A stretch of 64,000 bases of DNA from positions 744,001 to 808,000 of the forward strand of contig NC_014207.1 of NCBI RefSeq assembly GCF_000093025.1, in the 5' to 3' direction. The notes under the pieces are model-generated. The model had not been told where the DNA came from. It was given only the letters and a program-made list of their open reading frames with translations, and did not search any database. Shown here piece after piece: positions 1 to 64,000 of this stretch; positions within the stretch are counted from its first letter, which is position 1, and the number at the start of each line of letters is the position of its first letter. Source of the DNA: Methylotenera versatilis 301. Lineage in GTDB: Bacteria > Pseudomonadota > Gammaproteobacteria > Burkholderiales > Methylophilaceae. Made by a program: the position numbers and the translations under genes.

Positions 1-8
1 TTCAACAG

Positions 9-40
9 CTCGTCATTCCTGCACTGACGGGAATGACGAG
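9..40. terminator. Hairpin downstream of the macroglobulin gene
   Basis: An 11-bp perfect inverted repeat (9-19 and 30-40) encloses a 10-nt loop and lies just after the stop of the leftward macroglobulin gene. It has no long T-run. The arms share the GTCATTC/GAATGAC core with the palindromes at 10551 and 24189, so it may be a short member of the same dispersed repeat family that works as a terminator here. Confidence 0.5.
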
Positions 41-51
41 TGATGTAGAGT

Positions 52-3000
52 TTATTTACCAGCACGTCCCACAACAAGGTTAGCTGGCAATGAGCGCGCT
101 TGTAGCAAACGGTTATACATTGATTCTGCATAAGCAGGCGGGACTACAAACTGACCGCTATTCGTTGCTTTGATTTTGTAGGTGAACTCGGTAATTGTAT
201 TGGTCACTGCGCCGTAAAACACGATGCGGTCCTCACGAATGTCAGCATAGCTAGGTTGCCAGCCACCACCAATGCCAAGTGGGCTAGTCCAGCTTGAAGT
301 TTCTGGCGCTTGACCTTCGCCTTCGTTGTATCCATCTTCACTACCTTGGCCTCCTTGCGAAATGCTGCTATCCGTTTCGCTTACCGCAGCTTGCAACACA
401 GGCTCAAAGCCGCCTGGCAACAAATCTACAATCGCTACGTCATCTACATTGCCATCAATAGAGCGAATCTTGATATGCACAGTGATTTCGTCTCCCATAG
501 TGATAGATTTTAACGCGGCGCCTTTATCGTCAGTATATTCACGGATAATTTCCATGCCTTGTTTTAAAGCGGTGGTTGGTGGTTTTACGTCAAAACCAGA
601 CTCAGTCACTGCATAAAATAACGGTAAGCCACTAGGCCCTTGTAGCTTCAAGCGCACGGTGTCTGGCGAGAAGTTCACAAGTGGCGCAATGCTGTTTTCT
701 TGCAATTTAAGCGCAGTGATTTTGCCTTGCTTGTCTATCGCGCTAATCCCCATTTGCCCTGCGACTTTTGTGCCAGCAACGTTCGCGTACGCATCAAAGC
801 CGAGCAGCGCATAAGACGATGAAAGCGTATTGAAGCGACCTTCAGAAATAGGCTGCATGATGTTATTTAACGCGCCGCTTGAAATATCTTTCACTCTGTC
901 TGGAAAGTGGCGTGACACTAAGTAAAGCGTTTGTGCATTCCGCACCACGTCATCGTAATAATGTCCGTAGATAGGTTTTTGACTACTGGCGTTTAATAAT
1001 TTAACAGGTTTGGCCATTAAATCACTAGCTACGGCATGTTGTTGCAATAGTTGGTAACTTGCAGCAAGGTAAGCCGCAGCTAAGTCTGAGCGCCATTCTT
1101 TGAAGCTGCTATCAGTTAAAGCTTTAGCATCTAAGGTACTACGCAAGCTTGCCAGCAATGGCGTGGTGACAGTGCCTTCACGTGTTAGCAGGTAAGTTGC
1201 GTAAGCACGCACACGCACCGCATCTAAGTTTTCTGCTGGGCTGGCAGCTAATGTTTGCAAATATTCCAGGCCCTTTTTCAGCATGTCGGCAGGCACTTCC
1301 TCACCTACGTTCGCATGGTCACGTGCCTCCAGCATCATATGCACCGCATAAACACTGGCGAATTCGTCTGCACCTACGCTGGCATCCCACAAACCAAAGC
1401 CACCTTCAGCATTTTGGCGTGTGCGTAATACGCTCAAAGCATTTTCAAAGTTACCTTTTTTGGTGCTAATACTTGCCAAGAGCTCTGGGCGTTTTTTAAG
1501 CACGATAATAGGCATGACTTGGCTGACCAATTGCTCGGTACAACTATGTTCATAATTGGCTAAATATTCAAGCAAGCCGCCAGAAGCCACTAATGGCAAC
1601 GGTGAGACGCTAGCCTGTTGTTTGCGATATTCTGCAAACATGGTGCGCTTCACGTTGACTTGCGTATCGCCTTTAAAGCTACCAGTTTGCATTATGGTTA
1701 TGTGCGGCGTGGATGGACGCACACTAATTTCAGTGCCCAATTTCGCAGACTTATCGCCGATATTAGCCGTGAATTCAATTCTAGCGGAGCCTAATTTTGC
1801 AGCTGCGCCTTCTTTGACTTTCAGCTTATAAAGACCAGTGCTTTCATGCATTTCACTGATTTTTAGCACTTGTTTAGCGGAGCCAACTAACTCAAAAGCA
1901 GATGAGGGCACGAGATTCAATGTGACCGCGGCATCTTTGCCTGAACCTTTGACGTTATTCGCCACACCGACACTCACGTCAAATATATCGCCTGGCGTTA
2001 CTGTAAGTGGTGCATTGGGCGATAGTACAAAGTCGCCTCGTACTAATGCATCGCTGGTGGTAATGCCGATGCTGGCATCGTTCACCATCACTGCAATGAT
2101 GCGCATTTTTCCGTTAAATGTTTCTGGTACCGTGTAGCTAAATTCTTTGCTACCAGTCACATCTACAATGCCAGACCAATAGACCGCTGGCTTGTCAGTT
2201 TTACGTTTGAACGGATTCAAATGTTTACCTAATGCACCATCGGCATCGCCGCCCGGCGCGGTAGCCGCCATGATTTTTTTGAATTCAGGTAAGATTAAAT
2301 CTAAAATCTGTGACGTGGAAACTTCCAACTGTCGTTTTTGGAAGAAGAAGCCCAGCGCGTCAGGGTTGTGATACCTTGCCACTTGCAATATACCTTCATC
2401 CACCGCAAACACCACAGCACGACCAGGTTTAGCCGCGTCCAGTTTCATTTTTAGTACTTGACCCGGTTTGATAAGTGGTTGGCTGCTGAGCTTCAGCGTA
2501 TTGGTACGCTGCGCCAAACTCGTCACGAAAGGTACGACACCATAAGATAGCGGGCTGGTGAAGATTTCATCCGAACTTGGATCGCGTACAAACTGCACAC
2601 TCACATAACCGTTACCTTCAAAATCTGCAGGTAGCTTGATTTTTTGCACAGAGGCTTGTGAGTCGGCTTTAAACCATTGTTGCGCATATACTTTGTCGCG
2701 CTCAATGGTAATCAAGCCAGCACCTACATAAGGTGCGCGGATGCTGACGCTAATCTCTTGACCTGGCGCATAGTCTTTTTTATCCAGGACAAGCTGTAGT
2801 TCTGCATTGCGCTGTAACGAGCGGCTGACGTTGCCCAAGCCTGCTACGCTATATTCCACGCGGTTAAGTTCTAAGCCATCTTTGTTTTTAAGCACGTAAG
2901 CAAAATCGCCAGGCGTTTCGGTAGCAAGTGCCAGACTGTTTCCTGCAGCTTTGATGCTGTAAGGTGATGCTTTGATGAGCACTTCTTTTTTGCGTGATTC

Positions 3001-6000
3001 ATATTTGAAAGTGCCGCTACCTTGCTTGGTCAACACTGAAACATATTTACGCTCAATCAGATTTAAGCTTAAACCTTCAGCGACTACTTTTTGCAAGGTA
3101 GAGTTGACTGCAATCAGATTAACGCTACGTTTGCTGGCTTTGCTGACATAATTTAAGTCACCATCTGCTTTAAAGCCTATCAAATAAGGTTGTTCTGAAA
3201 TCAAGGTTGCGACTTCGGCAGAAACACTGCGTCCACCACCAGCTTCATACGCTTGCGCGACAATGTTAAGTCGGTAAGTCGCTTTAGTGTATTTCTCTAA
3301 ACCTAAGGCAAATTCAGCCACACCTTGCGCATTACTTGTGGCATCACTTAGCTTCTCGCTATAGCCTTCTTTGGCGCGCAACGGATCATAGAAGGCAAAG
3401 TCTGCATATTGGCTAAATGCTGGGTAAGCAGGGCTGAGCGTCATTGTCGCAGTCACGCGTCTATTTTCAGCCGGCGTGCCAAACAAGTTTTGCACATTGA
3501 TGTTGGCTTTTAAATCTTTAGGATTCAGCCAGCCCTCAGTGTTTTCAGGGTACAGTGTGGCCTCTTTCGCAAACAAGGCTTTTACCTTCATGCGGTCAGG
3601 CTGGAACTCCTGTACCTTTACGCTGACCGAGCCTAGTTGCTGATACGCATTTCCGTCTTTCACCGAGTAAAGATTAATATTGTAAGTACCAGTAGGTGAG
3701 GTTTCTAAGGTTTTATATTCCAGCTCGTTAAAGCCGCCTGCGCCGAGTTTAACCATTTGAGTTTTCACTACCAAACCGCGTGCATCCAGCACTTCGGCCT
3801 GAAGCGGCAAGCCATCTAGTGCTTTAGCCCAAGTTGCAGTTTTTACGATCATACCGATATGCATGGTGTCACCAGGACGGTAAATGCCGCGATCTGAAAA
3901 CAGATAGGCATTTAAGCTATCTGAACTGGTGGCATTGGCAATGCCACCTACATCAAAGCGTGAATAATCTAGGTTTCTGTCGTAGTGGTTAATCGGTAAA
4001 AAGCTTAAATCGCCAGCTTTTTTCACAATGTATAAAATTGGTGAGCGTTCACGTTGTAAGCCATCTAGCTTGGCAAAGTTAACGCGACCATTCGCATCGG
4101 TAGTTTGGCTGAATATAGCTTGGCCATTTTTTGCAATCACTTCAACCGCCGCGCCGGCCACTGGCAAACCAGTATGAATAGACTGAACGTAAACTACTTG
4201 GCTACCATCGAGTTCTTTTTTGGCGATTAAGCCTAAATCAGTGACAAGAATCAGGCGTTTATCTACGAAAGCTTCTGGGTTTTGGTTTTCCGATGAGTTG
4301 TAATCAGTGCTGTCGTCAGCTTGTTCGCTGCCATCAGCATTAGCCTCTTTTTTAGGTTTGTAACCACGAACTGTAAGCAAGAATACGCCACGCTTCTCTT
4401 CACCTTTGCTCAAGTATTCACTTAAATCCAGCGCTTCGTAATGCGCTTTGCCTGCTTCTAAGTTGAGTGGGATGCTTTTCTCAAAACGCTCACTCAAGTT
4501 ATCGCCATCAATATAGTAATTAAAAGATGGATTACTAAAATTGCCGCTGCTTTGCGTAATGAGATGTTGTAATTGACCTGGCAGAATACGACCAATCTCC
4601 ATTTGTAAGCCAGGTAAGTCGCGTGCTAGCACTGCTACTTTGCGTTCACCGCTTAAGGCTAATAAGGAGCCTTGGCTGAGAATTTTAACTTCTGCTGGAA
4701 ATACTGGTACCTGTAAAATGTGCTGCTGAGTCGCGCCTAATTGGTAGCCACCAAATGATTTTAAGCCTTTGTCGATTTGTACATAAATATAACTGCCAAC
4801 ATCTGCTTTGTACTTAAATGAATGTGCTTCTATGTTCTCGCGCTCAGCCGGAATCGCTTCTAGTGGAAGAGGCTTGCCTGCAGCAAGCACAGCTTCAGTA
4901 ATGTCTTTGGTGTTAGACCAAGCATGAGGATACTTCAACTCTTCTGGCGTACTGACCAGTTTGTTCCGCGGCAACACCCATGCTTTAATGTGGCTCGCCA
5001 TGTCTTTTTCATTCACTGCGGCTGAAGCATTGAGTAATAAAATTTGCTCAGGCTCGTTCTGGTCATTTGAAACTACAATCGGGCTAACTTCGTTGATCAT
5101 TAAGCTATACAAGCCTGGTACGTTCACACTTTGTGTTAAAGCTGTTTCAAATGCTTTGCCGCCCGCGGCTGCTTTTATGCCTTCATCTATCGTTACTTCT
5201 AGCACGCTATCATCTTTAGGTATGGCTAGTGGCGCAGAGTGTATATAAGCGTTGAGTTTTAATTTATCGTAACTGACGACGAATGGAATCTTGTCAGAAC
5301 CAAAGCTTAATAAGCTATTTTTGTTACTACGCATTTTTAGCGTGATGCTCTTTTCTAATTTTGCTGCATCTACTGGATGAGTAAAGTTCAGATTCACCAC
5401 CACTTTTTTCATTGCGGCATTAATTGGGTCTTGATAAAACTCACTATTGGTAATGTTTGCAATAAATAATGGTGAAGTGAATTCTAAGTCCCATTTGTCT
5501 AGTAAAGTCTTAGCTGTAAACGCTTTGGCATTCAAGCTGACTTTGTATTCTGTGCCTACTGGCCAGTCAGCTTTCGGCTGAAATGACAGCTCATTTTCAG
5601 TATTCCATTTCCATACGCCCTCGATTTTTGGCATGATGTTCACACCTGCAGAAATCACTTTTCCAACTTGTTCAATCGGCGCGACTGAGCTGTCAAAACT
5701 TATTTTGAGTGGGTTTGGCGGTAAGTTATCTTCGATTTGCGTTCTGGTAGGTACTGTCACCGTCACTTTCACCGTAACAGGTTGCGGTCTGGATTTGTAC
5801 CAAGCCCAACCTTGCCAGCCGCCTGCACCAAGTGCTGCAATTAAAGCCAGTATGCCTAAGCCTTTGAGCGGTTTTTGAATCATGGCTAGACGTAGCTCGT
5901 TCAGCTTGCCACCACACCATTTCATCCATGAGGGTGCTTGATAATTGACAGAGCCGAGTAAATGATTGAGTAAGGCACCGAGCAGCGACCATAATTTAGC

Positions 6001-6045
6001 GAAAATCATTTGAATAAATTGCAAGCCAGCACGAATGAATGACAT
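52..6045 (-). CDS. Giant alpha-2-macroglobulin family protein
   Basis: A 1997-residue bacterial alpha-2-macroglobulin, a family thought to trap foreign proteases in the periplasm. A hydrophobic segment at about residues 62-82 follows a long, partly basic N-terminus; no lipobox is seen, so the protein is probably anchored by this helix rather than by lipid. The body reads as repeated macroglobulin beta-sandwich domains, then a bait/ANA-like region. The thioester motif CTEQ is present at Cys1502 (bases 1531-1542), so covalent capture should be possible; an alpha-helical thioester domain follows. It is longer than the roughly 1650 residues of E. coli YfhM. In many bacteria the partner pbpC is adjacent; none is in the window, but the sequence ends just past this gene. 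It starts at an ATG and is divergent from lpd. Family assignment is firm; the trap role is inferred. Confidence 0.9.
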   Translation of the reverse strand: MSFIRAGLQFIQMIFAKLWSLLGALLNHLLGSVNYQAPSWMKWCGGKLNELRLAMIQKPLKGLGILALIAALGAGGWQGWAWYKSRPQPVTVKVTVTVPTRTQIEDNLPPNPLKISFDSSVAPIEQVGKVISAGVNIMPKIEGVWKWNTENELSFQPKADWPVGTEYKVSLNAKAFTAKTLLDKWDLEFTSPLFIANITNSEFYQDPINAAMKKVVVNLNFTHPVDAAKLEKSITLKMRSNKNSLLSFGSDKIPFVVSYDKLKLNAYIHSAPLAIPKDDSVLEVTIDEGIKAAAGGKAFETALTQSVNVPGLYSLMINEVSPIVVSNDQNEPEQILLLNASAAVNEKDMASHIKAWVLPRNKLVSTPEELKYPHAWSNTKDITEAVLAAGKPLPLEAIPAERENIEAHSFKYKADVGSYIYVQIDKGLKSFGGYQLGATQQHILQVPVFPAEVKILSQGSLLALSGERKVAVLARDLPGLQMEIGRILPGQLQHLITQSSGNFSNPSFNYYIDGDNLSERFEKSIPLNLEAGKAHYEALDLSEYLSKGEEKRGVFLLTVRGYKPKKEANADGSEQADDSTDYNSSENQNPEAFVDKRLILVTDLGLIAKKELDGSQVVYVQSIHTGLPVAGAAVEVIAKNGQAIFSQTTDANGRVNFAKLDGLQRERSPILYIVKKAGDLSFLPINHYDRNLDYSRFDVGGIANATSSDSLNAYLFSDRGIYRPGDTMHIGMIVKTATWAKALDGLPLQAEVLDARGLVVKTQMVKLGAGGFNELEYKTLETSPTGTYNINLYSVKDGNAYQQLGSVSVKVQEFQPDRMKVKALFAKEATLYPENTEGWLNPKDLKANINVQNLFGTPAENRRVTATMTLSPAYPAFSQYADFAFYDPLRAKEGYSEKLSDATSNAQGVAEFALGLEKYTKATYRLNIVAQAYEAGGGRSVSAEVATLISEQPYLIGFKADGDLNYVSKASKRSVNLIAVNSTLQKVVAEGLSLNLIERKYVSVLTKQGSGTFKYESRKKEVLIKASPYSIKAAGNSLALATETPGDFAYVLKNKDGLELNRVEYSVAGLGNVSRSLQRNAELQLVLDKKDYAPGQEISVSIRAPYVGAGLITIERDKVYAQQWFKADSQASVQKIKLPADFEGNGYVSVQFVRDPSSDEIFTSPLSYGVVPFVTSLAQRTNTLKLSSQPLIKPGQVLKMKLDAAKPGRAVVFAVDEGILQVARYHNPDALGFFFQKRQLEVSTSQILDLILPEFKKIMAATAPGGDADGALGKHLNPFKRKTDKPAVYWSGIVDVTGSKEFSYTVPETFNGKMRIIAVMVNDASIGITTSDALVRGDFVLSPNAPLTVTPGDIFDVSVGVANNVKGSGKDAAVTLNLVPSSAFELVGSAKQVLKISEMHESTGLYKLKVKEGAAAKLGSARIEFTANIGDKSAKLGTEISVRPSTPHITIMQTGSFKGDTQVNVKRTMFAEYRKQQASVSPLPLVASGGLLEYLANYEHSCTEQLVSQVMPIIVLKKRPELLASISTKKGNFENALSVLRTRQNAEGGFGLWDASVGADEFASVYAVHMMLEARDHANVGEEVPADMLKKGLEYLQTLAASPAENLDAVRVRAYATYLLTREGTVTTPLLASLRSTLDAKALTDSSFKEWRSDLAAAYLAASYQLLQQHAVASDLMAKPVKLLNASSQKPIYGHYYDDVVRNAQTLYLVSRHFPDRVKDISSGALNNIMQPISEGRFNTLSSSYALLGFDAYANVAGTKVAGQMGISAIDKQGKITALKLQENSIAPLVNFSPDTVRLKLQGPSGLPLFYAVTESGFDVKPPTTALKQGMEIIREYTDDKGAALKSITMGDEITVHIKIRSIDGNVDDVAIVDLLPGGFEPVLQAAVSETDSSISQGGQGSEDGYNEGEGQAPETSSWTSPLGIGGGWQPSYADIREDRIVFYGAVTNTITEFTYKIKATNSGQFVVPPAYAESMYNRLLQARSLPANLVVGRAGK

Positions 6046-6211
6046 GAAAAACCCTTTATTATGAAAAGCCCTTTTTGTAAAACCTTGTTTGAAGCAGGCT
6101 TAAATTTTTAGTGTGTAAATCATACTACTGATTCATATATTTTGAAGGTCTTTAAGGTCTTTTTGATGATAAAATTACGATAAATAACTGAAGATTTAAC
6201 AAAGGGTTGGC

Positions 6212-7981
6212 ATGAGCAATTTATTAGAAGTTTTGGTTCCAGATATTGGTAACTTTGATAGTGTGGATGTGATTGAAGTACTCGTAAAAGTAGGCGATGT
6301 CATTGCTAAAGAAGACTCACTGATGACCGTTGAGTCTGATAAAGCGTCTATGGATATCCCGTCTGCAGTTGCTGGTATCGTCAAAGAGCTAAAAGTAAAA
6401 GTCGGCGATAAAGTGGCTAAGGGTAGCTTGATTTTGTTAGTTGAGGCGGCGGCAAGTGCTGAAGCGCCAGCTAAAAAAGAAGTCGCTGTGGAAACTGCCG
6501 CCGTCGAAGTTAAGCCTGTCGCAACGCCAGTATCAGTAGTTACTTTAGGTGCTGCAGATTTACATGCCGAAGTCGTTGTGTTAGGTTCAGGCCCAGGTGG
6601 TTACACTGCGGCTTTCCGCGCTGCTGATTTAGGGAAAAAAGTGGTACTGGTTGAGCGTTACTCAACACTTGGTGGTGTTTGTCTAAACGTTGGCTGTATT
6701 CCTTCTAAAGCTTTATTGCACACGGCTAAAGTCATTACTGAAGCTGAAGAAACTGCGCATCACGGCGTGACTTTTGGCGCGCCACAAGTTGATTTAGAGC
6801 AGTTGCGTAATTGGAAAGCGAATGACGTAGTAGGTAAACTGACAGGTGGTTTAGCGGCGATGGCTAAGCAACGCAATGTCACCACGGTACAGGGCGTGGG
6901 TAAGTTTACCAGCCCGAATCAAATGTCCGTTACATCTGAAGATGGCAAAGTGACCACCATTTCATTTGATAACGCAATTATTGCCGCCGGTTCACAAGCG
7001 ACAAAATTTCCAGGTGTTGCAGCAGATGAACGTATTATGGATTCTACGGGTGCTTTAGCTTTGGCTGATGTGCCTAAACGCATGCTAGTAATTGGTGGCG
7101 GGATTATTGGCTTAGAAATGGGTACCGTGTATGACGCGCTAGGCTCTAAAGTCAGCGTGGTTGAATTTACTGATGGCTTAATTCAAGGTTGCGACCGTGA
7201 TTTGGTGCGCCCATTACAAAAACGTATGGAAAAACGCTTTGAAGCAATTATGTTGAATACCAAAGTGGCTAGCATGGAGCCTAAAAAAGACGGTATTCAT
7301 GTGGTATTTGAAGGTGTGAATGGCAATGCTGATGCACCTAAAGGCGTTGAAGTGTATGACCGCGTGTTGGTGTCTATTGGTCGCCGTCCAAATGGTAAAA
7401 ATATCGGCGCTGAAAATGCAGGCGTTGCTGTGGATGATTATGGATTCATCGCGGTCGATAAGCAAATGCGTACCAATGTGCCGCACATTTTTGCGATCGG
7501 CGACATCGTCGGTCAGCCAATGTTGGCGCATAAAGCGACGCACGAAGCTAAAGTAGCCGCAGAAGTGATTGCAGGTGAAAAGGTTGAATTTGTTGCATCA
7601 GTGATTCCATCAGTCGCTTACACAGATCCAGAAGTGGCTTGGGTTGGCGTGACAGAGATAGAAGCTAAAGCCAAAGGTCTTGAGATTGAAAAAGCCTCAT
7701 TCCCTTGGGCTGCTAGTGGTCGCGCATTGTCAATTGCGCGTACAGAAGGTACTACTAAGTTGATATTTGATAAAAATACACATCGCGTGATTGGTGCTGG
7801 TATTGTTGGCGTGAATGCGGGAGAGTTATTGGCCGAAGCGGTGCTAGCCATTGAAATGGGTGCAGATGCCCATGATTTAGGTCTAACGATTCATGCACAC
7901 CCAACGCTATCTGAAACTATTTGTTTCGCGGCAGAGATGAAAGAGGGCACGATCACTGACCTCTACATCAAAAAACGTTAG
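6212..7981 (+). CDS. lpdA: Dihydrolipoyl dehydrogenase with N-terminal lipoyl domain
   Basis: E3 flavoprotein that reoxidises dihydrolipoamide with NAD+ in 2-oxoacid dehydrogenase complexes. Residues 1-80 form a lipoyl domain with the modifiable lysine K44 in ESDKAS, followed by an Ala/Pro/Val-rich linker to about 115. The FAD-binding motif GSGPGG lies at 125-130 and the redox disulphide is C157/C162 in the GGVCLNVGC context. NAD-binding and dimerisation domains follow, with the HAHPT active-site motif near the C-terminus. The 589-residue length matches lipoyl-fused betaproteobacterial E3 proteins. The ATG at 6212 is preceded by AAGGG. No aceE or aceF lies beside it in this window; the downstream neighbour is a GlcD-like oxidase 55 nt away. 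It could serve pyruvate dehydrogenase encoded elsewhere. Confidence 0.95.
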
Positions 7982-8036
7982 ATTTAAACGCTAGATTTAT
8001 TTGAATTTCGATTGAGTTTTATAAAAGAGCGCCTAC

Positions 8037-9407
8037 ATGTCATCTGCTGATTTTTTATCTAAGCTAGCGCAGCTTCTGCCTATCGCACAGGTCTATACCG
8101 ATCCAGTAGATTGCTACGCCTATGCTTATGATAATTCGCGCATCTTTCATGCGCCTATCGCCGTGGTTTTTCCGCTGAATACCACCGAAGTGCAAGCGGT
8201 GATTAAGCTTTGCAACGCTCACAAAGTGCCAGTGGTGCCGCGTGGTCGTGGCACGGGCACTGCGGGCGGTAGTGTGCCAGAAGCCGGTGGTGTGGCCTTG
8301 TCCTTAGAGCGCATGAATAAAATTATCAGTGTAGACCCAGATAATCGTATGGCGATTATTGAGCCTGGCGTGCTAAATCAAGAGCTACAAGATGCAATTA
8401 AAGGCGTCGGTTTCTTTTGGCCGCCAGATCCATCAAGTGCGGCTTATTGCAGCATAGGCGGTAATCTAGCGACTTGCGCCGCAGGCCCACATGCTGTGAA
8501 GTATGGTGTTGCACGTGACCATGTGCTCGGTTTAAAAGCGGTGACAGGTAATGGCGATATCATTAAAACAGGTTGTTACACCAGTAAGGGTGTGGTCGGT
8601 TACGATTTAACGCGATTATTGGTTGGTTCTGAAGGTACGCTGGCCGTGATTGTTGAGGCGACACTTAAGCTCACCCCTTTGCCAAAACACACTGGCGGCA
8701 TAACTGCTGAGTTTGCTGATACTGCCAGTTGCGCGCGCGCGATTGCAGCGATTATGGCGCAGCCATATACGCCAAGTGCATTGGAGTTTTTAGATAACGG
8801 CGCCTTGAATTTGATTCGTGGTCGCCATAAAAACCTGTTGCCAGAAAATGCCCGCGCTTACTTGATGATAGAGGTCGATGGTGCGCAGCAAGAGATTATT
8901 GAAGCCACGCAGGCGATTCTGCAAGCGTGCCAAGTAGATGGCTTGATTGAGGCAAAACCTGCGGAAGATACCAAAGCATTATGGGCTGCACGCAAGGCTT
9001 TATCGCCATTGCTTAAAGATATTGCACCGAAGAAAATCAATGAAGATATTGCTGTGCCGGTGTCACATCTACCTGAATTGTTAACAGGCTTAGAGAAACT
9101 AGCCGCGCAATACAAGATTTCAAACGTGAATTTTGGTCATGCAGGCAACGGTAATATTCATGTGAATTTATTGGTCAATCCTGATAATGCTGATGAAATG
9201 AAACGTGCTTATGAGTGCTTAGATGATGTGTTTAGTTTGGTGCTTTCTCTGCAAGGCACGCTATCGGGTGAGCATGGCGTTGGCATGGCGAAGCGTCCAT
9301 TTATTTCACGTGAGATTGATGAAACAACCATTAATTTAATGAAAGCCGTTAAGTTAACGTTTGACCCGAATAATATTTTGAATCCGGGTAAGTTGTTTCC
9401 TAAGTAG
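8037..9407 (+). CDS. GlcD/D-LDH-like FAD-linked 2-hydroxyacid oxidase
   Basis: A 456-residue flavoprotein of the FAD-linked oxidase family (glycolate oxidase GlcD, D-lactate dehydrogenase). The N-terminal PCMH-type FAD domain includes the PRGRGTGTAGG loop and the segment around SIGGNLATCAAG; the C-terminal substrate domain has the conserved NFGHAGNGNIH and GTLSGEHGVG segments. It probably oxidises D-lactate, glycolate or a related 2-hydroxyacid. No GlcE or GlcF subunit lies beside it, which favours a stand-alone D-lactate or 2-hydroxyglutarate-type dehydrogenase over a three-subunit glycolate oxidase. It follows lpdA in the same direction and may be co-transcribed. The exact substrate cannot be read from the sequence. 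Confidence 0.85.
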   Translation: MSSADFLSKLAQLLPIAQVYTDPVDCYAYAYDNSRIFHAPIAVVFPLNTTEVQAVIKLCNAHKVPVVPRGRGTGTAGGSVPEAGGVALSLERMNKIISVDPDNRMAIIEPGVLNQELQDAIKGVGFFWPPDPSSAAYCSIGGNLATCAAGPHAVKYGVARDHVLGLKAVTGNGDIIKTGCYTSKGVVGYDLTRLLVGSEGTLAVIVEATLKLTPLPKHTGGITAEFADTASCARAIAAIMAQPYTPSALEFLDNGALNLIRGRHKNLLPENARAYLMIEVDGAQQEIIEATQAILQACQVDGLIEAKPAEDTKALWAARKALSPLLKDIAPKKINEDIAVPVSHLPELLTGLEKLAAQYKISNVNFGHAGNGNIHVNLLVNPDNADEMKRAYECLDDVFSLVLSLQGTLSGEHGVGMAKRPFISREIDETTINLMKAVKLTFDPNNILNPGKLFPK

Positions 9408-9421
9408 GTAGCTTTACCTAT

Positions 9422-9775
9422 TTATTTTGCACGGGTAAATTTTGCATAATAAATAGCGCATCCAAAAAATATTACGGTGAGTGACACCTCAAATAGCGCT
9501 AATTTGGCTGACAACCCAACGTCCGACCAAGCGCGTACAACACCCTCGGTAAAATATAGCAATATAAACATACTTGCCCATTTGTAGGTATAGCGCTTGC
9601 CATGCAGAATGCCAAACAAAGGCAGTAGCAATGGCAGAGTTTTGAATATCAGTAATGAACCTCCAGGTTTAAATGGCGCCAGAACCCCTTCCCATGCCAA
9701 ACAAAGCAGGATGAGCGCGATTAAGCTAGTGCTAGCGCCTAGCTGAAGTTGTTGTATGCTCGGTTTTTGCATCAT
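9422..9775 (-). CDS. DUF2069 small membrane protein
   Basis: A 117-residue protein with about four hydrophobic helices, matching the DUF2069 family of predicted inner-membrane proteins of unknown function. Members are often found beside wrbA in proteobacteria, and wrbA is two genes upstream here. Its start overlaps the stop of the HugZ-like gene by 4 nt, which indicates translational coupling. Two adjacent Met codons open the frame. No function can be assigned. Confidence 0.75.
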   Translation of the reverse strand: MMQKPSIQQLQLGASTSLIALILLCLAWEGVLAPFKPGGSLLIFKTLPLLLPLFGILHGKRYTYKWASMFILLYFTEGVVRAWSDVGLSAKLALFEVSLTVIFFGCAIYYAKFTRAK

Positions 9776-10497
9776 ACTTTTGCGACTTTCGACATATTTA
9801 CCAGTGCCATTCTCGCAGATTGCGCATCATGAATGGGCTGATCAAAATTGAAACGCAAAACTTGTGTTTTACCATCTTCAATATTTACTTTTGCATCAAA
9901 ACCATCGGCATCGATGCCCAACATTTCCGCATGCGTCGCACTCACATTGTGGAAATGCTTGCTGTAGGCAATCAAGCTATGCACATGGTCGGTATTCATG
10001 TGTTCGATGATGGAAGTTTCTTGCGCGGCAAGAGGTGAATTTTCTGTAACTTCAGCAGGCTGCATCGCATCTCCTGAAATCCAGCCCATCTTGCCAAAAC
10101 CAGCAATATAGCGCGCTTGGGCAATTTCGATACGATAGAAACTGAAATCATGCATATCAAAATAACCTGCGGCTTGCGGCATGTAACGCAAATAGCGTGC
10201 GCGTAAATTGGCATCTTCTTTATCTATTTTTTTTGCCTCGCCCATGAGTGTAAGGCGCCCGTTCGCTTGTAAATCGTCATCGCCTGCAAACACTAGTAAT
10301 GACACTTTTGGGTTAGCAATAATGTTCTGAGTGTGTTCTGCAATGGTGCTGATAAGAATAATGGGTTGACCACTGTGATCCAACACAAAAGGCGCGATTG
10401 AGCCGAATGGATAGCCTGCAAATTTAACAGAAAGCGTAGCAAGAACGCCGCTATGGGTAGAACGTAAGAACTGTAAGGCTTCTTTTGCCAAGGTCAT
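9772..10497 (-). CDS. HugZ-family PNPOx-like protein with DUF2470 domain
   Basis: A 241-residue protein. The N-terminal half (about 5-150) resembles the split-barrel pyridoxamine-5-phosphate oxidase fold that binds flavin or haem, and the C-terminal part (about 160-240) is a DUF2470 domain with the EHMNTDH motif typical of HugZ-like proteins. HugZ of Helicobacter degrades haem; most relatives, including this one, have only general predictions as haem-utilisation or flavin-binding proteins. It overlaps the downstream DUF2069 gene by 4 nt and is separated from wrbA by a palindromic repeat. Family confident, substrate unknown. Confidence 0.8.
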   Translation of the reverse strand: MTLAKEALQFLRSTHSGVLATLSVKFAGYPFGSIAPFVLDHSGQPIILISTIAEHTQNIIANPKVSLLVFAGDDDLQANGRLTLMGEAKKIDKEDANLRARYLRYMPQAAGYFDMHDFSFYRIEIAQARYIAGFGKMGWISGDAMQPAEVTENSPLAAQETSIIEHMNTDHVHSLIAYSKHFHNVSATHAEMLGIDADGFDAKVNIEDGKTQVLRFNFDQPIHDAQSARMALVNMSKVAKV

Positions 10498-10550
10498 TAT
10501 TTATTCTCAATGTACATTGTTTACAAAAATATTTGTATGAAATTATATGT

Positions 10551-10626
10551 GTCATTTTGAGTGACACGAAGAGTCTAGTGTTTATGGGCTAGTGCAAACT
10601 GGATTCTTCGTTACACTCAGAATGAC
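10551..10626. repeat. Imperfect palindrome, GTCATTYTGAG family
   Basis: Imperfect inverted repeat of about 25 bp per arm (10551-10575 and 10600-10626) between wrbA and the HugZ-like gene, both leftward. The right arm read in reverse complement (GTCATTCTGAGTGTAACGAA) closely matches the arm of the perfect palindrome at 24189-24263. It is probably a dispersed intergenic element that can form a hairpin in the transcript. Confidence 0.7.
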
Positions 10627-10666
10627 GAGTTAGGCGTTGGTTCGGTAATAATCTTGCGCAGAGATT

Positions 10667-11269
<603 letters not shown>

Positions 11270-11282
11270 TTATGTTGATTAG

Positions 11283-14200
11283 TTATTTGAAGCTAAAAGT
11301 ATACAGCACATCCACGGCGCTTTCTGTGCCTGCTTCTCCGCGCAGTGACCAGCGTGAGGTCATGTTGTAGGTGAGTCTGGCGACATCTAAAAGTCCGCTG
11401 ATGCTTTTTTGGTAGCTAAGATATAGCCTTGATGAAAGCCGTTTGCCAAATACGACGGCTGCGCTATCTGCATCACCGCCAGAAAAACTAAATTCATCTA
11501 AGCCAGCAGCTCGGGCTAACTGTGTTTGCAATGGCACGGATTGCCCTTGCGAGAGCAAAACGCCAGCAGCTAAAGAGAGTAAGCCATAGTCATTTTTGCT
11601 GGTTTGATCCATGCCGTGACCTAGCACCAGCCAAGATAACTTTTCACTATCCGCTACAGTTGGGTCGGAAACTAATTTGGTGATGGGGATGAAAGCCGTA
11701 CCTGTCACTTCGATACCTGCATTGACTGGTGTTGTGTTGCGCATGGCTCTGATATTCAAGCCAGGATTATCTACAGTGCCATTAAAATTGATAATGCCAC
11801 GCTCTATGGTTAATTTTTGACCATACGCTGAATACGAGCCTTCTTTTACCTGAATAATGCCTTCGGTATGTGGGCGGTACTGTGTTAAACCGGTTAAGGT
11901 CATCGCACCGGTCAGCTGCGCATCCAGCCCACGGCCACGTAAGGTGAACTCTTCACCTAAATCGATGCGTAATCCGTTAAGTAATATTTTGAGTGCAGGT
12001 TCGGGGACTGTATCAGTTTGCCCTAGAATCACAACGTCATCACCAAGGACTGGTGTGTCTTCGTCAGACAGTTCGACTAGTCCTTTCGCTACCTTGAAGT
12101 TGCCTGAAATCATAAGCAGGTCATTTGTTAGCGTGGTCTTGCCCGTACCATTTAAGATGAGTAAACGGTCAGCGCGAGAGATTGCTGTGAAGTTTTGGGC
12201 TGACCAGTCGAGGTCTATTTGTGGCTTTGTTTTATCTAAATTAGCGGTGTCTAAACGAGCAGTGTCGAGCAGTAAAAATCCTGTCGCTTGTAAATGACCG
12301 TCGCCGCCTTGCCACGTGGCTTTTGTAATAAGCAGCTTGTCATGCTCGAAGCTGGCTTGCAACTCGCCATTGGTAAAGCTTACGCCTTCTGTCGGTAGCG
12401 AAAATTGCAGGTTTTTACCATCTACATTACCGCTTAAATTGGGTGCTGCTAGTGTGCCGCTAGCGGCAACGGTTATATTCAAATGACCATCAAAGCTGGC
12501 ATCCATCAATGACGTTGGCATTGGCAGCCATGCAAGTGTTTGTAATTGCGCTTTGCCATTTAATGTCAGCGGTGCGCTGGCGAGCAGGGCAAACCCAGCG
12601 TTTACTTTGGTGAATGTGGTGCTTAAACTAGCCTCTAAAAAGCCAATATTTTGCCCATTAAGGCTAGTGCTAATCTCGGCTTGATTATTTACAAACTTGG
12701 CATCAAATTTTGCCTCTTGCAAACCAAGTGGCTTCTTGCTGCCATCGGCTGTGGTCATGGTGAAGTCGCCAGTGTCGTGCCATAAGTTAATATTGCCATT
12801 TAAACTATCCGTCGCTTTTATATCCCATTTAGCTGAAAACGTAGGGCTGCCTTCTAGTGTCGATGGCAATATGAATAACTCTGCGGGTATATCGTCTAGC
12901 GCCAATTCATCTGCGTGGCCTGTGCTTGCAAAGCCATTGGAGTCAAATTTTATAAGGTCAATGAACAGATTGCCTTTATTTAATTTTATGTGTGCTTGCT
13001 CGAGTGTTGCGCCTTTCGTGTCTAATGACAGCGATGCTGGCGCGGTAAGTTTGATAGGGGTAGCGCCATCTAAAGTGAGGCTTTGTAATAACCCTTGCCA
13101 GCGATTTGTTGCGGCAATTAAGCCGCCTTGCAGCGTGCTTTCAAATTTAAACTCTTTGCCTTGCGCCGTTAGGTTTATTTGATGTTTCGCTCGCGTGCCT
13201 TGTAAAGTCAGCTTGCCATCCACCACCGGATGCTTGCCGTATTGCAGGTTGCGGGCTGTAAATTCACCGCTCACCTGACTATTTTCATCAGCCATCATCG
13301 ATGCCTGACCTTCTAGTTTGTCTGCTTTAAACCCGCTTGGCAGGCTGATATTTTTTGCCAGTAGTTTGAATTGCAGTGCTAAATTCTCAAAAGTACCTGT
13401 CACTGTGCCGCTCATATTTGCTTGGCCAGAATAATCTGTGCCAAATTTTCTTAAATCTGCTAAATCAGCCTGCCAATCAAGCTTACTGTCGGCTTGACCA
13501 AGGCTGCCATTGGCTTTAATGATATTGTTGGCGATACTTGCCTGCAGGTCGATATTGCGAATTTGCTTGCCTTCGATGCTGATGTTGCCACTGCTAAGCA
13601 GGGTTTGCTCTTGCCATTGGCTATCTCGCGCAGCAAATTGAATGGTGGTTTCCAAGGTTGGTAAAAATTTACCTTGTACGACAATATCAAAATTGAGCTT
13701 TGCCGTTGGGTAGCTGCCAAAGTTTTCAGGTTTGAGTTCATTAATCGTGATGTTGGCAGAGAACGGGTAATCATCCGCCAAGCCAAGTTGACCTTTGATG
13801 TTCACTAGCGCTGCGGTGGGCGTATTTGCTTGCTGAGTTTGGAATATTGCTAATTGATTGTTGAGTTTAGCGAGAATTATGTTGCTATTAAAATGCAAGG
13901 TTTGCAGATCGCCAGATAGATCTACCTTCACATCGTAGGGCGTGCTAGCGTCAGCTTTTTTGAGATTAGCCACTCCGTTAAGTGGAAACGGTTTTGCAGT
14001 ACTCATTTGCAATGTGGTTGAAGCTTCACCCCAAGGCGTGCTGGCATTTAAGGTGTTGATTTTGATGGTTTTCGCATCAGCTTCAAGATTCAGTTTTAGG
14101 TTGCTGAACGTTTGTTTTTCGCCATTCTTAATCACTAATACTTCGGCAATTTCAGCTTGCCTAATTTGAATGGAAAATGGCGGTTTGATGCGTTCAGGCA

Positions 14201-14465
14201 ATCCTGAGTCTTTAGACTTAGCTGTGCCGTCGCCTACTGTAATCGTAAGTCGTTTTGCGCGCATCTTATCTACCAACAGCTTGCCATCGCCAAATGGTGA
14301 GAACTGCCAGCTGGCATCTAATTTTTCAAGCTTCAGGTGAATGTTATCAAGGTCATAATGGAAGGTATCGAGGCTGGCATTGGCGTTAATCGACATTTCA
14401 CCCTGCGCTGAAGTGACAAGCAAGGTCAGACCAATCATCAATAGCGTTAAGTAGCGGCGTAACAT
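11283..14465 (-). CDS. tamB: TamB, translocation and assembly module / lipid-transport protein
   Basis: A 1060-residue AsmA-like protein with an N-terminal signal or anchor helix, a long run of beta-rich repeats and a C-terminal DUF490 (TamB) domain, the last part of which reads GRGLDAQLTGAMTLTG and ends in the aromatic YTFSFK. TamB spans the periplasm and works with the outer-membrane TamA in autotransporter insertion and, as now proposed, phospholipid transport. It is shorter than E. coli TamB (1259). Its ATG overlaps the stop of tamA by one base, so the pair is coupled. Confidence 0.92.
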   Translation of the reverse strand: MLRRYLTLLMIGLTLLVTSAQGEMSINANASLDTFHYDLDNIHLKLEKLDASWQFSPFGDGKLLVDKMRAKRLTITVGDGTAKSKDSGLPERIKPPFSIQIRQAEIAEVLVIKNGEKQTFSNLKLNLEADAKTIKINTLNASTPWGEASTTLQMSTAKPFPLNGVANLKKADASTPYDVKVDLSGDLQTLHFNSNIILAKLNNQLAIFQTQQANTPTAALVNIKGQLGLADDYPFSANITINELKPENFGSYPTAKLNFDIVVQGKFLPTLETTIQFAARDSQWQEQTLLSSGNISIEGKQIRNIDLQASIANNIIKANGSLGQADSKLDWQADLADLRKFGTDYSGQANMSGTVTGTFENLALQFKLLAKNISLPSGFKADKLEGQASMMADENSQVSGEFTARNLQYGKHPVVDGKLTLQGTRAKHQINLTAQGKEFKFESTLQGGLIAATNRWQGLLQSLTLDGATPIKLTAPASLSLDTKGATLEQAHIKLNKGNLFIDLIKFDSNGFASTGHADELALDDIPAELFILPSTLEGSPTFSAKWDIKATDSLNGNINLWHDTGDFTMTTADGSKKPLGLQEAKFDAKFVNNQAEISTSLNGQNIGFLEASLSTTFTKVNAGFALLASAPLTLNGKAQLQTLAWLPMPTSLMDASFDGHLNITVAASGTLAAPNLSGNVDGKNLQFSLPTEGVSFTNGELQASFEHDKLLITKATWQGGDGHLQATGFLLLDTARLDTANLDKTKPQIDLDWSAQNFTAISRADRLLILNGTGKTTLTNDLLMISGNFKVAKGLVELSDEDTPVLGDDVVILGQTDTVPEPALKILLNGLRIDLGEEFTLRGRGLDAQLTGAMTLTGLTQYRPHTEGIIQVKEGSYSAYGQKLTIERGIINFNGTVDNPGLNIRAMRNTTPVNAGIEVTGTAFIPITKLVSDPTVADSEKLSWLVLGHGMDQTSKNDYGLLSLAAGVLLSQGQSVPLQTQLARAAGLDEFSFSGGDADSAAVVFGKRLSSRLYLSYQKSISGLLDVARLTYNMTSRWSLRGEAGTESAVDVLYTFSFK

Positions 14466-16213
14466 CAGAAAGCTACCCCTATATTAAAGTGGAACCGATA
14501 CTCACCAGTCGCTTCACCATAAGCAATATCAGCACCAATCGGGCCTAAAGGGCTTTTCCAGCGTGCGCCTACACCATAACCATACACTGGTGACAAATCT
14601 TGCAGTGTGTTGGCGGCATTACCTGCATCCACAAACACTGCCGCACCCCATTGGCTTGTAAGCCATTGCACAACTTCAACACTGCCTGTTGCAATGTAGC
14701 GTCCGCCTACGGTGGCATCGCCTTCTGTCACACCTAAGCTTTGGTAAGCATAACCGCGTACAGACTGGTCGCCGCCTGCTCGAAATAAATATAATTCAGG
14801 GGCGCTGTTTTTGCCATTTACCAGACCAATTTCAGCTCGTGCGATGAGTTGGGTGCTAGAGGTGATCGGGTAGTAGGCTTGCGTTTTAACATGACTTTGC
14901 AAGAAGCTACCATTAGCCGTAGAGGTTGTTGGCGCACCAGTGAACTGCACGTTCAATAGATAACCACGTGTTGGGTTGAGATCGTTATCGGTATGTCTAA
15001 GTATGATGCCATAGCCAAGTGTGGCCGCATAAGTGCTTTCATTCCCTGCACCATCAACCTTGGTGCTTTCTGTGAGTAAATTTGCATTCACATATTGTTC
15101 ACGTTTTCTATCGCCCCATGCCCGCTTAACGCCAACTTGCGTGACGGTGGAATCTAGGCCCTCTACCAGTGTATGAGATACATTTCCGTTCAGGCTATCT
15201 CGGTAACCTGCTTTAGTGGTTGGTAGATGAATTTCACTGGTAAGCACCTGCGCGTCCTGTTCTAATTTAAGGTTGCTACTTAATCTCCAACCCATATTAA
15301 ACAAGTTTAAATCATCTACCGATAGCTGTAAGCGCGGTCCTGTATTGGTACTGTACCCAGCGCCTATACCCATTTTGATGCTGCGATTTTCGATGACTGT
15401 GACTTTAATCGGCGCGATATTAGGTTCAGCACTATTACTTGAGTTGAGTGTGTCCGCAGTCACTTCTACACTCTGAAAATAACCGCTTTCTTGCAAGCGC
15501 GTTTGAAAAGTCAGCAAGTCAGACTGGTTATAAATACGTCCTGCTTTAATGGGGTTAAGGTTCTCAACCACTCCAGGTTTGTAACGCTTTAAGCCTACTA
15601 TTGTTGTATCGCCAAATCTAATCGCAGAGCCGCTATTTATCTCAATACTAAGGGCAACGGTCTGCGTTTCAAGATTAACCTCTGCTTTGCTGCTGCTAAT
15701 GCTGGCATTGGGGTAACGCTCCACTAAAAACTCAGTCAATAACTTACGTTTGGCTTGGTTCCAATCCTCTTGGCGGAATGGTTCGCCTTTTTTTAGTAGC
15801 CACACTTCGTGCAATTTTTCTATACTAGGCTTGGCATCTGCTGCTTGAGTGGCAATGTCGCCAGTGAATTTCAACGACACATCGCCGACTAAAACAGGCG
15901 CGCCAGCTTCAACTACAAACTTGGCGACGTACACGCCATTTTGGTTTTCAAATGTTGGGCTGATTTTTGCTGCGAAATAGCCTTCAGTTGCGATTAAATC
16001 TTTGATGTTTTGGGGGGCTTGTGAGAATAGACGCTGCCATTCAGCAGGATTCATGCGTGGGTTGTCGCGCCACTTCACCATATCCAGATGTTTTTGCAGT
16101 AAGTCTTTGAGAGGTGGTGGTGCGGTAATTTCAACCTGATAATGTGCGGACTCTGCCTGCACAGGCAGAGTCCAAAAAAGCCACAAAAAACAGATTAAAA
16201 GGATTCTTCTCAA
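14465..16213 (-). CDS. tamA: TamA, Omp85-family outer-membrane protein
   Basis: A 582-residue BamA-like protein: signal peptide (1-20, ending VQA), three POTRA-like repeats to about 290, then a 16-strand barrel ending with the terminal-Phe signature NIGVAF. Omp85 motifs such as VRGYAYQSLG and the GPIGADIAYG segment near the C-terminus are visible. The frame begins with a TTG at 16213; no ATG or GTG lies upstream in frame, and AAAGG about ten bases upstream supports TTG as the true start. It forms a coupled pair with tamB. Confidence 0.92.
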   Translation of the reverse strand: MRRILLICFLWLFWTLPVQAESAHYQVEITAPPPLKDLLQKHLDMVKWRDNPRMNPAEWQRLFSQAPQNIKDLIATEGYFAAKISPTFENQNGVYVAKFVVEAGAPVLVGDVSLKFTGDIATQAADAKPSIEKLHEVWLLKKGEPFRQEDWNQAKRKLLTEFLVERYPNASISSSKAEVNLETQTVALSIEINSGSAIRFGDTTIVGLKRYKPGVVENLNPIKAGRIYNQSDLLTFQTRLQESGYFQSVEVTADTLNSSNSAEPNIAPIKVTVIENRSIKMGIGAGYSTNTGPRLQLSVDDLNLFNMGWRLSSNLKLEQDAQVLTSEIHLPTTKAGYRDSLNGNVSHTLVEGLDSTVTQVGVKRAWGDRKREQYVNANLLTESTKVDGAGNESTYAATLGYGIILRHTDNDLNPTRGYLLNVQFTGAPTTSTANGSFLQSHVKTQAYYPITSSTQLIARAEIGLVNGKNSAPELYLFRAGGDQSVRGYAYQSLGVTEGDATVGGRYIATGSVEVVQWLTSQWGAAVFVDAGNAANTLQDLSPVYGYGVGARWKSPLGPIGADIAYGEATGEYRFHFNIGVAF

Positions 16214-16273
16214 GTGTAGGCTACCTTTGATTGTTTGCCTGACTTGTAATTTGGCTAAATAGCAACCGTAGAG

Positions 16274-17680
<1,407 letters not shown>

Positions 17681-17772
17681 TTACGCTGATTAGCAGGCTT
17701 AATCCATGAAAATTAGTTTTTGAGCGCAACCGCAATCATCATGCAGGTTTGAGTTGGGCGGGCGAAAACTCT

Positions 17773-18768
17773 TTAAATATCTTGCCATTGCCCGACTGTC
17801 TGCAAGACATGATCTAGCTCGCGCACCAAGGCATCCACGACTTGAGGGTCAAAATGTTTGCCGCTCTGCTCTTTGATAAGATCCATAGTTTTTTCCACAG
17901 ACCAAGCTTCTTTATAAGGGCGTTTGTTGGTGAGTGCGTCGAACACATCAGCTACGGCGACGATGCGGCCCTCGATAGGGATTTTCTCACCTTGAAGCTT
18001 AGCGGGGTAGCCGCTACCATCCCACTTTTCATGATGATAAAGTGCTACAGAATGGGCGAGCTGAATAAGCTCAGACTTGGTGTTAGCCAAGATTTCTGCA
18101 CCGATAAGTGGGTGTTGCTGCATGATGCGTATTTCTTCATCATCCAAACGTCCTGGTTTTAGCAAGATGTGGTCGGGGATGCCAATCTTGCCGATGTCAT
18201 GCATGGGTGAGGCTTGCAGCAGTTTATCGGCAAAGTCTTCATTAAAGCCTAATGCCAGTGCGAGGATTTTTGAAATATGGCTCATGCGCATGACGTGCAT
18301 GCCAGTTTCGTTGTCTTTATACTCGGCGGCGCGACCCAGACGTTGGATCAGCTCAAGATGTGTTTTTTTTAGCTCTTCAGCACTCACCAGCGAAAGGTGT
18401 GTACGTACACGTGCCTTGACAATCACTGGTGTGATTGGTTTGGTGATGTAGTCGACTGCACCACATTCAAAACCCTTGGTTTCATCCACTTCGTCTTTGA
18501 GCGCTGTGACAAAAATCACTGGAATGTGTTGTGTATTGAGTTGCGATTTGAGTTGCTGGCAGACCTCAAAGCCTGTCATCTCCGGCATCATGACGTCCAG
18601 AAGAATCAAATCAGGTAGTTCTCGAGCTGCGAGTTCGAGCGCATCGACACCGTTTTTGGCAAAACTTAAGCGGTAGTCTTGCTGCAGTACTTGTTTAAGT
18701 ACCTTGAGGTTAGTAGGCTCATCGTCAACGATCAGTAACTTTGGTAATAGTTTTGCAGGATGTGTCAT
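17773..18768 (-). CDS. Response regulator with HD-GYP c-di-GMP phosphodiesterase domain
   Basis: A 331-residue protein: a CheY-like receiver at about 8-125 with phosphoacceptor Asp in LLDVMMPEMTG, and an HD-GYP domain at about 145-320 with intact HDIGKIGIPD and HHEKWDGSGYP motifs, so it should hydrolyse c-di-GMP. Its start overlaps the stop of the upstream hybrid kinase by 4 nt, so the kinase is the likely phosphodonor. c-di-GMP degradation by this protein would oppose LapD-mediated adhesin retention encoded at 55-58 kb; that link is inferred. Confidence 0.92.
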   Translation of the reverse strand: MTHPAKLLPKLLIVDDEPTNLKVLKQVLQQDYRLSFAKNGVDALELAARELPDLILLDVMMPEMTGFEVCQQLKSQLNTQHIPVIFVTALKDEVDETKGFECGAVDYITKPITPVIVKARVRTHLSLVSAEELKKTHLELIQRLGRAAEYKDNETGMHVMRMSHISKILALALGFNEDFADKLLQASPMHDIGKIGIPDHILLKPGRLDDEEIRIMQQHPLIGAEILANTKSELIQLAHSVALYHHEKWDGSGYPAKLQGEKIPIEGRIVAVADVFDALTNKRPYKEAWSVEKTMDLIKEQSGKHFDPQVVDALVRELDHVLQTVGQWQDI

Positions 18769-21700
18769 TGGTGAGCCTCGTCTTGAATCTGCGCTTGCAG
18801 TTGCGCGATGCGCTCAGAGGCAAGATCAAACTCAAAATCGTTGAGTGCATTCAAAATATGTTGGGTGGCATGTTGATAAAAAGCTGGTGCCATCTCATTG
18901 AGAGCTTGCATGCGCTTATCGTCTATTTCTGCTTGTTGAGAGGCTCGTGCAAGCTCTGATAAGAGCGTCTGGAGCGCCTGTGCATCATATGCTGTAGCGA
19001 CCGCAGCTTTCGGTGAGTTGGTTGATGGCGCTGTTTTGTGAGCGCTTAGTTGAGTGTTAAAGCTATCCCAAGCGACTGCAATGTTTTGGATGGTGCTGGC
19101 TATGCTATCCATATCCTCTGCTAAGGCTTGTTTTTCTAACGCAGAAAAGCTTGCGTATAGCGTAGGCAGTGCTAAATTGCCACAAACACCTTTGTTCGAG
19201 TGTGCCAATGCGGCAAGCTGTTTGGCCTCTTTGTTCTCTAGCGCGCTATTCAAGCGCGACATTTGTAAAGGTATTTCGGCCGAAATTCGTTCTAACTCTT
19301 GAAAGTAAAGACGTTCACTTCCCCATAAAGCCAAGCCTTTTCCCACGTTAATGATGCCATCTTCAACATGTGCATTGTGGGTAGGCACGCTATCATCGTC
19401 TATTAGAATTGCATGATCTAAATGAAGTACGCGCATCATTTCGCGGGTAAGCGCTTTGATATCGATAGGTTTGGTTGCAAAGCCATCCATGCCAGCCTCG
19501 AATGCAGCGGCGCGGTCTTCTTGCAGGACGCTGGCCGTGAGCGCAATAATCGGTATGCGCGTGAGGTTTTTCTCCACCTCAACGACACGAATCTGAGATG
19601 CTGCACTTAGTCCGTCGAGTTGAGGCATTTGCACATCCATGATGATTAAATCAAAGGCCTGCTGATTAAACAGATGGATAGCCTCGACGCCATCGTTGGC
19701 GGTGGTAATCTGATGACCACTACGGCCGAGCAATATGCTGATTAAGTCGAGGTTTTGGCGAACGTCATCTGCAACAAGAATGTGCATTTTTGGCAATGGA
19801 TACTCATGCTGATGTGCCTTCATTGTTTGAGCAGTGCCAGGTTGAAGAGGCAAAATCATGGTAAAACAACTGCCCGAGCCAATTTCACTTTTTGCAGTCA
19901 AACGACCACCCATCAGTTCGACGAGTTGTTTACTAATCGTAGTACCCAAACCCGTGCCACCAAATTTACGACTCATAGACGAGTCAGCTTGCGTAAACGG
20001 CTCAAAAATCACGTCTAAACGGTCTTGTGGAATGCCGATGCCAGTGTCGATGATCGAAAATGATAGCTCGTGATTATCTAACTGTTTGACGACTAATTTC
20101 ACATAACCATGCTCGGTAAACTTAATGGAGTTGCCGAGCAGGTTCATCAGTATTTGGCGGATGCGATCTGGCGCTCCTAAATAGTAGGACGCGGTGTTAG
20201 GATCCAGTTCGAGTTGGAGATCTAGGTTTTTTCGCTTGGCTTGCACCCACAAAGTAGAAACGATGCTATCTACTAGCTCATACAACGAAAAATCTACTAT
20301 TTCCAGCTCTAGTTTTCCTTTTTCTAGTTTAGCACTGTCTAAAATATCGTTTAGCAGGTGTAGCAATGACTTTGCGGAGTTATTGATGGTATTCATGTAG
20401 CGCCGTTGCTCGTCTTGCATCTCGGTATCCATCATGATCTCGCTAAAGCCGATAATCGCATTCATGGGGGTGCGGATTTCATGGCTCATGTTGGCAAGAA
20501 AGGTCGCCTTGGCGCTGGCGGCTTGTTCTGCCTTGTCTTTGGCTAGTTTTAAGTCATTTTCCATGCGGGTGCGTTCAGTAATATCAATCATGAACATCAA
20601 CACCTTGCTTGGTTTGCCATCAGCATTTAATAAAGGGCTATAGGATGCATGTATCCAAACTTCGCTGCCGTTCTTACCAAGGCGCTTGAACTCGCCTTGC
20701 ACAAACTCGCCACGATTAAGTGCTTCCCATTTGTTGCGATAGCTGGCTGAAGCGGCGTCTTGCGCAGAGCAAAAAATAGAGTGGTGCTTGCCAATCACTT
20801 CGTTTTTTTCGTAGCCTAGAAGCGTTAAAAAAGTAGCGTTAGCATCTAAAATCGTACCATTCATGCTAAATTCAGCTACGCTTGTTGACTGGTTGATAGC
20901 GCGCGCAATGCTTTCGTATTCTGCATGTCTGAGTTTGCTCTCAGTCACGTCCAGAATCACTCCATCCAGCATTTGTACCGCACCGGATTTGTCGCGAATA
21001 GCGCAACCCATTTCTGAGACCCATTTTTCACTGCCATCACGATGTTTGATACGATATTCAATAGCGTAGTGTTCGCCATTGGCGAGTGCAGTCTGTATCT
21101 CTGCAATGACACGTGCAGCATCTTCGGTGTGCGTGAACAGGGTGCAAGATAGACCATTTTTTAAGAACTCCTCTGCCGCATACCCCGTTAAATCTTTGAC
21201 AGAGTCGCTAATGACTAACATGCGCCAGTCTTGATTGTATTGGCAGCGGAATGTGACGCCTGGAATGTTTGACATCAGTGAGCGCAACTGCTCATCGCGC
21301 TCCCGCATCGTTTTTTTCATGGCGTTACGTTGCGTAAGGTCAGTGATGAAGCCAAAAATCAAGGTTTCACCAGAGATCTTGGCTTTGCCGATAGCCAAGC
21401 GTATTGGAACGGTTGAGCCGTTTTTGCGCACTCCCGTCACCTCGCGGCCAACGCCTAGAATTTTAGCTTGCCCAGCTTCACCAAAATGCTTTAAAAAATG
21501 ATTGTGTCGCACATGGTAAGCTTTTGGCATGAGTATGGCGGTATCTTGACCGACAATCTCCGCACTTTGCCAACCAAACAGTTGTTCTGCAGCATGGTTG
21601 AATGAGAGTATGCGGCCATTCATATCGATGGTGATGATGCCGTCTACTGCAGTATCCAAAATGGTGCTCAGGCGTGATTGGTTGTTTTGCAGTGAGCGCA

Positions 21701-22484
21701 ACATTTGCCTGTAGCGAATCAACGCGTTGATAGACGCAGCTAATACGCCAATAAGTACTGTCACCAGCGAAATACCAAGCGATAACGAAGATGAGTGGTT
21801 GTTGATAGCATCATACATAGGGTCGATTACCCCAGTAATACGTGCCGAGGCCATGCCCGTATAGTGCATCGCGGCAATCGCAATGCCCATCAGACCGCCG
21901 CCCGTAGCTAGTGTGTAGATGGGTGATATTCGTTGCTGCTGGTTGAGGCGCAAGCTGACCCACAGCGCACTCGTTGCCAGTACCACAGCTACTACGACAG
22001 AAAGAAGTACCCACTGAAAATCAAACTTTAAAACAGGTGCCATTTGCATGGCCAGCATCCCCGTGTAGTGCATGGTGCCTATGCCTGCACCTACAATCAG
22101 CCCACCTAATAGTAAGCGTGGATACGTAAACTTTTCGCCAGAGAGTAAATGCAGCGCATACCAAGAGGCTAATACCCCAGGTGCCATTGATAATATAGTC
22201 GTCAACGTATCATAGTTAACGCGCGTACAAAGACTGAGAGCCATCATGCCAATAAAGTGCATGGACCAAATCCCAGCACCAAGCGATATCGAGCCTGCGA
22301 TGATAGAGACTTGTCTGAGTAGTGGAGATGTTTGGTTGTGTGCGACACGTGCAAGCTGCATGCCGAGGATTGATGTGCCAATTGCAATCGCAATAGACAA
22401 GGCCACCAGCCAAGGGTCATACACGCCGTAGAGCAGTGGGGTAGGGTCGCTTTCGCGATATATAAAATGTTGAATGTCTATCAT
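18765..22484 (-). CDS. MHYT/PAS hybrid sensor histidine kinase with receiver and Hpt
   Basis: A 1239-residue membrane sensor. Residues about 20-260 form the seven-helix MHYT domain with three motif copies (MHFIGM, MHYTGM, MHYTGM), a proposed metal-dependent gas (O2, CO or NO) sensor. Three PAS domains follow (about 270-390, 395-515, 520-645), then HisKA with phospho-His in SHEIRTP, an HATPase domain with GTGLGTTISKQLV, a receiver near 905-1025 with Asp in MDVQMPQLDG, and an Hpt domain with the AHSNKG motif. This is a full His-Asp-His relay that would feed the coupled HD-GYP regulator. Ligand unknown. Confidence 0.92.
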   Translation of the reverse strand: MIDIQHFIYRESDPTPLLYGVYDPWLVALSIAIAIGTSILGMQLARVAHNQTSPLLRQVSIIAGSISLGAGIWSMHFIGMMALSLCTRVNYDTLTTILSMAPGVLASWYALHLLSGEKFTYPRLLLGGLIVGAGIGTMHYTGMLAMQMAPVLKFDFQWVLLSVVVAVVLATSALWVSLRLNQQQRISPIYTLATGGGLMGIAIAAMHYTGMASARITGVIDPMYDAINNHSSSLSLGISLVTVLIGVLAASINALIRYRQMLRSLQNNQSRLSTILDTAVDGIITIDMNGRILSFNHAAEQLFGWQSAEIVGQDTAILMPKAYHVRHNHFLKHFGEAGQAKILGVGREVTGVRKNGSTVPIRLAIGKAKISGETLIFGFITDLTQRNAMKKTMRERDEQLRSLMSNIPGVTFRCQYNQDWRMLVISDSVKDLTGYAAEEFLKNGLSCTLFTHTEDAARVIAEIQTALANGEHYAIEYRIKHRDGSEKWVSEMGCAIRDKSGAVQMLDGVILDVTESKLRHAEYESIARAINQSTSVAEFSMNGTILDANATFLTLLGYEKNEVIGKHHSIFCSAQDAASASYRNKWEALNRGEFVQGEFKRLGKNGSEVWIHASYSPLLNADGKPSKVLMFMIDITERTRMENDLKLAKDKAEQAASAKATFLANMSHEIRTPMNAIIGFSEIMMDTEMQDEQRRYMNTINNSAKSLLHLLNDILDSAKLEKGKLELEIVDFSLYELVDSIVSTLWVQAKRKNLDLQLELDPNTASYYLGAPDRIRQILMNLLGNSIKFTEHGYVKLVVKQLDNHELSFSIIDTGIGIPQDRLDVIFEPFTQADSSMSRKFGGTGLGTTISKQLVELMGGRLTAKSEIGSGSCFTMILPLQPGTAQTMKAHQHEYPLPKMHILVADDVRQNLDLISILLGRSGHQITTANDGVEAIHLFNQQAFDLIIMDVQMPQLDGLSAASQIRVVEVEKNLTRIPIIALTASVLQEDRAAAFEAGMDGFATKPIDIKALTREMMRVLHLDHAILIDDDSVPTHNAHVEDGIINVGKGLALWGSERLYFQELERISAEIPLQMSRLNSALENKEAKQLAALAHSNKGVCGNLALPTLYASFSALEKQALAEDMDSIASTIQNIAVAWDSFNTQLSAHKTAPSTNSPKAAVATAYDAQALQTLLSELARASQQAEIDDKRMQALNEMAPAFYQHATQHILNALNDFEFDLASERIAQLQAQIQDEAHQ

Positions 22485-22644
22485 AATCTATCTACTAACT
22501 TGCAAACGCCTCATTACTTTGTAAGGCGATTTATAAGATAGTGATAGGGTACGATATGATTACTACAATTGATTGAAACAATAAAAGGCTATTTGTGGCC
22601 TACTTTTGTGGATAAAGTGTTGTGGCCTATAGCCCTCATAGTCA

Positions 22645-22678
22645 AAGGTGCGCAAATAAGAAGTCATTTGCACACCTT
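22645..22678 (-). terminator. Putative terminator of the prp operon
   Basis: Inverted repeat with 13-bp arms and one mismatch (22645-22657 and 22666-22678) directly after the prpD stop in the leftward direction. The following T-run is short, so termination efficiency is uncertain. Confidence 0.5.
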
Positions 22679-22684
22679 GGTTTA

Positions 22685-24145
22685 TTAAGCGACTAACATA
22701 TCTACAAACACATTGACTGGCGTTGCTTCTAGCTTAGTTTGGTCTAAACATAAAGCTAAAATATCCGCCTGTTTTTTTGCATCAAAACGGCGTGCTAAAT
22801 TCACTTGGAATTTTTTCACTAGTTCTGGGATGCCTTGACGGCGACGGCGACGGTGACCGATTGGGTATTCCACGGCGATGTTGTCTGAGCTTGTATGGTC
22901 TTTAAAGAACACTTGAATCGCGTTTGCGATTGAGCGTTTTTCTGGGTTTAGATAATCAGCCGTGTATTCAACTTTTTCTACACATACCATTTTTGCACGA
23001 ATTGCGTCGATGCGTGGGTCTGCCGCAGCTGCATCTTCGTAATCTTGCGCAGTTAAGTTGCCTTTTAGCAAACCAATGGCAGACATGTATTGGATACAGT
23101 GGTCACGGTCAGCTGGGTTATCTAGTGGACCAGTTTTATCGATAATGCGAATCGCTGATTCGTGTGTAGTAATCACGATTTTATCAATTTGTGCGATTTG
23201 CTCTAGTGTTTGAATCTCCTTGCCCACTTGCGCATGTAATTGAATTGCACATTCCACAGCGGTTTGCGCATGGAATTCAGCTGGAAATGAGATTTTAAAC
23301 AATACTTGTTCCATCACGTATGAACCGTAACCACGTTGAAATTTAAATGCGTTGCCCTTAAATAACACATCATAGAAGCCCCATGTTTTGGCGGTCAATG
23401 CTGATGGGTAGCCCATTTCGCCTTGCATGGTCATCCACGCTAATCGAACGGCACGGCTGGTTGCATCGCCTGCCGCCCATGACTTACGTGAGCCAGTATT
23501 CGGTGAGTGGCGGTAAGTACGTAAGCTTTGACCATCTACAAATGCGTTAGAAACTGCGTTAATGATGTCTTCTTTATTACCACCTAGCAGTTTTGTCACT
23601 ACAGCCGTTGAAGCAATTTTCACTAAAATCACATGGTCTAAACCTACGCGGTTAAAGCTGTTTTCTAACGCTAATACGCCTTGAATCTCATGGGCTTTAA
23701 TCATGGCTGTAAGCACGTCTTTGATTGTCAGCGCAGTCTTTCCTTCAGCTACATTTTTACGTGAAATGTAATCAGCAGTCGCTAAAATGCCGCCTAAGTT
23801 ATCTGATGGGTGACCCCATTCAGCGGCTAGCCACGTGTCGTTAAAATCTAACCAGCGTATCATCGCGCCAATGTTGAAAGCCGCTAAAATTGGATCTAAC
23901 TGAAAAGATGTGCCAGGTACTTTTGCACCATTCGGCACTACGGTGCCAGCAATCACTGGGCCTAGTAATTTGGTGCAAGCTGGGTAATCTAAGGCTTCAA
24001 AACCGCAACCTAGTGTATCCATTAAGCAGTTGCGCGCGGTGTCGAATGCTTCGTCTGATTTAATTTCGTAATCAGCCACATAATTGGCGATATCGACAAT
24101 CACTTGGTCTGGTGCAGGGCGTACGTTTGAAATGTGGGCTGACAT
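22685..24145 (-). CDS. prpD: 2-methylcitrate dehydratase PrpD
   Basis: A 486-residue MmgE/PrpD-family enzyme that dehydrates 2-methylcitrate to 2-methyl-cis-aconitate in the methylcitrate cycle. The [10 protein letters not shown] segment, [18 protein letters not shown] and the [14 protein letters not shown] region near the C-terminus match true PrpD, and the length equals the E. coli protein (483). It is the last gene of the leftward operon and is separated from prpC by 131 nt containing a 28-bp perfect palindrome. With PrpD plus the AcnB encoded at 40431, an AcnD/PrpF pair is not needed for this step, and none is seen. Confidence 0.95.
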
Positions 24146-24188
24146 ATTTAGAAAACCTTTATTTGAATGATTTAAATTTTTTATATTT

Positions 24189-24263
24189 CGTCATTCTGAG
24201 CATAGCGAAGAATCCATAACGGTTACTTTTACAACTGGATTCTTCGCTATGCTCAGAATGACG
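24189..24263. repeat. Perfect 28-bp inverted repeat between prpC and prpD
   Basis: Two perfectly complementary 28-base arms (24189-24216 and 24236-24263) flank a 19-nt loop. In RNA this would be a very stable hairpin inside the prpC-prpD intergenic gap. Sequence kinship with the palindromes at 9-40 and 10551-10626 marks it as a dispersed element rather than a dedicated regulatory site. It could attenuate or process the prp transcript. Confidence 0.85.
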
Positions 24264-24276
24264 AGTTTAGATAGAT

Positions 24277-25452
24277 TTATCTTTGGCTTAGCGGCACATA
24301 AGCACGGTTATCTGGGCCAATGTACTCAGCATTTGGGCGAATGATTTTGTTATCAATGCGCTGCTCAATCACATGTGCAACCCAGCCAGTCGTGCGTGAA
24401 ATCACAAAAATCGGGGTGAACATGCCAGTTGGAATACCCATCATGTGGTAGCTGGAGGCGCTATACCAGTCTAGATTTGGGAACATTTTTTTCTCGCGCC
24501 ACATCACTTCTTCAATGCGTGCTGAGACTTCAAAAAGCGTCATATTGCCGGCATCTTCGCATAACTTGCGGCTAACGGCTTTTATTGACTCATTTCGTGG
24601 GTCTGCGATTGTGTAAACGGGATGACCAAAGCCGATAATGATTTCTTTTCGCGCCATGCGCTCTAAAATATCAGCTTCTGCTTCATCGGCATTTTTATAG
24701 CGTTCGATGATTTCCATGGCTGCTTCATTGGCGCCACCATGTTTCGCACCACGTAAAGCGCCAATCGCACCAGTGATGCATGAATACATGTCAGATAATG
24801 TGCCAGCAATCACACGTGCAGTGAAAGTTGATGCATTGAATTCATGCTCTGCATATAACACTAGCGAGGTATTCATCGCGTCTATGTGTAATTGGCTTGG
24901 TGCTTTGCTATGCAGCACATGTAAGAAGTGTGCTGCAATGCTATCGTCGTCAGTTTCCAAATTCACACGTTTGCCATTGTGGCTAAAGTGATACCAGTAG
25001 AGCAAAATTGAGCCAAAACACGAGATTAGTTTGTCGCCTAAATCTTGTGCGGCTTTGGTATTGCGGTCAGCCGCTTCAGGCTCTAAGGTGCCCAGCATGG
25101 CGCAACCTGTGCGCATCACATCCATAGGGTGCGTATTTTTTGGAATTTGCTCCAGCACGGTTTTCAGTGCAGCAGGAATGTCGCGTAGCTTTTTTAGTTT
25201 AGCGTGATAAGCCGAGAGTTCAGTTTTATTCGGCAACTCACCATGAATCAGCAGGTAAGCGACCTCTTCAAAAGTAGCGCTTTTAGCTAGTTCAATAATA
25301 TCGTAACCGCGATAATGTAAATCGTTACCAGTATGCCCAACCGTACAAATGGCAGTGGTACCAGCAGAAACCCCTGCCAGTGCTACGCCTTTTTTCTTTT
25401 TAGGAGCATCGCTGCTCGCTGGTTGAATAGTGGTTTGAGTAGTTGCGTTCAT
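24277..25452 (-). CDS. prpC: 2-methylcitrate synthase PrpC
   Basis: A 391-residue citrate-synthase family enzyme that condenses propionyl-CoA with oxaloacetate. The short length and features such as [11 protein letters not shown], the catalytic [13 protein letters not shown] region and the [13 protein letters not shown] segment with the nearby [12 protein letters not shown] match methylcitrate synthase rather than housekeeping GltA (about 430). It lies 14 nt downstream of prpB. The N-terminal 20 residues are Thr/Lys rich and variable. Confidence 0.94.
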
Positions 25453-25466
25453 GCTACTTTTCTCCT

Positions 25467-26354
25467 TTAAGCTTTGTTTTGATTAAATAGAGCGTCTAAC
25501 TTTTGCTCAAAGGCGTGGTAGCCCAAGTGATCGTAAAGATCCATGCGGGTTTGCATGGTGTCGACTACATTTTTTTGCGTACCGTCATTTTTTACTGCTT
25601 GGTAAACGTTAAGCGCCGCTTGGTTCATCGCGCGGAAAGCTGAAAGTGGATATAGCACCATGCTTACATCCGCCTCGCGTAGCTCATCAACCGTAAATAA
25701 AGGCGTGCTGCCGAATTCGGTAATGTTGGCTAACACAGGCACTTTGACTGCCTCAGCAAATTGCTTGTACATGCTGAGTTCAGTAATTGCTTCTGGGAAA
25801 ATCATATCAGCGCCAGCTTCAGCGCATGCGCATGCGCGGTCGATGGCAGATTGCAAACCTTCCACTGCCAAAGCATCAGTACGCGCCATAATGACGAAAT
25901 CATCGTAAGGTTTGGCATCAACCGCAGCTTTTACGCGATCTACCATTTCTTCTAAGCTGACAATGGCTTTGTTTGGGCGGTGACCACAGCGCTTTGCTGA
26001 AACTTGGTCTTCAATATGCACCGCAGCCGCTCCCGCTTTGGCTATGCTTTTTACGCTGCGAGCGATGTTAAAAGCACCGCCCCAGCCAGTATCAATATCC
26101 ACTAGTAATGGCGTGTCAACGGCATCGGTGATGCGGCGCACGTCAATCAACACATCCTCTAAAGTTGAGATGCCTAAATCAGGCAAGCCAAGTGAGCCTG
26201 CAGCAACGCCGCCACCTGATAGGTAGAGCGCTTTAAAGCCGCTTTGGGTGGCAAGCATGGCGTGGTAGGCATTAATTGCACCTATAATTTGTAGCGGTTT
26301 TTCGGCGCTTAGGGCGGCACGAAATCGTGCCCCTGCTGTGGCTGCTTGTGTCAT
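25467..26354 (-). CDS. prpB: 2-methylisocitrate lyase PrpB
   Basis: A 295-residue isocitrate-lyase superfamily enzyme that splits 2-methylisocitrate to pyruvate and succinate. The catalytic KRCGHR motif, the [10 protein letters not shown] metal-binding segment and [12 protein letters not shown] are intact, and the length matches E. coli PrpB (296). It is the fourth gene of the leftward operon, 43 nt after a CitE-like lyase gene and 14 nt before prpC. Confidence 0.95.
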
Positions 26355-26397
26355 GTGAATTACCTTGGGCTATATTTAAAGTCTATAAATTTAAAAA

Positions 26398-27399
26398 TTA
26401 ACTGAAGAAGGCCTGAGTTGCCTCAGCTGGAATCGCCACTTTGGTGAGTTTGGCTTTTTGTAAAATTTCCCAGAAATAACGATAAGTCGCTCTATCGTGA
26501 AGTTCGCCATCGTATTGAATCGGGCCCCAGTCTGCCTTTTGCGCAGCTAGTAGAATATTCGCGCCATCCTGTACTTCGTCGAAGTTAGGCTTCATGGCAT
26601 CGACAATCGCTTCAATCTGCGTTGGGTAAATGCTCCACATACGTAAAAACCCAAATTCGTTGCGTGCGCGTGAAGCGTCTGAGTGCGTAGTTTCTACATT
26701 TTTCAGGTCTAAAGTCACGTTGTGCGCTGGCACTACGCCGTTTGCCAGCGCTGCTGCAACTAACTCTGCTTTCGCTCTTGCCAATAATCGGTGATCAAAC
26801 TGACCTGGACTGCGCATTGCGGAGGCTGGAATCGCGCCATGGTGGCCGCTTACAAAGTCCATTAAACCGAAGTCCAGTACTTGCACCCAAGGCAATGTCG
26901 CGATTTCATGCACGGCTTTTAATGCGCCGTGGGTTTCAATCAGGATATGCACTGGAATCACACGCTCGATGCCATTGAAAGTGGCTATTTTTTGAATGTA
27001 TGCAATCATCTCGCTGGCTTGCGCGTAGCTTGTACATTTTGGAATGGTGATATAGCTTAAAACTTTGCCTGCTCCAGCCACCAAAATATCCACATCTTGT
27101 TTCCAGTAGCTATTGGTGTAGTCGTGAATGCGCGAGCCTGCCATTTTGTGTTTATTGGCGTCGCTTGTTAAAACGCGCACTATCATTTCTGCATGCTCGC
27201 GCTCTTGTCCAGCTTGTGCGCCATCTTCGCAATCGCAAGTGATATCGAATACGGGTCCGACGGTATCTTGCATAGACAAGGCTTTGAGTATTAGCTTTTC
27301 ACTCCCCGCAAAGTGCTCGCATGATGGAATGATAGGAAATGATTTTTCCCCGCCGAATAGAGCGTCTTTAGGGTGAACTAATTGTTGTGTGGTTGTCAT
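26398..27399 (-). CDS. HpcH/HpaI-CitE superfamily CoA-ester lyase (paralogue 2)
   Basis: A 333-residue protein of the CitE/malyl-CoA lyase superfamily. Visible signatures are FDITCDCEDGAQ (equivalent of the DLED motif), the ILIETHGAL metal-ligand Glu and the LDFGLMDFVSG metal-ligand Asp region. Superfamily members cleave malyl-CoA, methylmalyl-CoA or citramalyl-CoA to an acyl-CoA plus glyoxylate or pyruvate. It sits between the Mch-like hydratase and prpB, so cleavage of 3-methylmalyl-CoA to propionyl-CoA and glyoxylate, feeding PrpC, is the most coherent guess. Substrate not proven; it is clearly divergent from the other two CitE-like proteins in the window. Confidence 0.8.
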   Translation of the reverse strand: MTTTQQLVHPKDALFGGEKSFPIIPSCEHFAGSEKLILKALSMQDTVGPVFDITCDCEDGAQAGQEREHAEMIVRVLTSDANKHKMAGSRIHDYTNSYWKQDVDILVAGAGKVLSYITIPKCTSYAQASEMIAYIQKIATFNGIERVIPVHILIETHGALKAVHEIATLPWVQVLDFGLMDFVSGHHGAIPASAMRSPGQFDHRLLARAKAELVAAALANGVVPAHNVTLDLKNVETTHSDASRARNEFGFLRMWSIYPTQIEAIVDAMKPNFDEVQDGANILLAAQKADWGPIQYDGELHDRATYRYFWEILQKAKLTKVAIPAEATQAFFS

Positions 27400-27456
27400 C
27401 GTATCTTCCTAAGTTTTCTATGCTAAGTTTGCTAAGTCTTTTATCTAGAGTCTTTT

Positions 27457-28554
27457 TTAATTTGGTTTCCGTGGCATTAGCACGGTGTAATCTAAATCTA
27501 ACACTACGTTCGGGTGGTAAGTCTGTTTACCGTCAGTGGTAATCTGTGTGCTTTCTAGTGCGTCAGCTGGCATGTTTTTTACACCGACCATGCGTAATCT
27601 CAAAGCGCCAACATCGCTGCGATTCGGCACGTCCCATTTATCTAGCACTTCGGTCCATGTGTAAATGGTGTCGTCACCAAATGATGGATTGCAATGTGTA
27701 CCGCCATTAATCGCGACGATGCAAAGCGCGTTTTCTAAGCCATCATTTGACAGCGCACGGCATAATGAAATGATGTGGCCGCCGTACATCAAGCGTCTGC
27801 CAAATGCGGTTTTTTTCATCATCAGATCATCAAAATGTAAGCGTGCATTGTTCTGATATAGCTTAGTAGCAAGTGTGTGGTCGGTATCGCTAATTGTCAT
27901 ACCCGCTGGGTGATTGATGCGCTCACCAATTGCGTAGTCATTCCATAAATACTGACCACCTGTGACTGCAGTATTGAATTTTCTGGCATCCAAAAAGTTA
28001 GGCACGCTCAGTTCTTCAGCAGGTACATGGCTAGGCAAGTTTGGCACAACGGTTTCAGGGGCTGGTGCATCTAAGTTGTTTTTGTGCACCATCACCCAGC
28101 GCACCCATGAAAGCACAGATTGTTGTAATTGGTTGATGGAAACCGAGCGCACATAAACGACGCCAGACTTGCCATTAGAATTTTGTTTCAAGCCAATCAC
28201 AGTTGAAGTGGTGCTGAGCGTATCGCCAATATGTACAGGTTGTAAAAAGCGCACGTCTGCATAACCTAGGTTGGCAACGGCATTCACAGAAATATCAGGT
28301 ACGGTTTTACCGAATGCAATATGAAAGGCTAATAAATCATCTACAGGTCTAGCGTTGTAGCCTAATGATTGAGCAACCGTATCAGCTGAATGCAGTACTT
28401 GGCGTGCGCCTGTGAGTGCGATGTATAGCGCCATTTCACCTTCAGCAATCGTGCGTGGCGTAGCATGATGAATCACTTGGTTGAGGTGAAAATCCTCAAA
28501 AAAGTTGCCCGCATTGATTTTACTTGTAGTCATTTTATTAGTGGTATTAGACAT
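27457..28554 (-). CDS. mch: Mesaconyl-CoA hydratase-like double MaoC protein
   Basis: A 365-residue double-hotdog MaoC-type hydratase. The stretches NAGNFFEDF, HATPRTIAEGE, FGKTVPDISVNAVANLGYAD and the second-half FGRRLMYGGHIISL closely resemble, from memory, mesaconyl-C1-CoA hydratase (Mch) of Rhodobacter, which interconverts mesaconyl-CoA and (2R,3S)-3-methylmalyl-CoA in the ethylmalonyl-CoA pathway. The start overlaps the stop of the upstream CitE-like gene by 8 nt, so both are co-translated. The presence of Mch with prpBC in one operon suggests that methylmalyl-CoA is the propionyl-CoA source. Function is inferred from resemblance; no ethylmalonyl-CoA mutase or crotonyl-CoA carboxylase gene is in the window. 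Confidence 0.85.
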   Translation of the reverse strand: MSNTTNKMTTSKINAGNFFEDFHLNQVIHHATPRTIAEGEMALYIALTGARQVLHSADTVAQSLGYNARPVDDLLAFHIAFGKTVPDISVNAVANLGYADVRFLQPVHIGDTLSTTSTVIGLKQNSNGKSGVVYVRSVSINQLQQSVLSWVRWVMVHKNNLDAPAPETVVPNLPSHVPAEELSVPNFLDARKFNTAVTGGQYLWNDYAIGERINHPAGMTISDTDHTLATKLYQNNARLHFDDLMMKKTAFGRRLMYGGHIISLCRALSNDGLENALCIVAINGGTHCNPSFGDDTIYTWTEVLDKWDVPNRSDVGALRLRMVGVKNMPADALESTQITTDGKQTYHPNVVLDLDYTVLMPRKPN

Positions 28555-29428
28555 GACTTTCTTCCAAAGTCTTAATCATTTCGTTGAGTTTTAATAGTCT
28601 CTCAGCGGCTCTCACATGGTGGCGCTCTACTAATTTATCGTTTACTACAACGGTACCTTTACCTTGTTCATTCGCCTCTTTTAGCGCGGCGATGATTTCG
28701 CGCGCGTGTGACACCTCTGAGGTTTGTGGCGTGTAGGCATCGTTGCTGTAGGCAAGTTGTGCAGGGTGTACTAATGATTTTCCGTCAAAACCCATATCGC
28801 GACCTAAGCGGCATGCATATTCAAAAGAATGCATATTTTTGAAGTCGCTAGTGATGCCATCTACCACTGCGTGACCATAAGCGCGAGCAGCTAAAATCAC
28901 TAATGAAAGTGAAGTTAAAATCGCTGAGCGTTCGTGAGTTACACGCGCATGTAGCTGTGAAATTAAGTCAGATGTCGCCATCACAATGCATACGATGCGA
29001 TCAGAGGCTGCAGCAATTTCTTTCGCATTCAACACCGCAATCGGACTTTCTATCATTACCATAATAGGTAAGTGGCTACCGCCAGCAGCATCAAGTAATG
29101 AAAGCGCGGTTAATACATCTTCGCGAGATTCAATATTGGGAAACAAAACTGCATCTACTTTGGTTTTTGCGATGGCTTTAATATCATCAGGACCCCATTC
29201 TGATATAAGGTCATTCACGCGCACTACGACTTCACGTGAGCCATAGCCGCCTTCATTCACAAAGCGAACTACGTTGTCGCGTGACTCTTCTTTGCGTTCG
29301 ACTAATATAGGGTCACCCAAATCAAGTATGACTGAATCGGCGTGTAACGTCCGCGCACGCTCAAGGTAATGCGTGTTGCAGCCTGGTACGTAGAGCATAG
29401 AGCGCCTAGGGCGAAAATATTGAGCCAT
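28547..29428 (-). CDS. CitE-like CoA-ester lyase (paralogue 1), first gene of leftward operon
   Basis: A 293-residue CitE/malyl-CoA lyase superfamily protein, beginning at the ATG at 29428 (MAQYFRPRRSML) preceded by AAAGG; an in-frame extension to 29497 looks untranslated. RRSMLYVPG at the N-terminus, the IESP metal-binding Glu, the ATSDL Asp and GKSLVHPAQ are typical. The usual DLED segment reads DLGD, losing a conserved acidic residue. It heads the operon with the Mch-like gene, whose start it overlaps. Likely substrates are methylmalyl-CoA, malyl-CoA or citramalyl-CoA. The DLGD change may alter specificity or activity. Confidence 0.8.
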   Translation of the reverse strand: MAQYFRPRRSMLYVPGCNTHYLERARTLHADSVILDLGDPILVERKEESRDNVVRFVNEGGYGSREVVVRVNDLISEWGPDDIKAIAKTKVDAVLFPNIESREDVLTALSLLDAAGGSHLPIMVMIESPIAVLNAKEIAAASDRIVCIVMATSDLISQLHARVTHERSAILTSLSLVILAARAYGHAVVDGITSDFKNMHSFEYACRLGRDMGFDGKSLVHPAQLAYSNDAYTPQTSEVSHAREIIAALKEANEQGKGTVVVNDKLVERHHVRAAERLLKLNEMIKTLEESHV

Positions 29429-29499
29429 TTTGTTACCTTTAGTTTTAATTGTTTTAAAGCTAAGCCGATTATATAGAGAGAAAATAAAAAATGTCAATA

Positions 29500-29526
29500 T
29501 ATATCTTATGTCTTATATAAGATATA
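29500..29526. promoter_or_regulatory. Candidate GntR operator in the divergent promoter
   Basis: A 27-bp palindromic site between the two divergent operons: arms TATATCTTAT (29500-29509) and ATAAGATATA (29517-29526). It also contains the nested 12-bp perfect palindrome TCTTATATAAGA (29511-29522). It lies 72 nt upstream of the leftward CitE-like start and 120 nt upstream of gntR, where a local GntR regulator could control both operons. Binding is inferred from symmetry and position. Confidence 0.65.
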
Positions 29527-29645
29527 AAATGCTAGACTATTGTAAATACTCGTGATATAAATATCGCTAATAGAATTCAACGTTAAATTGCGGTTAATTA
29601 ATGGCAGCTTAACCTCTTGTTCAACTTAAGTGAGATGCAAAGACC

Positions 29646-30383
29646 ATGATAGATAAACACTACAATTCGCCAAGCTATAAGCCTTTATATGATCAGATTA
29701 AAGTGTTGCTTACGCAAAGCTTAATCGGTGGTGAATGGCGCCCAGGTGACATGATTCCTAGCGAGATTGAATTGGCGGGCCGCTATAAGGTGAGTCAAGG
29801 CACAGTAAGAAAAGCCATTGACGCATTGGCTACTGAAAATATCCTTATTCGTCGCCAAGGCAAGGGTACTTTTGTGGCAACGCACAGCGCAGAAGGTATG
29901 AAGTTGCGCTTTTTAAGGCTGACTTCGCAAGATGGGCAAAAAGAGTTGCTGCAAAACGAGTTTATTTCTTGTACCAAAGGCAAAGCTGACGTGCGCATGG
30001 GGCAAATTCTTGATTTAAAAGCAGGCGCATCGACTATAGAAATAAAACGCTTACTTACGTTTTCAGGCAGGCCATTGATTTTTGATCACATTATCGTGCC
30101 CGCGGCGCCATTTAAGGGTCTGAATGGTACACGTGTAGAAGAAAATAATGGTTCGATGTATAGCATGTATGAGTCAGAGTTTGGCGTACGCATGATACGT
30201 GCTGAAGAGCGCCTAAAAGCGGTAGGGGCTAAAGGGGAGGTGGCAAAGGCTTTAGGTTTAAAAGAAGGCGAGCCAATCCTTAGTATAGAGCGTGTTTCAT
30301 TTACTTACGGCGATAAGCCTATGGAATGGCGTTTGGGATTATGCGTAACAGACAACCATCACTACATGAATGAGCTTGAGTAG
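29646..30383 (+). CDS. GntR-family (HutC-type) transcriptional regulator
   Basis: A 245-residue regulator: N-terminal winged HTH (about 10-75, with PSEIELAGRYKVSQGTVRKA) and a C-terminal UTRA-type ligand domain (about 95-240) marking the HutC subgroup. It is the first gene of the rightward operon and is divergent from the CitE/mch/prp operon, with a strong palindrome between. The expected ligand is an intermediate such as methylcitrate, methylisocitrate or another organic acid. It replaces the sigma54-dependent PrpR that controls prp genes in enterics. Ligand unknown. Confidence 0.88.
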   Translation: MIDKHYNSPSYKPLYDQIKVLLTQSLIGGEWRPGDMIPSEIELAGRYKVSQGTVRKAIDALATENILIRRQGKGTFVATHSAEGMKLRFLRLTSQDGQKELLQNEFISCTKGKADVRMGQILDLKAGASTIEIKRLLTFSGRPLIFDHIIVPAAPFKGLNGTRVEENNGSMYSMYESEFGVRMIRAEERLKAVGAKGEVAKALGLKEGEPILSIERVSFTYGDKPMEWRLGLCVTDNHHYMNELE

Positions 30384-30389
30384 TATTTT

Positions 30390-30488
30390 GTGCTTTTGAA
30401 AACATGCACTAGCAGCGTCAGGCTGCACTTGCCGTACTAAAGTACTGTCTGCGTTTCCTTTCTTGCTATTGCAAGTTTTGAAAAGCAC
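30390..30488. repeat. 99-bp imperfect palindrome between gntR and the malic enzyme
   Basis: Terminal arms of 19 bp (30390-30408 and 30470-30488) match in reverse complement at 17 of 19 positions, and pairing extends inward to a central symmetric core around GTACTAAAGTAC. It starts six bases after the gntR stop and lies entirely intergenic. It resembles a REP/BIME-type or MITE-like element without coding capacity. It could form a large hairpin separating expression of the regulator from the metabolic genes downstream. Confidence 0.75.
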
Positions 30489-30547
30489 AGATTTAAAGTA
30501 GTAAGTGAAAATTAAAAAACATAAACCCTGAAAAGGTATTGAGAATA

Positions 30548-31756
30548 ATGGACGATTTAAAAAAACGCGCACTTGACTATCACGAGTTTCCAAAGCCAGG
30601 AAAGCTCTCTGTAGAGTCATCTAAACCATGTGCTACACAAGATGATTTATCTTTGGCTTATACGCCAGGTGTGGCTGTGCCAGTGCGTGAAATCAATCGT
30701 GATCCTTCATTAGCTTACAAATATACTAATAAAGGTAATTTAGTTGCGGTGATTACTGACGGTACTGCGGTATTGGGTTTAGGTAATATGGGGCCATTAG
30801 CAAGTAAGCCAGTGATGGAAGGTAAAGCGGTATTGTTTAAACACTTTGCTGGTATCGACGTATTCGATATTGAAGTCAATGCGCCAACCATAGAGGCGTT
30901 TATTGAAACGGTAGTGAATATTGCGCCAACTTTCGGTGGTATTAATCTAGAAGATATTGCTGCACCGCATTGTTTTAGAATTGAAAATGAATTGCGTGCA
31001 CGTTTAGATATTCCAGTTTTTCATGATGACCAACATGGTACAGCGGTGATTGTAGCCGCCGCCTTATCGAATGCATTGGAGCTACAAGGTAAAACATTAG
31101 CAACTGCAAAAATCGTATTTTTAGGTGCGGGTGCGGCAGGCTGCTCTTGTGCACGCCTACTAAAATTAATGGGCGCAACCAATATTACGATGGTGGATAA
31201 ATCGGGTGTTTTGGATACTTCACGAGTAGATTTACATGACAATAATCGCCATTTAGCAGTCGCACCTAGTGCAGCAAAAACGTTAGCAGATGTCATGCCA
31301 AATGCAGATGTATTCATCGGTGTTTCAGCGGCCAATGCTTTATCACCAGAATTGCTTAAATTAATGGCGCCGAAACCAGTGGTATTTGCATTGGCAAATC
31401 CAGACCCTGAGATTTTGCCTAGTTTAGCGCATGCGGTTCGCGATGATATTTTGATGGCAACTGGTCGTTCAGACTTCCCAAACCAAGTGAATAATGCGTT
31501 GTGCTTCCCTTATTTGTTCCGTGGCGCTTTGGATGCTAAAGCTAAACAAATTACCGATGAAATGCAAATCGCCGCCGCACGTGCTTTGGCAGCGTTGGCG
31601 AGAGAGCCGGTGCCAGAAGATGTATTGGCGGCCTACAACTTAACAAGCTTAAGTTTCGGCAAAGATTACATTATTCCAAAACCGTTCGATAAGCGCTTGT
31701 TATCAAGAGTGTCTGGTGCCGTTGCAGATGCTGCGCGGCTACAACAATCTAAATAA
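30548..31756 (+). CDS. Malic enzyme, short form lacking the phosphotransacetylase domain
   Basis: A 402-residue malic enzyme that decarboxylates malate to pyruvate with NAD(P)+. The malic N-domain has AYTPGVAVPVREI with the catalytic Tyr and the GKAVLFKHFAG lysine; the NAD-binding domain has FLGAGAAGCSCARLL. It aligns with the N-terminal half of MaeB-type enzymes but stops before the phosphotransacetylase-like C-terminal domain, so it cannot have the acetyl-CoA regulation linked to that domain. The true ATG is at 30548; the frame opens slightly earlier at a TTG. It occupies the place where many betaproteobacterial sdh clusters have malate dehydrogenase (recalled). Confidence 0.92.
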   Translation: MDDLKKRALDYHEFPKPGKLSVESSKPCATQDDLSLAYTPGVAVPVREINRDPSLAYKYTNKGNLVAVITDGTAVLGLGNMGPLASKPVMEGKAVLFKHFAGIDVFDIEVNAPTIEAFIETVVNIAPTFGGINLEDIAAPHCFRIENELRARLDIPVFHDDQHGTAVIVAAALSNALELQGKTLATAKIVFLGAGAAGCSCARLLKLMGATNITMVDKSGVLDTSRVDLHDNNRHLAVAPSAAKTLADVMPNADVFIGVSAANALSPELLKLMAPKPVVFALANPDPEILPSLAHAVRDDILMATGRSDFPNQVNNALCFPYLFRGALDAKAKQITDEMQIAAARALAALAREPVPEDVLAAYNLTSLSFGKDYIIPKPFDKRLLSRVSGAVADAARLQQSK

Positions 31757-31785
31757 GCACAACAAGCTCAATAAGAATCTTGAAT

Positions 31786-32211
31786 ATGCAAAATAATCAA
31801 CAAAAAAATAGTCAAAAAACAAAGCTAAGACCCGGTCAAATGAGCCGGCCTAAAAACTTGAACCTATTTACCATTCGCTTGCCCATTAATGCTTTGGTCT
31901 CGATTTTACATAGAGCCACAGGTTGTGTTTTATTTTTAATCTTGCCAGTCATTTTGCTGTTATTACAGTTCTCACTTAATTCGGCAGAGCACTATGAAGC
32001 AGTGATTGCGATTTTGCACTCGCCTTTAATAAAGATCATGCTTCTTGGCTTAGCGTGGGCTTTTTTTCATCACTTTTTTGCGGGTATTCGTCACCTTGCA
32101 ATGGACGTGCATTGGATGACCACGTTGATGAAGGCTCGTTATACCAGCAAGGTTGTGCTCGTGCTAGGTGCGCTAGCTACCCTTGTATTAGCCGTGAAAA
32201 TATGGATTTAA
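31786..32211 (+). CDS. sdhC: Succinate dehydrogenase cytochrome b556 subunit
   Basis: A 141-residue three-helix membrane anchor of complex II. SILHRATG carries the quinone-site Ser and Arg, and HHFFAGIRHLAMD contains the haem-ligand histidine region. An ATG at 31786 is taken as the start; a second ATG at 31843 just before the conserved RPKNLNLFTIRLP segment is possible. It lies 29 nt after the malic enzyme gene and 6 nt before sdhD. Confidence 0.93.
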   Translation: MQNNQQKNSQKTKLRPGQMSRPKNLNLFTIRLPINALVSILHRATGCVLFLILPVILLLLQFSLNSAEHYEAVIAILHSPLIKIMLLGLAWAFFHHFFAGIRHLAMDVHWMTTLMKARYTSKVVLVLGALATLVLAVKIWI

Positions 32212-32217
32212 AACCTT

Positions 32218-32562
32218 ATGCTAATTGAACTTTTAACTAAACGATATCCAGGCATGCGTGCTTGGTTAACACAAAGACTTAGCGCGTTAGTGATGGCGGT
32301 TTACAGCATTTTTGCAGTTGCAAGATTCTTAATCGTACAGCCTAGTAATTATGGTGCTTGGGTTGATTTCTTTCAGCCACTTTGGTGGCGCATCGCTACT
32401 TTATTGTTTTGGATTAGCTTGTGTATTCATGCATGGTTAGGTATTCGCGATGTGTTTAAAGATTACGTACCTAACCCAAGCGTACGCGACGTGTTAGATA
32501 AACTTTTAGTGGTGTCATTATGGGTTTATTTAGTTTGGGCAACCTGGTTACTGCTAGCTTAG
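32218..32562 (+). CDS. sdhD: Succinate dehydrogenase membrane anchor subunit
   Basis: A 114-residue three-helix protein. TQRLSALVMAVYS in the first helix and HAWLGIRDVFKDY (haem-ligand His and quinone-site residues) identify SdhD. With SdhC it holds the haem b and quinone site of complex II in the inner membrane. It lies 6 nt downstream of sdhC and 74 nt upstream of sdhA. Confidence 0.93.
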   Translation: MLIELLTKRYPGMRAWLTQRLSALVMAVYSIFAVARFLIVQPSNYGAWVDFFQPLWWRIATLLFWISLCIHAWLGIRDVFKDYVPNPSVRDVLDKLLVVSLWVYLVWATWLLLA

Positions 32563-32636
32563 TTGCTACTAGTTTAATCAAAGCGTTATTAATTTAAAAA
32601 ATTGCATATTTAAAATTTACTGAAGGTTAATTGGTT

Positions 32637-34400
32637 ATGGCGTTACAAACTCAAACATTTGATGCGTTAGTAGTAGGTGGAGGCGGTGCAGGTTTACGCG
32701 CCTCATTGCAATTGGCTCAATCAGGCTTAAAAGTGGCTGTGCTATCTAAAGTTTTTCCAACCCGCTCTCATACCGTGGCGGCGCAGGGCGGCATTGCTGC
32801 CGCGCTGGGTAACGTAGCGGATGACAAATGGTTGTGGCATATGTATGACACCATCAAAGGTTCAGACTACTTGGGCGACCAAGATGCGATTGAGTTTATG
32901 TGTAAAAATGCTGCAGCAGCAATTTATGAGTTAGAGCATTTTGGTATGCCGTTTGACCGTTTAGAAAATGGCAAAATATTCCAACGTCCATTCGGCGGCA
33001 TGACGCAAAACTTTGGCGAAAGTGCCATCTCACGTACTTGCGCAGTAGCTGATAGAACTGGTCACGCTATGTTGCACACGCTTTATCAACGCAATATTCA
33101 ATCTAATACCCAGTTTTTTGTAGAGTGGTTAGCACTCGATTTGCTAAAAGATGCTGACGGTGACGTTCTAGGCGTATTGGCTTTAGAAATTGAAACTGGC
33201 GAAGTGCATTGCATACGTGCCAAAGCCACTATGCTGGCAACTGGCGGCGCTGGCCGTATATTTAAAGCCAGTACTAACGCGTTCATTAACACGGGTGATG
33301 GTTTGGGCATGGCAGCACGTGCCAATATTCCGTTGCAAGACATGGAGTTCTGGCAATTTCATCCAACAGGCGTACTGAATGCTGGTGTGTTGATTACAGA
33401 AGGCGTACGTGGCGAAGGTGGCTACTTGGTGAATAGCGAAGGCGAGCGCTTTATGGAGCGCTACGCACCACATGCAAAAGACTTAGCCAGCCGCGACGTG
33501 GTTTCGCGCGCGACTGCGACTGAAATTAAAGAAGGCCGTGGCGTAGGTAAGAATAAAGATGCGGTATTTCTAAAGCTAGACCATTTAGGTGAAGCGTTAA
33601 TCAATGACAAATTGCCAGGCATTCGTGAAATTGCTAAAACCTTTGCTAACGTCGATCCTGTTTACGATCCAATTCCTATCGTGCCAACGGCGCATTACAT
33701 GATGGGCGGTATTCCTACCAATCTACAAGGTCAGGTTGTTGTGCCAGATGGCAATGGTGGTCAATCTGTAGTGAATGGCTTATATGCAGTGGGCGAATGC
33801 GCTTGTGTCTCAGTGCATGGTGCAAACCGCTTAGGTTCAAACTCATTGCTAGATTTGGTTGTGTTTGGCCGCGCAGCTGGCGACAAAATGGTTGAAGAGG
33901 TTCGAAAAGATAATGCTCACAAACCACTGCCCGTAGATGCATTCGATAAGACTTTGGCCAGATTAAACCGCTTAGATACGCAAACGCAAGGTGAAAGCGT
34001 AAAAGATGTTGGTACCGCGCTGCGTGAAACCATGCAAACGCATTGTGGCGTTTTTCGCTTTCCCGATTTGCTGCAAGAAGGTGTGGGGAAAATCGACCAA
34101 GTGGCCGAACGCGCTAAAAACACTGTGATTAAAGACAAAAGCCAAGTATTTAACACCGCTCGGGTCGAAGCATTAGAACTGGATAATTTGGTAGAAGTCG
34201 CTTTAGCCACCATGCATGCTGCAGAGGCAAGAACTGAGAGCCGTGGTGCGCATGCACGAGAAGACTTTAGTGAGCGAGATGATAAAAACTGGCTTACACA
34301 CTCACTCTACTACCGCGAAGGCAATCGCTTGGCATACAAGCCTGTGCGCCTAAAACCGCAAACAGTAGAGAGTTTTGTACCTAAAGCGCGTGTTTATTAA
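32637..34400 (+). CDS. sdhA: Succinate dehydrogenase flavoprotein subunit
   Basis: A 587-residue catalytic subunit oxidising succinate to fumarate. [11 protein letters not shown] binds FAD, H45 in [10 protein letters not shown] carries the covalent flavin, and the active-site HPTG and RGEGG segments are present. The ATG at 32637, with TGAAGG 10 nt upstream, is the start; an upstream TTG in frame is unlikely. In the methylcitrate cycle it consumes the succinate made by PrpB. Confidence 0.97.
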
Positions 34401-34438
34401 ACTCACCACAGAATTTATTAGAAATTAGAGACGACAAT

Positions 34439-35179
34439 ATGAAATTCTCAATTTATAGATTTAACCCAGACGTAGACAAAAAGCCCTACATGCAAGATTA
34501 CGATGTCGTGCTGGAAGACAGCGACCAAATGCTGCTGGACGCTTTGCTGCGCATCAAAGATTTGGACGATAGTTTGAGCTTGCGTAAGTCGTGCCGTGAA
34601 GGTGTGTGTGGTTCCGACAGCATGAATATCAATGGTAAGAATGGCTTGGCGTGTATTACTAAGTTGTCAGAATTAGAAGAGCCTGTGGTACTTCGCCCGA
34701 TGCCGGGTTTGCCTGTGATTCGTGACTTAGTCGTCGATATGACGCAATTCTTTGAGAACTACAATTCAGTTAAACCCTATTTGGTAAATAACGATCCGCC
34801 ACCTGAAACTGAGCGCTTACAGTCGCCAGAAGACCGTGCCAAGCTTGATGGTTTGTATGAATGTATTTTATGCGGCGCGTGTACGACTTCTTGTCCGTCT
34901 TTTTGGTGGAACCCAGATAAATTCGTTGGTCCAGCAGGTTTGATGCAAGCCTATCGTTTTATGGTGGATAGTCGAGATCAGGCGATTGATGAGCGTTTAG
35001 AGAACCTTGAGCAGCCAGAGCGTTTGTACCGTTGCCATAACATTATGAACTGCGTGGAAGTTTGTCCTAAGAAATTGAACCCAAATGCTGCGATCGCAAA
35101 AATCAAAGATCTTAAATTTGAGCAGGCGCGTGAACATAAAGCCGCAGGTAAAAAGAAAATCGATATTAAGGCGATTTAG
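34439..35179 (+). CDS. sdhB: Succinate dehydrogenase iron-sulfur subunit
   Basis: A 246-residue protein with a plant-type [2Fe-2S] domain (SCREGVCGSDSM with a later Cys in GLAC) and C-terminal [4Fe-4S] and [3Fe-4S] motifs (CILCGACTTSCPSFWW and CHNIMNCVEVCPK). It passes electrons from SdhA to the quinone site. It lies 38 nt after sdhA and five nt before sdhE. Confidence 0.97.
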   Translation: MKFSIYRFNPDVDKKPYMQDYDVVLEDSDQMLLDALLRIKDLDDSLSLRKSCREGVCGSDSMNINGKNGLACITKLSELEEPVVLRPMPGLPVIRDLVVDMTQFFENYNSVKPYLVNNDPPPETERLQSPEDRAKLDGLYECILCGACTTSCPSFWWNPDKFVGPAGLMQAYRFMVDSRDQAIDERLENLEQPERLYRCHNIMNCVEVCPKKLNPNAAIAKIKDLKFEQAREHKAAGKKKIDIKAI

Positions 35180-35184
35180 GCTAA

Positions 35185-35475
35185 ATGACTGAGGCTAACG
35201 GTATGACAGATGAAGAAGTGCGGCGTCTAAGTTGGCGTTGTCGCCGAGGTTTGCTGGAGCTAGATATTGTTTTGCAGCGCTTTTCTGAAAAGCACCTTGC
35301 AACACTCACGAAACCAGAGTTGTTGGCATTTGATAGCTTATTAGATTTACCAGATAACGAGTTTTTAGATGTAGTGACCTCAAGAATAAAGTTTGCAGAA
35401 GTGAAAGTATTAAACGACAAGCAGTTAGATGCAGACGCAATGAAAACAGTGCTGACCAAATTAAGCGGTCATTAA
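35185..35475 (+). CDS. sdhE: SdhE, FAD assembly factor for succinate dehydrogenase
   Basis: A 96-residue all-helical protein with the diagnostic RRGLLELD motif (RGxxE) required to promote covalent flavinylation of SdhA. An ATG at 35185 gives 96 residues; a second ATG at 35203 (MTDEEVRRL) is an equally plausible start. In many betaproteobacteria citrate synthase follows sdhE; here a CitE-like lyase follows. Confidence 0.92.
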   Translation: MTEANGMTDEEVRRLSWRCRRGLLELDIVLQRFSEKHLATLTKPELLAFDSLLDLPDNEFLDVVTSRIKFAEVKVLNDKQLDADAMKTVLTKLSGH

Positions 35476-35517
35476 GAAAATTAGCGAAGAATAATTAAAA
35501 TTATTGGAAGACTTAGC

Positions 35518-36645
35518 ATGAATAGTCCTGGAAAAATAAAGTGTTATACAAATAGCAATATGCTTGGCGAGAATTGGCCTGGAATACAACTTTACTATCC
35601 GCCTGTGAAGTATTCGCCAGCGCAGGGCATTTACGAAGATGTCACGCAAGCTGCGGCGCGTATGAAAAAACATGCACATCATACCAATGCGCATACTTTG
35701 ATTTTTGACTTGGAAGATGGCTGTCGTCAAAAAGAGATGAGTCGTGATCTATTGCGCCAAGAGCTGCCTGAGCTTCGTAAAGTCAACCCGAGCGTCACTA
35801 TTGCCATTCGATCAAACTCATTCCGTACCGATGAATACGAGCTGGATATGCAGCTTGTCAGCGATATGTCTGATTGCATCGACGTTGTGATGCTTGCCAA
35901 GGCTGGGGAGGCTTATGGCGCGGCTGAAGTGCGTGATTTATCTAGCTTGTTACTCGAGCTGAATCCAAATATTACGATACAGCCGATTATCGAGCATCCG
36001 AAGTCATTGAAAATTGCTCCGGAACTGATGCAGTACAGCACGGTAAAGCATGTCGTGTTTGGTATTCATGACTTTTCAAAAGCGATGGGCATACACATCA
36101 CGCCAGAACACTGGATTGAAGAGTTGCAGTTCTATATGAACCAACTGATGTTTGAAGCGCGTATTGCGGGTAAAGGCGTAATTGGCGGCGTTGAAACCTT
36201 GATCGGTTCTAATATCATGCCTGAGAAATTTGTCGAGCCGCATGATGTTCGCCGCTGGTTGGATTTGCATGGCGATTATGAGTCACGCGTTGTCTATAAA
36301 CATGCTTGCCAAGAGGCTGCGATGGGCTTAACGGGTAAACAAGTGATACACCCAGGCCATATTCATTTATGTAAAACCGCTTACACACCTTCACCCACTG
36401 AAGTGAATCAGAAAGTACGGATCTTGAAAGCGGCAATTGAAGCAGATGCCTTGCACGGCGGCGCGATTAAGTTTGAAGGTGAAATGTTAGATCCACCAAT
36501 GTTTGGTAAAGCTTTACAAACATTGTTGAGAGCACACGCTTTACGTGCGCTAAACCAAGACGATATGGATTTCGCCTTACAAGTCCTGGAATTGTTGCCA
36601 GCACAGGTGATACGCCAAAACTGGCCATATGGCGTTCTACTATAA
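35518..36645 (+). CDS. CitE-like CoA-ester lyase (paralogue 3)
   Basis: A 375-residue member of the HpcH/HpaI-CitE superfamily, longer than typical CitE (about 300). LIFDLEDGCRQKE, the IEHPKSL metal-site Glu, the VFGIHDFSKAMG Asp and GKQVIHPGHIHL are recognisable; a C-terminal extension of about 60 residues is extra. It lies between sdhE and the acyl-CoA ligase and is co-directional with a mesaconase-like fumarase, so citramalyl-CoA or malyl-CoA is the favoured substrate. It is clearly not a recent duplicate of the other two CitE-like genes. Confidence 0.78.
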   Translation: MNSPGKIKCYTNSNMLGENWPGIQLYYPPVKYSPAQGIYEDVTQAAARMKKHAHHTNAHTLIFDLEDGCRQKEMSRDLLRQELPELRKVNPSVTIAIRSNSFRTDEYELDMQLVSDMSDCIDVVMLAKAGEAYGAAEVRDLSSLLLELNPNITIQPIIEHPKSLKIAPELMQYSTVKHVVFGIHDFSKAMGIHITPEHWIEELQFYMNQLMFEARIAGKGVIGGVETLIGSNIMPEKFVEPHDVRRWLDLHGDYESRVVYKHACQEAAMGLTGKQVIHPGHIHLCKTAYTPSPTEVNQKVRILKAAIEADALHGGAIKFEGEMLDPPMFGKALQTLLRAHALRALNQDDMDFALQVLELLPAQVIRQNWPYGVLL

Positions 36646-36704
36646 ACATGAGCTTTATTGCGCTAGATTAATCATAAGTATCGAATTTTAAGAGAGTCGA
36701 AATA

Positions 36705-38336
36705 ATGCAAAAACTAGAACAGTTTCCTGAGTGGGAGTGGAGTGTTCCAAAACACTTTAATATCGGCGCGGCATGTACTGATAAGCACTTGAATACGCCA
36801 GCAGCCAAAGCGATTGCGATGATTGTAGAAGATGATGCACAAGGCACTTCGCAAATCACTTTTGAGCAATTAGCTAAACGTACCGATCAGTTTGCGCAGT
36901 TACTTAGAAACTTACATGTTGATGCGGGTGAGCGCGTGTTGATTCGCTTGCCGAACAGCTTGGACTATCCAACAGCCTTTTTAGGAGCGATGAAACGTGG
37001 TGCGATTTCAGTGCCAACTTCAACCCTGCTCACTGCTGAAGAAGTTGCTTATTTGGCAAAAGACTCTGGCGCGGCAGTGTTGGTGACAGACAAAGCTGCA
37101 TGGCCATCACTGCAAGGTCATCTCTCAGGTTTGCCCAACTTGAAGCACGTATTTTTGTCAGGCGTTGGTGATATTACCGACCACGTAGCACTCAATGTGG
37201 TTGATTTAGATACGGAGCTTGCAGCGATTAAAGCATGCGAACCAGCACATTTAACGGCAGCAGATGACCCTGCTTATTTGGTATACACCTCCGGTACAAC
37301 AGGCTACCCAAAAGGTGTGTTGCATGCGCATCGTGCCTTGATAGGTCGTGAACCAGCTTCTAAATACTGGTTCAATTTTGATGCAAATTCGCAAGACCGC
37401 ATCATGCATTCAGGCAAGTTTAATTGGACTTATGTATTAGGTTCAGGCTTGATGGATCCGCTCTATTTGGGCAAAACCGTCATCGTACATGAAGGCAAAA
37501 ATGACGCTGATTTATGGACGCGCTTGATTGCTAAACATTCCGCCACGATTTTTGTGGGCGTACCAACCATTTATCGCCAAATTATTCAGAAATCTACAGC
37601 TAAGCAAGCCGACGTGCCAAGCTTGCGCCACTGTATGAGTGCGGGTGAGCATCTGTCTGATGAAGTGCTGCAACAATGGCGCGAGCGTTTTGGTGCAGAT
37701 ATTTACGAAGCGGTTGGCATGAGCGAGTTTTCATATTACTTAAGCCAAAGTATTTTCCGTCCGATACGTGCTGGTTCGGCGGGCTTTCCGCAACCTGGTC
37801 ATGCGATTAAACTGCTGAATCCTGAAACCTTAGAAGAGGTTGCACAAGGTGAAGAAGGTATGATCAGCGTGCCGGAGTCAGACCCCGGTTTATTCCTACG
37901 CTATTGGAATCTAGATGAAGAAACCGCGAAATATAAACACGATGGCTGGTTCTTCTCAGGTGACTATGCTCGATATGATGAGGATGGCTATATTTGGTTC
38001 TTAGGTCGTAAAGACGACATTATTAAGAGCTTTGGTTATCGCGTATCGCCTTATGAAATTGAGCGTGTTTATAAATCTCATCCAGCAGTGGCAGATTGCG
38101 CAGCGGTGGGTGAAGAGCTTGAAAAAGACAAGTTACTAGTGGTGACTTACGTGATTCTGCAACCCAATTCAGAAGTCACTGCGGATGAGCTAATGGCTTT
38201 TGGTAAACAGCATCTAGCAGCCTATAAAGCACCAAAAACGGTTTACTTGACTAAAGATTTTCCACGTACGAAAAATGGTAAGATTTTGCGCAAAGACATT
38301 AACAATAAAATTGCATATGCAAAATCAGCCAGATAG
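36705..38336 (+). CDS. AMP-forming acyl-CoA ligase, substrate unknown
   Basis: A 543-residue ANL-superfamily ligase. The P-loop-like YTSGTTGYPKG near residue 195, the hinge WFFSGDYARYDEDGY and the catalytic lysine in KNGKILRKD are intact. The length and the pattern are nearer benzoate-CoA ligase or medium-chain acyl-CoA synthetases than propionyl-CoA synthetase PrpE (about 630). It lies between a CitE-like lyase and a class I fumarase, so an organic acid such as mesaconate or citramalate is a reasonable guess. The substrate cannot be read from the sequence. Confidence 0.82.
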   Translation: MQKLEQFPEWEWSVPKHFNIGAACTDKHLNTPAAKAIAMIVEDDAQGTSQITFEQLAKRTDQFAQLLRNLHVDAGERVLIRLPNSLDYPTAFLGAMKRGAISVPTSTLLTAEEVAYLAKDSGAAVLVTDKAAWPSLQGHLSGLPNLKHVFLSGVGDITDHVALNVVDLDTELAAIKACEPAHLTAADDPAYLVYTSGTTGYPKGVLHAHRALIGREPASKYWFNFDANSQDRIMHSGKFNWTYVLGSGLMDPLYLGKTVIVHEGKNDADLWTRLIAKHSATIFVGVPTIYRQIIQKSTAKQADVPSLRHCMSAGEHLSDEVLQQWRERFGADIYEAVGMSEFSYYLSQSIFRPIRAGSAGFPQPGHAIKLLNPETLEEVAQGEEGMISVPESDPGLFLRYWNLDEETAKYKHDGWFFSGDYARYDEDGYIWFLGRKDDIIKSFGYRVSPYEIERVYKSHPAVADCAAVGEELEKDKLLVVTYVILQPNSEVTADELMAFGKQHLAAYKAPKTVYLTKDFPRTKNGKILRKDINNKIAYAKSAR

Positions 38337-38351
38337 AGATAGTAGATCAAC

Positions 38352-39881
38352 ATGACAACGATACGCCAAGAGGATTTTATTCAAAGCATTGCTGATGCGC
38401 TGCAATATATATCTTACTACCACCCTCTAGATTATATTCAGGCATTGGGCCGTGCTTACGAGGCGGAGCAATCTCCTGCCGCTAAAGACGCGATAGCGCA
38501 GATTTTAACTAACTCGCGTATGTGTGCTGAAGGCAAGCGCCCAATATGCCAAGATACTGGCATTGTTGTTGCTTTCGTTAAAATAGGCATGAATGTTCAA
38601 TGGGATGCAACACTGGATATTGAGCAGATGGTAAACGAAGGTGTGCACCGTGCGTATCTGTTGCCAGAGAATAAATTACGTGCTTCTATAGTGAGCGACC
38701 CCGCTGGGAAGCGCGCCAATACTAAAGATAACACCCCTGCGGTGGTGCACGTTTCTTTAGTGGCGGGTGATAAGATTGATGTACAAATTGCTGCAAAAGG
38801 CGGCGGTTCTGAGAATAAAGCCAAGTTGGCAATGCTCAATCCGAATGACAGCATAGTCGATTGGATTTTGGAAGTTGTGCCCCAAATGGGTGCGGGCTGG
38901 TGTCCGCCAGGTATGTTGGGTATTGGTATAGGTGGTAGTGCAGAGAAGGCTATGTTGTTGGCGAAAGAGTCTTTGATGGCGCCGATTGATATGCACGAAC
39001 TTAAAGCTAGCGGTGCCAAAAACAGAATTGAAGAACTGCGTTTAGAAATTTTTGAAAAGGTGAATAACTTAGGTATAGGCGCACAAGGTCTCGGTGGCTT
39101 GGCAACGGTGTTAGATGTGAAGATTTTAGACTACCCAACCCATGCAGCTAGCTTACCTGTAGCCATAATTCCTAACTGTGCCGCCACGCGTCATGTGCAT
39201 TTTGAGTTGGATGGTAGTGGTGTAGCTGAATTAGAAGCGCCTAACTTGAGTGATTGGCCTGACGTACACTGGGTACCAAGTGAAGCTTCGCTAAGAGTCA
39301 ATTTAGATACTATTACTCAAGCGGATATTCAAGCTTGGAAACCAGGACAGACATTATTGTTGAATGGAAAATTGCTTACAGGCCGAGATGCCGCGCATAA
39401 GCGGATTGCAACGATGTTGGCTAAAGGTGAAAAACTGCCTGTAGATTTTAAAAATCGCTTCATTTATTACGTAGGCCCTGTTGATGCTGTACGTGATGAA
39501 GCAGTAGGACCCGCTGGACCAACTACTGCAACGCGTATGGATAGTTTTACTGAAATGATGTTAAGCGACGTTGGCCTGCTAGGCATGGTGGGTAAAGCTG
39601 AACGTGGCGATGAAACTATCGCTACTATAGCAAAGCATAAGTCTGTGTATTTAACCGCGGTAGGCGGTGCGGCTTATTTGGTGAGTAAAGCCATTAAAAA
39701 AGCCGAAGTGCTGGCATTTGAAGATTTAGGTATGGAAGCGATTTATGAGTTCACCGTGCAAGATATGCCTGTAACGGTCGCGGTGGATAGCAAAGGTAAT
39801 TCAGTACACACTACTGGCCCAGCCGAGTGGAAAGAGAAGATTGCGCAGCATAAGACAATAGAAATTCACTCTGTGCCGTAG
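38352..39881 (+). CDS. Class I (Fe-S) fumarate hydratase, possible mesaconase
   Basis: A 509-residue single-chain [4Fe-4S] hydratase joining the alpha and beta fumarase domains. Three candidate cluster cysteines are visible: C66 in CQDTG, C184 in GWCPPGMLG and C276 in NCAATRH. It interconverts fumarate and malate. Class I fumarases also hydrate mesaconate to (S)-citramalate, and a Burkholderia xenovorans enzyme of this length class is established as a mesaconase. Here it lies 15 nt after an acyl-CoA ligase and in the same cluster as CitE-like lyases and Mch, so a dual fumarase/mesaconase role is plausible. Confidence 0.9.
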   Translation: MTTIRQEDFIQSIADALQYISYYHPLDYIQALGRAYEAEQSPAAKDAIAQILTNSRMCAEGKRPICQDTGIVVAFVKIGMNVQWDATLDIEQMVNEGVHRAYLLPENKLRASIVSDPAGKRANTKDNTPAVVHVSLVAGDKIDVQIAAKGGGSENKAKLAMLNPNDSIVDWILEVVPQMGAGWCPPGMLGIGIGGSAEKAMLLAKESLMAPIDMHELKASGAKNRIEELRLEIFEKVNNLGIGAQGLGGLATVLDVKILDYPTHAASLPVAIIPNCAATRHVHFELDGSGVAELEAPNLSDWPDVHWVPSEASLRVNLDTITQADIQAWKPGQTLLLNGKLLTGRDAAHKRIATMLAKGEKLPVDFKNRFIYYVGPVDAVRDEAVGPAGPTTATRMDSFTEMMLSDVGLLGMVGKAERGDETIATIAKHKSVYLTAVGGAAYLVSKAIKKAEVLAFEDLGMEAIYEFTVQDMPVTVAVDSKGNSVHTTGPAEWKEKIAQHKTIEIHSVP

Positions 39882-39982
39882 CTTTTGTGTCCTCTGTTTG
39901 TAACTTGGGTCACATGAGCATCGTATTATTTGCGTTAATATCTGTCAGAATTGATGATAGATATTTAGAGAGTGCAGATAAA

Positions 39983-40306
39983 ATGCTAAAACTTTTGTTA
40001 CGTAGTGCTGTGTTGCTTGGCTTGGTTATGAATATATCAATTGCAAGCGCAGATGATGTACTGATTTATTTAGTCGACAGTGATGACGGCTATTCTGGCC
40101 CAACTGTAGAAGATAATATTGCAGCCATGGATACCGATAAAAATGGCTTTGCTGACGTCACTGAGGTCCGGGCATTTTTAGCACTAAAAAACGGATCTGA
40201 ATATGAAAAAGAGATTCTAGATAGGTGGCAATTGCGTAGCCAAGGTAAGAGTTGCACGCTACCGCCAGATGACAAGTTATTTAATCAAACGAACGCTATT
40301 AACTAA
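39983..40306 (+). CDS. Small exported EF-hand protein
   Basis: A 107-residue protein. The ATG at 39983 gives a signal peptide (LLLRSAVLLGLVM, cleavage after about ASA at 21-23); the frame extends 32 codons upstream but lacks sense there. A 12-residue EF-hand loop at 50-61 (DTDKNGFADVTE) has D50, D52, N54 and E61 in calcium-binding positions. Function unknown; it could be a periplasmic calcium-binding protein. Its place between fumarase and acnB is odd for a central-metabolism cluster. Confidence 0.7.
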   Translation: MLKLLLRSAVLLGLVMNISIASADDVLIYLVDSDDGYSGPTVEDNIAAMDTDKNGFADVTEVRAFLALKNGSEYEKEILDRWQLRSQGKSCTLPPDDKLFNQTNAIN

Positions 40307-40430
40307 ACTAACTGGCTTAATTTTGAAGTTTTACAAATGTGAAATTTTTCATGATTTAGGCTGGTTTATAATTTAACCCTATTTTTATAACAGCATTTTT
40401 AAACAGTCACTATTTATTAAAAGAGCCACT

Positions 40431-43019
40431 ATGTTAAAAGCCTATCAAGCCCATGTTGCAGAACGCAGCGCTATTCAACTTCCACCATTACCATTGTCAG
40501 CTGAACAAGTTGCGCAAGTTGTTGAGCTACTTAAAGCCCCACCTGCAGGTGAAGCTGAGACATTACTTGATTTAATTGCTAATCGCACACCCGCAGGTGT
40601 GGATCAAGCCGCTTATGTGAAAGCCGCTTTTCTTGCAGATATTGCCAAAGGCATCGCTAAATCACCATTAATTTCACCAGAAAAAGCGGTGGAGTTATTA
40701 GGCACTATGCTTGGCGGTTACAACGTACAGGCTTTAGTTGCTTTACTCGAGACGCCGATGGCTGCTCATGCAGTCAAAGCTTTAAGTAGCACAATTTTGA
40801 TGTTCGATGCATTCCATGATGTAGATGTATTAATGAAAGCTGGTAACGCTCACGCTAAAAAGCTGATAGAAAGTTGGGCGAATGCCGAGTGGTTTACCAA
40901 TGCACCTGTATTGGCTAAAGAAATCAAAATGGTCGTATTCAAGGTTGATGGTGAAACTAATACCGATGACTTAAGCCCTGCACAAGATGCATGGAGCCGC
41001 CCAGATATTCCACTGCATGCTAAAGCCATGCTGATCAATAAAATGCCTGATGGTTTGAAACTGATTGATACCTTGAAACAAAAAGGTTTGCCGTTGGCTT
41101 ATGTGGGCGATGTGGTAGGCACCGGGTCATCACGCAAATCTGCGATTAACTCAGTGCAATGGTTTATGGGCAATGATATTCCTAACATCCCAAACAAACG
41201 CACTGGTGGCGTGATTTTAGGCGCTAAAATCGCACCGATTTTCTTTAATACAGCAGAAGACTCCGGCGCTTTGCCGATTCAATGTGATGTGTCTAAGTTG
41301 AATATGGGCGATGTGATTGTAATCAAACCGTATGAAGGTAAAGTGCTCAATGAAGCGGGCGATGTGCTTTCAACATTTGAATTAAATCCAGTGACCATGC
41401 CAGACGAAGTGCGCGCAGGTGGCCGTATTCCATTGATTATTGGTCGTGGTTTAACTTCAAATGCGCGTAAAGCATTAGGTTTACCTGAAACAACTGCATT
41501 TATTAAAGCCGCACCAGCAGTCAGTTCAACTAAAGGCTATACGCTTGCACAAAAAATGGTAGGGCGTGCTTGTGGTTTGCCAGAAGGCGTTGGCGTGCGC
41601 CCTAATACTTATTGCGAGCCAAAAGCCACAACGGTCGGTTCGCAAGATACTACGGGGGGTATGACGCGCGATGAATTGAAAGAATTGGCTTGTTTAGGTT
41701 TTAGCTCTGACTTGGTCATGCAAAGCTTCTGCCACACAGCAGCTTATCCAAAACCAGTGGATATTAAATTGCAACATAGCTTGCCAGAGTTTATGTCTAG
41801 CCGTGGCGGCGTTTCATTGCGCCCAGGTGACGGCGTGATTCACTCATGGTTAAACCGTTTAATCTTGCCAGATACTGTAGGTACAGGCGGCGATTCACAT
41901 ACACGTTTCCCGATTGGCATTTCATTCCCAGCAGGTTCTGGTTTAGTGGCGTTTGCAGCCGCGACAGGTGCGATGCCTTTGGATATGCCAGAGTCAGTAT
42001 TAGTGCGCTTTAAAGGCACAATGCAGCCAGGTATTACCTTGCGTGACTTGGTGAACGCGATTCCTTATGCCGCCATCCAAGAAGGCAATTTAACGGTTGG
42101 CAAACAAGGTAAAAAGAACGTATTTAACGGCCGAATCTTAGAAATCGAAGGTTTGCCAGATTTGAAAGTAGAGCAAGCCTTTGAGTTTGCCGATGCTTCA
42201 GCTGAGCGTTCTGCGAATGGCTGTACCGTACTTTTAAACAAAGAGCCTGTGATTGAGTTCTTAAATTCAAATATCGTATTGATGCAAAACATGATTGAGA
42301 ACGGCTACGAAGATGCACGCACCTTGCAACGCCGTATTGAAAATATGCAAGCATGGCTAGCAAAACCTGAATTACTTACACCAGATGCAGATGCAGAATA
42401 CGCACACGTGATTGAAATCGATTTAAACGAAATCAAAGAGCCGCTAGTGGCTTGCCCGAATGACCCTGATGATATCAAGCCGTTATCAGCTGTTGTTGGC
42501 GATAAGATTGATGAGGTGTTTATCGGTAGCTGTATGACTAATATTGGTCATTACCGCGCTGCGGCTAAAGTGTTAGAAGGTTCAGGCAGCATTCCAACGC
42601 GTTTATGGATTGCCCCGCCAACACGCATGGATGAAGCCCAATTGCGTGATGAAGGTGTGTATTCAACCTTCGGCGTAGCGGGTGCGCGTACTGAAATCCC
42701 AGGTTGTTCATTATGTATGGGTAATCAGGCACGCGTGGCGGATAAAGCGACGGTGTTTTCAACCAGTACACGTAACTTTGATAACCGCATGGGTAAAGAT
42801 GCGCGTGTTTACTTGGGCTCAGCTGAATTAGCCGCAGTGTGTGCGAAGCTAGGTCGTATGCCATCACATGCTGAGTATTTGGAAACTGTGGGTAATAAAT
42901 TGGCCAACACTGCGGAAATTTACAAATATCTAAATTTCGACCAAATGACTGAGTATAAAGCGGCTTTGGATACCTTAAGTTCAGGTAAAAAAGTGATTCC
43001 AATCGCAGAAGTGGTTTAG
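40431..43019 (+). CDS. acnB: Aconitase B / 2-methylisocitrate dehydratase
   Basis: An 862-residue AcnB with its N-terminal HEAT-like and swivel domains. The [16 protein letters not shown] loop, the [11 protein letters not shown] segment and the cluster motifs [13 protein letters not shown] and [12 protein letters not shown] are intact; length equals E. coli AcnB (865). It hydrates cis-aconitate and, in the methylcitrate cycle, 2-methyl-cis-aconitate to 2-methylisocitrate. Its place at the end of the rightward arm completes the route with PrpC, PrpD and PrpB. A TATAAT-like element at 40367-40372 suggests a separate promoter. Confidence 0.96.
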
Positions 43020-43054
43020 TTAGTCAGCTGCAAGTAGAGCGCAACTCTCTATTT

Positions 43055-43091
43055 AACCTCATTGCCGCTCAAGCGGGAATGAGGTTTTTTT
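43055..43091 (+). terminator. Intrinsic terminator after acnB
   Basis: Stem AACCTCATT (43055-43063) pairs with AATGAGGTT (43078-43086), with an inner CCGC/GCGG pairing and a run of T to 43091. It lies 36 nt after the acnB stop and ends the rightward metabolic cluster. Confidence 0.88.
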
Positions 43092-43170
43092 ATGAGTTTG
43101 ATGTACAGGTATGCTTCGATCGATTAAGTGCGAAGCGTTTAATATTCAGTTTTCCTGATATCATCGCTTT

Positions 43171-43599
43171 ATGAATTCAGAGCAAAAACCCGATAATCAT
43201 CACATTTTTGATCCAGAAGAAATTACACAGCCAGCTAAGCGTGGCGCGTGGAAGTGGATGCTGCCGTTGTCGATTGTGCTCGCTATTGTCGTGTTTGCAG
43301 CATGGCATTTCGGCTGGCACGCGAAAGCGGTCACTACTGGTGTAGTAATATTTGCGACCATTTCTCATGTGTTTGCTTGGGTTGTCGCCATGATAGGCCT
43401 TGTTCCTATTATTGGCCCTCTCATAGTCAAAGTGTTGTCGATTGGTGTAATTTGGCTATTGAATGCCGTAGGTTATTTGGTATCTTATGTCGCCATTAAA
43501 CGCGGATACTCCAAAGATGTATTGACCTATCGTGCTGTGACCATTGCGCTGATTACTGGCATCGTGATTGGCTACATACTCTGCAGTCTTATTTCTTAG
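43171..43599 (+). CDS. Small membrane protein of unknown function
   Basis: A 142-residue protein with a hydrophilic N-terminal tail (about 1-28) and about four hydrophobic helices, including a long Val/Ile-rich central stretch. I do not recognise the family. It lies after the acnB terminator and 48 nt before a DUF2914 membrane protein in the same direction, so the two may be co-transcribed. Confidence 0.6.
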   Translation: MNSEQKPDNHHIFDPEEITQPAKRGAWKWMLPLSIVLAIVVFAAWHFGWHAKAVTTGVVIFATISHVFAWVVAMIGLVPIIGPLIVKVLSIGVIWLLNAVGYLVSYVAIKRGYSKDVLTYRAVTIALITGIVIGYILCSLIS

Positions 43600-43647
43600 T
43601 ACCTAAATCCCAATCTTTAACCCTAGTTTTTTTAAAACGCTTACAAG

Positions 43648-44748
43648 ATGATCATTGCTAAAATCAAACAAACACGCCTGTATCACCATGTTTTAAAACT
43701 GGGTGATTTCTTTCCAGTCATTTTCTTTTTCGGCGGATTCTTATGGGATGCGCTCACCATAGGCCGTAATGTTGCCTACTCAGATTTAATTACTTTCTTT
43801 GTTTATTTGGGTATTGCCGCCGCCATTTTATTTACCATCGGCAGTCCGAGATTTATTTTATCCGATGCGTCAAAGTTATCTCCATGGGCTGCAAAAATTC
43901 ATAAGCGTTTGTATTGGGAGAATCTACCTTACTTTTTATTGCAGTTTTTGTTCGGTAATTTATTGAGTTCTTTATTTATTCTGTATTTCAAAAGCTCCAA
44001 TCATTGGTTGGCTTGGGCGATGTCTATTATTTTAGGTGTCATGTTGGTAGTCAATGAGTATCTGGAAGATAAATATAAACAACTCACGCTTAGCTGGGCG
44101 CAGTTTGGCTTTTGCGCCATGTTGCTGTTTAATTTTGCTTTACCTTATTTAATGGGCAGCATTCATGCGGTATGGTTTTATTTGAGTACATTGTTAGGCG
44201 CAGGCGCAGCTTATTGGCTCTACAAAAAAACGCCCGATCATGACGGTAGTATTTGGCCTGTTGGGGTGATAGCGACCTTGTTAATGCTCGCTTATGCTTT
44301 TGATGTGATTCCGCCAGTGCCGCTAGTAAAACGTGATATTGCGATAGGGTATGCGATTAATAAAGTCGATGGCAATTATCAATTAAGCCAGCAACCATCC
44401 AGCTGGTGGGTGTTTTGGCGTAAAGCTAGTACTGATATGCATGTCGAACGAGGGCAGCGTCTGTATTGCTTTTCATCAGTATTCGCTCCAAGCGGCTTAA
44501 AGACGCACTTGTTCCATGTATGGCAATTCCACGATAAGAAAAAAGGCTGGCAGATTGTATCGCGCGCTGGTTTTACTTTATCAGGCGGGCGATACAATGG
44601 CTTTCGTGGATACACCTACAAAACAGATTTGCAGGCAGGTGAGTGGAAAGTGAGCGTAGAAACTGAAAACAATAAAACTGTAGCTGTACAAAACTTCAGC
44701 GTTAAAAATGAACCATCAACTTTAACGCCGTATATACAAGTTTATTAA
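43648..44748 (+). CDS. DUF2914 membrane protein
   Basis: A 366-residue protein with about six hydrophobic helices in the first 230 residues and a C-terminal soluble domain (about 265-366) resembling DUF2914: VFHVWQFHDK-like core (here LFHVWQFHDK), GGRYNGFRGYT and a final WKVSVET segment. The function of DUF2914 proteins is unknown. The gene faces the yqhA-like gene with only 10 nt between the stops. Confidence 0.78.
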   Translation: MIIAKIKQTRLYHHVLKLGDFFPVIFFFGGFLWDALTIGRNVAYSDLITFFVYLGIAAAILFTIGSPRFILSDASKLSPWAAKIHKRLYWENLPYFLLQFLFGNLLSSLFILYFKSSNHWLAWAMSIILGVMLVVNEYLEDKYKQLTLSWAQFGFCAMLLFNFALPYLMGSIHAVWFYLSTLLGAGAAYWLYKKTPDHDGSIWPVGVIATLLMLAYAFDVIPPVPLVKRDIAIGYAINKVDGNYQLSQQPSSWWVFWRKASTDMHVERGQRLYCFSSVFAPSGLKTHLFHVWQFHDKKKGWQIVSRAGFTLSGGRYNGFRGYTYKTDLQAGEWKVSVETENNKTVAVQNFSVKNEPSTLTPYIQVY

Positions 44749-44758
44749 ACAGAATTCA

Positions 44759-45298
44759 TTAATGTTTATTTTCTATACGCATTAACTTATCAATATAAGC
44801 GATCGCAATCGCTGAAAACACAAACGTCATATGAATCACGGTTTGTGCAATTAATACTTTGTCACTTAAGTTTTCTGCATTGATAAATGTTTTTAGCAAG
44901 TGGATAGAAGAAATACCAATAATGGCTGTAGCGAGTTTAACTTTTAATAAGTTAGCATTTACGTGAGATAACCAATCTGGTTCATCAGGATGACCTTCTA
45001 AATTCAAGCGAGAAACAAATGTCTCGTAGCCACCTACAATCACCATGATGAGCAGGTTTGAAATCATCACAACATCAATTAAACCTAATACAATTAACAT
45101 GATGTCAGCTTCTACAAGGTGAGAAGCTTTACCTACCAAATGTACTAATTCAAGGCCAAAAAAGTACACATAAACGGCTTGTGCAACAATTAAGCCTAAG
45201 TAAAGTGGTAACTGCAGCCAGCGACTACCAAATAAAATGTTGGTCATCACGCTTTTTTGTTTATATTCGATAGAGGACGGGGTGTTGTGTTCTTGCAT
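44759..45298 (-). CDS. UPF0114/YqhA family membrane protein
   Basis: A 179-residue protein with about four transmembrane helices, matching the UPF0114 (YqhA, TIGR00645) family by SRWLQLPLYLGLIVAQAVYV, the VGGYETFVSRL segment and LKVKLATAIIGISSIHLLK. Function is not established in the family. The region upstream of ATG 45298 is AT-rich and lies between it and rlmJ, which is also leftward. Confidence 0.85.
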   Translation of the reverse strand: MQEHNTPSSIEYKQKSVMTNILFGSRWLQLPLYLGLIVAQAVYVYFFGLELVHLVGKASHLVEADIMLIVLGLIDVVMISNLLIMVIVGGYETFVSRLNLEGHPDEPDWLSHVNANLLKVKLATAIIGISSIHLLKTFINAENLSDKVLIAQTVIHMTFVFSAIAIAYIDKLMRIENKH

Positions 45299-45366
45299 GT
45301 GTTGAAGCCTTTAATTTTGAGTTCGGATTGCTATCTTATTGTAACAGGTTGAAGCGACAGTTTTAT

Positions 45367-46209
45367 TTAGACTATTTGGCTATCTATAGCGTAACTTGCA
45401 GTTCCATCCAAAGCTAATAGCTGGGTTAAAACTGGCATTGTTTCATCTAATATTTTAGGTAATGTCCAAGGTGGATTCACAATAAACAAGCCGCTGCCAT
45501 GCATACCAAACCCCTCTGTCGATGGTTCATGTATGGTCATTTCTACGTTTAGCCAGTTTGGTAAATCTAAATTGATTAAATCATCGACCATTTCAGTAGG
45601 TTCTGGTCGCTGCAAAATGGGGTACCAAATCATATAAGTGCCAGTCGAAAAGCGTGTCAGACTATCTTTAATCATCTTGACCACATGCAGGTAATCTTGC
45701 TTATCTTCATAAGGCGGGTCTATCAATACCGCAGCGCGACGTGGTGGTGGCGGCAAACAAGCTTTGATGCCAGAAAAGCCATTTTGCATTTCAATTTTGA
45801 CTTGCTTACCTTGGCCGCTGAAATTTTCAATGAGTAACTTGCAGTCGTTGGGATGCAGTTCAAACAAGCGCATTTTGTCATCAGCGCGTAAAAAGTCCTG
45901 TGCCACCATCGGTGAACCAGGGTAAAAATCAAGCGAGTTGGTATTAAAGCGTTTAATCTGCGCCACAAAATCAGCAAGTGGCTTTGGTAGATTATTCGCG
46001 GACATCAGTTTAGCAATGCCCTGCTCAAACTCAGCATTTTGCGTTGCATAGCCCTCAGTTAAGCTGTACATGCCAGCGCCAGCATGGGTGTCGATATACC
46101 AATAAGGTTTATCTTTTTGATTCATGTAATCTAGCACTAAGCCAAGTACATAGTGTTTAAGCACATCGGCGTGGTTGCCTGCGTGAAAGGCGTGGCGGTA
46201 ACTCAACAT
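45367..46209 (-). CDS. rlmJ: 23S rRNA A2030 N6-methyltransferase RlmJ
   Basis: A 280-residue SAM-dependent methyltransferase. MLSYRHAFHAGNHADVLKH at the N-terminus, YIDTHAGAGMY (SAM site), YPGSPMVAQ and the catalytic LIDPPYEDKQDY are diagnostic of RlmJ (formerly YhiR), which methylates A2030 of 23S rRNA. Length equals E. coli RlmJ (280). It is divergent from the CDF transporter gene. Confidence 0.95.
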   Translation of the reverse strand: MLSYRHAFHAGNHADVLKHYVLGLVLDYMNQKDKPYWYIDTHAGAGMYSLTEGYATQNAEFEQGIAKLMSANNLPKPLADFVAQIKRFNTNSLDFYPGSPMVAQDFLRADDKMRLFELHPNDCKLLIENFSGQGKQVKIEMQNGFSGIKACLPPPPRRAAVLIDPPYEDKQDYLHVVKMIKDSLTRFSTGTYMIWYPILQRPEPTEMVDDLINLDLPNWLNVEMTIHEPSTEGFGMHGSGLFIVNPPWTLPKILDETMPVLTQLLALDGTASYAIDSQIV

Positions 46210-46322
46210 AAAGTCTAACTAAAAAATATTTAATGACGACATTATAGCTTTCCCAAATCAAGCAATAAATTTTTAACCATAAAAATGCTAAATAAAACGA
46301 CTTTTCGGTTAGCATTTCACCT

Positions 46323-47030
46323 ATGACAAATTCACACCAACACCCGCACGATGATTCAGATCAACATAACCACGATGATCATGACGACCACGATCACTAC
46401 CTGATTCCATTTTTACTGATTTTCACCTTCGCAATTGTTGAGGCGGTTGGTAGTTGGTACACCGGTTCACTGGCTTTATTAAGCGATGCTGGACATATGT
46501 TCTCCGACGTTGCTGCACTCGGGCTGGCTTGGATGGCGGGCGTGATGGCTAAAAAGCCCAATATTGCGCGTCACAGATCAGGTGTGACTTATGTAGAGCT
46601 AGGCGTTTCAATTTTTAACGCTATTTCACTCTTAATAGTGATTATATTTGTGGTGGTTGAAGCGATTGCGCGGTTTAAGGAGCCACATCAGGTGCAAGGT
46701 TTGGGGCTTACTATCATTGCAACTTTAGGTTTAATCGTCAATATTGTGGTGGCTAAACAATTACATCACCAAGCAGCGCATCATGCTGAAACCCTGAATA
46801 ATCGCGCTGCATTTTTGCATGTGATGGGCGATTTATTAGGTTCAGTGGCCGCAGTAGCGGCTGGAGTGGTTATTTACTTCACAGGCTGGATGCCAATAGA
46901 TCCGATTTTATCTTTGCTAATTTCGGTATTATTATTTGTCTTTACGCTAAACCTGATACGCGATATATGGAAAACTTTCCATTTAAAGCCAGGGCAAGTT
47001 GCGCCAAGTTTAGGTCAGCATGATCATTAA
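46323..47030 (+). CDS. Short cation diffusion facilitator (zinc-type exporter)
   Basis: A 235-residue CDF transporter with a His/Asp-rich N-terminus (about 4-25) and six helices. The two metal-site motifs are intact: SDAGHMFSD in helix 2 and HVMGDLLGS in helix 5. A further His-rich loop lies at about 143-152. The usual C-terminal cytoplasmic domain of about 80 residues is absent; the protein stops soon after helix 6. Probably exports Zn2+, Co2+ or Cd2+. Short CDF proteins lacking this domain exist, so this is not necessarily a truncation. Confidence 0.88.
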   Translation: MTNSHQHPHDDSDQHNHDDHDDHDHYLIPFLLIFTFAIVEAVGSWYTGSLALLSDAGHMFSDVAALGLAWMAGVMAKKPNIARHRSGVTYVELGVSIFNAISLLIVIIFVVVEAIARFKEPHQVQGLGLTIIATLGLIVNIVVAKQLHHQAAHHAETLNNRAAFLHVMGDLLGSVAAVAAGVVIYFTGWMPIDPILSLLISVLLFVFTLNLIRDIWKTFHLKPGQVAPSLGQHDH

Positions 47031-47074
47031 GCAAGCCGTATTATTGTAATTACTTTTACTAAAGGAGATTCAAT

Positions 47075-47257
47075 ATGCCATACGTGAATATTAAGTTAGC
47101 AGGTTCTGTCACTAAAGAACAAAAAGCGCAAATCGCCAAAGAATTTACCGAAACGTTAGAGCGTGTTGCGCATAAACCAAAATCCTACACGTACATTACG
47201 TTTGAAGAAGTCGCTTATGAAGATTGGGCGATAGGCGGGAAGTTGCTGGATGAGTAA
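47075..47257 (+). CDS. 4-oxalocrotonate tautomerase family protein
   Basis: A 60-residue tautomerase-superfamily subunit with the catalytic N-terminal proline (MPYVNIKL, exposed after Met removal). Such proteins form hexamers that interconvert enol and keto acids. An AAAGGAG ribosome site lies just upstream. No aromatic-degradation genes are near, so the substrate is unknown. It is 44 nt after the CDF gene and 23 nt before the RIO kinase. Confidence 0.85.
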   Translation: MPYVNIKLAGSVTKEQKAQIAKEFTETLERVAHKPKSYTYITFEEVAYEDWAIGGKLLDE

Positions 47258-47280
47258 GTGCGAAGTGTTAGAATAGCGCA

Positions 47281-48153
47281 ATGAAAACTCCCCAAAGACT
47301 CGAGCCGCTTTTAGAAGACGGCTTGATTGACGATGTTGTCCGCCAACTCATGAGCGGTAAAGAAGCGACTGTATATGTAGTGCGTTGCGGCGATGATGTA
47401 CGTTGCGCTAAGGTATATAAAGAGGCAAACAAACGTAGCTTTCGTCAGAGCGTAGACTATACCGAAGGCCGTAAAGTTAAAAATAGTCGCCAAGGTCGTG
47501 CGATGGCTAAAGGCTCAAAATTCGGACGTGAATCACAAGAAGCCGCTTGGCAAAGTGCTGAGGTAGATGCTTTGTATCGGCTTGCCAATGCAGGCGTACG
47601 TGTACCAGAGCCGTATAACTTCTATGAAGGTGTATTGTTAATGGAGTTGGTGACGGATGCCAACGGCAACGCGGCGCCACGTTTAAACGATGTGACCTTT
47701 AGTGCAGAAGATGCACGTATTCACCACGGCACTTTAATCAAAGAGGTTGTGCGCATGCTTTGTGCTGGCATCGTGCATGGCGATTTGTCCGAATTCAATA
47801 TCTTAATGAGTGCCGATGGCCCTGTGATTATTGACTTACCCCAAGCGGTTGATGCGGCAGGTAACAATAACGCAAGTGAAATGCTAGAACGCGATGTTAG
47901 AAATTTAAGTGATTATTTTGGTCGATTTGCGCCAGAGTTACTCACTACGCAATACGGCAAAGAGATTTGGGCATTGTATGCACATGGCGATTTAACGCTA
48001 GAAACTCCACTCACAGGCCGTTTCAGGCAAAGCACCAAAGCCGTTGATTTAAAAGGCGTCATGCGCGAGATTGAAGATACTAAAAAAGCCGAAGAGGCGC
48101 GTTTGTTGCGTATCGCGGAAGCTAAAGCGGAAGATGCAGTCAGAGCTAAATAA
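47281..48153 (+). CDS. RIO1-type atypical serine kinase
   Basis: A 290-residue RIO-family protein kinase. The flexible loop SGKEATVYVV, the lysine in CAKVYK (K44), the catalytic loop VHGDLSEFNILM and the metal-binding IIDLPQAVD segment are intact, so it is probably active. Bacterial RIO kinases are poorly characterised; eukaryotic and archaeal relatives act in small-subunit ribosome maturation. The C-terminal tail is charged (Lys/Glu/Ala). It lies directly upstream of uvrC. Confidence 0.88.
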   Translation: MKTPQRLEPLLEDGLIDDVVRQLMSGKEATVYVVRCGDDVRCAKVYKEANKRSFRQSVDYTEGRKVKNSRQGRAMAKGSKFGRESQEAAWQSAEVDALYRLANAGVRVPEPYNFYEGVLLMELVTDANGNAAPRLNDVTFSAEDARIHHGTLIKEVVRMLCAGIVHGDLSEFNILMSADGPVIIDLPQAVDAAGNNNASEMLERDVRNLSDYFGRFAPELLTTQYGKEIWALYAHGDLTLETPLTGRFRQSTKAVDLKGVMREIEDTKKAEEARLLRIAEAKAEDAVRAK

Positions 48154-48157
48154 GCCC

Positions 48158-49957
48158 ATGTTCGACCCTAAACCCATATTAAAAAATCTGCCTAATCTGC
48201 CAGGTGTTTATCGCATGATAAACGCCACGGATGAGGTGATTTATGTGGGTAAAGCCAAAGACCTGAAAAAACGGGTTTCGTCGTATTTCAATAAAAACTT
48301 GCCTAGCCCACGCACGCGCATGATGGTGAGTCATATTGTTAAAATAGAAACGACGGTCACTCACAATGAAGCTGAGGCTTTGTTGCTGGAAAATAATCTG
48401 ATTAAAGGCTTAATGCCACGTTACAACGTGCTGTTTCGTGACGATAAGTCTTATCCTTACATTGTCATTACGGGTGATGATTCCCCGCGCTTGGCGTTTC
48501 ATCGCGGCACACAACGTAAAGGTAACCAATACTTCGGGCCTTTTCCCAATTCCGTTGCGGTGCGCGAGAGCATTCAATTATTGCAAAAAGTATTTAAGTT
48601 GCGAACCTGTGAGAATACGGTGTTTGCTAATCGTAGTCGACCTTGTTTGCAGCATCAGATTGAGCGTTGCACCGCGCCATGCGTGGGCTTGATTTCGGAT
48701 GAAAATTACAAAAATGACGTGCATCAAGCCGCGATGTTTTTGCAAGGCAAGACTAATGAAGTGATTGATGCGCTCGGCGCGCGGATGAACACTGCCGCAG
48801 CCAATCAGGAATATGAAATGGCGGTCGTGTTTCGTGACCGTATGCAAGCACTGCGACAGGTGCAAGCCAAACAGTTTGTCAGCGACTTCAATGTTTCTGA
48901 TGCCGATGTCATTGCCTGCGCTGAGTTGCAAGGTCAACATTGTATTAATTTGGTGATGATCCGTGGCGGGCGGCATTTGGGCGATAGAAGCTATATGCCT
49001 AAGAATACAGAGGGCGAAACACTTGAAACCAGTATGGAGGCGTTCCTTGCGCAGCACTATGTAGCGCAAAATACACCGCCGCTGATTGTGGTCGGCGTTA
49101 AAATTGAAACCGCTGTACTTGAAGAGGTGCTAAGTGAACAAGCTGGACGCAAGGTGAAAATCAATACCAATCCGATTGGCGATAAACGCGTTTGGCTGAA
49201 AATGGCGCAAACCAATGCTGATTTGGCGCTAGGTCAGCGTGCCGCAACTTCAGCTAATCAAACTGCCAAACTGCTGGCTTTGCGCGAAGCGCTACATTTA
49301 CCCGATAACACCGAGCGTATCGAATGTTTTGATATTAGCCACACCATGGGTGAAGCGACTGTGGGTAGTTGCGTAGTGTTTGACCGCGGAGATATGCAAA
49401 ATAGCGAGTATCGACGTTATAACGTTACAGGTATTACGCCAGGCGATGATTACGCAGCTATGAGGGATGTGTTGACGCGTCGTTATAAAAAGGTGGCGGC
49501 AGGCGAGGGCGTGCGCCCCGACTTAATCTTTATTGACGGCGGTAAAGGACAATTAGGTGTTGCGGTTGAAGTGATGGCAGAAGTAGGTCTAGAGGACATT
49601 CTACTGGTCGGCATAGCTAAAGGTGAAGAACGCAGACCGGGGTTGGAAACCATGATTTTTTCTGACACGGGCGAAATGCTAAACTTGGAAAAAGACAATA
49701 AAGGTTTACATTTGTTGCAACAGATACGTGACGAGGCGCATAGATTCGCCATCACAGGGCATAGAGCTAAACGCGCCAAGGCTCGACTTCATTCTAGTTT
49801 GGAAGATATTGAGGGCATAGGCGCAAAACGCCGCAAGGCCCTACTCACGCGCTTTGGTGGATTAGATGGTGTAAAGGGTGCTAGTATTGATGAAATCGCC
49901 CAAGTTGAAGGCATCAGCCAGAGTTTGGCGGAAAAAATTTACGGAGAGTTGCACTAA
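48158..49957 (+). CDS. uvrC: Excinuclease ABC subunit C
   Basis: A 599-residue nuclease that makes both incisions in nucleotide excision repair. The N-terminal GIY-YIG domain (PGVYRM and YVGKAKDLKKR), a UVR domain near 200-235, the RNase H-like endonuclease (ECFDISHTMGEATVGS, FIDGGKGQLG) and the C-terminal HhH pair (IEGIGAKRRKALL) are all present. ATG 48158 is chosen; an in-frame ATG at 48134 overlaps the RIO kinase and would add eight residues. It is 30 nt upstream of pgsA, as in E. coli. Confidence 0.96.
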   Translation: MFDPKPILKNLPNLPGVYRMINATDEVIYVGKAKDLKKRVSSYFNKNLPSPRTRMMVSHIVKIETTVTHNEAEALLLENNLIKGLMPRYNVLFRDDKSYPYIVITGDDSPRLAFHRGTQRKGNQYFGPFPNSVAVRESIQLLQKVFKLRTCENTVFANRSRPCLQHQIERCTAPCVGLISDENYKNDVHQAAMFLQGKTNEVIDALGARMNTAAANQEYEMAVVFRDRMQALRQVQAKQFVSDFNVSDADVIACAELQGQHCINLVMIRGGRHLGDRSYMPKNTEGETLETSMEAFLAQHYVAQNTPPLIVVGVKIETAVLEEVLSEQAGRKVKINTNPIGDKRVWLKMAQTNADLALGQRAATSANQTAKLLALREALHLPDNTERIECFDISHTMGEATVGSCVVFDRGDMQNSEYRRYNVTGITPGDDYAAMRDVLTRRYKKVAAGEGVRPDLIFIDGGKGQLGVAVEVMAEVGLEDILLVGIAKGEERRPGLETMIFSDTGEMLNLEKDNKGLHLLQQIRDEAHRFAITGHRAKRAKARLHSSLEDIEGIGAKRRKALLTRFGGLDGVKGASIDEIAQVEGISQSLAEKIYGELH

Positions 49958-49987
49958 TGAAAAACAGCAAAAATGACGGAGTGTTAA

Positions 49988-50584
49988 ATGAAAATTAACA
50001 TTCCAACCATGCTTACATGGTTACGCATTTTGTTGATTCCTGTCTTTGTAGGTGCCTTCTATTGGCCAGAAAATCTTCATAAGCTAAGTGCAATGCCTTC
50101 ACATTCGGTCAATATATTCATTACCATCATATTTGCGATTGCATCATTTACCGATTGGCTGGATGGTTACTTGGCGCGGCGCTGGAATCAAACCTCATCG
50201 TTTGGTGCTTTTTTAGATCCAGTTGCAGATAAACTCATGGTGGCAGCTGCATTAATTGTGCTGGTAGAGTTTGGCCGCGTAGGCGCAATTGTTTCTTTAA
50301 TTATTATCGGCCGAGAAATCGCCATTAGTGCGCTTCGTGAATGGATGGCGGGCGAAGGGCAACGCAGTAGCGTGGGCGTTGCGATGATAGGCAAAATAAA
50401 AACGGCCGCACAAATGCTAGCGATTTTGTTCTTGTTATACTGGGATGAAATTGATTTAGGTAGCTTGGGTGTTTTTCCAACTCAGCTGTTTGGACATGCT
50501 TTAATCGTGTTGGCAGCATTTTTAACATTGCTATCAATGGCTTATTATTTAAAGGCAGCATGGCCAAAATTAAAAGGAAAATAA
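49988..50584 (+). CDS. pgsA: Phosphatidylglycerophosphate synthase
   Basis: A 198-residue integral membrane CDP-alcohol phosphotransferase. The signature D-x2-DG-x2-AR-x8-G-x3-D-x3-D lies at about residues 57-80 (DWLDGYLARRW ... GAFLDPVADK). It condenses CDP-diacylglycerol with glycerol-3-phosphate in phosphatidylglycerol synthesis. Four or five helices are visible. The uvrC-pgsA-glyW-cysT order matches E. coli. Confidence 0.96.
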   Translation: MKINIPTMLTWLRILLIPVFVGAFYWPENLHKLSAMPSHSVNIFITIIFAIASFTDWLDGYLARRWNQTSSFGAFLDPVADKLMVAAALIVLVEFGRVGAIVSLIIIGREIAISALREWMAGEGQRSSVGVAMIGKIKTAAQMLAILFLLYWDEIDLGSLGVFPTQLFGHALIVLAAFLTLLSMAYYLKAAWPKLKGK

Positions 50585-50621
50585 AACTGAAATAAATATG
50601 CAATTTGAATGTCGATTGGTA

Positions 50622-50649
50622 TTGACGACATTCTGAAAGTCGCTATAAT
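50622..50649 (+). promoter_or_regulatory. Sigma70-type promoter for tRNA-Gly
   Basis: TTGACG (50622-50627) and TATAAT (50644-50649) separated by 16 nt, followed by a GC-rich start region (GCGCCTG), sit 19 nt upstream of the mature tRNA. This is the clearest consensus promoter seen in the window. Confidence 0.88.
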
Positions 50650-50667
50650 GGCGCCTGTCTTAACGAC

Positions 50668-50743
<76 letters not shown>

Positions 50744-50763
50744 CGAATTTGGTAGTAGTATAT

Positions 50764-50797
50764 AAAACGGCGAATGCTAATAAGCTTTCGCCGTTTT
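50764..50797 (+). terminator. Hairpin after tRNA-Gly
   Basis: A perfect 10-bp stem, AAAACGGCGA (50764-50773) with TCGCCGTTTT (50788-50797), lies 20 nt after tRNA-Gly and ends in four T. It probably terminates the tRNA-Gly transcript or partly separates it from tRNA-Cys; A-rich on one side and T-rich on the other, it could work in both directions. Confidence 0.75.
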
Positions 50798-50848
50798 AGT
50801 TTCAGCTTTTAATGTAGAATTATCATTTAAAATAGTTCTCACACAAAA

Positions 50849-50922
50849 GGCGCGATAGCAAAGCGGTTATGCCGCGGCCTGCAAAGCCGTTTAGACCAGT
50901 TCGACTCTGGTTCGCGCCTCCA
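50849..50922 (+). tRNA. cysT: tRNA-Cys (GCA)
   Basis: A 74-nt cloverleaf with acceptor stem GGCGCGA/TCGCGCC, D-arm with AGCAAAGCGGTTATGC, anticodon loop CTGCAAA (GCA at 50881-50883), T-arm with GTTCGAC, and an encoded CCA. It is the only tRNA after tRNA-Gly; the leuZ found next in E. coli is absent from the following sequence. Confidence 0.96.
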
Positions 50923-51281
50923 AAAATCTCACAAAATTCATGATTAGCTATAGATTGAATTTACTCTTGTAATAAAACTCCCAAATTAGCCCATAAAGAC
51001 CTCTTAAGCTAGAGATTTAATCTTTGGCTATTGCGCTATATTTTGCTCGTGATTCTAATTTTTAATCTAATAAATATTAGCTTTAGTCGCTTGCAAATAT
51101 GTAAAGCTATGTAAATTTCCACCAATAAAACCGCCATTGCAGTTCATTTTTATACAGCTTGCGCCTGTTTGGCATTAAACTTGCTGTTCGCTTTATGTGA
51201 TGTGACTTTTTTTGAAAAAGTATGATTTATAGAACAAGTAGTACAATCGGTTTTTGGGCGTGACGATTAACAGGGAAAAAC
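50923..51281. other. AT-rich non-coding leader upstream of lapB
   Basis: A 359-nt AT-rich stretch between tRNA-Cys and the type I secretion operon, with no convincing ORF or RNA gene. It must contain the promoter of lapBC-luxR; several weak TATAAT-like boxes exist but no clear consensus pair. A ribosome site (AGGGA) lies about eight bases before the lapB ATG. Confidence 0.6.
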
Positions 51282-53450
51282 ATGAGTGCTGAGAACTTAA
51301 CTCAAATTGAAAATGTTAAAGGTGAAAATATAGGTGTTGTTGATACCTTGTTAGATAGCCTTGTACTTATTTGCCGTATTCAAAATGTTGCCACTTCCAA
51401 AGATGCCTTGATTTCAGGGTTGCCGTTACGTGACGGTAAAATGACGCCTACGCTAGTTAAGCGTTCAGCTGAGCGTGTTAACCTAGCTGTCACTATGTTA
51501 AAAAAACCGATTGATAAAATTCGTTCAGAGTTTTTGCCTGCGATTTTATTGTTGAAAGATGAAGAAGCTTGCGTTTTGACCAAGCTAGATTTCAGTGAAA
51601 ATAAAGCGAATGTGATTTTTCCTGAACTCGGTGATGCGGAAATATCGATTGCAATTAATGAGTTAGAAGAGCGTTGTTCAGGCTATTACATTGTAGCAAA
51701 AGCTAAATATGCGTTTGATCAGCGTGCGCCTATTGTTGGAAAAGTTAGATTACGTCATTGGTTTTGGGGTACGTTGGCAGAGAATAGTCGTATTTACCGT
51801 GACATTATGGTGGCTGCTTTTGTGGTGAATATGTTCGCTTTGGCGATGCCATTATTCACGATGAATGTATATGACCGTGTTGTGCCGAATCGCGCTGTTG
51901 AGACTTTATGGGTGATGGCGATTGGTATTTCGCTGATGATTATTGGTGATTTAATTCTCAGAACCTTGCGTGGTTACTTCCTTGATTGGGCGAGTACACG
52001 AGTCGATGTGAAGCTTACTGCACGCATCATGGAGCAAGTGCTAGGCATACGTCTTGAGCAAAGACCTAACTCTGTAGGCTCTTTCGCTTCTAATTTACGC
52101 TCGTTTGAAACTGTTCGTGATTTCATCACATCTGCCACAATTACAACGCTTATTGATATTCCATTTGGCCTGATTTTTATTGTGGTGATGGCTTGGATTT
52201 CTCCATATATGATTATTCCTGTGATTTTGGGAGCGGTTTTGATTTTAGTGTACTCATTTAGCGTGCAAACTAAAATGCATGAGCTTTCTGAAACCATGTA
52301 TCGCGCAAGTGCTATTAGAAACGCTACATTGATTGAAAGTCTGGTGGGCCTTGAAACGGTGAAAGCTTTAGGCATTGAAGGGCAAATGCAGCGTAAATGG
52401 GAACATAGCGCGCACTTTCTCACTGAAGTATCGAGCAAGTTAAGATTGCTATCTTCATCTATCAACAACGGCGCAAGCACGATTCAGCAGTTGATTAACA
52501 TTTCACTTGTGGTGCTAGGTGTTTATTTAGTAGTGAATGGCGATTTAACGATGGGGGGCTTGATTGCCTGCACGATGCTGGCTTCGCGCGCGTTAGTACC
52601 CATCGCACAAACAGCGGGTTTGTTAACGCAATATCATAATGCGGCAACTGCACTGACATCATTAGATGAGATTATGAAGCGCCCACTAGAGCGTCCATTG
52701 GATGCTAAGTTTTTATCGCGCCCAGCCTTTACTGGCAATATTGAATTCAGGGAAGTGAGTTTTAGCTATCCAGGTAGCGAGCAAGATGCGCTGACAAAAG
52801 TGTCATTCAAAATTAAAGCGGGCGAGCATGTGGCTTTGCTAGGTCGCATGGGCTCTGGTAAATCAACCATACATAAATTGATGCTGGGTTTATATCAGCC
52901 GACAGCAGGTGCAATTTTGGTGGATGGCATTGATGCGCGCCAAATTGATCCGGCTGAATTGAGACGATGTGTAGGCTATGTGCAACAGGATACGCATTTG
53001 TTTTATGGCACGATGCGCGATAACTTAACCATTTCAGCACAACACGTCGACGATGCTGCAGTACTTGCAGCGGCGCATGTGGGTGGTATTGATGAGTTCA
53101 TTAATGCACATCCTAAAGGTTTTGATATGCAGATTGGTGAGCGTGGCGAAACCTTATCTGGCGGTCAGCGCCAAGGTGTTGGTATCGCTAGGGCGTTGAT
53201 TGGTAATCCTGCAATATTGTTGTTAGATGAGCCAACCAGTGCGATGGATCACTCGGGTGAAGATGCGATTAAGCGCCGCCTTGTAGAGGCTACCAAGAAT
53301 AAAACGTTGGTATTAATTTCTCACCGTTCCGCTTTATATGATTTGGTTGATCGTATTATTGTGATTGATTCTGGCCGAATTGTGGCAGATGGACCTAAAG
53401 AACAAGTGACGGAAGCGTTACGCAGTGGCAAAGTAGGTAAAGCACTATGA
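51282..53450 (+). CDS. lapB: LapB-type type I secretion ABC transporter
   Basis: A 722-residue inner-membrane exporter. The N-terminal C39-like domain (about 15-140) lacks a catalytic Cys-His pair and should only bind substrate, as in LapB/LssB proteins. A six-helix ABC membrane domain follows (about 160-450). The ATPase domain has Walker A GRMGSGKS near 520, the LSGGQRQGVG signature, Walker B ILLLDEPTSAMD and the H-loop LISHR. It overlaps lapC by 4 nt. The substrate is presumably the LapA-like adhesin encoded at 58564. Confidence 0.94.
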   Translation: MSAENLTQIENVKGENIGVVDTLLDSLVLICRIQNVATSKDALISGLPLRDGKMTPTLVKRSAERVNLAVTMLKKPIDKIRSEFLPAILLLKDEEACVLTKLDFSENKANVIFPELGDAEISIAINELEERCSGYYIVAKAKYAFDQRAPIVGKVRLRHWFWGTLAENSRIYRDIMVAAFVVNMFALAMPLFTMNVYDRVVPNRAVETLWVMAIGISLMIIGDLILRTLRGYFLDWASTRVDVKLTARIMEQVLGIRLEQRPNSVGSFASNLRSFETVRDFITSATITTLIDIPFGLIFIVVMAWISPYMIIPVILGAVLILVYSFSVQTKMHELSETMYRASAIRNATLIESLVGLETVKALGIEGQMQRKWEHSAHFLTEVSSKLRLLSSSINNGASTIQQLINISLVVLGVYLVVNGDLTMGGLIACTMLASRALVPIAQTAGLLTQYHNAATALTSLDEIMKRPLERPLDAKFLSRPAFTGNIEFREVSFSYPGSEQDALTKVSFKIKAGEHVALLGRMGSGKSTIHKLMLGLYQPTAGAILVDGIDARQIDPAELRRCVGYVQQDTHLFYGTMRDNLTISAQHVDDAAVLAAAHVGGIDEFINAHPKGFDMQIGERGETLSGGQRQGVGIARALIGNPAILLLDEPTSAMDHSGEDAIKRRLVEATKNKTLVLISHRSALYDLVDRIIVIDSGRIVADGPKEQVTEALRSGKVGKAL

Positions 53451-54859
53451 GTGAAAATCTATTTAAAAGAATCGGTCAGCTAAACGAAGCTTTCAAAAAG
53501 CAAACGTGGCTTACTAAGCCTATTTATCATCTATTAGATAAAATGGCACCCACTGAAACTAGAGAAGATTTGCATTGGGATGACGAAGCCGATTTGGCGA
53601 TTTTAGAACAGACACCACTAAGAGCAAAGGTGCTGTTGTATAGCATTGCGGCAGCCTTAGCAGTGTTAATCATTTGGGCATTTTTTGCAAAAGTGGATGA
53701 AGTGACGCGCGGCGAAGGTCGGGTGATTCCTTCTAAGCAAGTGCAAGTAATTCAGTCTTTGGATGGAGGCATTGTTTCTGAAATATTGGTGGCTGAAGGA
53801 CAAGCTGTTAAGGTTGGTACGCCACTGATTCGCATTGATGAAACGCGGGCTGTTTCATCATTAAGAGAAAATCAAACCCAGTATTTAGCGTTATTGGCAA
53901 AGCAGTCTAGGCTGACTGCCTTAGCTGAAGGTACAGCATTTAATCCGCCAAAACAGGTACAAATGAATGCGCCGCAAACTTACGACCAAGAATATGCTTT
54001 GTATATTTCTAGTAAAGAAGAGTTGCAGTCCACCATTAGTATCGCTCGCGATCAAATGGATCAGAGAGAGAAAGAGTTAATCGAAGTGCAGTATCGTAAA
54101 GAAGTCGCAGAAAAGAATTATGAGTCTGCGACTAAAGAATTGGCTGCAAATAGACCTTTATTGGCAAGCGGTGCTGTTTCTGAAATCGACATACTTAAAC
54201 TAGAAAGAGAGTCCACCAAAGCTAAAGGTGATATTGACCAAGCACGTGCGCAAATTAGCCGTATTGAATCCTCAATCGGTGAGGCAAGACGTAAAGTGAC
54301 GGAAGTTGATCAAACCTTTAAAAGCAAAGTGCGTACTGAACTTAATGACATCACAGCGCGCCTGAATAGCATCACTGAAACGAGCGTAGGGCTGACCGAT
54401 AAAGTCAATCAAGCAACCTTAAAATCACCTGTTAATGGTAAAGTCAGTCGCTTATTCTTCAATACTGTTGGAGGCGTGATACAGCCAGGTAAAGAGGTGC
54501 TAGAAGTAGTGCCTACCGACGAAGCACTAATATTAGAAACTAAAATTCAAATCAAAGATATTGCGTTTATTCGATTAGAACAACCTGCAGTGGTTAAGCT
54601 AACTGCTTATGACTACAGCATATACGGTGCGCTCGATGCAAAGGTGGAAAGCATTTCAGCTAACTCGATTGTCGATGAAAAAGGTAATGCTTATTACGTT
54701 GTGAGAGTACGCACCTTAAAGTCTAGCTTAGGTAAAGGCTTGCCGATTATTCCTGGTATGGTGGCTCAGGTAGACATTATGACGGGTAAGAAGACGGTAC
54801 TTTCATACTTGCTTAAGCCGGTATTAAAGGCAAAATCATACGCATTTAGTGAGAGATAA
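53447..54859 (+). CDS. lapC: LapC-type HlyD membrane fusion protein
   Basis: A 470-residue periplasmic adaptor: a cytoplasmic N-tail, one transmembrane helix at about 62-82, a biotinyl-lipoyl half (LDGGIVSEILVAEGQAV), a long coiled-coil hairpin (about 180-325), the second lipoyl half (ATLKSPVNGKVSRL) and a beta-barrel domain. It links LapB to an outer-membrane TolC-type protein, which is not encoded in the window. Its start overlaps the lapB stop and its stop abuts the next start. Confidence 0.93.
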   Translation: MSENLFKRIGQLNEAFKKQTWLTKPIYHLLDKMAPTETREDLHWDDEADLAILEQTPLRAKVLLYSIAAALAVLIIWAFFAKVDEVTRGEGRVIPSKQVQVIQSLDGGIVSEILVAEGQAVKVGTPLIRIDETRAVSSLRENQTQYLALLAKQSRLTALAEGTAFNPPKQVQMNAPQTYDQEYALYISSKEELQSTISIARDQMDQREKELIEVQYRKEVAEKNYESATKELAANRPLLASGAVSEIDILKLERESTKAKGDIDQARAQISRIESSIGEARRKVTEVDQTFKSKVRTELNDITARLNSITETSVGLTDKVNQATLKSPVNGKVSRLFFNTVGGVIQPGKEVLEVVPTDEALILETKIQIKDIAFIRLEQPAVVKLTAYDYSIYGALDAKVESISANSIVDEKGNAYYVVRVRTLKSSLGKGLPIIPGMVAQVDIMTGKKTVLSYLLKPVLKAKSYAFSER

Positions 54860-55501
54860 ATGCAGGATATTTTCATTACAAAATTGCCTGCCGGTATAGA
54901 CAGTTGGACTAAAGCATTTCCTAAATCTACATTAGCTGCCATCGTGCCAGAAGTTCTTGAGCGCGTAGCCACAAAGAGCAAAGCCGCCGAATCTTGTATC
55001 TTTTGGTTGCACATGAATGAAGATCGCCAGCAATGGATGGAAAATACTATTGCGGCTATTATGAAAAACCATCAAGGTGCAAAGATTGTAGTACTTGCCA
55101 ATGTGCCAAACCATGCTGAGTCTATCCATGCTTTAAAACTAGGTGCAATGGGCTATTGTCATGCGCATATAGCGCCTGCGGTACTTAAAGAGATTAAAGC
55201 AGTCATCAGCCATGGCGGCTTGTGGGTGGGACAAGATATTCTTCAGGCCTTAATCGAGACCTCTACAAAGTTAGTGACTAATCGCCCTGAACAAGTTGAT
55301 ACTTTATTAGGTAAGCTGACAAAACGTGAAAAAGAAGTGGCTTTAGAGGCAGCAAAAGGATCTAGCAATAAAGAGATTGCTAGAATTTTGAGCATCACTG
55401 AACGAACGGTAAAGGCACATCTAGCTTCTACTTTTGAACGATTAAGAGCTAAAGACAGACTGCAATTAGCGTTGATGCTTAACGGTAATTACAAACACTA
55501 A
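54860..55501 (+). CDS. LuxR-type regulator with degenerate receiver, third gene of lapBC operon
   Basis: A 213-residue regulator. The C-terminal LuxR/GerE HTH (about 145-205) is clear: LTKREKEVALEAAKG, SNKEIARIL, TERTVKAHLASTFERL. The N-terminal 120 residues resemble a receiver in length and in the later ALKLGAMGYCHAHIA segment, but I do not see the conserved acidic pocket or phosphoacceptor Asp, so it may be phosphorylation-independent. It follows lapC with no gap and could regulate adhesin or secretion genes. Target unknown. Confidence 0.85.
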   Translation: MQDIFITKLPAGIDSWTKAFPKSTLAAIVPEVLERVATKSKAAESCIFWLHMNEDRQQWMENTIAAIMKNHQGAKIVVLANVPNHAESIHALKLGAMGYCHAHIAPAVLKEIKAVISHGGLWVGQDILQALIETSTKLVTNRPEQVDTLLGKLTKREKEVALEAAKGSSNKEIARILSITERTVKAHLASTFERLRAKDRLQLALMLNGNYKH

Positions 55502-55512
55502 GCTTGAGTGAG

Positions 55513-55540
55513 TTAATTCGCACGGCCCTGTGCGAATTAA
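55513..55540. terminator. Bidirectional hairpin between luxR and lapD
   Basis: Perfect 11-bp stem TTAATTCGCAC (55513-55523) with GTGCGAATTAA (55530-55540) and a 6-nt loop, located 12 nt after the luxR stop and 30 nt from the convergent lapD stop. The A/T-rich outer stem could serve termination in both directions. Confidence 0.72.
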
Positions 55541-55569
55541 GGTGGGTCAATGTTGCTTGGCTTAATGCT

Positions 55570-57519
55570 TTAAGCGATATGAATCCCTGGCCCTGTCATG
55601 CCATCGATCCCAATTTGTTTTAATGTCGTCTGTTCATCAATGGTTTGCACGCCCTCGGCAATTGCGATTACGCCAATAGAGTGAGCAATCATGCATAAGC
55701 CTCTTAACAGTGTTTTGTTGCCTTCATTGCTATCAATATCCTTAATGATTGATACATCAATTTTAATGTAATCTAAGCCCACGTCATGTAGTTCACCAAG
55801 GCGAGCAATATGTGTGCCTACGTGTTCTATGCCAACTTTACAGCCTAATGGTTTTACCTGATTGCAAAAATGGCGGAACTCAGCCGAGAATTCGAAAGCG
55901 CTTTTTTCAGGAACCTCAAAATATAGGCGGCTGGCTACGCTTATATTTAATTTAATCAACTTGCAGGTTTTTTCAATAAACTCAGGGTTGCAAATGGCGC
56001 TGGCTGAAAGATTCAGGCCGATAGATTCTGTGCCCGTAGCGAGCTTTCCTAGTGCGGTTTCTAAGACTAACTCATCTACTCGGCTCATTAAATTAAGCTG
56101 CGTTGCCCATGTAATAAATTCGCCCGCAGAATACCATTTGCCGTTAGGCTCTAGCTGAAGTCTGACTGGGCTTTCATTATGAATTAACTGACCATTTTGA
56201 TTGATGACAGGGTAAGGCTCAAGCCTGATTCTTCTGTTATCTAGGGCAGATGTGAGCAATTTTTTCCAATTTTCTTGGTCATTTTTCCGATATTGTACGA
56301 GATCGTTATGATTTATTACATGCAGCGTATTTCTGTGTTGAATATTTACTTTATCAACCACGCTATCAATAAACGAGATGAATTTTTCTGCTGCTTCTAA
56401 AATAGAAACAAGATTCTCTGCTGTGTCTGATTTTGTGACATTAATCGCTACGGTCAAGAAGTTAGCACTCAAAGTCTCCTGCTTTGTTTGGCTTACATTG
56501 ATTAGCAGTTCTTTAATTTGCAAGCCCAGCGTATCCGTATCCAATGGACGAGTGCAGAATATGCCGAAATCTGTGCCTGTTAACCGCGCTGCATAAAGGT
56601 GTGAATGGTTTTTACACTCATTATCCAAAGCCTCACCTATTCTTTTTAACAGTGTATTGGTTTCCTGATGGCCGAGTGTTTGATCAATCAGTGCTAAATT
56701 AGCGAGTCTTGTAACAATCAAAATACCTGAGCTAAAAGTTTCTTCATGGCTAATACTGGCGTTCACTCTACGGATAAAATAGTCGAAATTCATCAACCCC
56801 GTAATTGGCTCAAAGTTAGCTTGGTAACGTAACTCCTCTAGTCGAGATGACTCTTCTGTCACGGTGTTTTTAATGCGATTAGAAAGGCTATTCATCGCAT
56901 TGACGACTGCTTTAAATTCAGTAGTTTTTGGTTCGGTGATGCTGATGAAGCGATTCTCACCAATTGCCTTGGCTTGATTCACAACATCATCCAACGGACT
57001 TAAGATTTTCTCTAAAATTTTGCCGCCACCGTAGCAGGCTAGTAAGCCTATAAGCGACGCCCAAAGCGCGATTTCTATGGTGGTATCCCAAAGTTTATCG
57101 TAGGCAAAATTAGAGTCGCTTTCCAAAGTGATTGAGCCGAATTGCTTCCAGCCATCTTGCACCTCAGCAACGCCTGCTTGCGCTTTAATTGGGATCAGCT
57201 TGGTAAACCAAGAGGGTGCTTTGGTTTTACTATTGGCGTTAACACGTTCGCTGATCATCTTCCCGTTAGGGTCAAATAAGCCGATATAACGATAGTGACC
57301 AGAATCAAATTGCGCGGAAATGAGCAAGTCTATCGTCGTTGCATCTTTTTGCATTTGGGATATGGATAATGCCAGCGATGTCGCGTTATCAAGGTTCTTG
57401 AGCTGCAATTGCTCTTCTAAATAATTTTTACTCGATAGTGTGCTTAATACAAAGCTGCCACCACTGGCGAGTATGAGTATAAATATGATTGCTAACCAAA
57501 GTTGTTTTATCAGTGACAT
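55570..57519 (-). CDS. lapD: LapD-type c-di-GMP receptor
   Basis: A 649-residue inner-membrane protein: helix at about 6-28, a periplasmic LapD/MoxY-type domain to about 145, a second helix (147-166), HAMP (about 168-220), a degenerate GGDEF domain (GTDFG in place of GGDEF) and a degenerate EAL domain (ESPVRL in place of EALVR; IEHVGTH in place of the DDFGTG loop). It should bind c-di-GMP without making or breaking it, and sequester LapG when c-di-GMP is high. Start ATG 57519 has AAGGA upstream; the frame continues 40 codons further upstream with non-conserved sequence overlapping lapG and is rejected. Confidence 0.93.
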   Translation of the reverse strand: MSLIKQLWLAIIFILILASGGSFVLSTLSSKNYLEEQLQLKNLDNATSLALSISQMQKDATTIDLLISAQFDSGHYRYIGLFDPNGKMISERVNANSKTKAPSWFTKLIPIKAQAGVAEVQDGWKQFGSITLESDSNFAYDKLWDTTIEIALWASLIGLLACYGGGKILEKILSPLDDVVNQAKAIGENRFISITEPKTTEFKAVVNAMNSLSNRIKNTVTEESSRLEELRYQANFEPITGLMNFDYFIRRVNASISHEETFSSGILIVTRLANLALIDQTLGHQETNTLLKRIGEALDNECKNHSHLYAARLTGTDFGIFCTRPLDTDTLGLQIKELLINVSQTKQETLSANFLTVAINVTKSDTAENLVSILEAAEKFISFIDSVVDKVNIQHRNTLHVINHNDLVQYRKNDQENWKKLLTSALDNRRIRLEPYPVINQNGQLIHNESPVRLQLEPNGKWYSAGEFITWATQLNLMSRVDELVLETALGKLATGTESIGLNLSASAICNPEFIEKTCKLIKLNISVASRLYFEVPEKSAFEFSAEFRHFCNQVKPLGCKVGIEHVGTHIARLGELHDVGLDYIKIDVSIIKDIDSNEGNKTLLRGLCMIAHSIGVIAIAEGVQTIDEQTTLKQIGIDGMTGPGIHIA

Positions 57520-57539
57520 TTTAATATCCTTGCTTTTGA

Positions 57540-58181
57540 TTATTCTATTCCATCCGCTTGCATGCGTGTTAGCACATCCAGCCATTTGGAGAGGTGAGAA
57601 GTTGCTTCGCCCTTGGGTTTGCTGCTTGAACCGACCCAAATACCCTTGTCATTAAAGCTAAAAATTGGCGTTAAATCGGGTCTGCTGGACGCTGGTAAAA
57701 TTTCTGGTTTTAAACTATCTAAAATGAGCGGAGTAGATTGCGGCGTGGGGTAGTAGCTCAGTACCATGTGTGCCCGCACTGTTCTGATGCCATCAAAGTT
57801 TAACTCAGCACGCACGTAAGTGAGTCTGAGTTTGTCATTAGGCACATTTAATACTTTTAAAAACACATATTTGGCAATGCTGTAATCTTCGCAATCGCCA
57901 GCTTGACGACCGATTGCCTCTAAAGGCGTTGCCCAATAGTCTGACTTTCCCCACAAGTCTATATCTTCTGCATAATTGATTTTCCGGTTAAAGAAATCGT
58001 TTATCTGCTTGAGTTTTTCCGCCTCGGTCGCGGTTTTTAATTGTGTGATTAATTGTTGAAGCTCTACTACATCTTGATACGCCTCGTCGCCATATCTTTG
58101 TTTAGCTAGGCTACTTAGTTTGTTGAAGTCGCAACTGGCTGCGTAAATGCCAGTAACGCAGAAAAATACCAATGCAATCAA
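57540..58181 (-). CDS. lapG: LapG-type periplasmic cysteine protease
   Basis: A 213-residue bacterial transglutaminase-like cysteine protease. The catalytic triad is visible: C97 in GDCEDY, H138 in VRAHMVL and D155 in LILDSL, with the WATPLE motif before it. In Pseudomonas LapG cleaves the adhesin LapA at a TAAG-type site when LapD releases it. The reading frame has no ATG or GTG before the hydrophobic signal segment; the first usable start is a TTG at 58181, and the frame stays open 33 codons further upstream with basic residues that would suit a signal peptide. It lies 20 nt upstream of lapD and is divergent from the adhesin gene. Confidence 0.9.
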   Translation of the reverse strand: MIALVFFCVTGIYAASCDFNKLSSLAKQRYGDEAYQDVVELQQLITQLKTATEAEKLKQINDFFNRKINYAEDIDLWGKSDYWATPLEAIGRQAGDCEDYSIAKYVFLKVLNVPNDKLRLTYVRAELNFDGIRTVRAHMVLSYYPTPQSTPLILDSLKPEILPASSRPDLTPIFSFNDKGIWVGSSSKPKGEATSHLSKWLDVLTRMQADGIE

Positions 58182-58563
58182 TGCAATTAAGTTGATAGGC
58201 CGGGTAAATGCAACTGAATTTTTGATAAAACCCGAGATAACTAGCGCTCCATGGCTATCTATATGCGGTGGTTAGTATATAAATATTTGATCATTGGTAT
58301 CAAGATACACTTAATTATGGCGTTATTGGTAATGGCGACATCTTTTAATGAAGATGGTATTTGTGTGGCTTTTCTATATTGAAGGCTTTAGCAAGTGTAT
58401 TTTCCCTGCATTGTTATTGGCCATTAGTACAATATATTTATAGTGAAAAAGCATGTTTAATGCGATTGTAGAAAAAGTATGTAAGAAAAATAAAGCAAGT
58501 TAATTTTAAGCATTAGACTTTGAAGTATTCACAATCAATTAAGAGTTAATTTAGGACGTAATC
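58182..58563. other. Divergent intergenic region between lapG and the adhesin gene
   Basis: A 382-nt AT-rich gap carrying promoters for both lapGD and the adhesin gene. I see no gene. A ribosome-binding sequence (TTAGGAC) lies about seven nt before the adhesin ATG. If lapG uses a start upstream of TTG 58181, part of this region is coding. Confidence 0.6.
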
Positions 58564-61500
58564 ATGGCAATCATCGGTAAAATCGTAGCAATGACAGGCA
58601 CAGCAGTAGCACTTTCAGATAATGGTGCTAAGCGTGACCTGCATTTAGGTGATCAAATACAGTCTAGCGACGCAATCCAAACAGGGAAGGGCGTGTTTGT
58701 TGATTTGGAGCTGTCTAATGGCCGAGTGATACATATTGCTGCCGAGCAACTGGTCGCCTTTACGCCTGAGCTGACTAACCTGATTGCGCCAGATGCCTTA
58801 GACAGCGCAGTGAATGTAGCAACCATTGATACGGTCATTAAAGCCATTGAAGGCGGTCAAGACATTAATGATGTCTTAGAAGAAACTGCTGCCGGTAATG
58901 GTACGTTTACTATTCACGGTTTTGACTTTGTTAACTTACTAAGAATTAATGATGATCTAAATAGATTCAAGTTTGCCTATGAGTACGATACTGATGGCAG
59001 AGTAACGGCTGATCCAACTGCGGCTCAGGATGATGATAGATATGGTCTCAATAACTCTGGTGCAACAGGCACGGCAAACGCAGCGCCAGTAGGCGTGATA
59101 ACGCCAGCGACAGGTGCTGAAGATGGTGGCGATATTGTTGTTAATTTGTCGGGTACAGACTCGGATGGTACCGTTGCCTCAGTATCTGTCACAACTTTAC
59201 CGTTAACTAGCCAAGGTGTGTTGACTAAAGCTGATGGTACTCCTGTAGTTGCGGGTGCACCCCTTACTCCAGCTGAGGCTGCTAGTTTGGTATTCCACCC
59301 AACATCTAATTTCAATGGTACTGTTAATATTCCATTTATTGTAACGGATAATCAGGGTGCGGTTTCACCTGTGGCTACAACACCGATCACGGTGACATCA
59401 GTGAACGATGCACCGATAGCGGCTAACGGCAGCATCACGCCGACAGAAGACACCACGATTAACGTTCCGTTATCAGGCACCGACGTAGACGGCACCATTG
59501 CCAGCTACACCATTACTGCAGGCCCGACGCCGGCGCAAGGCAGATTAGTCTACGACAACGATGGTCTGCCAGGCACTCCACCAGTCGCGGTCCCATTGAA
59601 CACCCCATTAACGCCAGCGCAAGCGGCGACGATCCAGTTCGTCCCAACCTTAAACTACAACGGCCCGGTTGCACCGATCACCTACATCGTGACTGACAAC
59701 CAAGGCTTACCATCAAGCCCAGCGACAGTCACAATCAACCCAGTGACACCAGTGAACGACGCGCCGGTTGCTGTTGATGATTTCGCCAATACGCCTATTA
59801 ACACGACCTCAGCACCACTTGACTTACTAGGTAATGACACTGACGTAGACGGCGACACGCTAACGATACAATCGATCAACGGCGTCGCTGTCACTGGCGC
59901 GGCGCAAACGATCGGAGTTCCCAATGGCACGGTTAATATTAGTGTCACTGGCGTCATCACCTTCACGCCAAATAACAATTACACTGGACCAGCCAGCTTT
60001 GATTACGTTGTACAAGATAAACTGACAGGCGGCTTAGCCGATACTGGTACAGTCAACATCACGGTAGGCAACAACACACTGCCGACCAGTGCGGATACTG
60101 TTAAAATCATAGACGAAGACACCACGCTCACATTAAATGTGACAGACTTTGCCTTCAATGACCCAGATGCCGGCCAAAGCTTAGCCAATGTACGTATTGA
60201 CAGCCTACCGACTAACGGCACACTGACGCTTAACGGCGTGGCAGTTGCCACAGGCAACATCATCTCTGCGGCGGATATCGCTGCAGGTAAGCTCGTCTTT
60301 ACCCCAGTCGCTAACGCCAATGGCGCAGCCTACGCCAGCTTCACCTTTAGCGTACAAGACAACGCTGGTGGATTTGATGCAACCCCTAACAAAGTCACGA
60401 TTGATGTGACCCCAGTGAACGATGCCCCGATTGCCACGGCCTACGCCATTAGCGCGCCGGAAGACAGCGTCAGCATAGCTGTTAACCTCAGCGGTACAGA
60501 CATTGATGGTACGGTTGCCAGTGTCAAAGTCAGCGGCTTACCGCCATCCAACCAAGGTGTACTGTTCTTAGCCGATGGTGTGACTGCGGTAACGACTGCA
60601 ACAATATTAACGCCCGTCCAAGCGGCCAGCCTTAAATTTGTACCCGCCGCGGATTTCAACGGCACGGTCACCATCCCATTCACCGTCACAGACAATTTAG
60701 GCTTGGTTTCAACTAGCCCGGCGAATGCGGTGATCACGGTGACATCAGTGAACGATGCACCGATAGCGGCTAACGGCAGCATCACGCCGACAGAAGACAC
60801 CACGATTAACGTTCCGTTATCAGGCACCGACGTAGACGGCACCATTGCCAGCTACACCATTACTGCAGGCCCGACGCCGGCGCAAGGCAGATTAGTCTAC
60901 GACAACGATGGTCTGCCAGGCACTCCACCAGTCGCGGTCCCATTGAACACCCCATTAACGCCAGCGCAAGCGGCGACGATCCAGTTCGTCCCAACCTTAA
61001 ACTACAACGGCCCGGTTGCACCGATCACCTACATCGTGACTGACAACCAAGGCTTACCATCAAGCCCAGCGACAGTCACAATCAACCCAGTGACACCAGT
61101 GAACGACGCGCCGGTTGCTGTTGATGATTTCGCCAATACGCCTATTAACACGACCTCAGCACCACTTGACTTACTAGGTAATGACACTGACGTAGACGGC
61201 GACACGCTAACGATACAATCGATCAACGGCGTCGCTGTCACTGGCGCGGCGCAAACGATCGGAGTTCCCAATGGCACGGTTAATATTAGTGTCACTGGCG
61301 TCATCACCTTCACGCCAAATAACAATTACACTGGACCAGCCAGCTTTGATTACGTTGTACAAGATAAACTGACAGGCGGCTTAGCCGATACTGGTACAGT
61401 CAACATCACGGTAGGCAACAACACACTGCCGACCAGTGCGGATACTGTTAAAATCATAGACGAAGACACCACGCTCACATTAAATGTGACAGACTTTGCC

Positions 61501-64000
61501 TTCAATGACCCAGATGCCGGCCAAAGCTTAGCCAATGTACGTATTGACAGCCTACCGACTAACGGCACACTGACGCTTAACGGCGTGGCAGTTGCCACAG
61601 GCAACATCATCTCTGCGGCGGATATCGCTGCAGGTAAGCTCGTCTTTACCCCAGTCGCTAACGCCAATGGCGCAGCCTACGCCAGCTTCACCTTTAGCGT
61701 ACAAGACAACGCTGGTGGATTTGATGCAACCCCTAACAAAGTCACGATTGATGTGACCCCAGTGAACGATGCCCCGATTGCCACGGCCTACGCCATTAGC
61801 GCGCCGGAAGACAGCGTCAGCATAGCTGTTAACCTCAGCGGTACAGACATTGATGGTACGGTTGCCAGTGTCAAAGTCAGCGGCTTACCGCCATCCAACC
61901 AAGGTGTACTGTTCTTAGCCGATGGTGTGACTGCGGTAACGACTGCAACAATATTAACGCCCGTCCAAGCGGCCAGCCTTAAATTTGTACCCGCCGCGGA
62001 TTTCAACGGCACGGTCACCATCCCATTCACCGTCACAGACAATTTAGGCTTGGTTTCAACTAGCCCGGCGAATGCGGTGATCACGGTGACCCCAGTGAAC
62101 GACGCGCCAGCGGGCACCGACAACACCATCAGCACCCTAGAAGACACTGGACACAGCTTCACCGCTGCCGAGTTTGGCTTCACAGACCCTAACGACAGCC
62201 CAGCCAACAGCCTACAAGCGGTGATCATCACGACCTTACCGACTAGCGGCAGCCTGACCTTAGGCGGCGTAGCCGTCACTGCTGGTCAAAGCATTGCTGC
62301 TGGCAGCCTCGGCACCCTGGTGTACACGCCAGCGGCCAACAGCACTGCCAGTGCCAACTTCACCTTCCAAGTGGTGGACAATGGCGGCACTGCCAATGGT
62401 GGTCAAAACACCGACCAAAGCGCGAACACCATCACCATCAACGTGACCCCAGTGAACGACGCGCCAGCGGGCACCGACAACACCATCAGCACCCTAGAAG
62501 ACACTGGACACAGCTTCACCGCTGCCGAGTTTGGCTTCACAGACCCTAACGACAGCCCAGCCAACAGCCTACAAGCGGTGATCATCACGACCTTACCGAC
62601 TAGCGGCAGCCTGACCTTAGGCGGCGTAGCCGTCACTGCTGGTCAAAGCATTGCTGCTGGCAGCCTCGGCACCCTGGTGTACACGCCAGCAGCCAACAGC
62701 ACTGCCAGTGCCAACTTCACCTTCCAAGTGGTGGACAATGGCGGCACTGCCAATGGTGGTCAAAACACCGACCAAAGCGCGAACACCATCACCATCAACG
62801 TGACCCCAGTGAACGACGCGCCAGCGGGCACCGACAACACCATCAGCACCCTAGAAGACACTGGACACAGCTTCACCGCTGCCGAGTTTGGCTTCACAGA
62901 CCCTAACGACAGCCCAGCCAACAGCCTACAAGCGGTGATCATCACGACCTTACCGACTAGCGGCAGCCTGACCTTAGGCGGCGTAGCCGTCACTGCTGGT
63001 CAAAGCATTGCTGCTGGCAGCCTCGGCACCCTGGTGTACACGCCAGCAGCCAACAGCACTGCCAGTGCCAACTTCACCTTCCAAGTGGTGGACAATGGCG
63101 GCACTGCCAATGGTGGTCAAAACACCGACCAAAGCGCGAACACCATCACCATCAACGTGACCCCAGTGAACGACGCGCCAGTCAATACAATGACGACAAT
63201 TACTGGCAATGAAGACGCTGCAATCAAGCTTACTGGCTTATCCATTGCAGATGTAGATGCTGGTAGCAGTAATGTAACAGTGACTTTGTCAGTTCCAACA
63301 GGTACGTTAGTTGCTGCGACTGCGGGTAGTGTTACTGTGTCTGGTTCAGGTACAGGTAGCTTACAACTGGTAGGTACGGTAGCTAACATCAATGCGTATT
63401 TAGCTGCAGTAGCTAATCAACCTATATTTACGCAAGGTGTCGCTGATTCTACTAGCTCAGTTACACTGACCATGGCAACTAATGATGGTGGAAATACTGG
63501 ATCTGGTGGCGCACTTACTACAACAAATACCACGGCAATTAATATTACGCCAGTGGCAGATATTGCTGCGGATAGTGCACAGACCGTTAAAAATAGTCCG
63601 ATCACCATTAATGTGAATGCAAATGATACCTTTGAAAATGCAGGACACACTATTACCGCTGTGAATGGCTCAGCCGTTACGGATGGTGGTGCGGCTGTCA
63701 CTGTAACGAATGGTAGTGTACAGTTAGTAGCGGGTAACCTTGTGTTTACACCAACCACAAACTTTATAGGTACTGTTCCTAACTTTACTTACACGGTGAC
63801 TAGTGGAGGCGCAACAGAAACTGCCAACGTATCTGTCACAGTGGTTGGAGTAAGTGCTGTGACTGCTGCGACACAGGCAGAGGGTACAAGTTTGGTTCAT
63901 ACAGTCACACTAAGTGCAACCACTACTTCGTCAATCACCTTACCCTACAACTTAGCAGGAATTACTGCAACGCCTGGGTCAGATTTTAGTACCGCTCCTA
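58564..64000 (+). CDS. lapA: LapA-like giant surface adhesin (partial, runs off the right edge)
   Basis: At least 1812 residues, open to the window end. Residues 1 to about 130 form a LapA-type retention module, beginning MAIIGKIVAMTGTA and holding the cleavage motif TAAG at 108-111. An Asp-rich linker leads to a first Ig/cadherin-like domain (about 170-279), then two 449-residue repeats (280-728 and 729-1177), each made of four Ig-like domains bounded by VNDAP motifs, then three 119-residue repeats (1178-1534) and a further non-identical domain series. Glycine, Asn, Asp and Thr are abundant and no Cys is visible. The protein should be exported by LapBC and held at the cell surface until LapG cuts it. 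The C-terminus with its secretion signal lies beyond the window. Frame checked across all repeats: no stop. Confidence 0.93.
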   Translation, partial: MAIIGKIVAMTGTAVALSDNGAKRDLHLGDQIQSSDAIQTGKGVFVDLELSNGRVIHIAAEQLVAFTPELTNLIAPDALDSAVNVATIDTVIKAIEGGQDINDVLEETAAGNGTFTIHGFDFVNLLRINDDLNRFKFAYEYDTDGRVTADPTAAQDDDRYGLNNSGATGTANAAPVGVITPATGAEDGGDIVVNLSGTDSDGTVASVSVTTLPLTSQGVLTKADGTPVVAGAPLTPAEAASLVFHPTSNFNGTVNIPFIVTDNQGAVSPVATTPITVTSVNDAPIAANGSITPTEDTTINVPLSGTDVDGTIASYTITAGPTPAQGRLVYDNDGLPGTPPVAVPLNTPLTPAQAATIQFVPTLNYNGPVAPITYIVTDNQGLPSSPATVTINPVTPVNDAPVAVDDFANTPINTTSAPLDLLGNDTDVDGDTLTIQSINGVAVTGAAQTIGVPNGTVNISVTGVITFTPNNNYTGPASFDYVVQDKLTGGLADTGTVNITVGNNTLPTSADTVKIIDEDTTLTLNVTDFAFNDPDAGQSLANVRIDSLPTNGTLTLNGVAVATGNIISAADIAAGKLVFTPVANANGAAYASFTFSVQDNAGGFDATPNKVTIDVTPVNDAPIATAYAISAPEDSVSIAVNLSGTDIDGTVASVKVSGLPPSNQGVLFLADGVTAVTTATILTPVQAASLKFVPAADFNGTVTIPFTVTDNLGLVSTSPANAVITVTSVNDAPIAANGSITPTEDTTINVPLSGTDVDGTIASYTITAGPTPAQGRLVYDNDGLPGTPPVAVPLNTPLTPAQAATIQFVPTLNYNGPVAPITYIVTDNQGLPSSPATVTINPVTPVNDAPVAVDDFANTPINTTSAPLDLLGNDTDVDGDTLTIQSINGVAVTGAAQTIGVPNGTVNISVTGVITFTPNNNYTGPASFDYVVQDKLTGGLADTGTVNITVGNNTLPTSADTVKIIDEDTTLTLNVTDFAFNDPDAGQSLANVRIDSLPTNGTLTLNGVAVATGNIISAADIAAGKLVFTPVANANGAAYASFTFSVQDNAGGFDATPNKVTIDVTPVNDAPIATAYAISAPEDSVSIAVNLSGTDIDGTVASVKVSGLPPSNQGVLFLADGVTAVTTATILTPVQAASLKFVPAADFNGTVTIPFTVTDNLGLVSTSPANAVITVTPVNDAPAGTDNTISTLEDTGHSFTAAEFGFTDPNDSPANSLQAVIITTLPTSGSLTLGGVAVTAGQSIAAGSLGTLVYTPAANSTASANFTFQVVDNGGTANGGQNTDQSANTITINVTPVNDAPAGTDNTISTLEDTGHSFTAAEFGFTDPNDSPANSLQAVIITTLPTSGSLTLGGVAVTAGQSIAAGSLGTLVYTPAANSTASANFTFQVVDNGGTANGGQNTDQSANTITINVTPVNDAPAGTDNTISTLEDTGHSFTAAEFGFTDPNDSPANSLQAVIITTLPTSGSLTLGGVAVTAGQSIAAGSLGTLVYTPAANSTASANFTFQVVDNGGTANGGQNTDQSANTITINVTPVNDAPVNTMTTITGNEDAAIKLTGLSIADVDAGSSNVTVTLSVPTGTLVAATAGSVTVSGSGTGSLQLVGTVANINAYLAAVANQPIFTQGVADSTSSVTLTMATNDGGNTGSGGALTTTNTTAINITPVADIAADSAQTVKNSPITINVNANDTFENAGHTITAVNGSAVTDGGAAVTVTNGSVQLVAGNLVFTPTTNFIGTVPNFTYTVTSGGATETANVSVTVVGVSAVTAATQAEGTSLVHTVTLSATTTSSITLPYNLAGITATPGSDFSTAP
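58885..58896 (+). other. Predicted LapG cleavage site (TAAG) in the adhesin
   Basis: Residues T108-A109-A110-G111 within LEETAAGNGTF match the established LapG recognition sequence of Pseudomonas LapA (cleavage between the two alanines), at the corresponding distance from the N-terminus. The adjacent lapG and lapD genes make the assignment coherent. Confidence 0.85.
59401..62094 (+). repeat. Two tandem 1347-bp repeats in the adhesin gene
   Basis: Copy 1 spans 59401-60747 and copy 2 spans 60748-62094, a period of 1347 bp (449 codons). Stretches compared by eye are identical, apart from the last few bases, where copy 1 ends GTGACATCA and copy 2 ends GTGACCCCA. Each copy encodes four Ig-like domains starting with VNDAP-type motifs. 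Codons are C/G-ending, unlike the AT-leaning flanks. Confidence 0.95.
62095..63165 (+). repeat. Three tandem 357-bp repeats in the adhesin gene
   Basis: Copies lie at 62095-62451, 62452-62808 and 62809-63165, each 119 codons. I saw one difference: G at 62334 in copy 1 against A in copies 2 and 3, synonymous in an alanine codon. Each encodes one Ig-like domain starting VNDAPAGTDN. A fourth, strongly diverged domain starts at 63166 with the same GTGAACGACGCGCCA boundary. Confidence 0.95.

Follow-up and report, generated by a model that had tools for sequence, protein, structure and literature searches.

A two-module gene cluster of Methylotenera versatilis 301 that may link C5-dicarboxylyl-CoA conversions to the methylcitrate cycle

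A cluster of Methylotenera versatilis 301 brings together methylcitrate-cycle genes, three genes for CitE-like proteins and a relative of mesaconyl-CoA hydratase (Mch), which raises the question of whether the encoded enzymes form one pathway, and in which direction it would run. A preliminary description of the locus had placed these genes, with several Krebs-type genes, around one GntR regulator and had proposed that their reactions can be joined, possibly into a replacement for the glyoxylate shunt. We followed up this proposal in the window (the whole 64,000-nucleotide stretch analyzed), in the host genome, which is a single contig of the Methylotenera type (Methylophilaceae), and in related genomes and loci.

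Cluster make-up and spread

Every gene named in that description was located at positions 22685-43019 of the window using the ORF list and profile searches, which confirmed the gene content. The minus strand carries prpD, prpC, prpB, citE1, mch, and citE2, while the plus strand carries a GntR/UTRA regulator, a single-domain malic enzyme, sdhC-D-A-B-E, citE3, an AMP-forming ligase, a class I fumarase, and acnB. A "methylcitric acid cycle" cluster of Methylotenera and other Methylophilaceae is already in print, its substrate given as unknown in the sections cited (PMC4109929, PMC3728764, PMC6794327). By its gene list (prpCBD, cyl1, maoC, cyl2, gntR, mdh, sdhABCD, cyl3, prpE, fum, can) it is the same cluster; in those sections, cyl1-3, maoC and "prpE" receive no pathway role, whereas we propose C5-acid roles for them.

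We read the cluster as two functional modules that share a GntR regulator: a methylcitrate module and a five-gene C5-dicarboxylyl-CoA unit. In the first, the methylcitrate-cycle enzymes PrpC, PrpD, AcnB, and PrpB would work alongside succinate dehydrogenase, fumarase and malic enzyme. The second (CitE3, ligase, CitE2, Mch, CitE1) would interconvert acetyl-CoA plus pyruvate with propionyl-CoA plus glyoxylate via free citramalate and mesaconate.

The products of prpD (2-methylcitrate dehydratase, 22685..24145, minus strand; NF006943, 883 bits; TIGR02330, 851 bits), prpC (2-methylcitrate synthase/citrate synthase, 24277..25452, minus; NF009006, 677 bits) and prpB (methylisocitrate lyase, 25467..26354, minus; NF008455, 542 bits; TIGR02317, 431 bits) all exceed NCBIfam equivalog cut-offs. 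They make up a methylcitrate-cycle gene set with the aconitase/2-methylisocitrate dehydratase encoded by acnB (40431..43019, plus; PF06434, PF11791, and PF00330 over cut-off). The malic enzyme (30548..31756, plus; start placed by eye at the ATG after a TTG at 30539) scored 531 bits over residues 4-399 against NF009501, a longer model with a cut-off of 1178, and is probably the "mdh" of PMC4109929. The succinate dehydrogenase genes, named by reading and from PMC4109929, span 31780..35475 on the plus strand (sdhC, 31780-32211; sdhD, 32218-32562; sdhA, 32631-34400; sdhB, 34439-35179; sdhE, 35185-35475).

The gene arrangement is far beyond chance, since all 17 fetched same-genus stretches keep it as far as each reaches, and members of other families, as well as Campylobacterota, have the five-gene part too. 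Across 17 near-complete genomes of the genus (at least 98% complete; scored genome-wide for prpB, mch, and citE3, not for the ligase), the three genes are all-or-none, with 13 carrying all and 4 none. The preliminary description would have been undermined by a frequent absence of CitE, Mch and ligase genes from genomes with a retained prp-sdh-GntR cluster; the association of prpB, mch and citE3 holds inside the genus. Outside it, G047, G058, and L097 have a prp-mch-sdh cluster without citE3 and the ligase beside it, which speaks against the proposal. In G058 the parts are split over two places, and isocitrate lyase and malate synthase are also present.

The five-gene unit, sometimes accompanied by a class I fumarase, also occurs on its own, with neither prp nor sdh in the stretch retrieved, in Thiobacillus, Tepidiphilus, Gallionella, Arcobacter, Sulfurospirillum, and four further genomes (G050, G117, G135, G264). 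All 4 additional citE3 genomes among 377 class members, a sample drawn without regard to mch, hold the five genes within ~8 kb (G198, among these four, is also the source of locus L059). Module 2 thus travels as a unit. Thiobacillus, Gallionella, Tepidiphilus and the four further genomes possess 2-oxoglutarate dehydrogenase (2-OGDH), so the occurrence of the module is not tied to an incomplete Krebs cycle.

Enzymes of the C5-dicarboxylyl-CoA unit

The mch product (27457..28554, minus) is a candidate mesaconyl-C1-CoA (2-methylfumaryl-CoA) hydratase, as the preliminary description had held: it matches the Mch-type (double hotdog) structure 4E3E, a MaoC domain protein dehydratase, over its full length (436 bits, residues 11-363), as well as the beta-methylmalyl-CoA dehydratase 8HGN (373 bits), and PF19315 is over cut-off. 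The chain 4E3E, which we take to be the Chloroflexus Mch, sits within the tree of Mch relatives. Models of the haloarchaeal (methylaspartate cycle) Mch and malyl-CoA/beta-methylmalyl-CoA lyase (MCL) scored far below cut-off against the window.

The three CitE-like proteins had been described as three lyases, a reading with which the catalytic residues of two of them agree. CitE1 (26398..27399, minus) is a candidate beta-methylmalyl-CoA (or malyl-CoA) lyase whose structure matches, 3QQW (521 bits) and 3R4I (375 bits), carry only the name (putative) citrate lyase; of 104 stretches that carry mch, 51 have its gene as well. The divergent CitE3 (35518..36645, plus; PF03328 over cut-off with 42.5 bits) is a candidate (S)-citramalyl-CoA lyase, its best matched stretch against solved chains covering just ~75-83 residues. 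The MCL catalytic set (Asp42, Glu44, Asp45, Arg76, Glu141, Asp168, Asp299) is intact in CitE1 (48/48) and CitE3 (45/45), three genomes being counted twice in each alignment. At position 167 (R. sphaeroides MCL numbering), beside a metal ligand, both carry a bulky residue, Met in all 48 CitE1 and His in all 45 CitE3 sequences, and the window CitE2 has Ser. Ala167 is fully conserved in the two MCL clusters, and the larger residues of malate synthases likely prevent propionyl-CoA binding (PMC3832036); because this Ala is absent, we do not file CitE1 and CitE3 as MCL, proposing only that they work alike.

CitE2 (28547..29428, minus; the ATG at 29428 was preferred over a TTG at 29497) departs from the MCL set at two positions, with Gly38 in place of Glu44 and Glu268 in place of the catalytic Asp299. 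The latter exchange, seen in 78 of 87 aligned sequences, marks the (3S)-malyl-CoA thioesterase group (Mcl2) of R. sphaeroides as described in PMC3832036 (section 13). Because of it, CitE2 may be a citramalyl-/malyl-CoA thioesterase rather than a third lyase, and a candidate thus exists for CoA release from citramalyl-CoA, a step for which the preliminary description saw no gene. The Glu44/Asp45 pair is reportedly conserved across the whole superfamily, and the loss of its Glu here keeps us from filing the window protein as an Mcl2 member. Among the 39 unfused module copies, 31 have Gly at position 44; so do 3 Methylophilaceae stretches that break off ahead of citE3, whereas the other 37/37 copies without citE3 have Glu. 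Since Glu44 is lost in the window copy and the metal-binding Asp168 in 6 ligase-fused forms, CitE2 may instead be inactive.

The AMP-forming acyl-CoA ligase (36705..38336, plus; PF00501/PF13193) is a candidate mesaconate:CoA or citramalate:CoA ligase with its YTSGTTG and GK motifs kept in 44/44 sequences. It is probably the "prpE" of PMC4109929, a name that implies propionate use, with a propionyl-CoA synthetase feeding the methylcitrate cycle and the CitE and Mch proteins as accessory enzymes or glyoxylate recyclers. The shared cluster with the methylcitrate genes agrees with this reading, as does the fact that methylmalyl-CoA lyases also take propionyl-CoA. We nevertheless consider it quite improbable: the ligase goes with citE3, citE2 and mch rather than prp, also in stretches without prp, and wherever a retrieved stretch includes the whole of citE3 it adjoins that gene (51/51, some from the same genome). 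Its reading frame also takes in the citE2 portion in Arcobacter, Sulfurospirillum, and L114, its nearest solved structures are benzoate-CoA ligases (225 bits), acetate-CoA ligase models fell below cut-off, and no PrpE appeared among the best 25 of 107 models.

The fumarase (38352..39881, plus; PF05681 and PF05683 over cut-off) had been called mesaconase-type. It is indeed of class I, with its [4Fe-4S] triad (Cys 66, 184, 276) retained in 22/22 aligned sequences, but such features do not specify mesaconase activity; as a search of 15 Methylophilaceae gave no class II FumC over cut-off, it may be the ordinary housekeeping enzyme of the cell. A mesaconase could also serve plain catabolism of external mesaconate, citramalate or itaconate relatives, which would enter through fumarase and ligase and be split by CitE3 to acetyl-CoA and pyruvate, or by Mch and CitE1 to propionyl-CoA and glyoxylate, to be removed through the methylcitrate cycle. 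In Burkholderia xenovorans, mesaconate is handled by a class I fumarase, after which a CoA-transferase and citramalyl-CoA lyase act (PMC4682846), and induction has been reported on dissolved organic matter in OM43 (PMC5120137) and in situ in Methylotenera (PMC3728764). Such catabolism appears improbable to us, given that the itaconate models stayed below cut-off (Ich/RipB, NF038241, 106 of 340 bits for Mch; Ccl/RipC, NF038242, 51, 126, and 48 of 375 bits for CitE1, CitE2, and CitE3) and that lithoautotrophs retain the module. The ORF list and profile searches gave no transporter gene within the window's cluster, an argument weakened because the flanks of 14 other loci were judged by eye and L048, L057, and L114 seem to carry some.

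Proposed pathway, its direction and its precedents

The gene content does allow the steps to be joined, as the preliminary description had suggested, into a coherent route from acetyl-CoA and pyruvate via C5 acids to glyoxylate and propionyl-CoA and on into the methylcitrate cycle. We infer its direction, the substrates of CitE1-3 and of the ligase, and the mesaconase role. CitE3 would condense acetyl-CoA and pyruvate to (S)-citramalyl-CoA, and a thioesterase-type CitE2 would hydrolyze it, thereby drawing the unfavorable condensation onward; citramalate is thus proposed to arise from these two proteins. The fumarase would turn citramalate into mesaconate, the ligase would form mesaconyl-C1-CoA, Mch would hydrate this to beta-methylmalyl-CoA, and CitE1 would release propionyl-CoA and glyoxylate. 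With oxaloacetate, the methylcitrate cycle would convert propionyl-CoA to succinate and regain pyruvate, giving the sum acetyl-CoA + oxaloacetate + ATP + 2 H2O -> glyoxylate + succinate + CoA + AMP + PPi, which amounts to the isocitrate lyase shunt at the cost of one additional ATP. A CitE lyase and CitE2 could then make malate from glyoxylate and acetyl-CoA, like the two paralogous enzymes of Rhodobacter sphaeroides, and Mqo or malic enzyme would carry it further. We hold this scheme, with both modules under one GntR, tentatively, giving it somewhat less than an even chance.

If it is true, the cluster could stand in for the missing glyoxylate shunt in methanol-eating Methylotenera. No full-length isocitrate lyase was found in the host genome, just a partial match at prpB, and neither malate synthase nor the E1 component of 2-OGDH was found there. 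These findings support the earlier reading in part, and the bulky residue 167 of CitE1 and CitE3 counts against it. The absence of isocitrate lyase is weak evidence, because the enzyme is present in no more than 99 of 377 class members and G058 has both systems. A full-length Mqo is encoded outside the cluster and is a candidate for malate to oxaloacetate, which corrects the earlier statement that this step has no visible gene. As counterpoints to the forward scheme, RuMP-cycle methylotrophs have no obvious need for acetyl-CoA assimilation, and four near-complete genomes of the genus do without prpB, mch, and citE3.

The same enzymes could run in reverse and dispose of propionyl-CoA and glyoxylate as acetyl-CoA and pyruvate, like the second cycle of the 3-hydroxypropionate bicycle but with free acids. 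This would take condensation to beta-methylmalyl-CoA, dehydration by Mch, release of CoA from mesaconyl-CoA, conversion of mesaconate to citramalate by the fumarase, activation of citramalate by the ligase, and cleavage of citramalyl-CoA by CitE3. Several module hosts are Calvin-cycle lithoautotrophs, and such organisms would form glyoxylate through photorespiration. In favor of this direction, the known trifunctional lyase splits citramalyl-CoA well and needs high pyruvate to form it (PMC3832036, section 14), and the authors of the Arcobacter butzleri work suggested the same direction (PMC2147049). The reverse route remains rather unlikely in our view: it requires a source of propionyl-CoA and a mesaconyl-CoA thioesterase, whereas the known CitE2-group enzyme acts on a 3-hydroxyacyl-CoA, and it leaves the methylcitrate genes unexplained, as they compete for propionyl-CoA unless run backwards.

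The pathway idea itself is not new. The citramalate cycle, proposed for Rhodospirillum rubrum by Ivanovsky in 1997 (as recounted in PMC8307300), shares with our forward scheme the sequence from acetyl-CoA and pyruvate through citramalate, mesaconate, mesaconyl-CoA, and methylmalyl-CoA to glyoxylate and propionyl-CoA, as well as a host without a full-length isocitrate lyase. It differs in that propionyl-CoA passes through succinyl-CoA, while here the methylcitrate cycle would return pyruvate directly; the part of PMC8307300 cited names no gene cluster for the cycle in purple bacteria. For A. butzleri ab1917-ab1921, an interconversion of glyoxylate plus propionyl-CoA with pyruvate plus acetyl-CoA via mesaconate and citramalate was proposed in 2007 (PMC2147049), with the same five-gene module and fumarase and the same idea as here. 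In A. butzleri, however, ligase and a CitE domain form one fused protein, and the prp genes, which use AcnD/PrpF, lie elsewhere; the account, in the sections cited, draws no link to Methylophilaceae and allows the lyase to be any one of the three CitE-like proteins. What is added here is the two-module split, the wider spread of the five-gene unit, and CitE2 and Mqo as candidates for the missing steps.

Other known systems share parts of the scheme. The second cycle of the 3-hydroxypropionate bicycle in Chloroflexus has an Mch relative, CitE-superfamily lyases and the same end compounds, but CoA is shifted within mesaconyl-CoA (Mct) and one lyase is trifunctional, in place of the free acids, ligase, fumarase, and three CitE-like proteins proposed here. 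The haloarchaeal methylaspartate cycle also leads, free of isocitrate lyase, from mesaconate through mesaconyl-CoA and methylmalyl-CoA to glyoxylate and propionyl-CoA; unlike here, its mesaconate comes from glutamate and CoA is transferred from succinyl-CoA. The ethylmalonyl-CoA pathway of R. sphaeroides shares Mch and a CitE2-type protein, a pair that many alphaproteobacterial loci hold close to sdh genes, and derives mesaconyl-CoA from crotonyl-CoA. Methylophilaceae are reported to be without this pathway (PMC6794327).

Divergent promoter region and expression

Between citE2 and the GntR/UTRA regulator gene (29646..30383, plus; PF00392 and PF07702 over cut-off) lies the palindrome TCTTATATAAGA (29511..29522), the one perfect site in the window, which is probably the GntR operator: it occurs in 32/32 citE2-gntR intergenic regions examined, those of the window and Gallionella included. 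A sigma-70-like promoter for the citE2 operon (TTGACA-18-TATAAT, 29468..29497, minus) is proposed by consensus only: it matches at 12/12 consensus positions, but the scan returned 4 sites where shuffled sequence would give 3.3.

In the OM43 strain NB0046, the methylcitrate genes and a neighboring HpcH/HpaI and CoA-ligase pair, NB46_00665/00666, rise on dissolved organic matter, the pair by ~tenfold over nutrient-depleted culture and ~2-2.5-fold over vitamin culture (PMC5120137); judging from the gene order in L119, this pair would correspond to citE3 and the ligase. In two Methylotenera, gntR ranks in situ with the most over-expressed genes of the cluster (PMC3728764).

The cluster in Methylotenera

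The genome of Methylotenera versatilis 301 (G000; G numbers denote genomes, L numbers fetched loci) is a single contig of 3.06 Mb. ORF reading and profile searches located all the genes that the preliminary description had named between window positions 22685 and 43019, the sdh names being assigned by reading, and that observation is sound. One side of the divergent cluster carries prpD, prpC, prpB, citE1, mch (a mesaconyl-CoA hydratase relative) and citE2; the other carries the GntR gene, malic enzyme, sdhC-D-A-B-E, citE3, the AMP-forming acyl-CoA ligase gene lig, a class I fumarase gene, a small ORF and acnB. The small ORF (39887–40306), between fumarase and acnB, contains an EF-hand-like stretch, DTDKNGFADVTE; most genus stretches that reach that far have a counterpart (42–96% identity), and Pfam and PADLOC searches returned no match for it.

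Among 20 stretches fetched around mch matches, the gene order was kept in 17/17 from the same genus, as far as each reaches. L064 (Methylotenera sp.) is a contig of the same-genus genome G001; close relatives among the named genomes are Methylophilus and further Methylophilaceae. In G003 (L037) the gap between ligase and fumarase is ~2.7 kb. The G050 stretch reads citE1-mch-citE2-lig-citE3 without prp or sdh. In G047 and G058, prpDCB-citE1-mch occurs together with sdh, and sdhE is followed by a second gene that is PrpC-like (29–30% identity). The cluster is also present in L066, by name Candidatus Methylopumilus universalis. According to the available part of one study, the methylcitrate pathway is absent from all Ca. 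Methylopumilus strains (PMC6794327), and the L066 bin may be misnamed.

The presence of mch, prpB and citE3 was scored across the same 61 relatives, with 37 genus members including M. versatilis itself. For these three genes, the co-occurrence that the preliminary description had proposed to look for in related genomes was confirmed inside the genus: they were all-or-none in 17/17 genus members of at least 98% completeness, with 13 carrying all three and G023, G029, G030 and G032 carrying none. The 20 less complete members comprised 13 with all three, two with none and five mixed genomes (G006, G009, G014, G031 and G034), and in G034 a contig starts inside citE1, where mch is expected. Outside the genus, prpB without citE3 was frequent in the order sample, as expected, because the methylcitrate cycle exists alone.

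A five-gene unit and its enzymes

Window proteins were mapped on 80 named loci and further loci, with organism names following their database records. The genes citE3, lig, citE2, mch and citE1 also form a unit without prp or sdh within the fetched stretch: in Thiobacillus (L063), Tepidiphilus (L065), Gallionella (L057 and L060, with gntR), L071, L074, Sulfurospirillum (L077), a gamma locus (L114), Arcobacter and relatives (L105, L115, L124, L134), and G050, G117, G135 and G264. In two loci named Methylophaga (L059, L061), the unit is accompanied by prp, gntR and malic enzyme, but sdh is absent. A class I fumarase gene adjoins the unit in L063, L065, L074, L115, L124 and L134, lies farther away in L077, and was not found within the fetched stretch of L048, L057, L071 or L114. 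At least 30% of lig was found in 51/51 fetched stretches with full citE3, several of them short or repeating a genome. Among 377 evenly drawn class members, five carry citE3, namely M. versatilis, G117, G135, G198 (the genome of L059) and G264, and the last four have the complete five-gene set in a stretch of about 8 kb.

In G058, the fumarase, lig and citE3 genes lie at a separate site (L144), which leaves parts of the unit in two places. The 934-codon ligase frame there runs upstream past citE3; a citE3–ligase fusion was rejected, as citE3 has, by reading, its own 382-codon frame. Several alphaproteobacterial loci (L075, L079, L083, L084, L099, L103, L108 and others) carry mch and a gene for a CitE2-type protein a few kb from sdh, so the Mch–CitE2–SDH neighbourhood is not peculiar to the Methylotenera cluster.

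The match of Mch to 4E3E spans the whole protein (436 bits), and Mch also matched 8HGN, a solved beta-methylmalyl-CoA dehydratase; 4E3E and one Chloroflexaceae entry branch inside the Mch family tree of 63 entries. The ligase motifs YTSGTTG and GK are kept in 44/44 sequences, and the closest solved relatives are benzoate-CoA ligases, which give no guide to the substrate. CitE1 is closest to 3QQW and 3R4I, annotated merely as (putative) citrate lyase, and solved chains matched CitE3 over part of its length only.

The preliminary description had counted three CitE-like lyases. Aligned to R. sphaeroides malyl-CoA lyase (MCL), whose numbering is used here, Asp42, Glu44, Asp45, Arg76, Glu141, Asp168 and Asp299 are intact in 48/48 CitE1 and 45/45 CitE3 sequences (three genomes appearing twice), with Met in CitE1 and His in CitE3 at position 167 versus Ala in known MCLs. 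CitE2 has Glu299 in 78/87 aligned sequences, and Glu at this position marks proteins grouping with the R. sphaeroides malyl-CoA thioesterase (PMC3832036). The pattern varies with context: CitE2-like proteins of non-module loci have both Glu44 and Glu299 (37/37), and unfused module copies have Glu299 (36/39) or Gln (3/39) together with Gly44 in 31/39. Three further Gly44 copies come from Methylophilaceae stretches that end before citE3. A fusion is seen in Arcobacter, Sulfurospirillum and L114, whose ligase frames (839–848 codons) continue through the citE2 part; such a ligase–CitE fusion is on record for A. butzleri AB1918 in the accessible text of PMC2147049. These fused copies (L077, L105, L114, L115, L124, L134) have Asp299, and the metal-binding Asp168 is gone in 6/6; the domain apparently retains a lyase fold for a non-lyase job. 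Given this pattern at positions 44, 168 and 299, CitE2 is no ordinary lyase; CitE1 and CitE3, with their full catalytic set, are candidate lyases. Our best guess from its residues is a thioesterase; alternatively, CitE2 may be a protein that has lost catalysis.

A tentative citramalate–methylcitrate route

The cluster genes are described as methylcitric acid cycle genes (PMC4109929, available part), and in OM43 strain NB0046 methylcitrate genes together with an HpcH/HpaI–ligase pair rise on dissolved organic matter (PMC5120137, in part). In the portion available of PMC3728764, the Methylotenera cluster shows high in situ expression, gntR is among the most over-expressed genes, and the metabolite is stated to be unknown. 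As far as the accessible text goes, Methylophilaceae lack the glyoxylate shunt, the serine cycle and the ethylmalonyl-CoA pathway (PMC6794327); unlike that source, an excerpt of PMC11978286 lists the serine pathway for Methylotenera. The available part of PMC8307300 describes the citramalate cycle and also cites later doubt for R. rubrum, and that of PMC2147049 proposes the five-gene pathway for Arcobacter. In the literature searched, chiefly openly available papers and in part excerpts, no source tied the Methylophilaceae cluster to a citramalate-type route.

We tentatively suggest, with a good deal more doubt than confidence, that a single regulon in these bacteria, which are taken to be obligate methylotrophs, encodes an entire isocitrate lyase bypass driven by ATP, the citramalate–methylcitrate cycle. 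Joined to SDH, fumarase, pyruvate dehydrogenase and either Mqo or malic enzyme, it would let cells without 2-oxoglutarate dehydrogenase (2-OGDH) assimilate and fully respire acetyl-CoA. CitE2 would be a repurposed lyase, now a citramalyl-/malyl-CoA thioesterase pulling the uphill condensation, and the five-gene core would give Thiobacillus, Gallionella, Tepidiphilus and Campylobacterota a route of central carbon metabolism that has gone unrecognised. The unit would make propionyl-CoA inside the cell, and the methylcitrate genes would serve that supply and not only external propionate. The direction, from acetyl-CoA and pyruvate to glyoxylate and propionyl-CoA, is argued from chemistry: the AMP ligase would set the step from acid to thioester, and a 3-hydroxyacyl-type thioesterase that from citramalyl-CoA to citramalate. 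A ligase taking citramalate instead would reverse it. The pathway idea is old; the present analysis contributes, as read from sequence, the link to this cluster, the two modules, the spread of the unit and the recasting of CitE2. On this reading, the highly expressed Methylotenera cluster gains a concrete, testable metabolite answer; if the enzymes act as proposed, the citramalate cycle of 1997 would gain a demonstrated gene set, and the strict methylotrophy of these bacteria would be challenged.

Full-length isocitrate lyase was found in G047 and G058 among 20 chosen genomes, the other 18 having a partial match alone (about positions 150–250); malate synthase occurred in three (G047, G058, G067). 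Isocitrate lyase was absent at full length from 21/22 distinct citE3-bearing genomes (G069 and G198, with agreeing coordinates, counted once), and G117, G135, G198 and G264 were not among the 99/377 class members with isocitrate lyase (E 1e-30). Replacement of isocitrate lyase wherever the unit is present was rejected: G058 has both, and the class background is only 99/377; with ~11 lineages taken as independent, p is ~0.17 by hand, which we do not take as proof of replacement. Having malate synthase too, G058 is the best comparison for what the unit adds. A stand-in for missing 2-OGDH fails as a general rule: its E1 was not found in 15/24 genomes, including 11/11 Methylophilaceae, and was present in nine. 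The window also encodes, at 8037–9407, an FAD-linked oxidase that by reading resembles glycolate/D-lactate dehydrogenase (GlcD-like) and could make glyoxylate; a gene that reads as a lipoamide dehydrogenase adjoins it.

The preliminary description had seen no gene for malate to oxaloacetate. A full-length Mqo is encoded elsewhere in the genome and in 14/15 Methylophilaceae (G030, which is fragmented, has it split in two), so oxaloacetate can be made from malate; Mqo is often used by Methylophilaceae, according to the accessible part of PMC5120137. Class II fumarase was above the cut-off in 4/28 rows (G050, G058, G061, G067) and strong yet below it in six more (G047, G066, G135, G264 and G198/G069, one genome). 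All 15 Methylophilaceae gave weak superfamily matches only, and the cluster fumarase may therefore double as the housekeeping enzyme.

Putative GntR sites and the end of the window

The palindrome TCTTATATAAGA (29511–29522), a putative GntR operator, occurs in 32/32 citE2–gntR intergenic regions, a set in which three genomes appear twice; 30 of these regions also have a second half-site. A putative sigma-70-like promoter of the citE2 operon (12/12 positions) adjoins the palindrome. Only one further perfect copy exists in the genome, at G000:C1:1412906-1412917 (L148), ~285 bases upstream of mqo. Across 16 mqo upstream regions, the match is perfect in M. versatilis and G018, and in G003 and G027 it is off by a single base; within two mismatches it is absent from the other 12 (G007, G011, G013, G036, two Methylophilus, OM43, Gallionella and four cluster-less genomes). 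The mqo copy sits in the middle of a longer palindrome, a hairpin directly 3' of an upstream gene. Given this position and the poor conservation, we rejected mqo as a regulon member, and the hairpin is probably a terminator. A one-mismatch site, TTTTATATAAGACATAAG (L151, G000:C1:2395662-2395673), precedes a gene reading like fructose-bisphosphate aldolase and is possibly a second GntR target, or chance; the genome holds five one-mismatch sites versus 14 for a reversed control pattern, so such sites may be chance.

Window positions 51282–64000 hold what we take, by reading, to be a type I secretion ABC transporter, an HlyD-like protein, a LuxR-type regulator, an EAL/HAMP (LapD-like) protein and a LapG-like protease, followed by a higher-GC stretch, presumably a LapA-type giant adhesin system by its looks. 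The GC content at 60–64 kb is 0.533.
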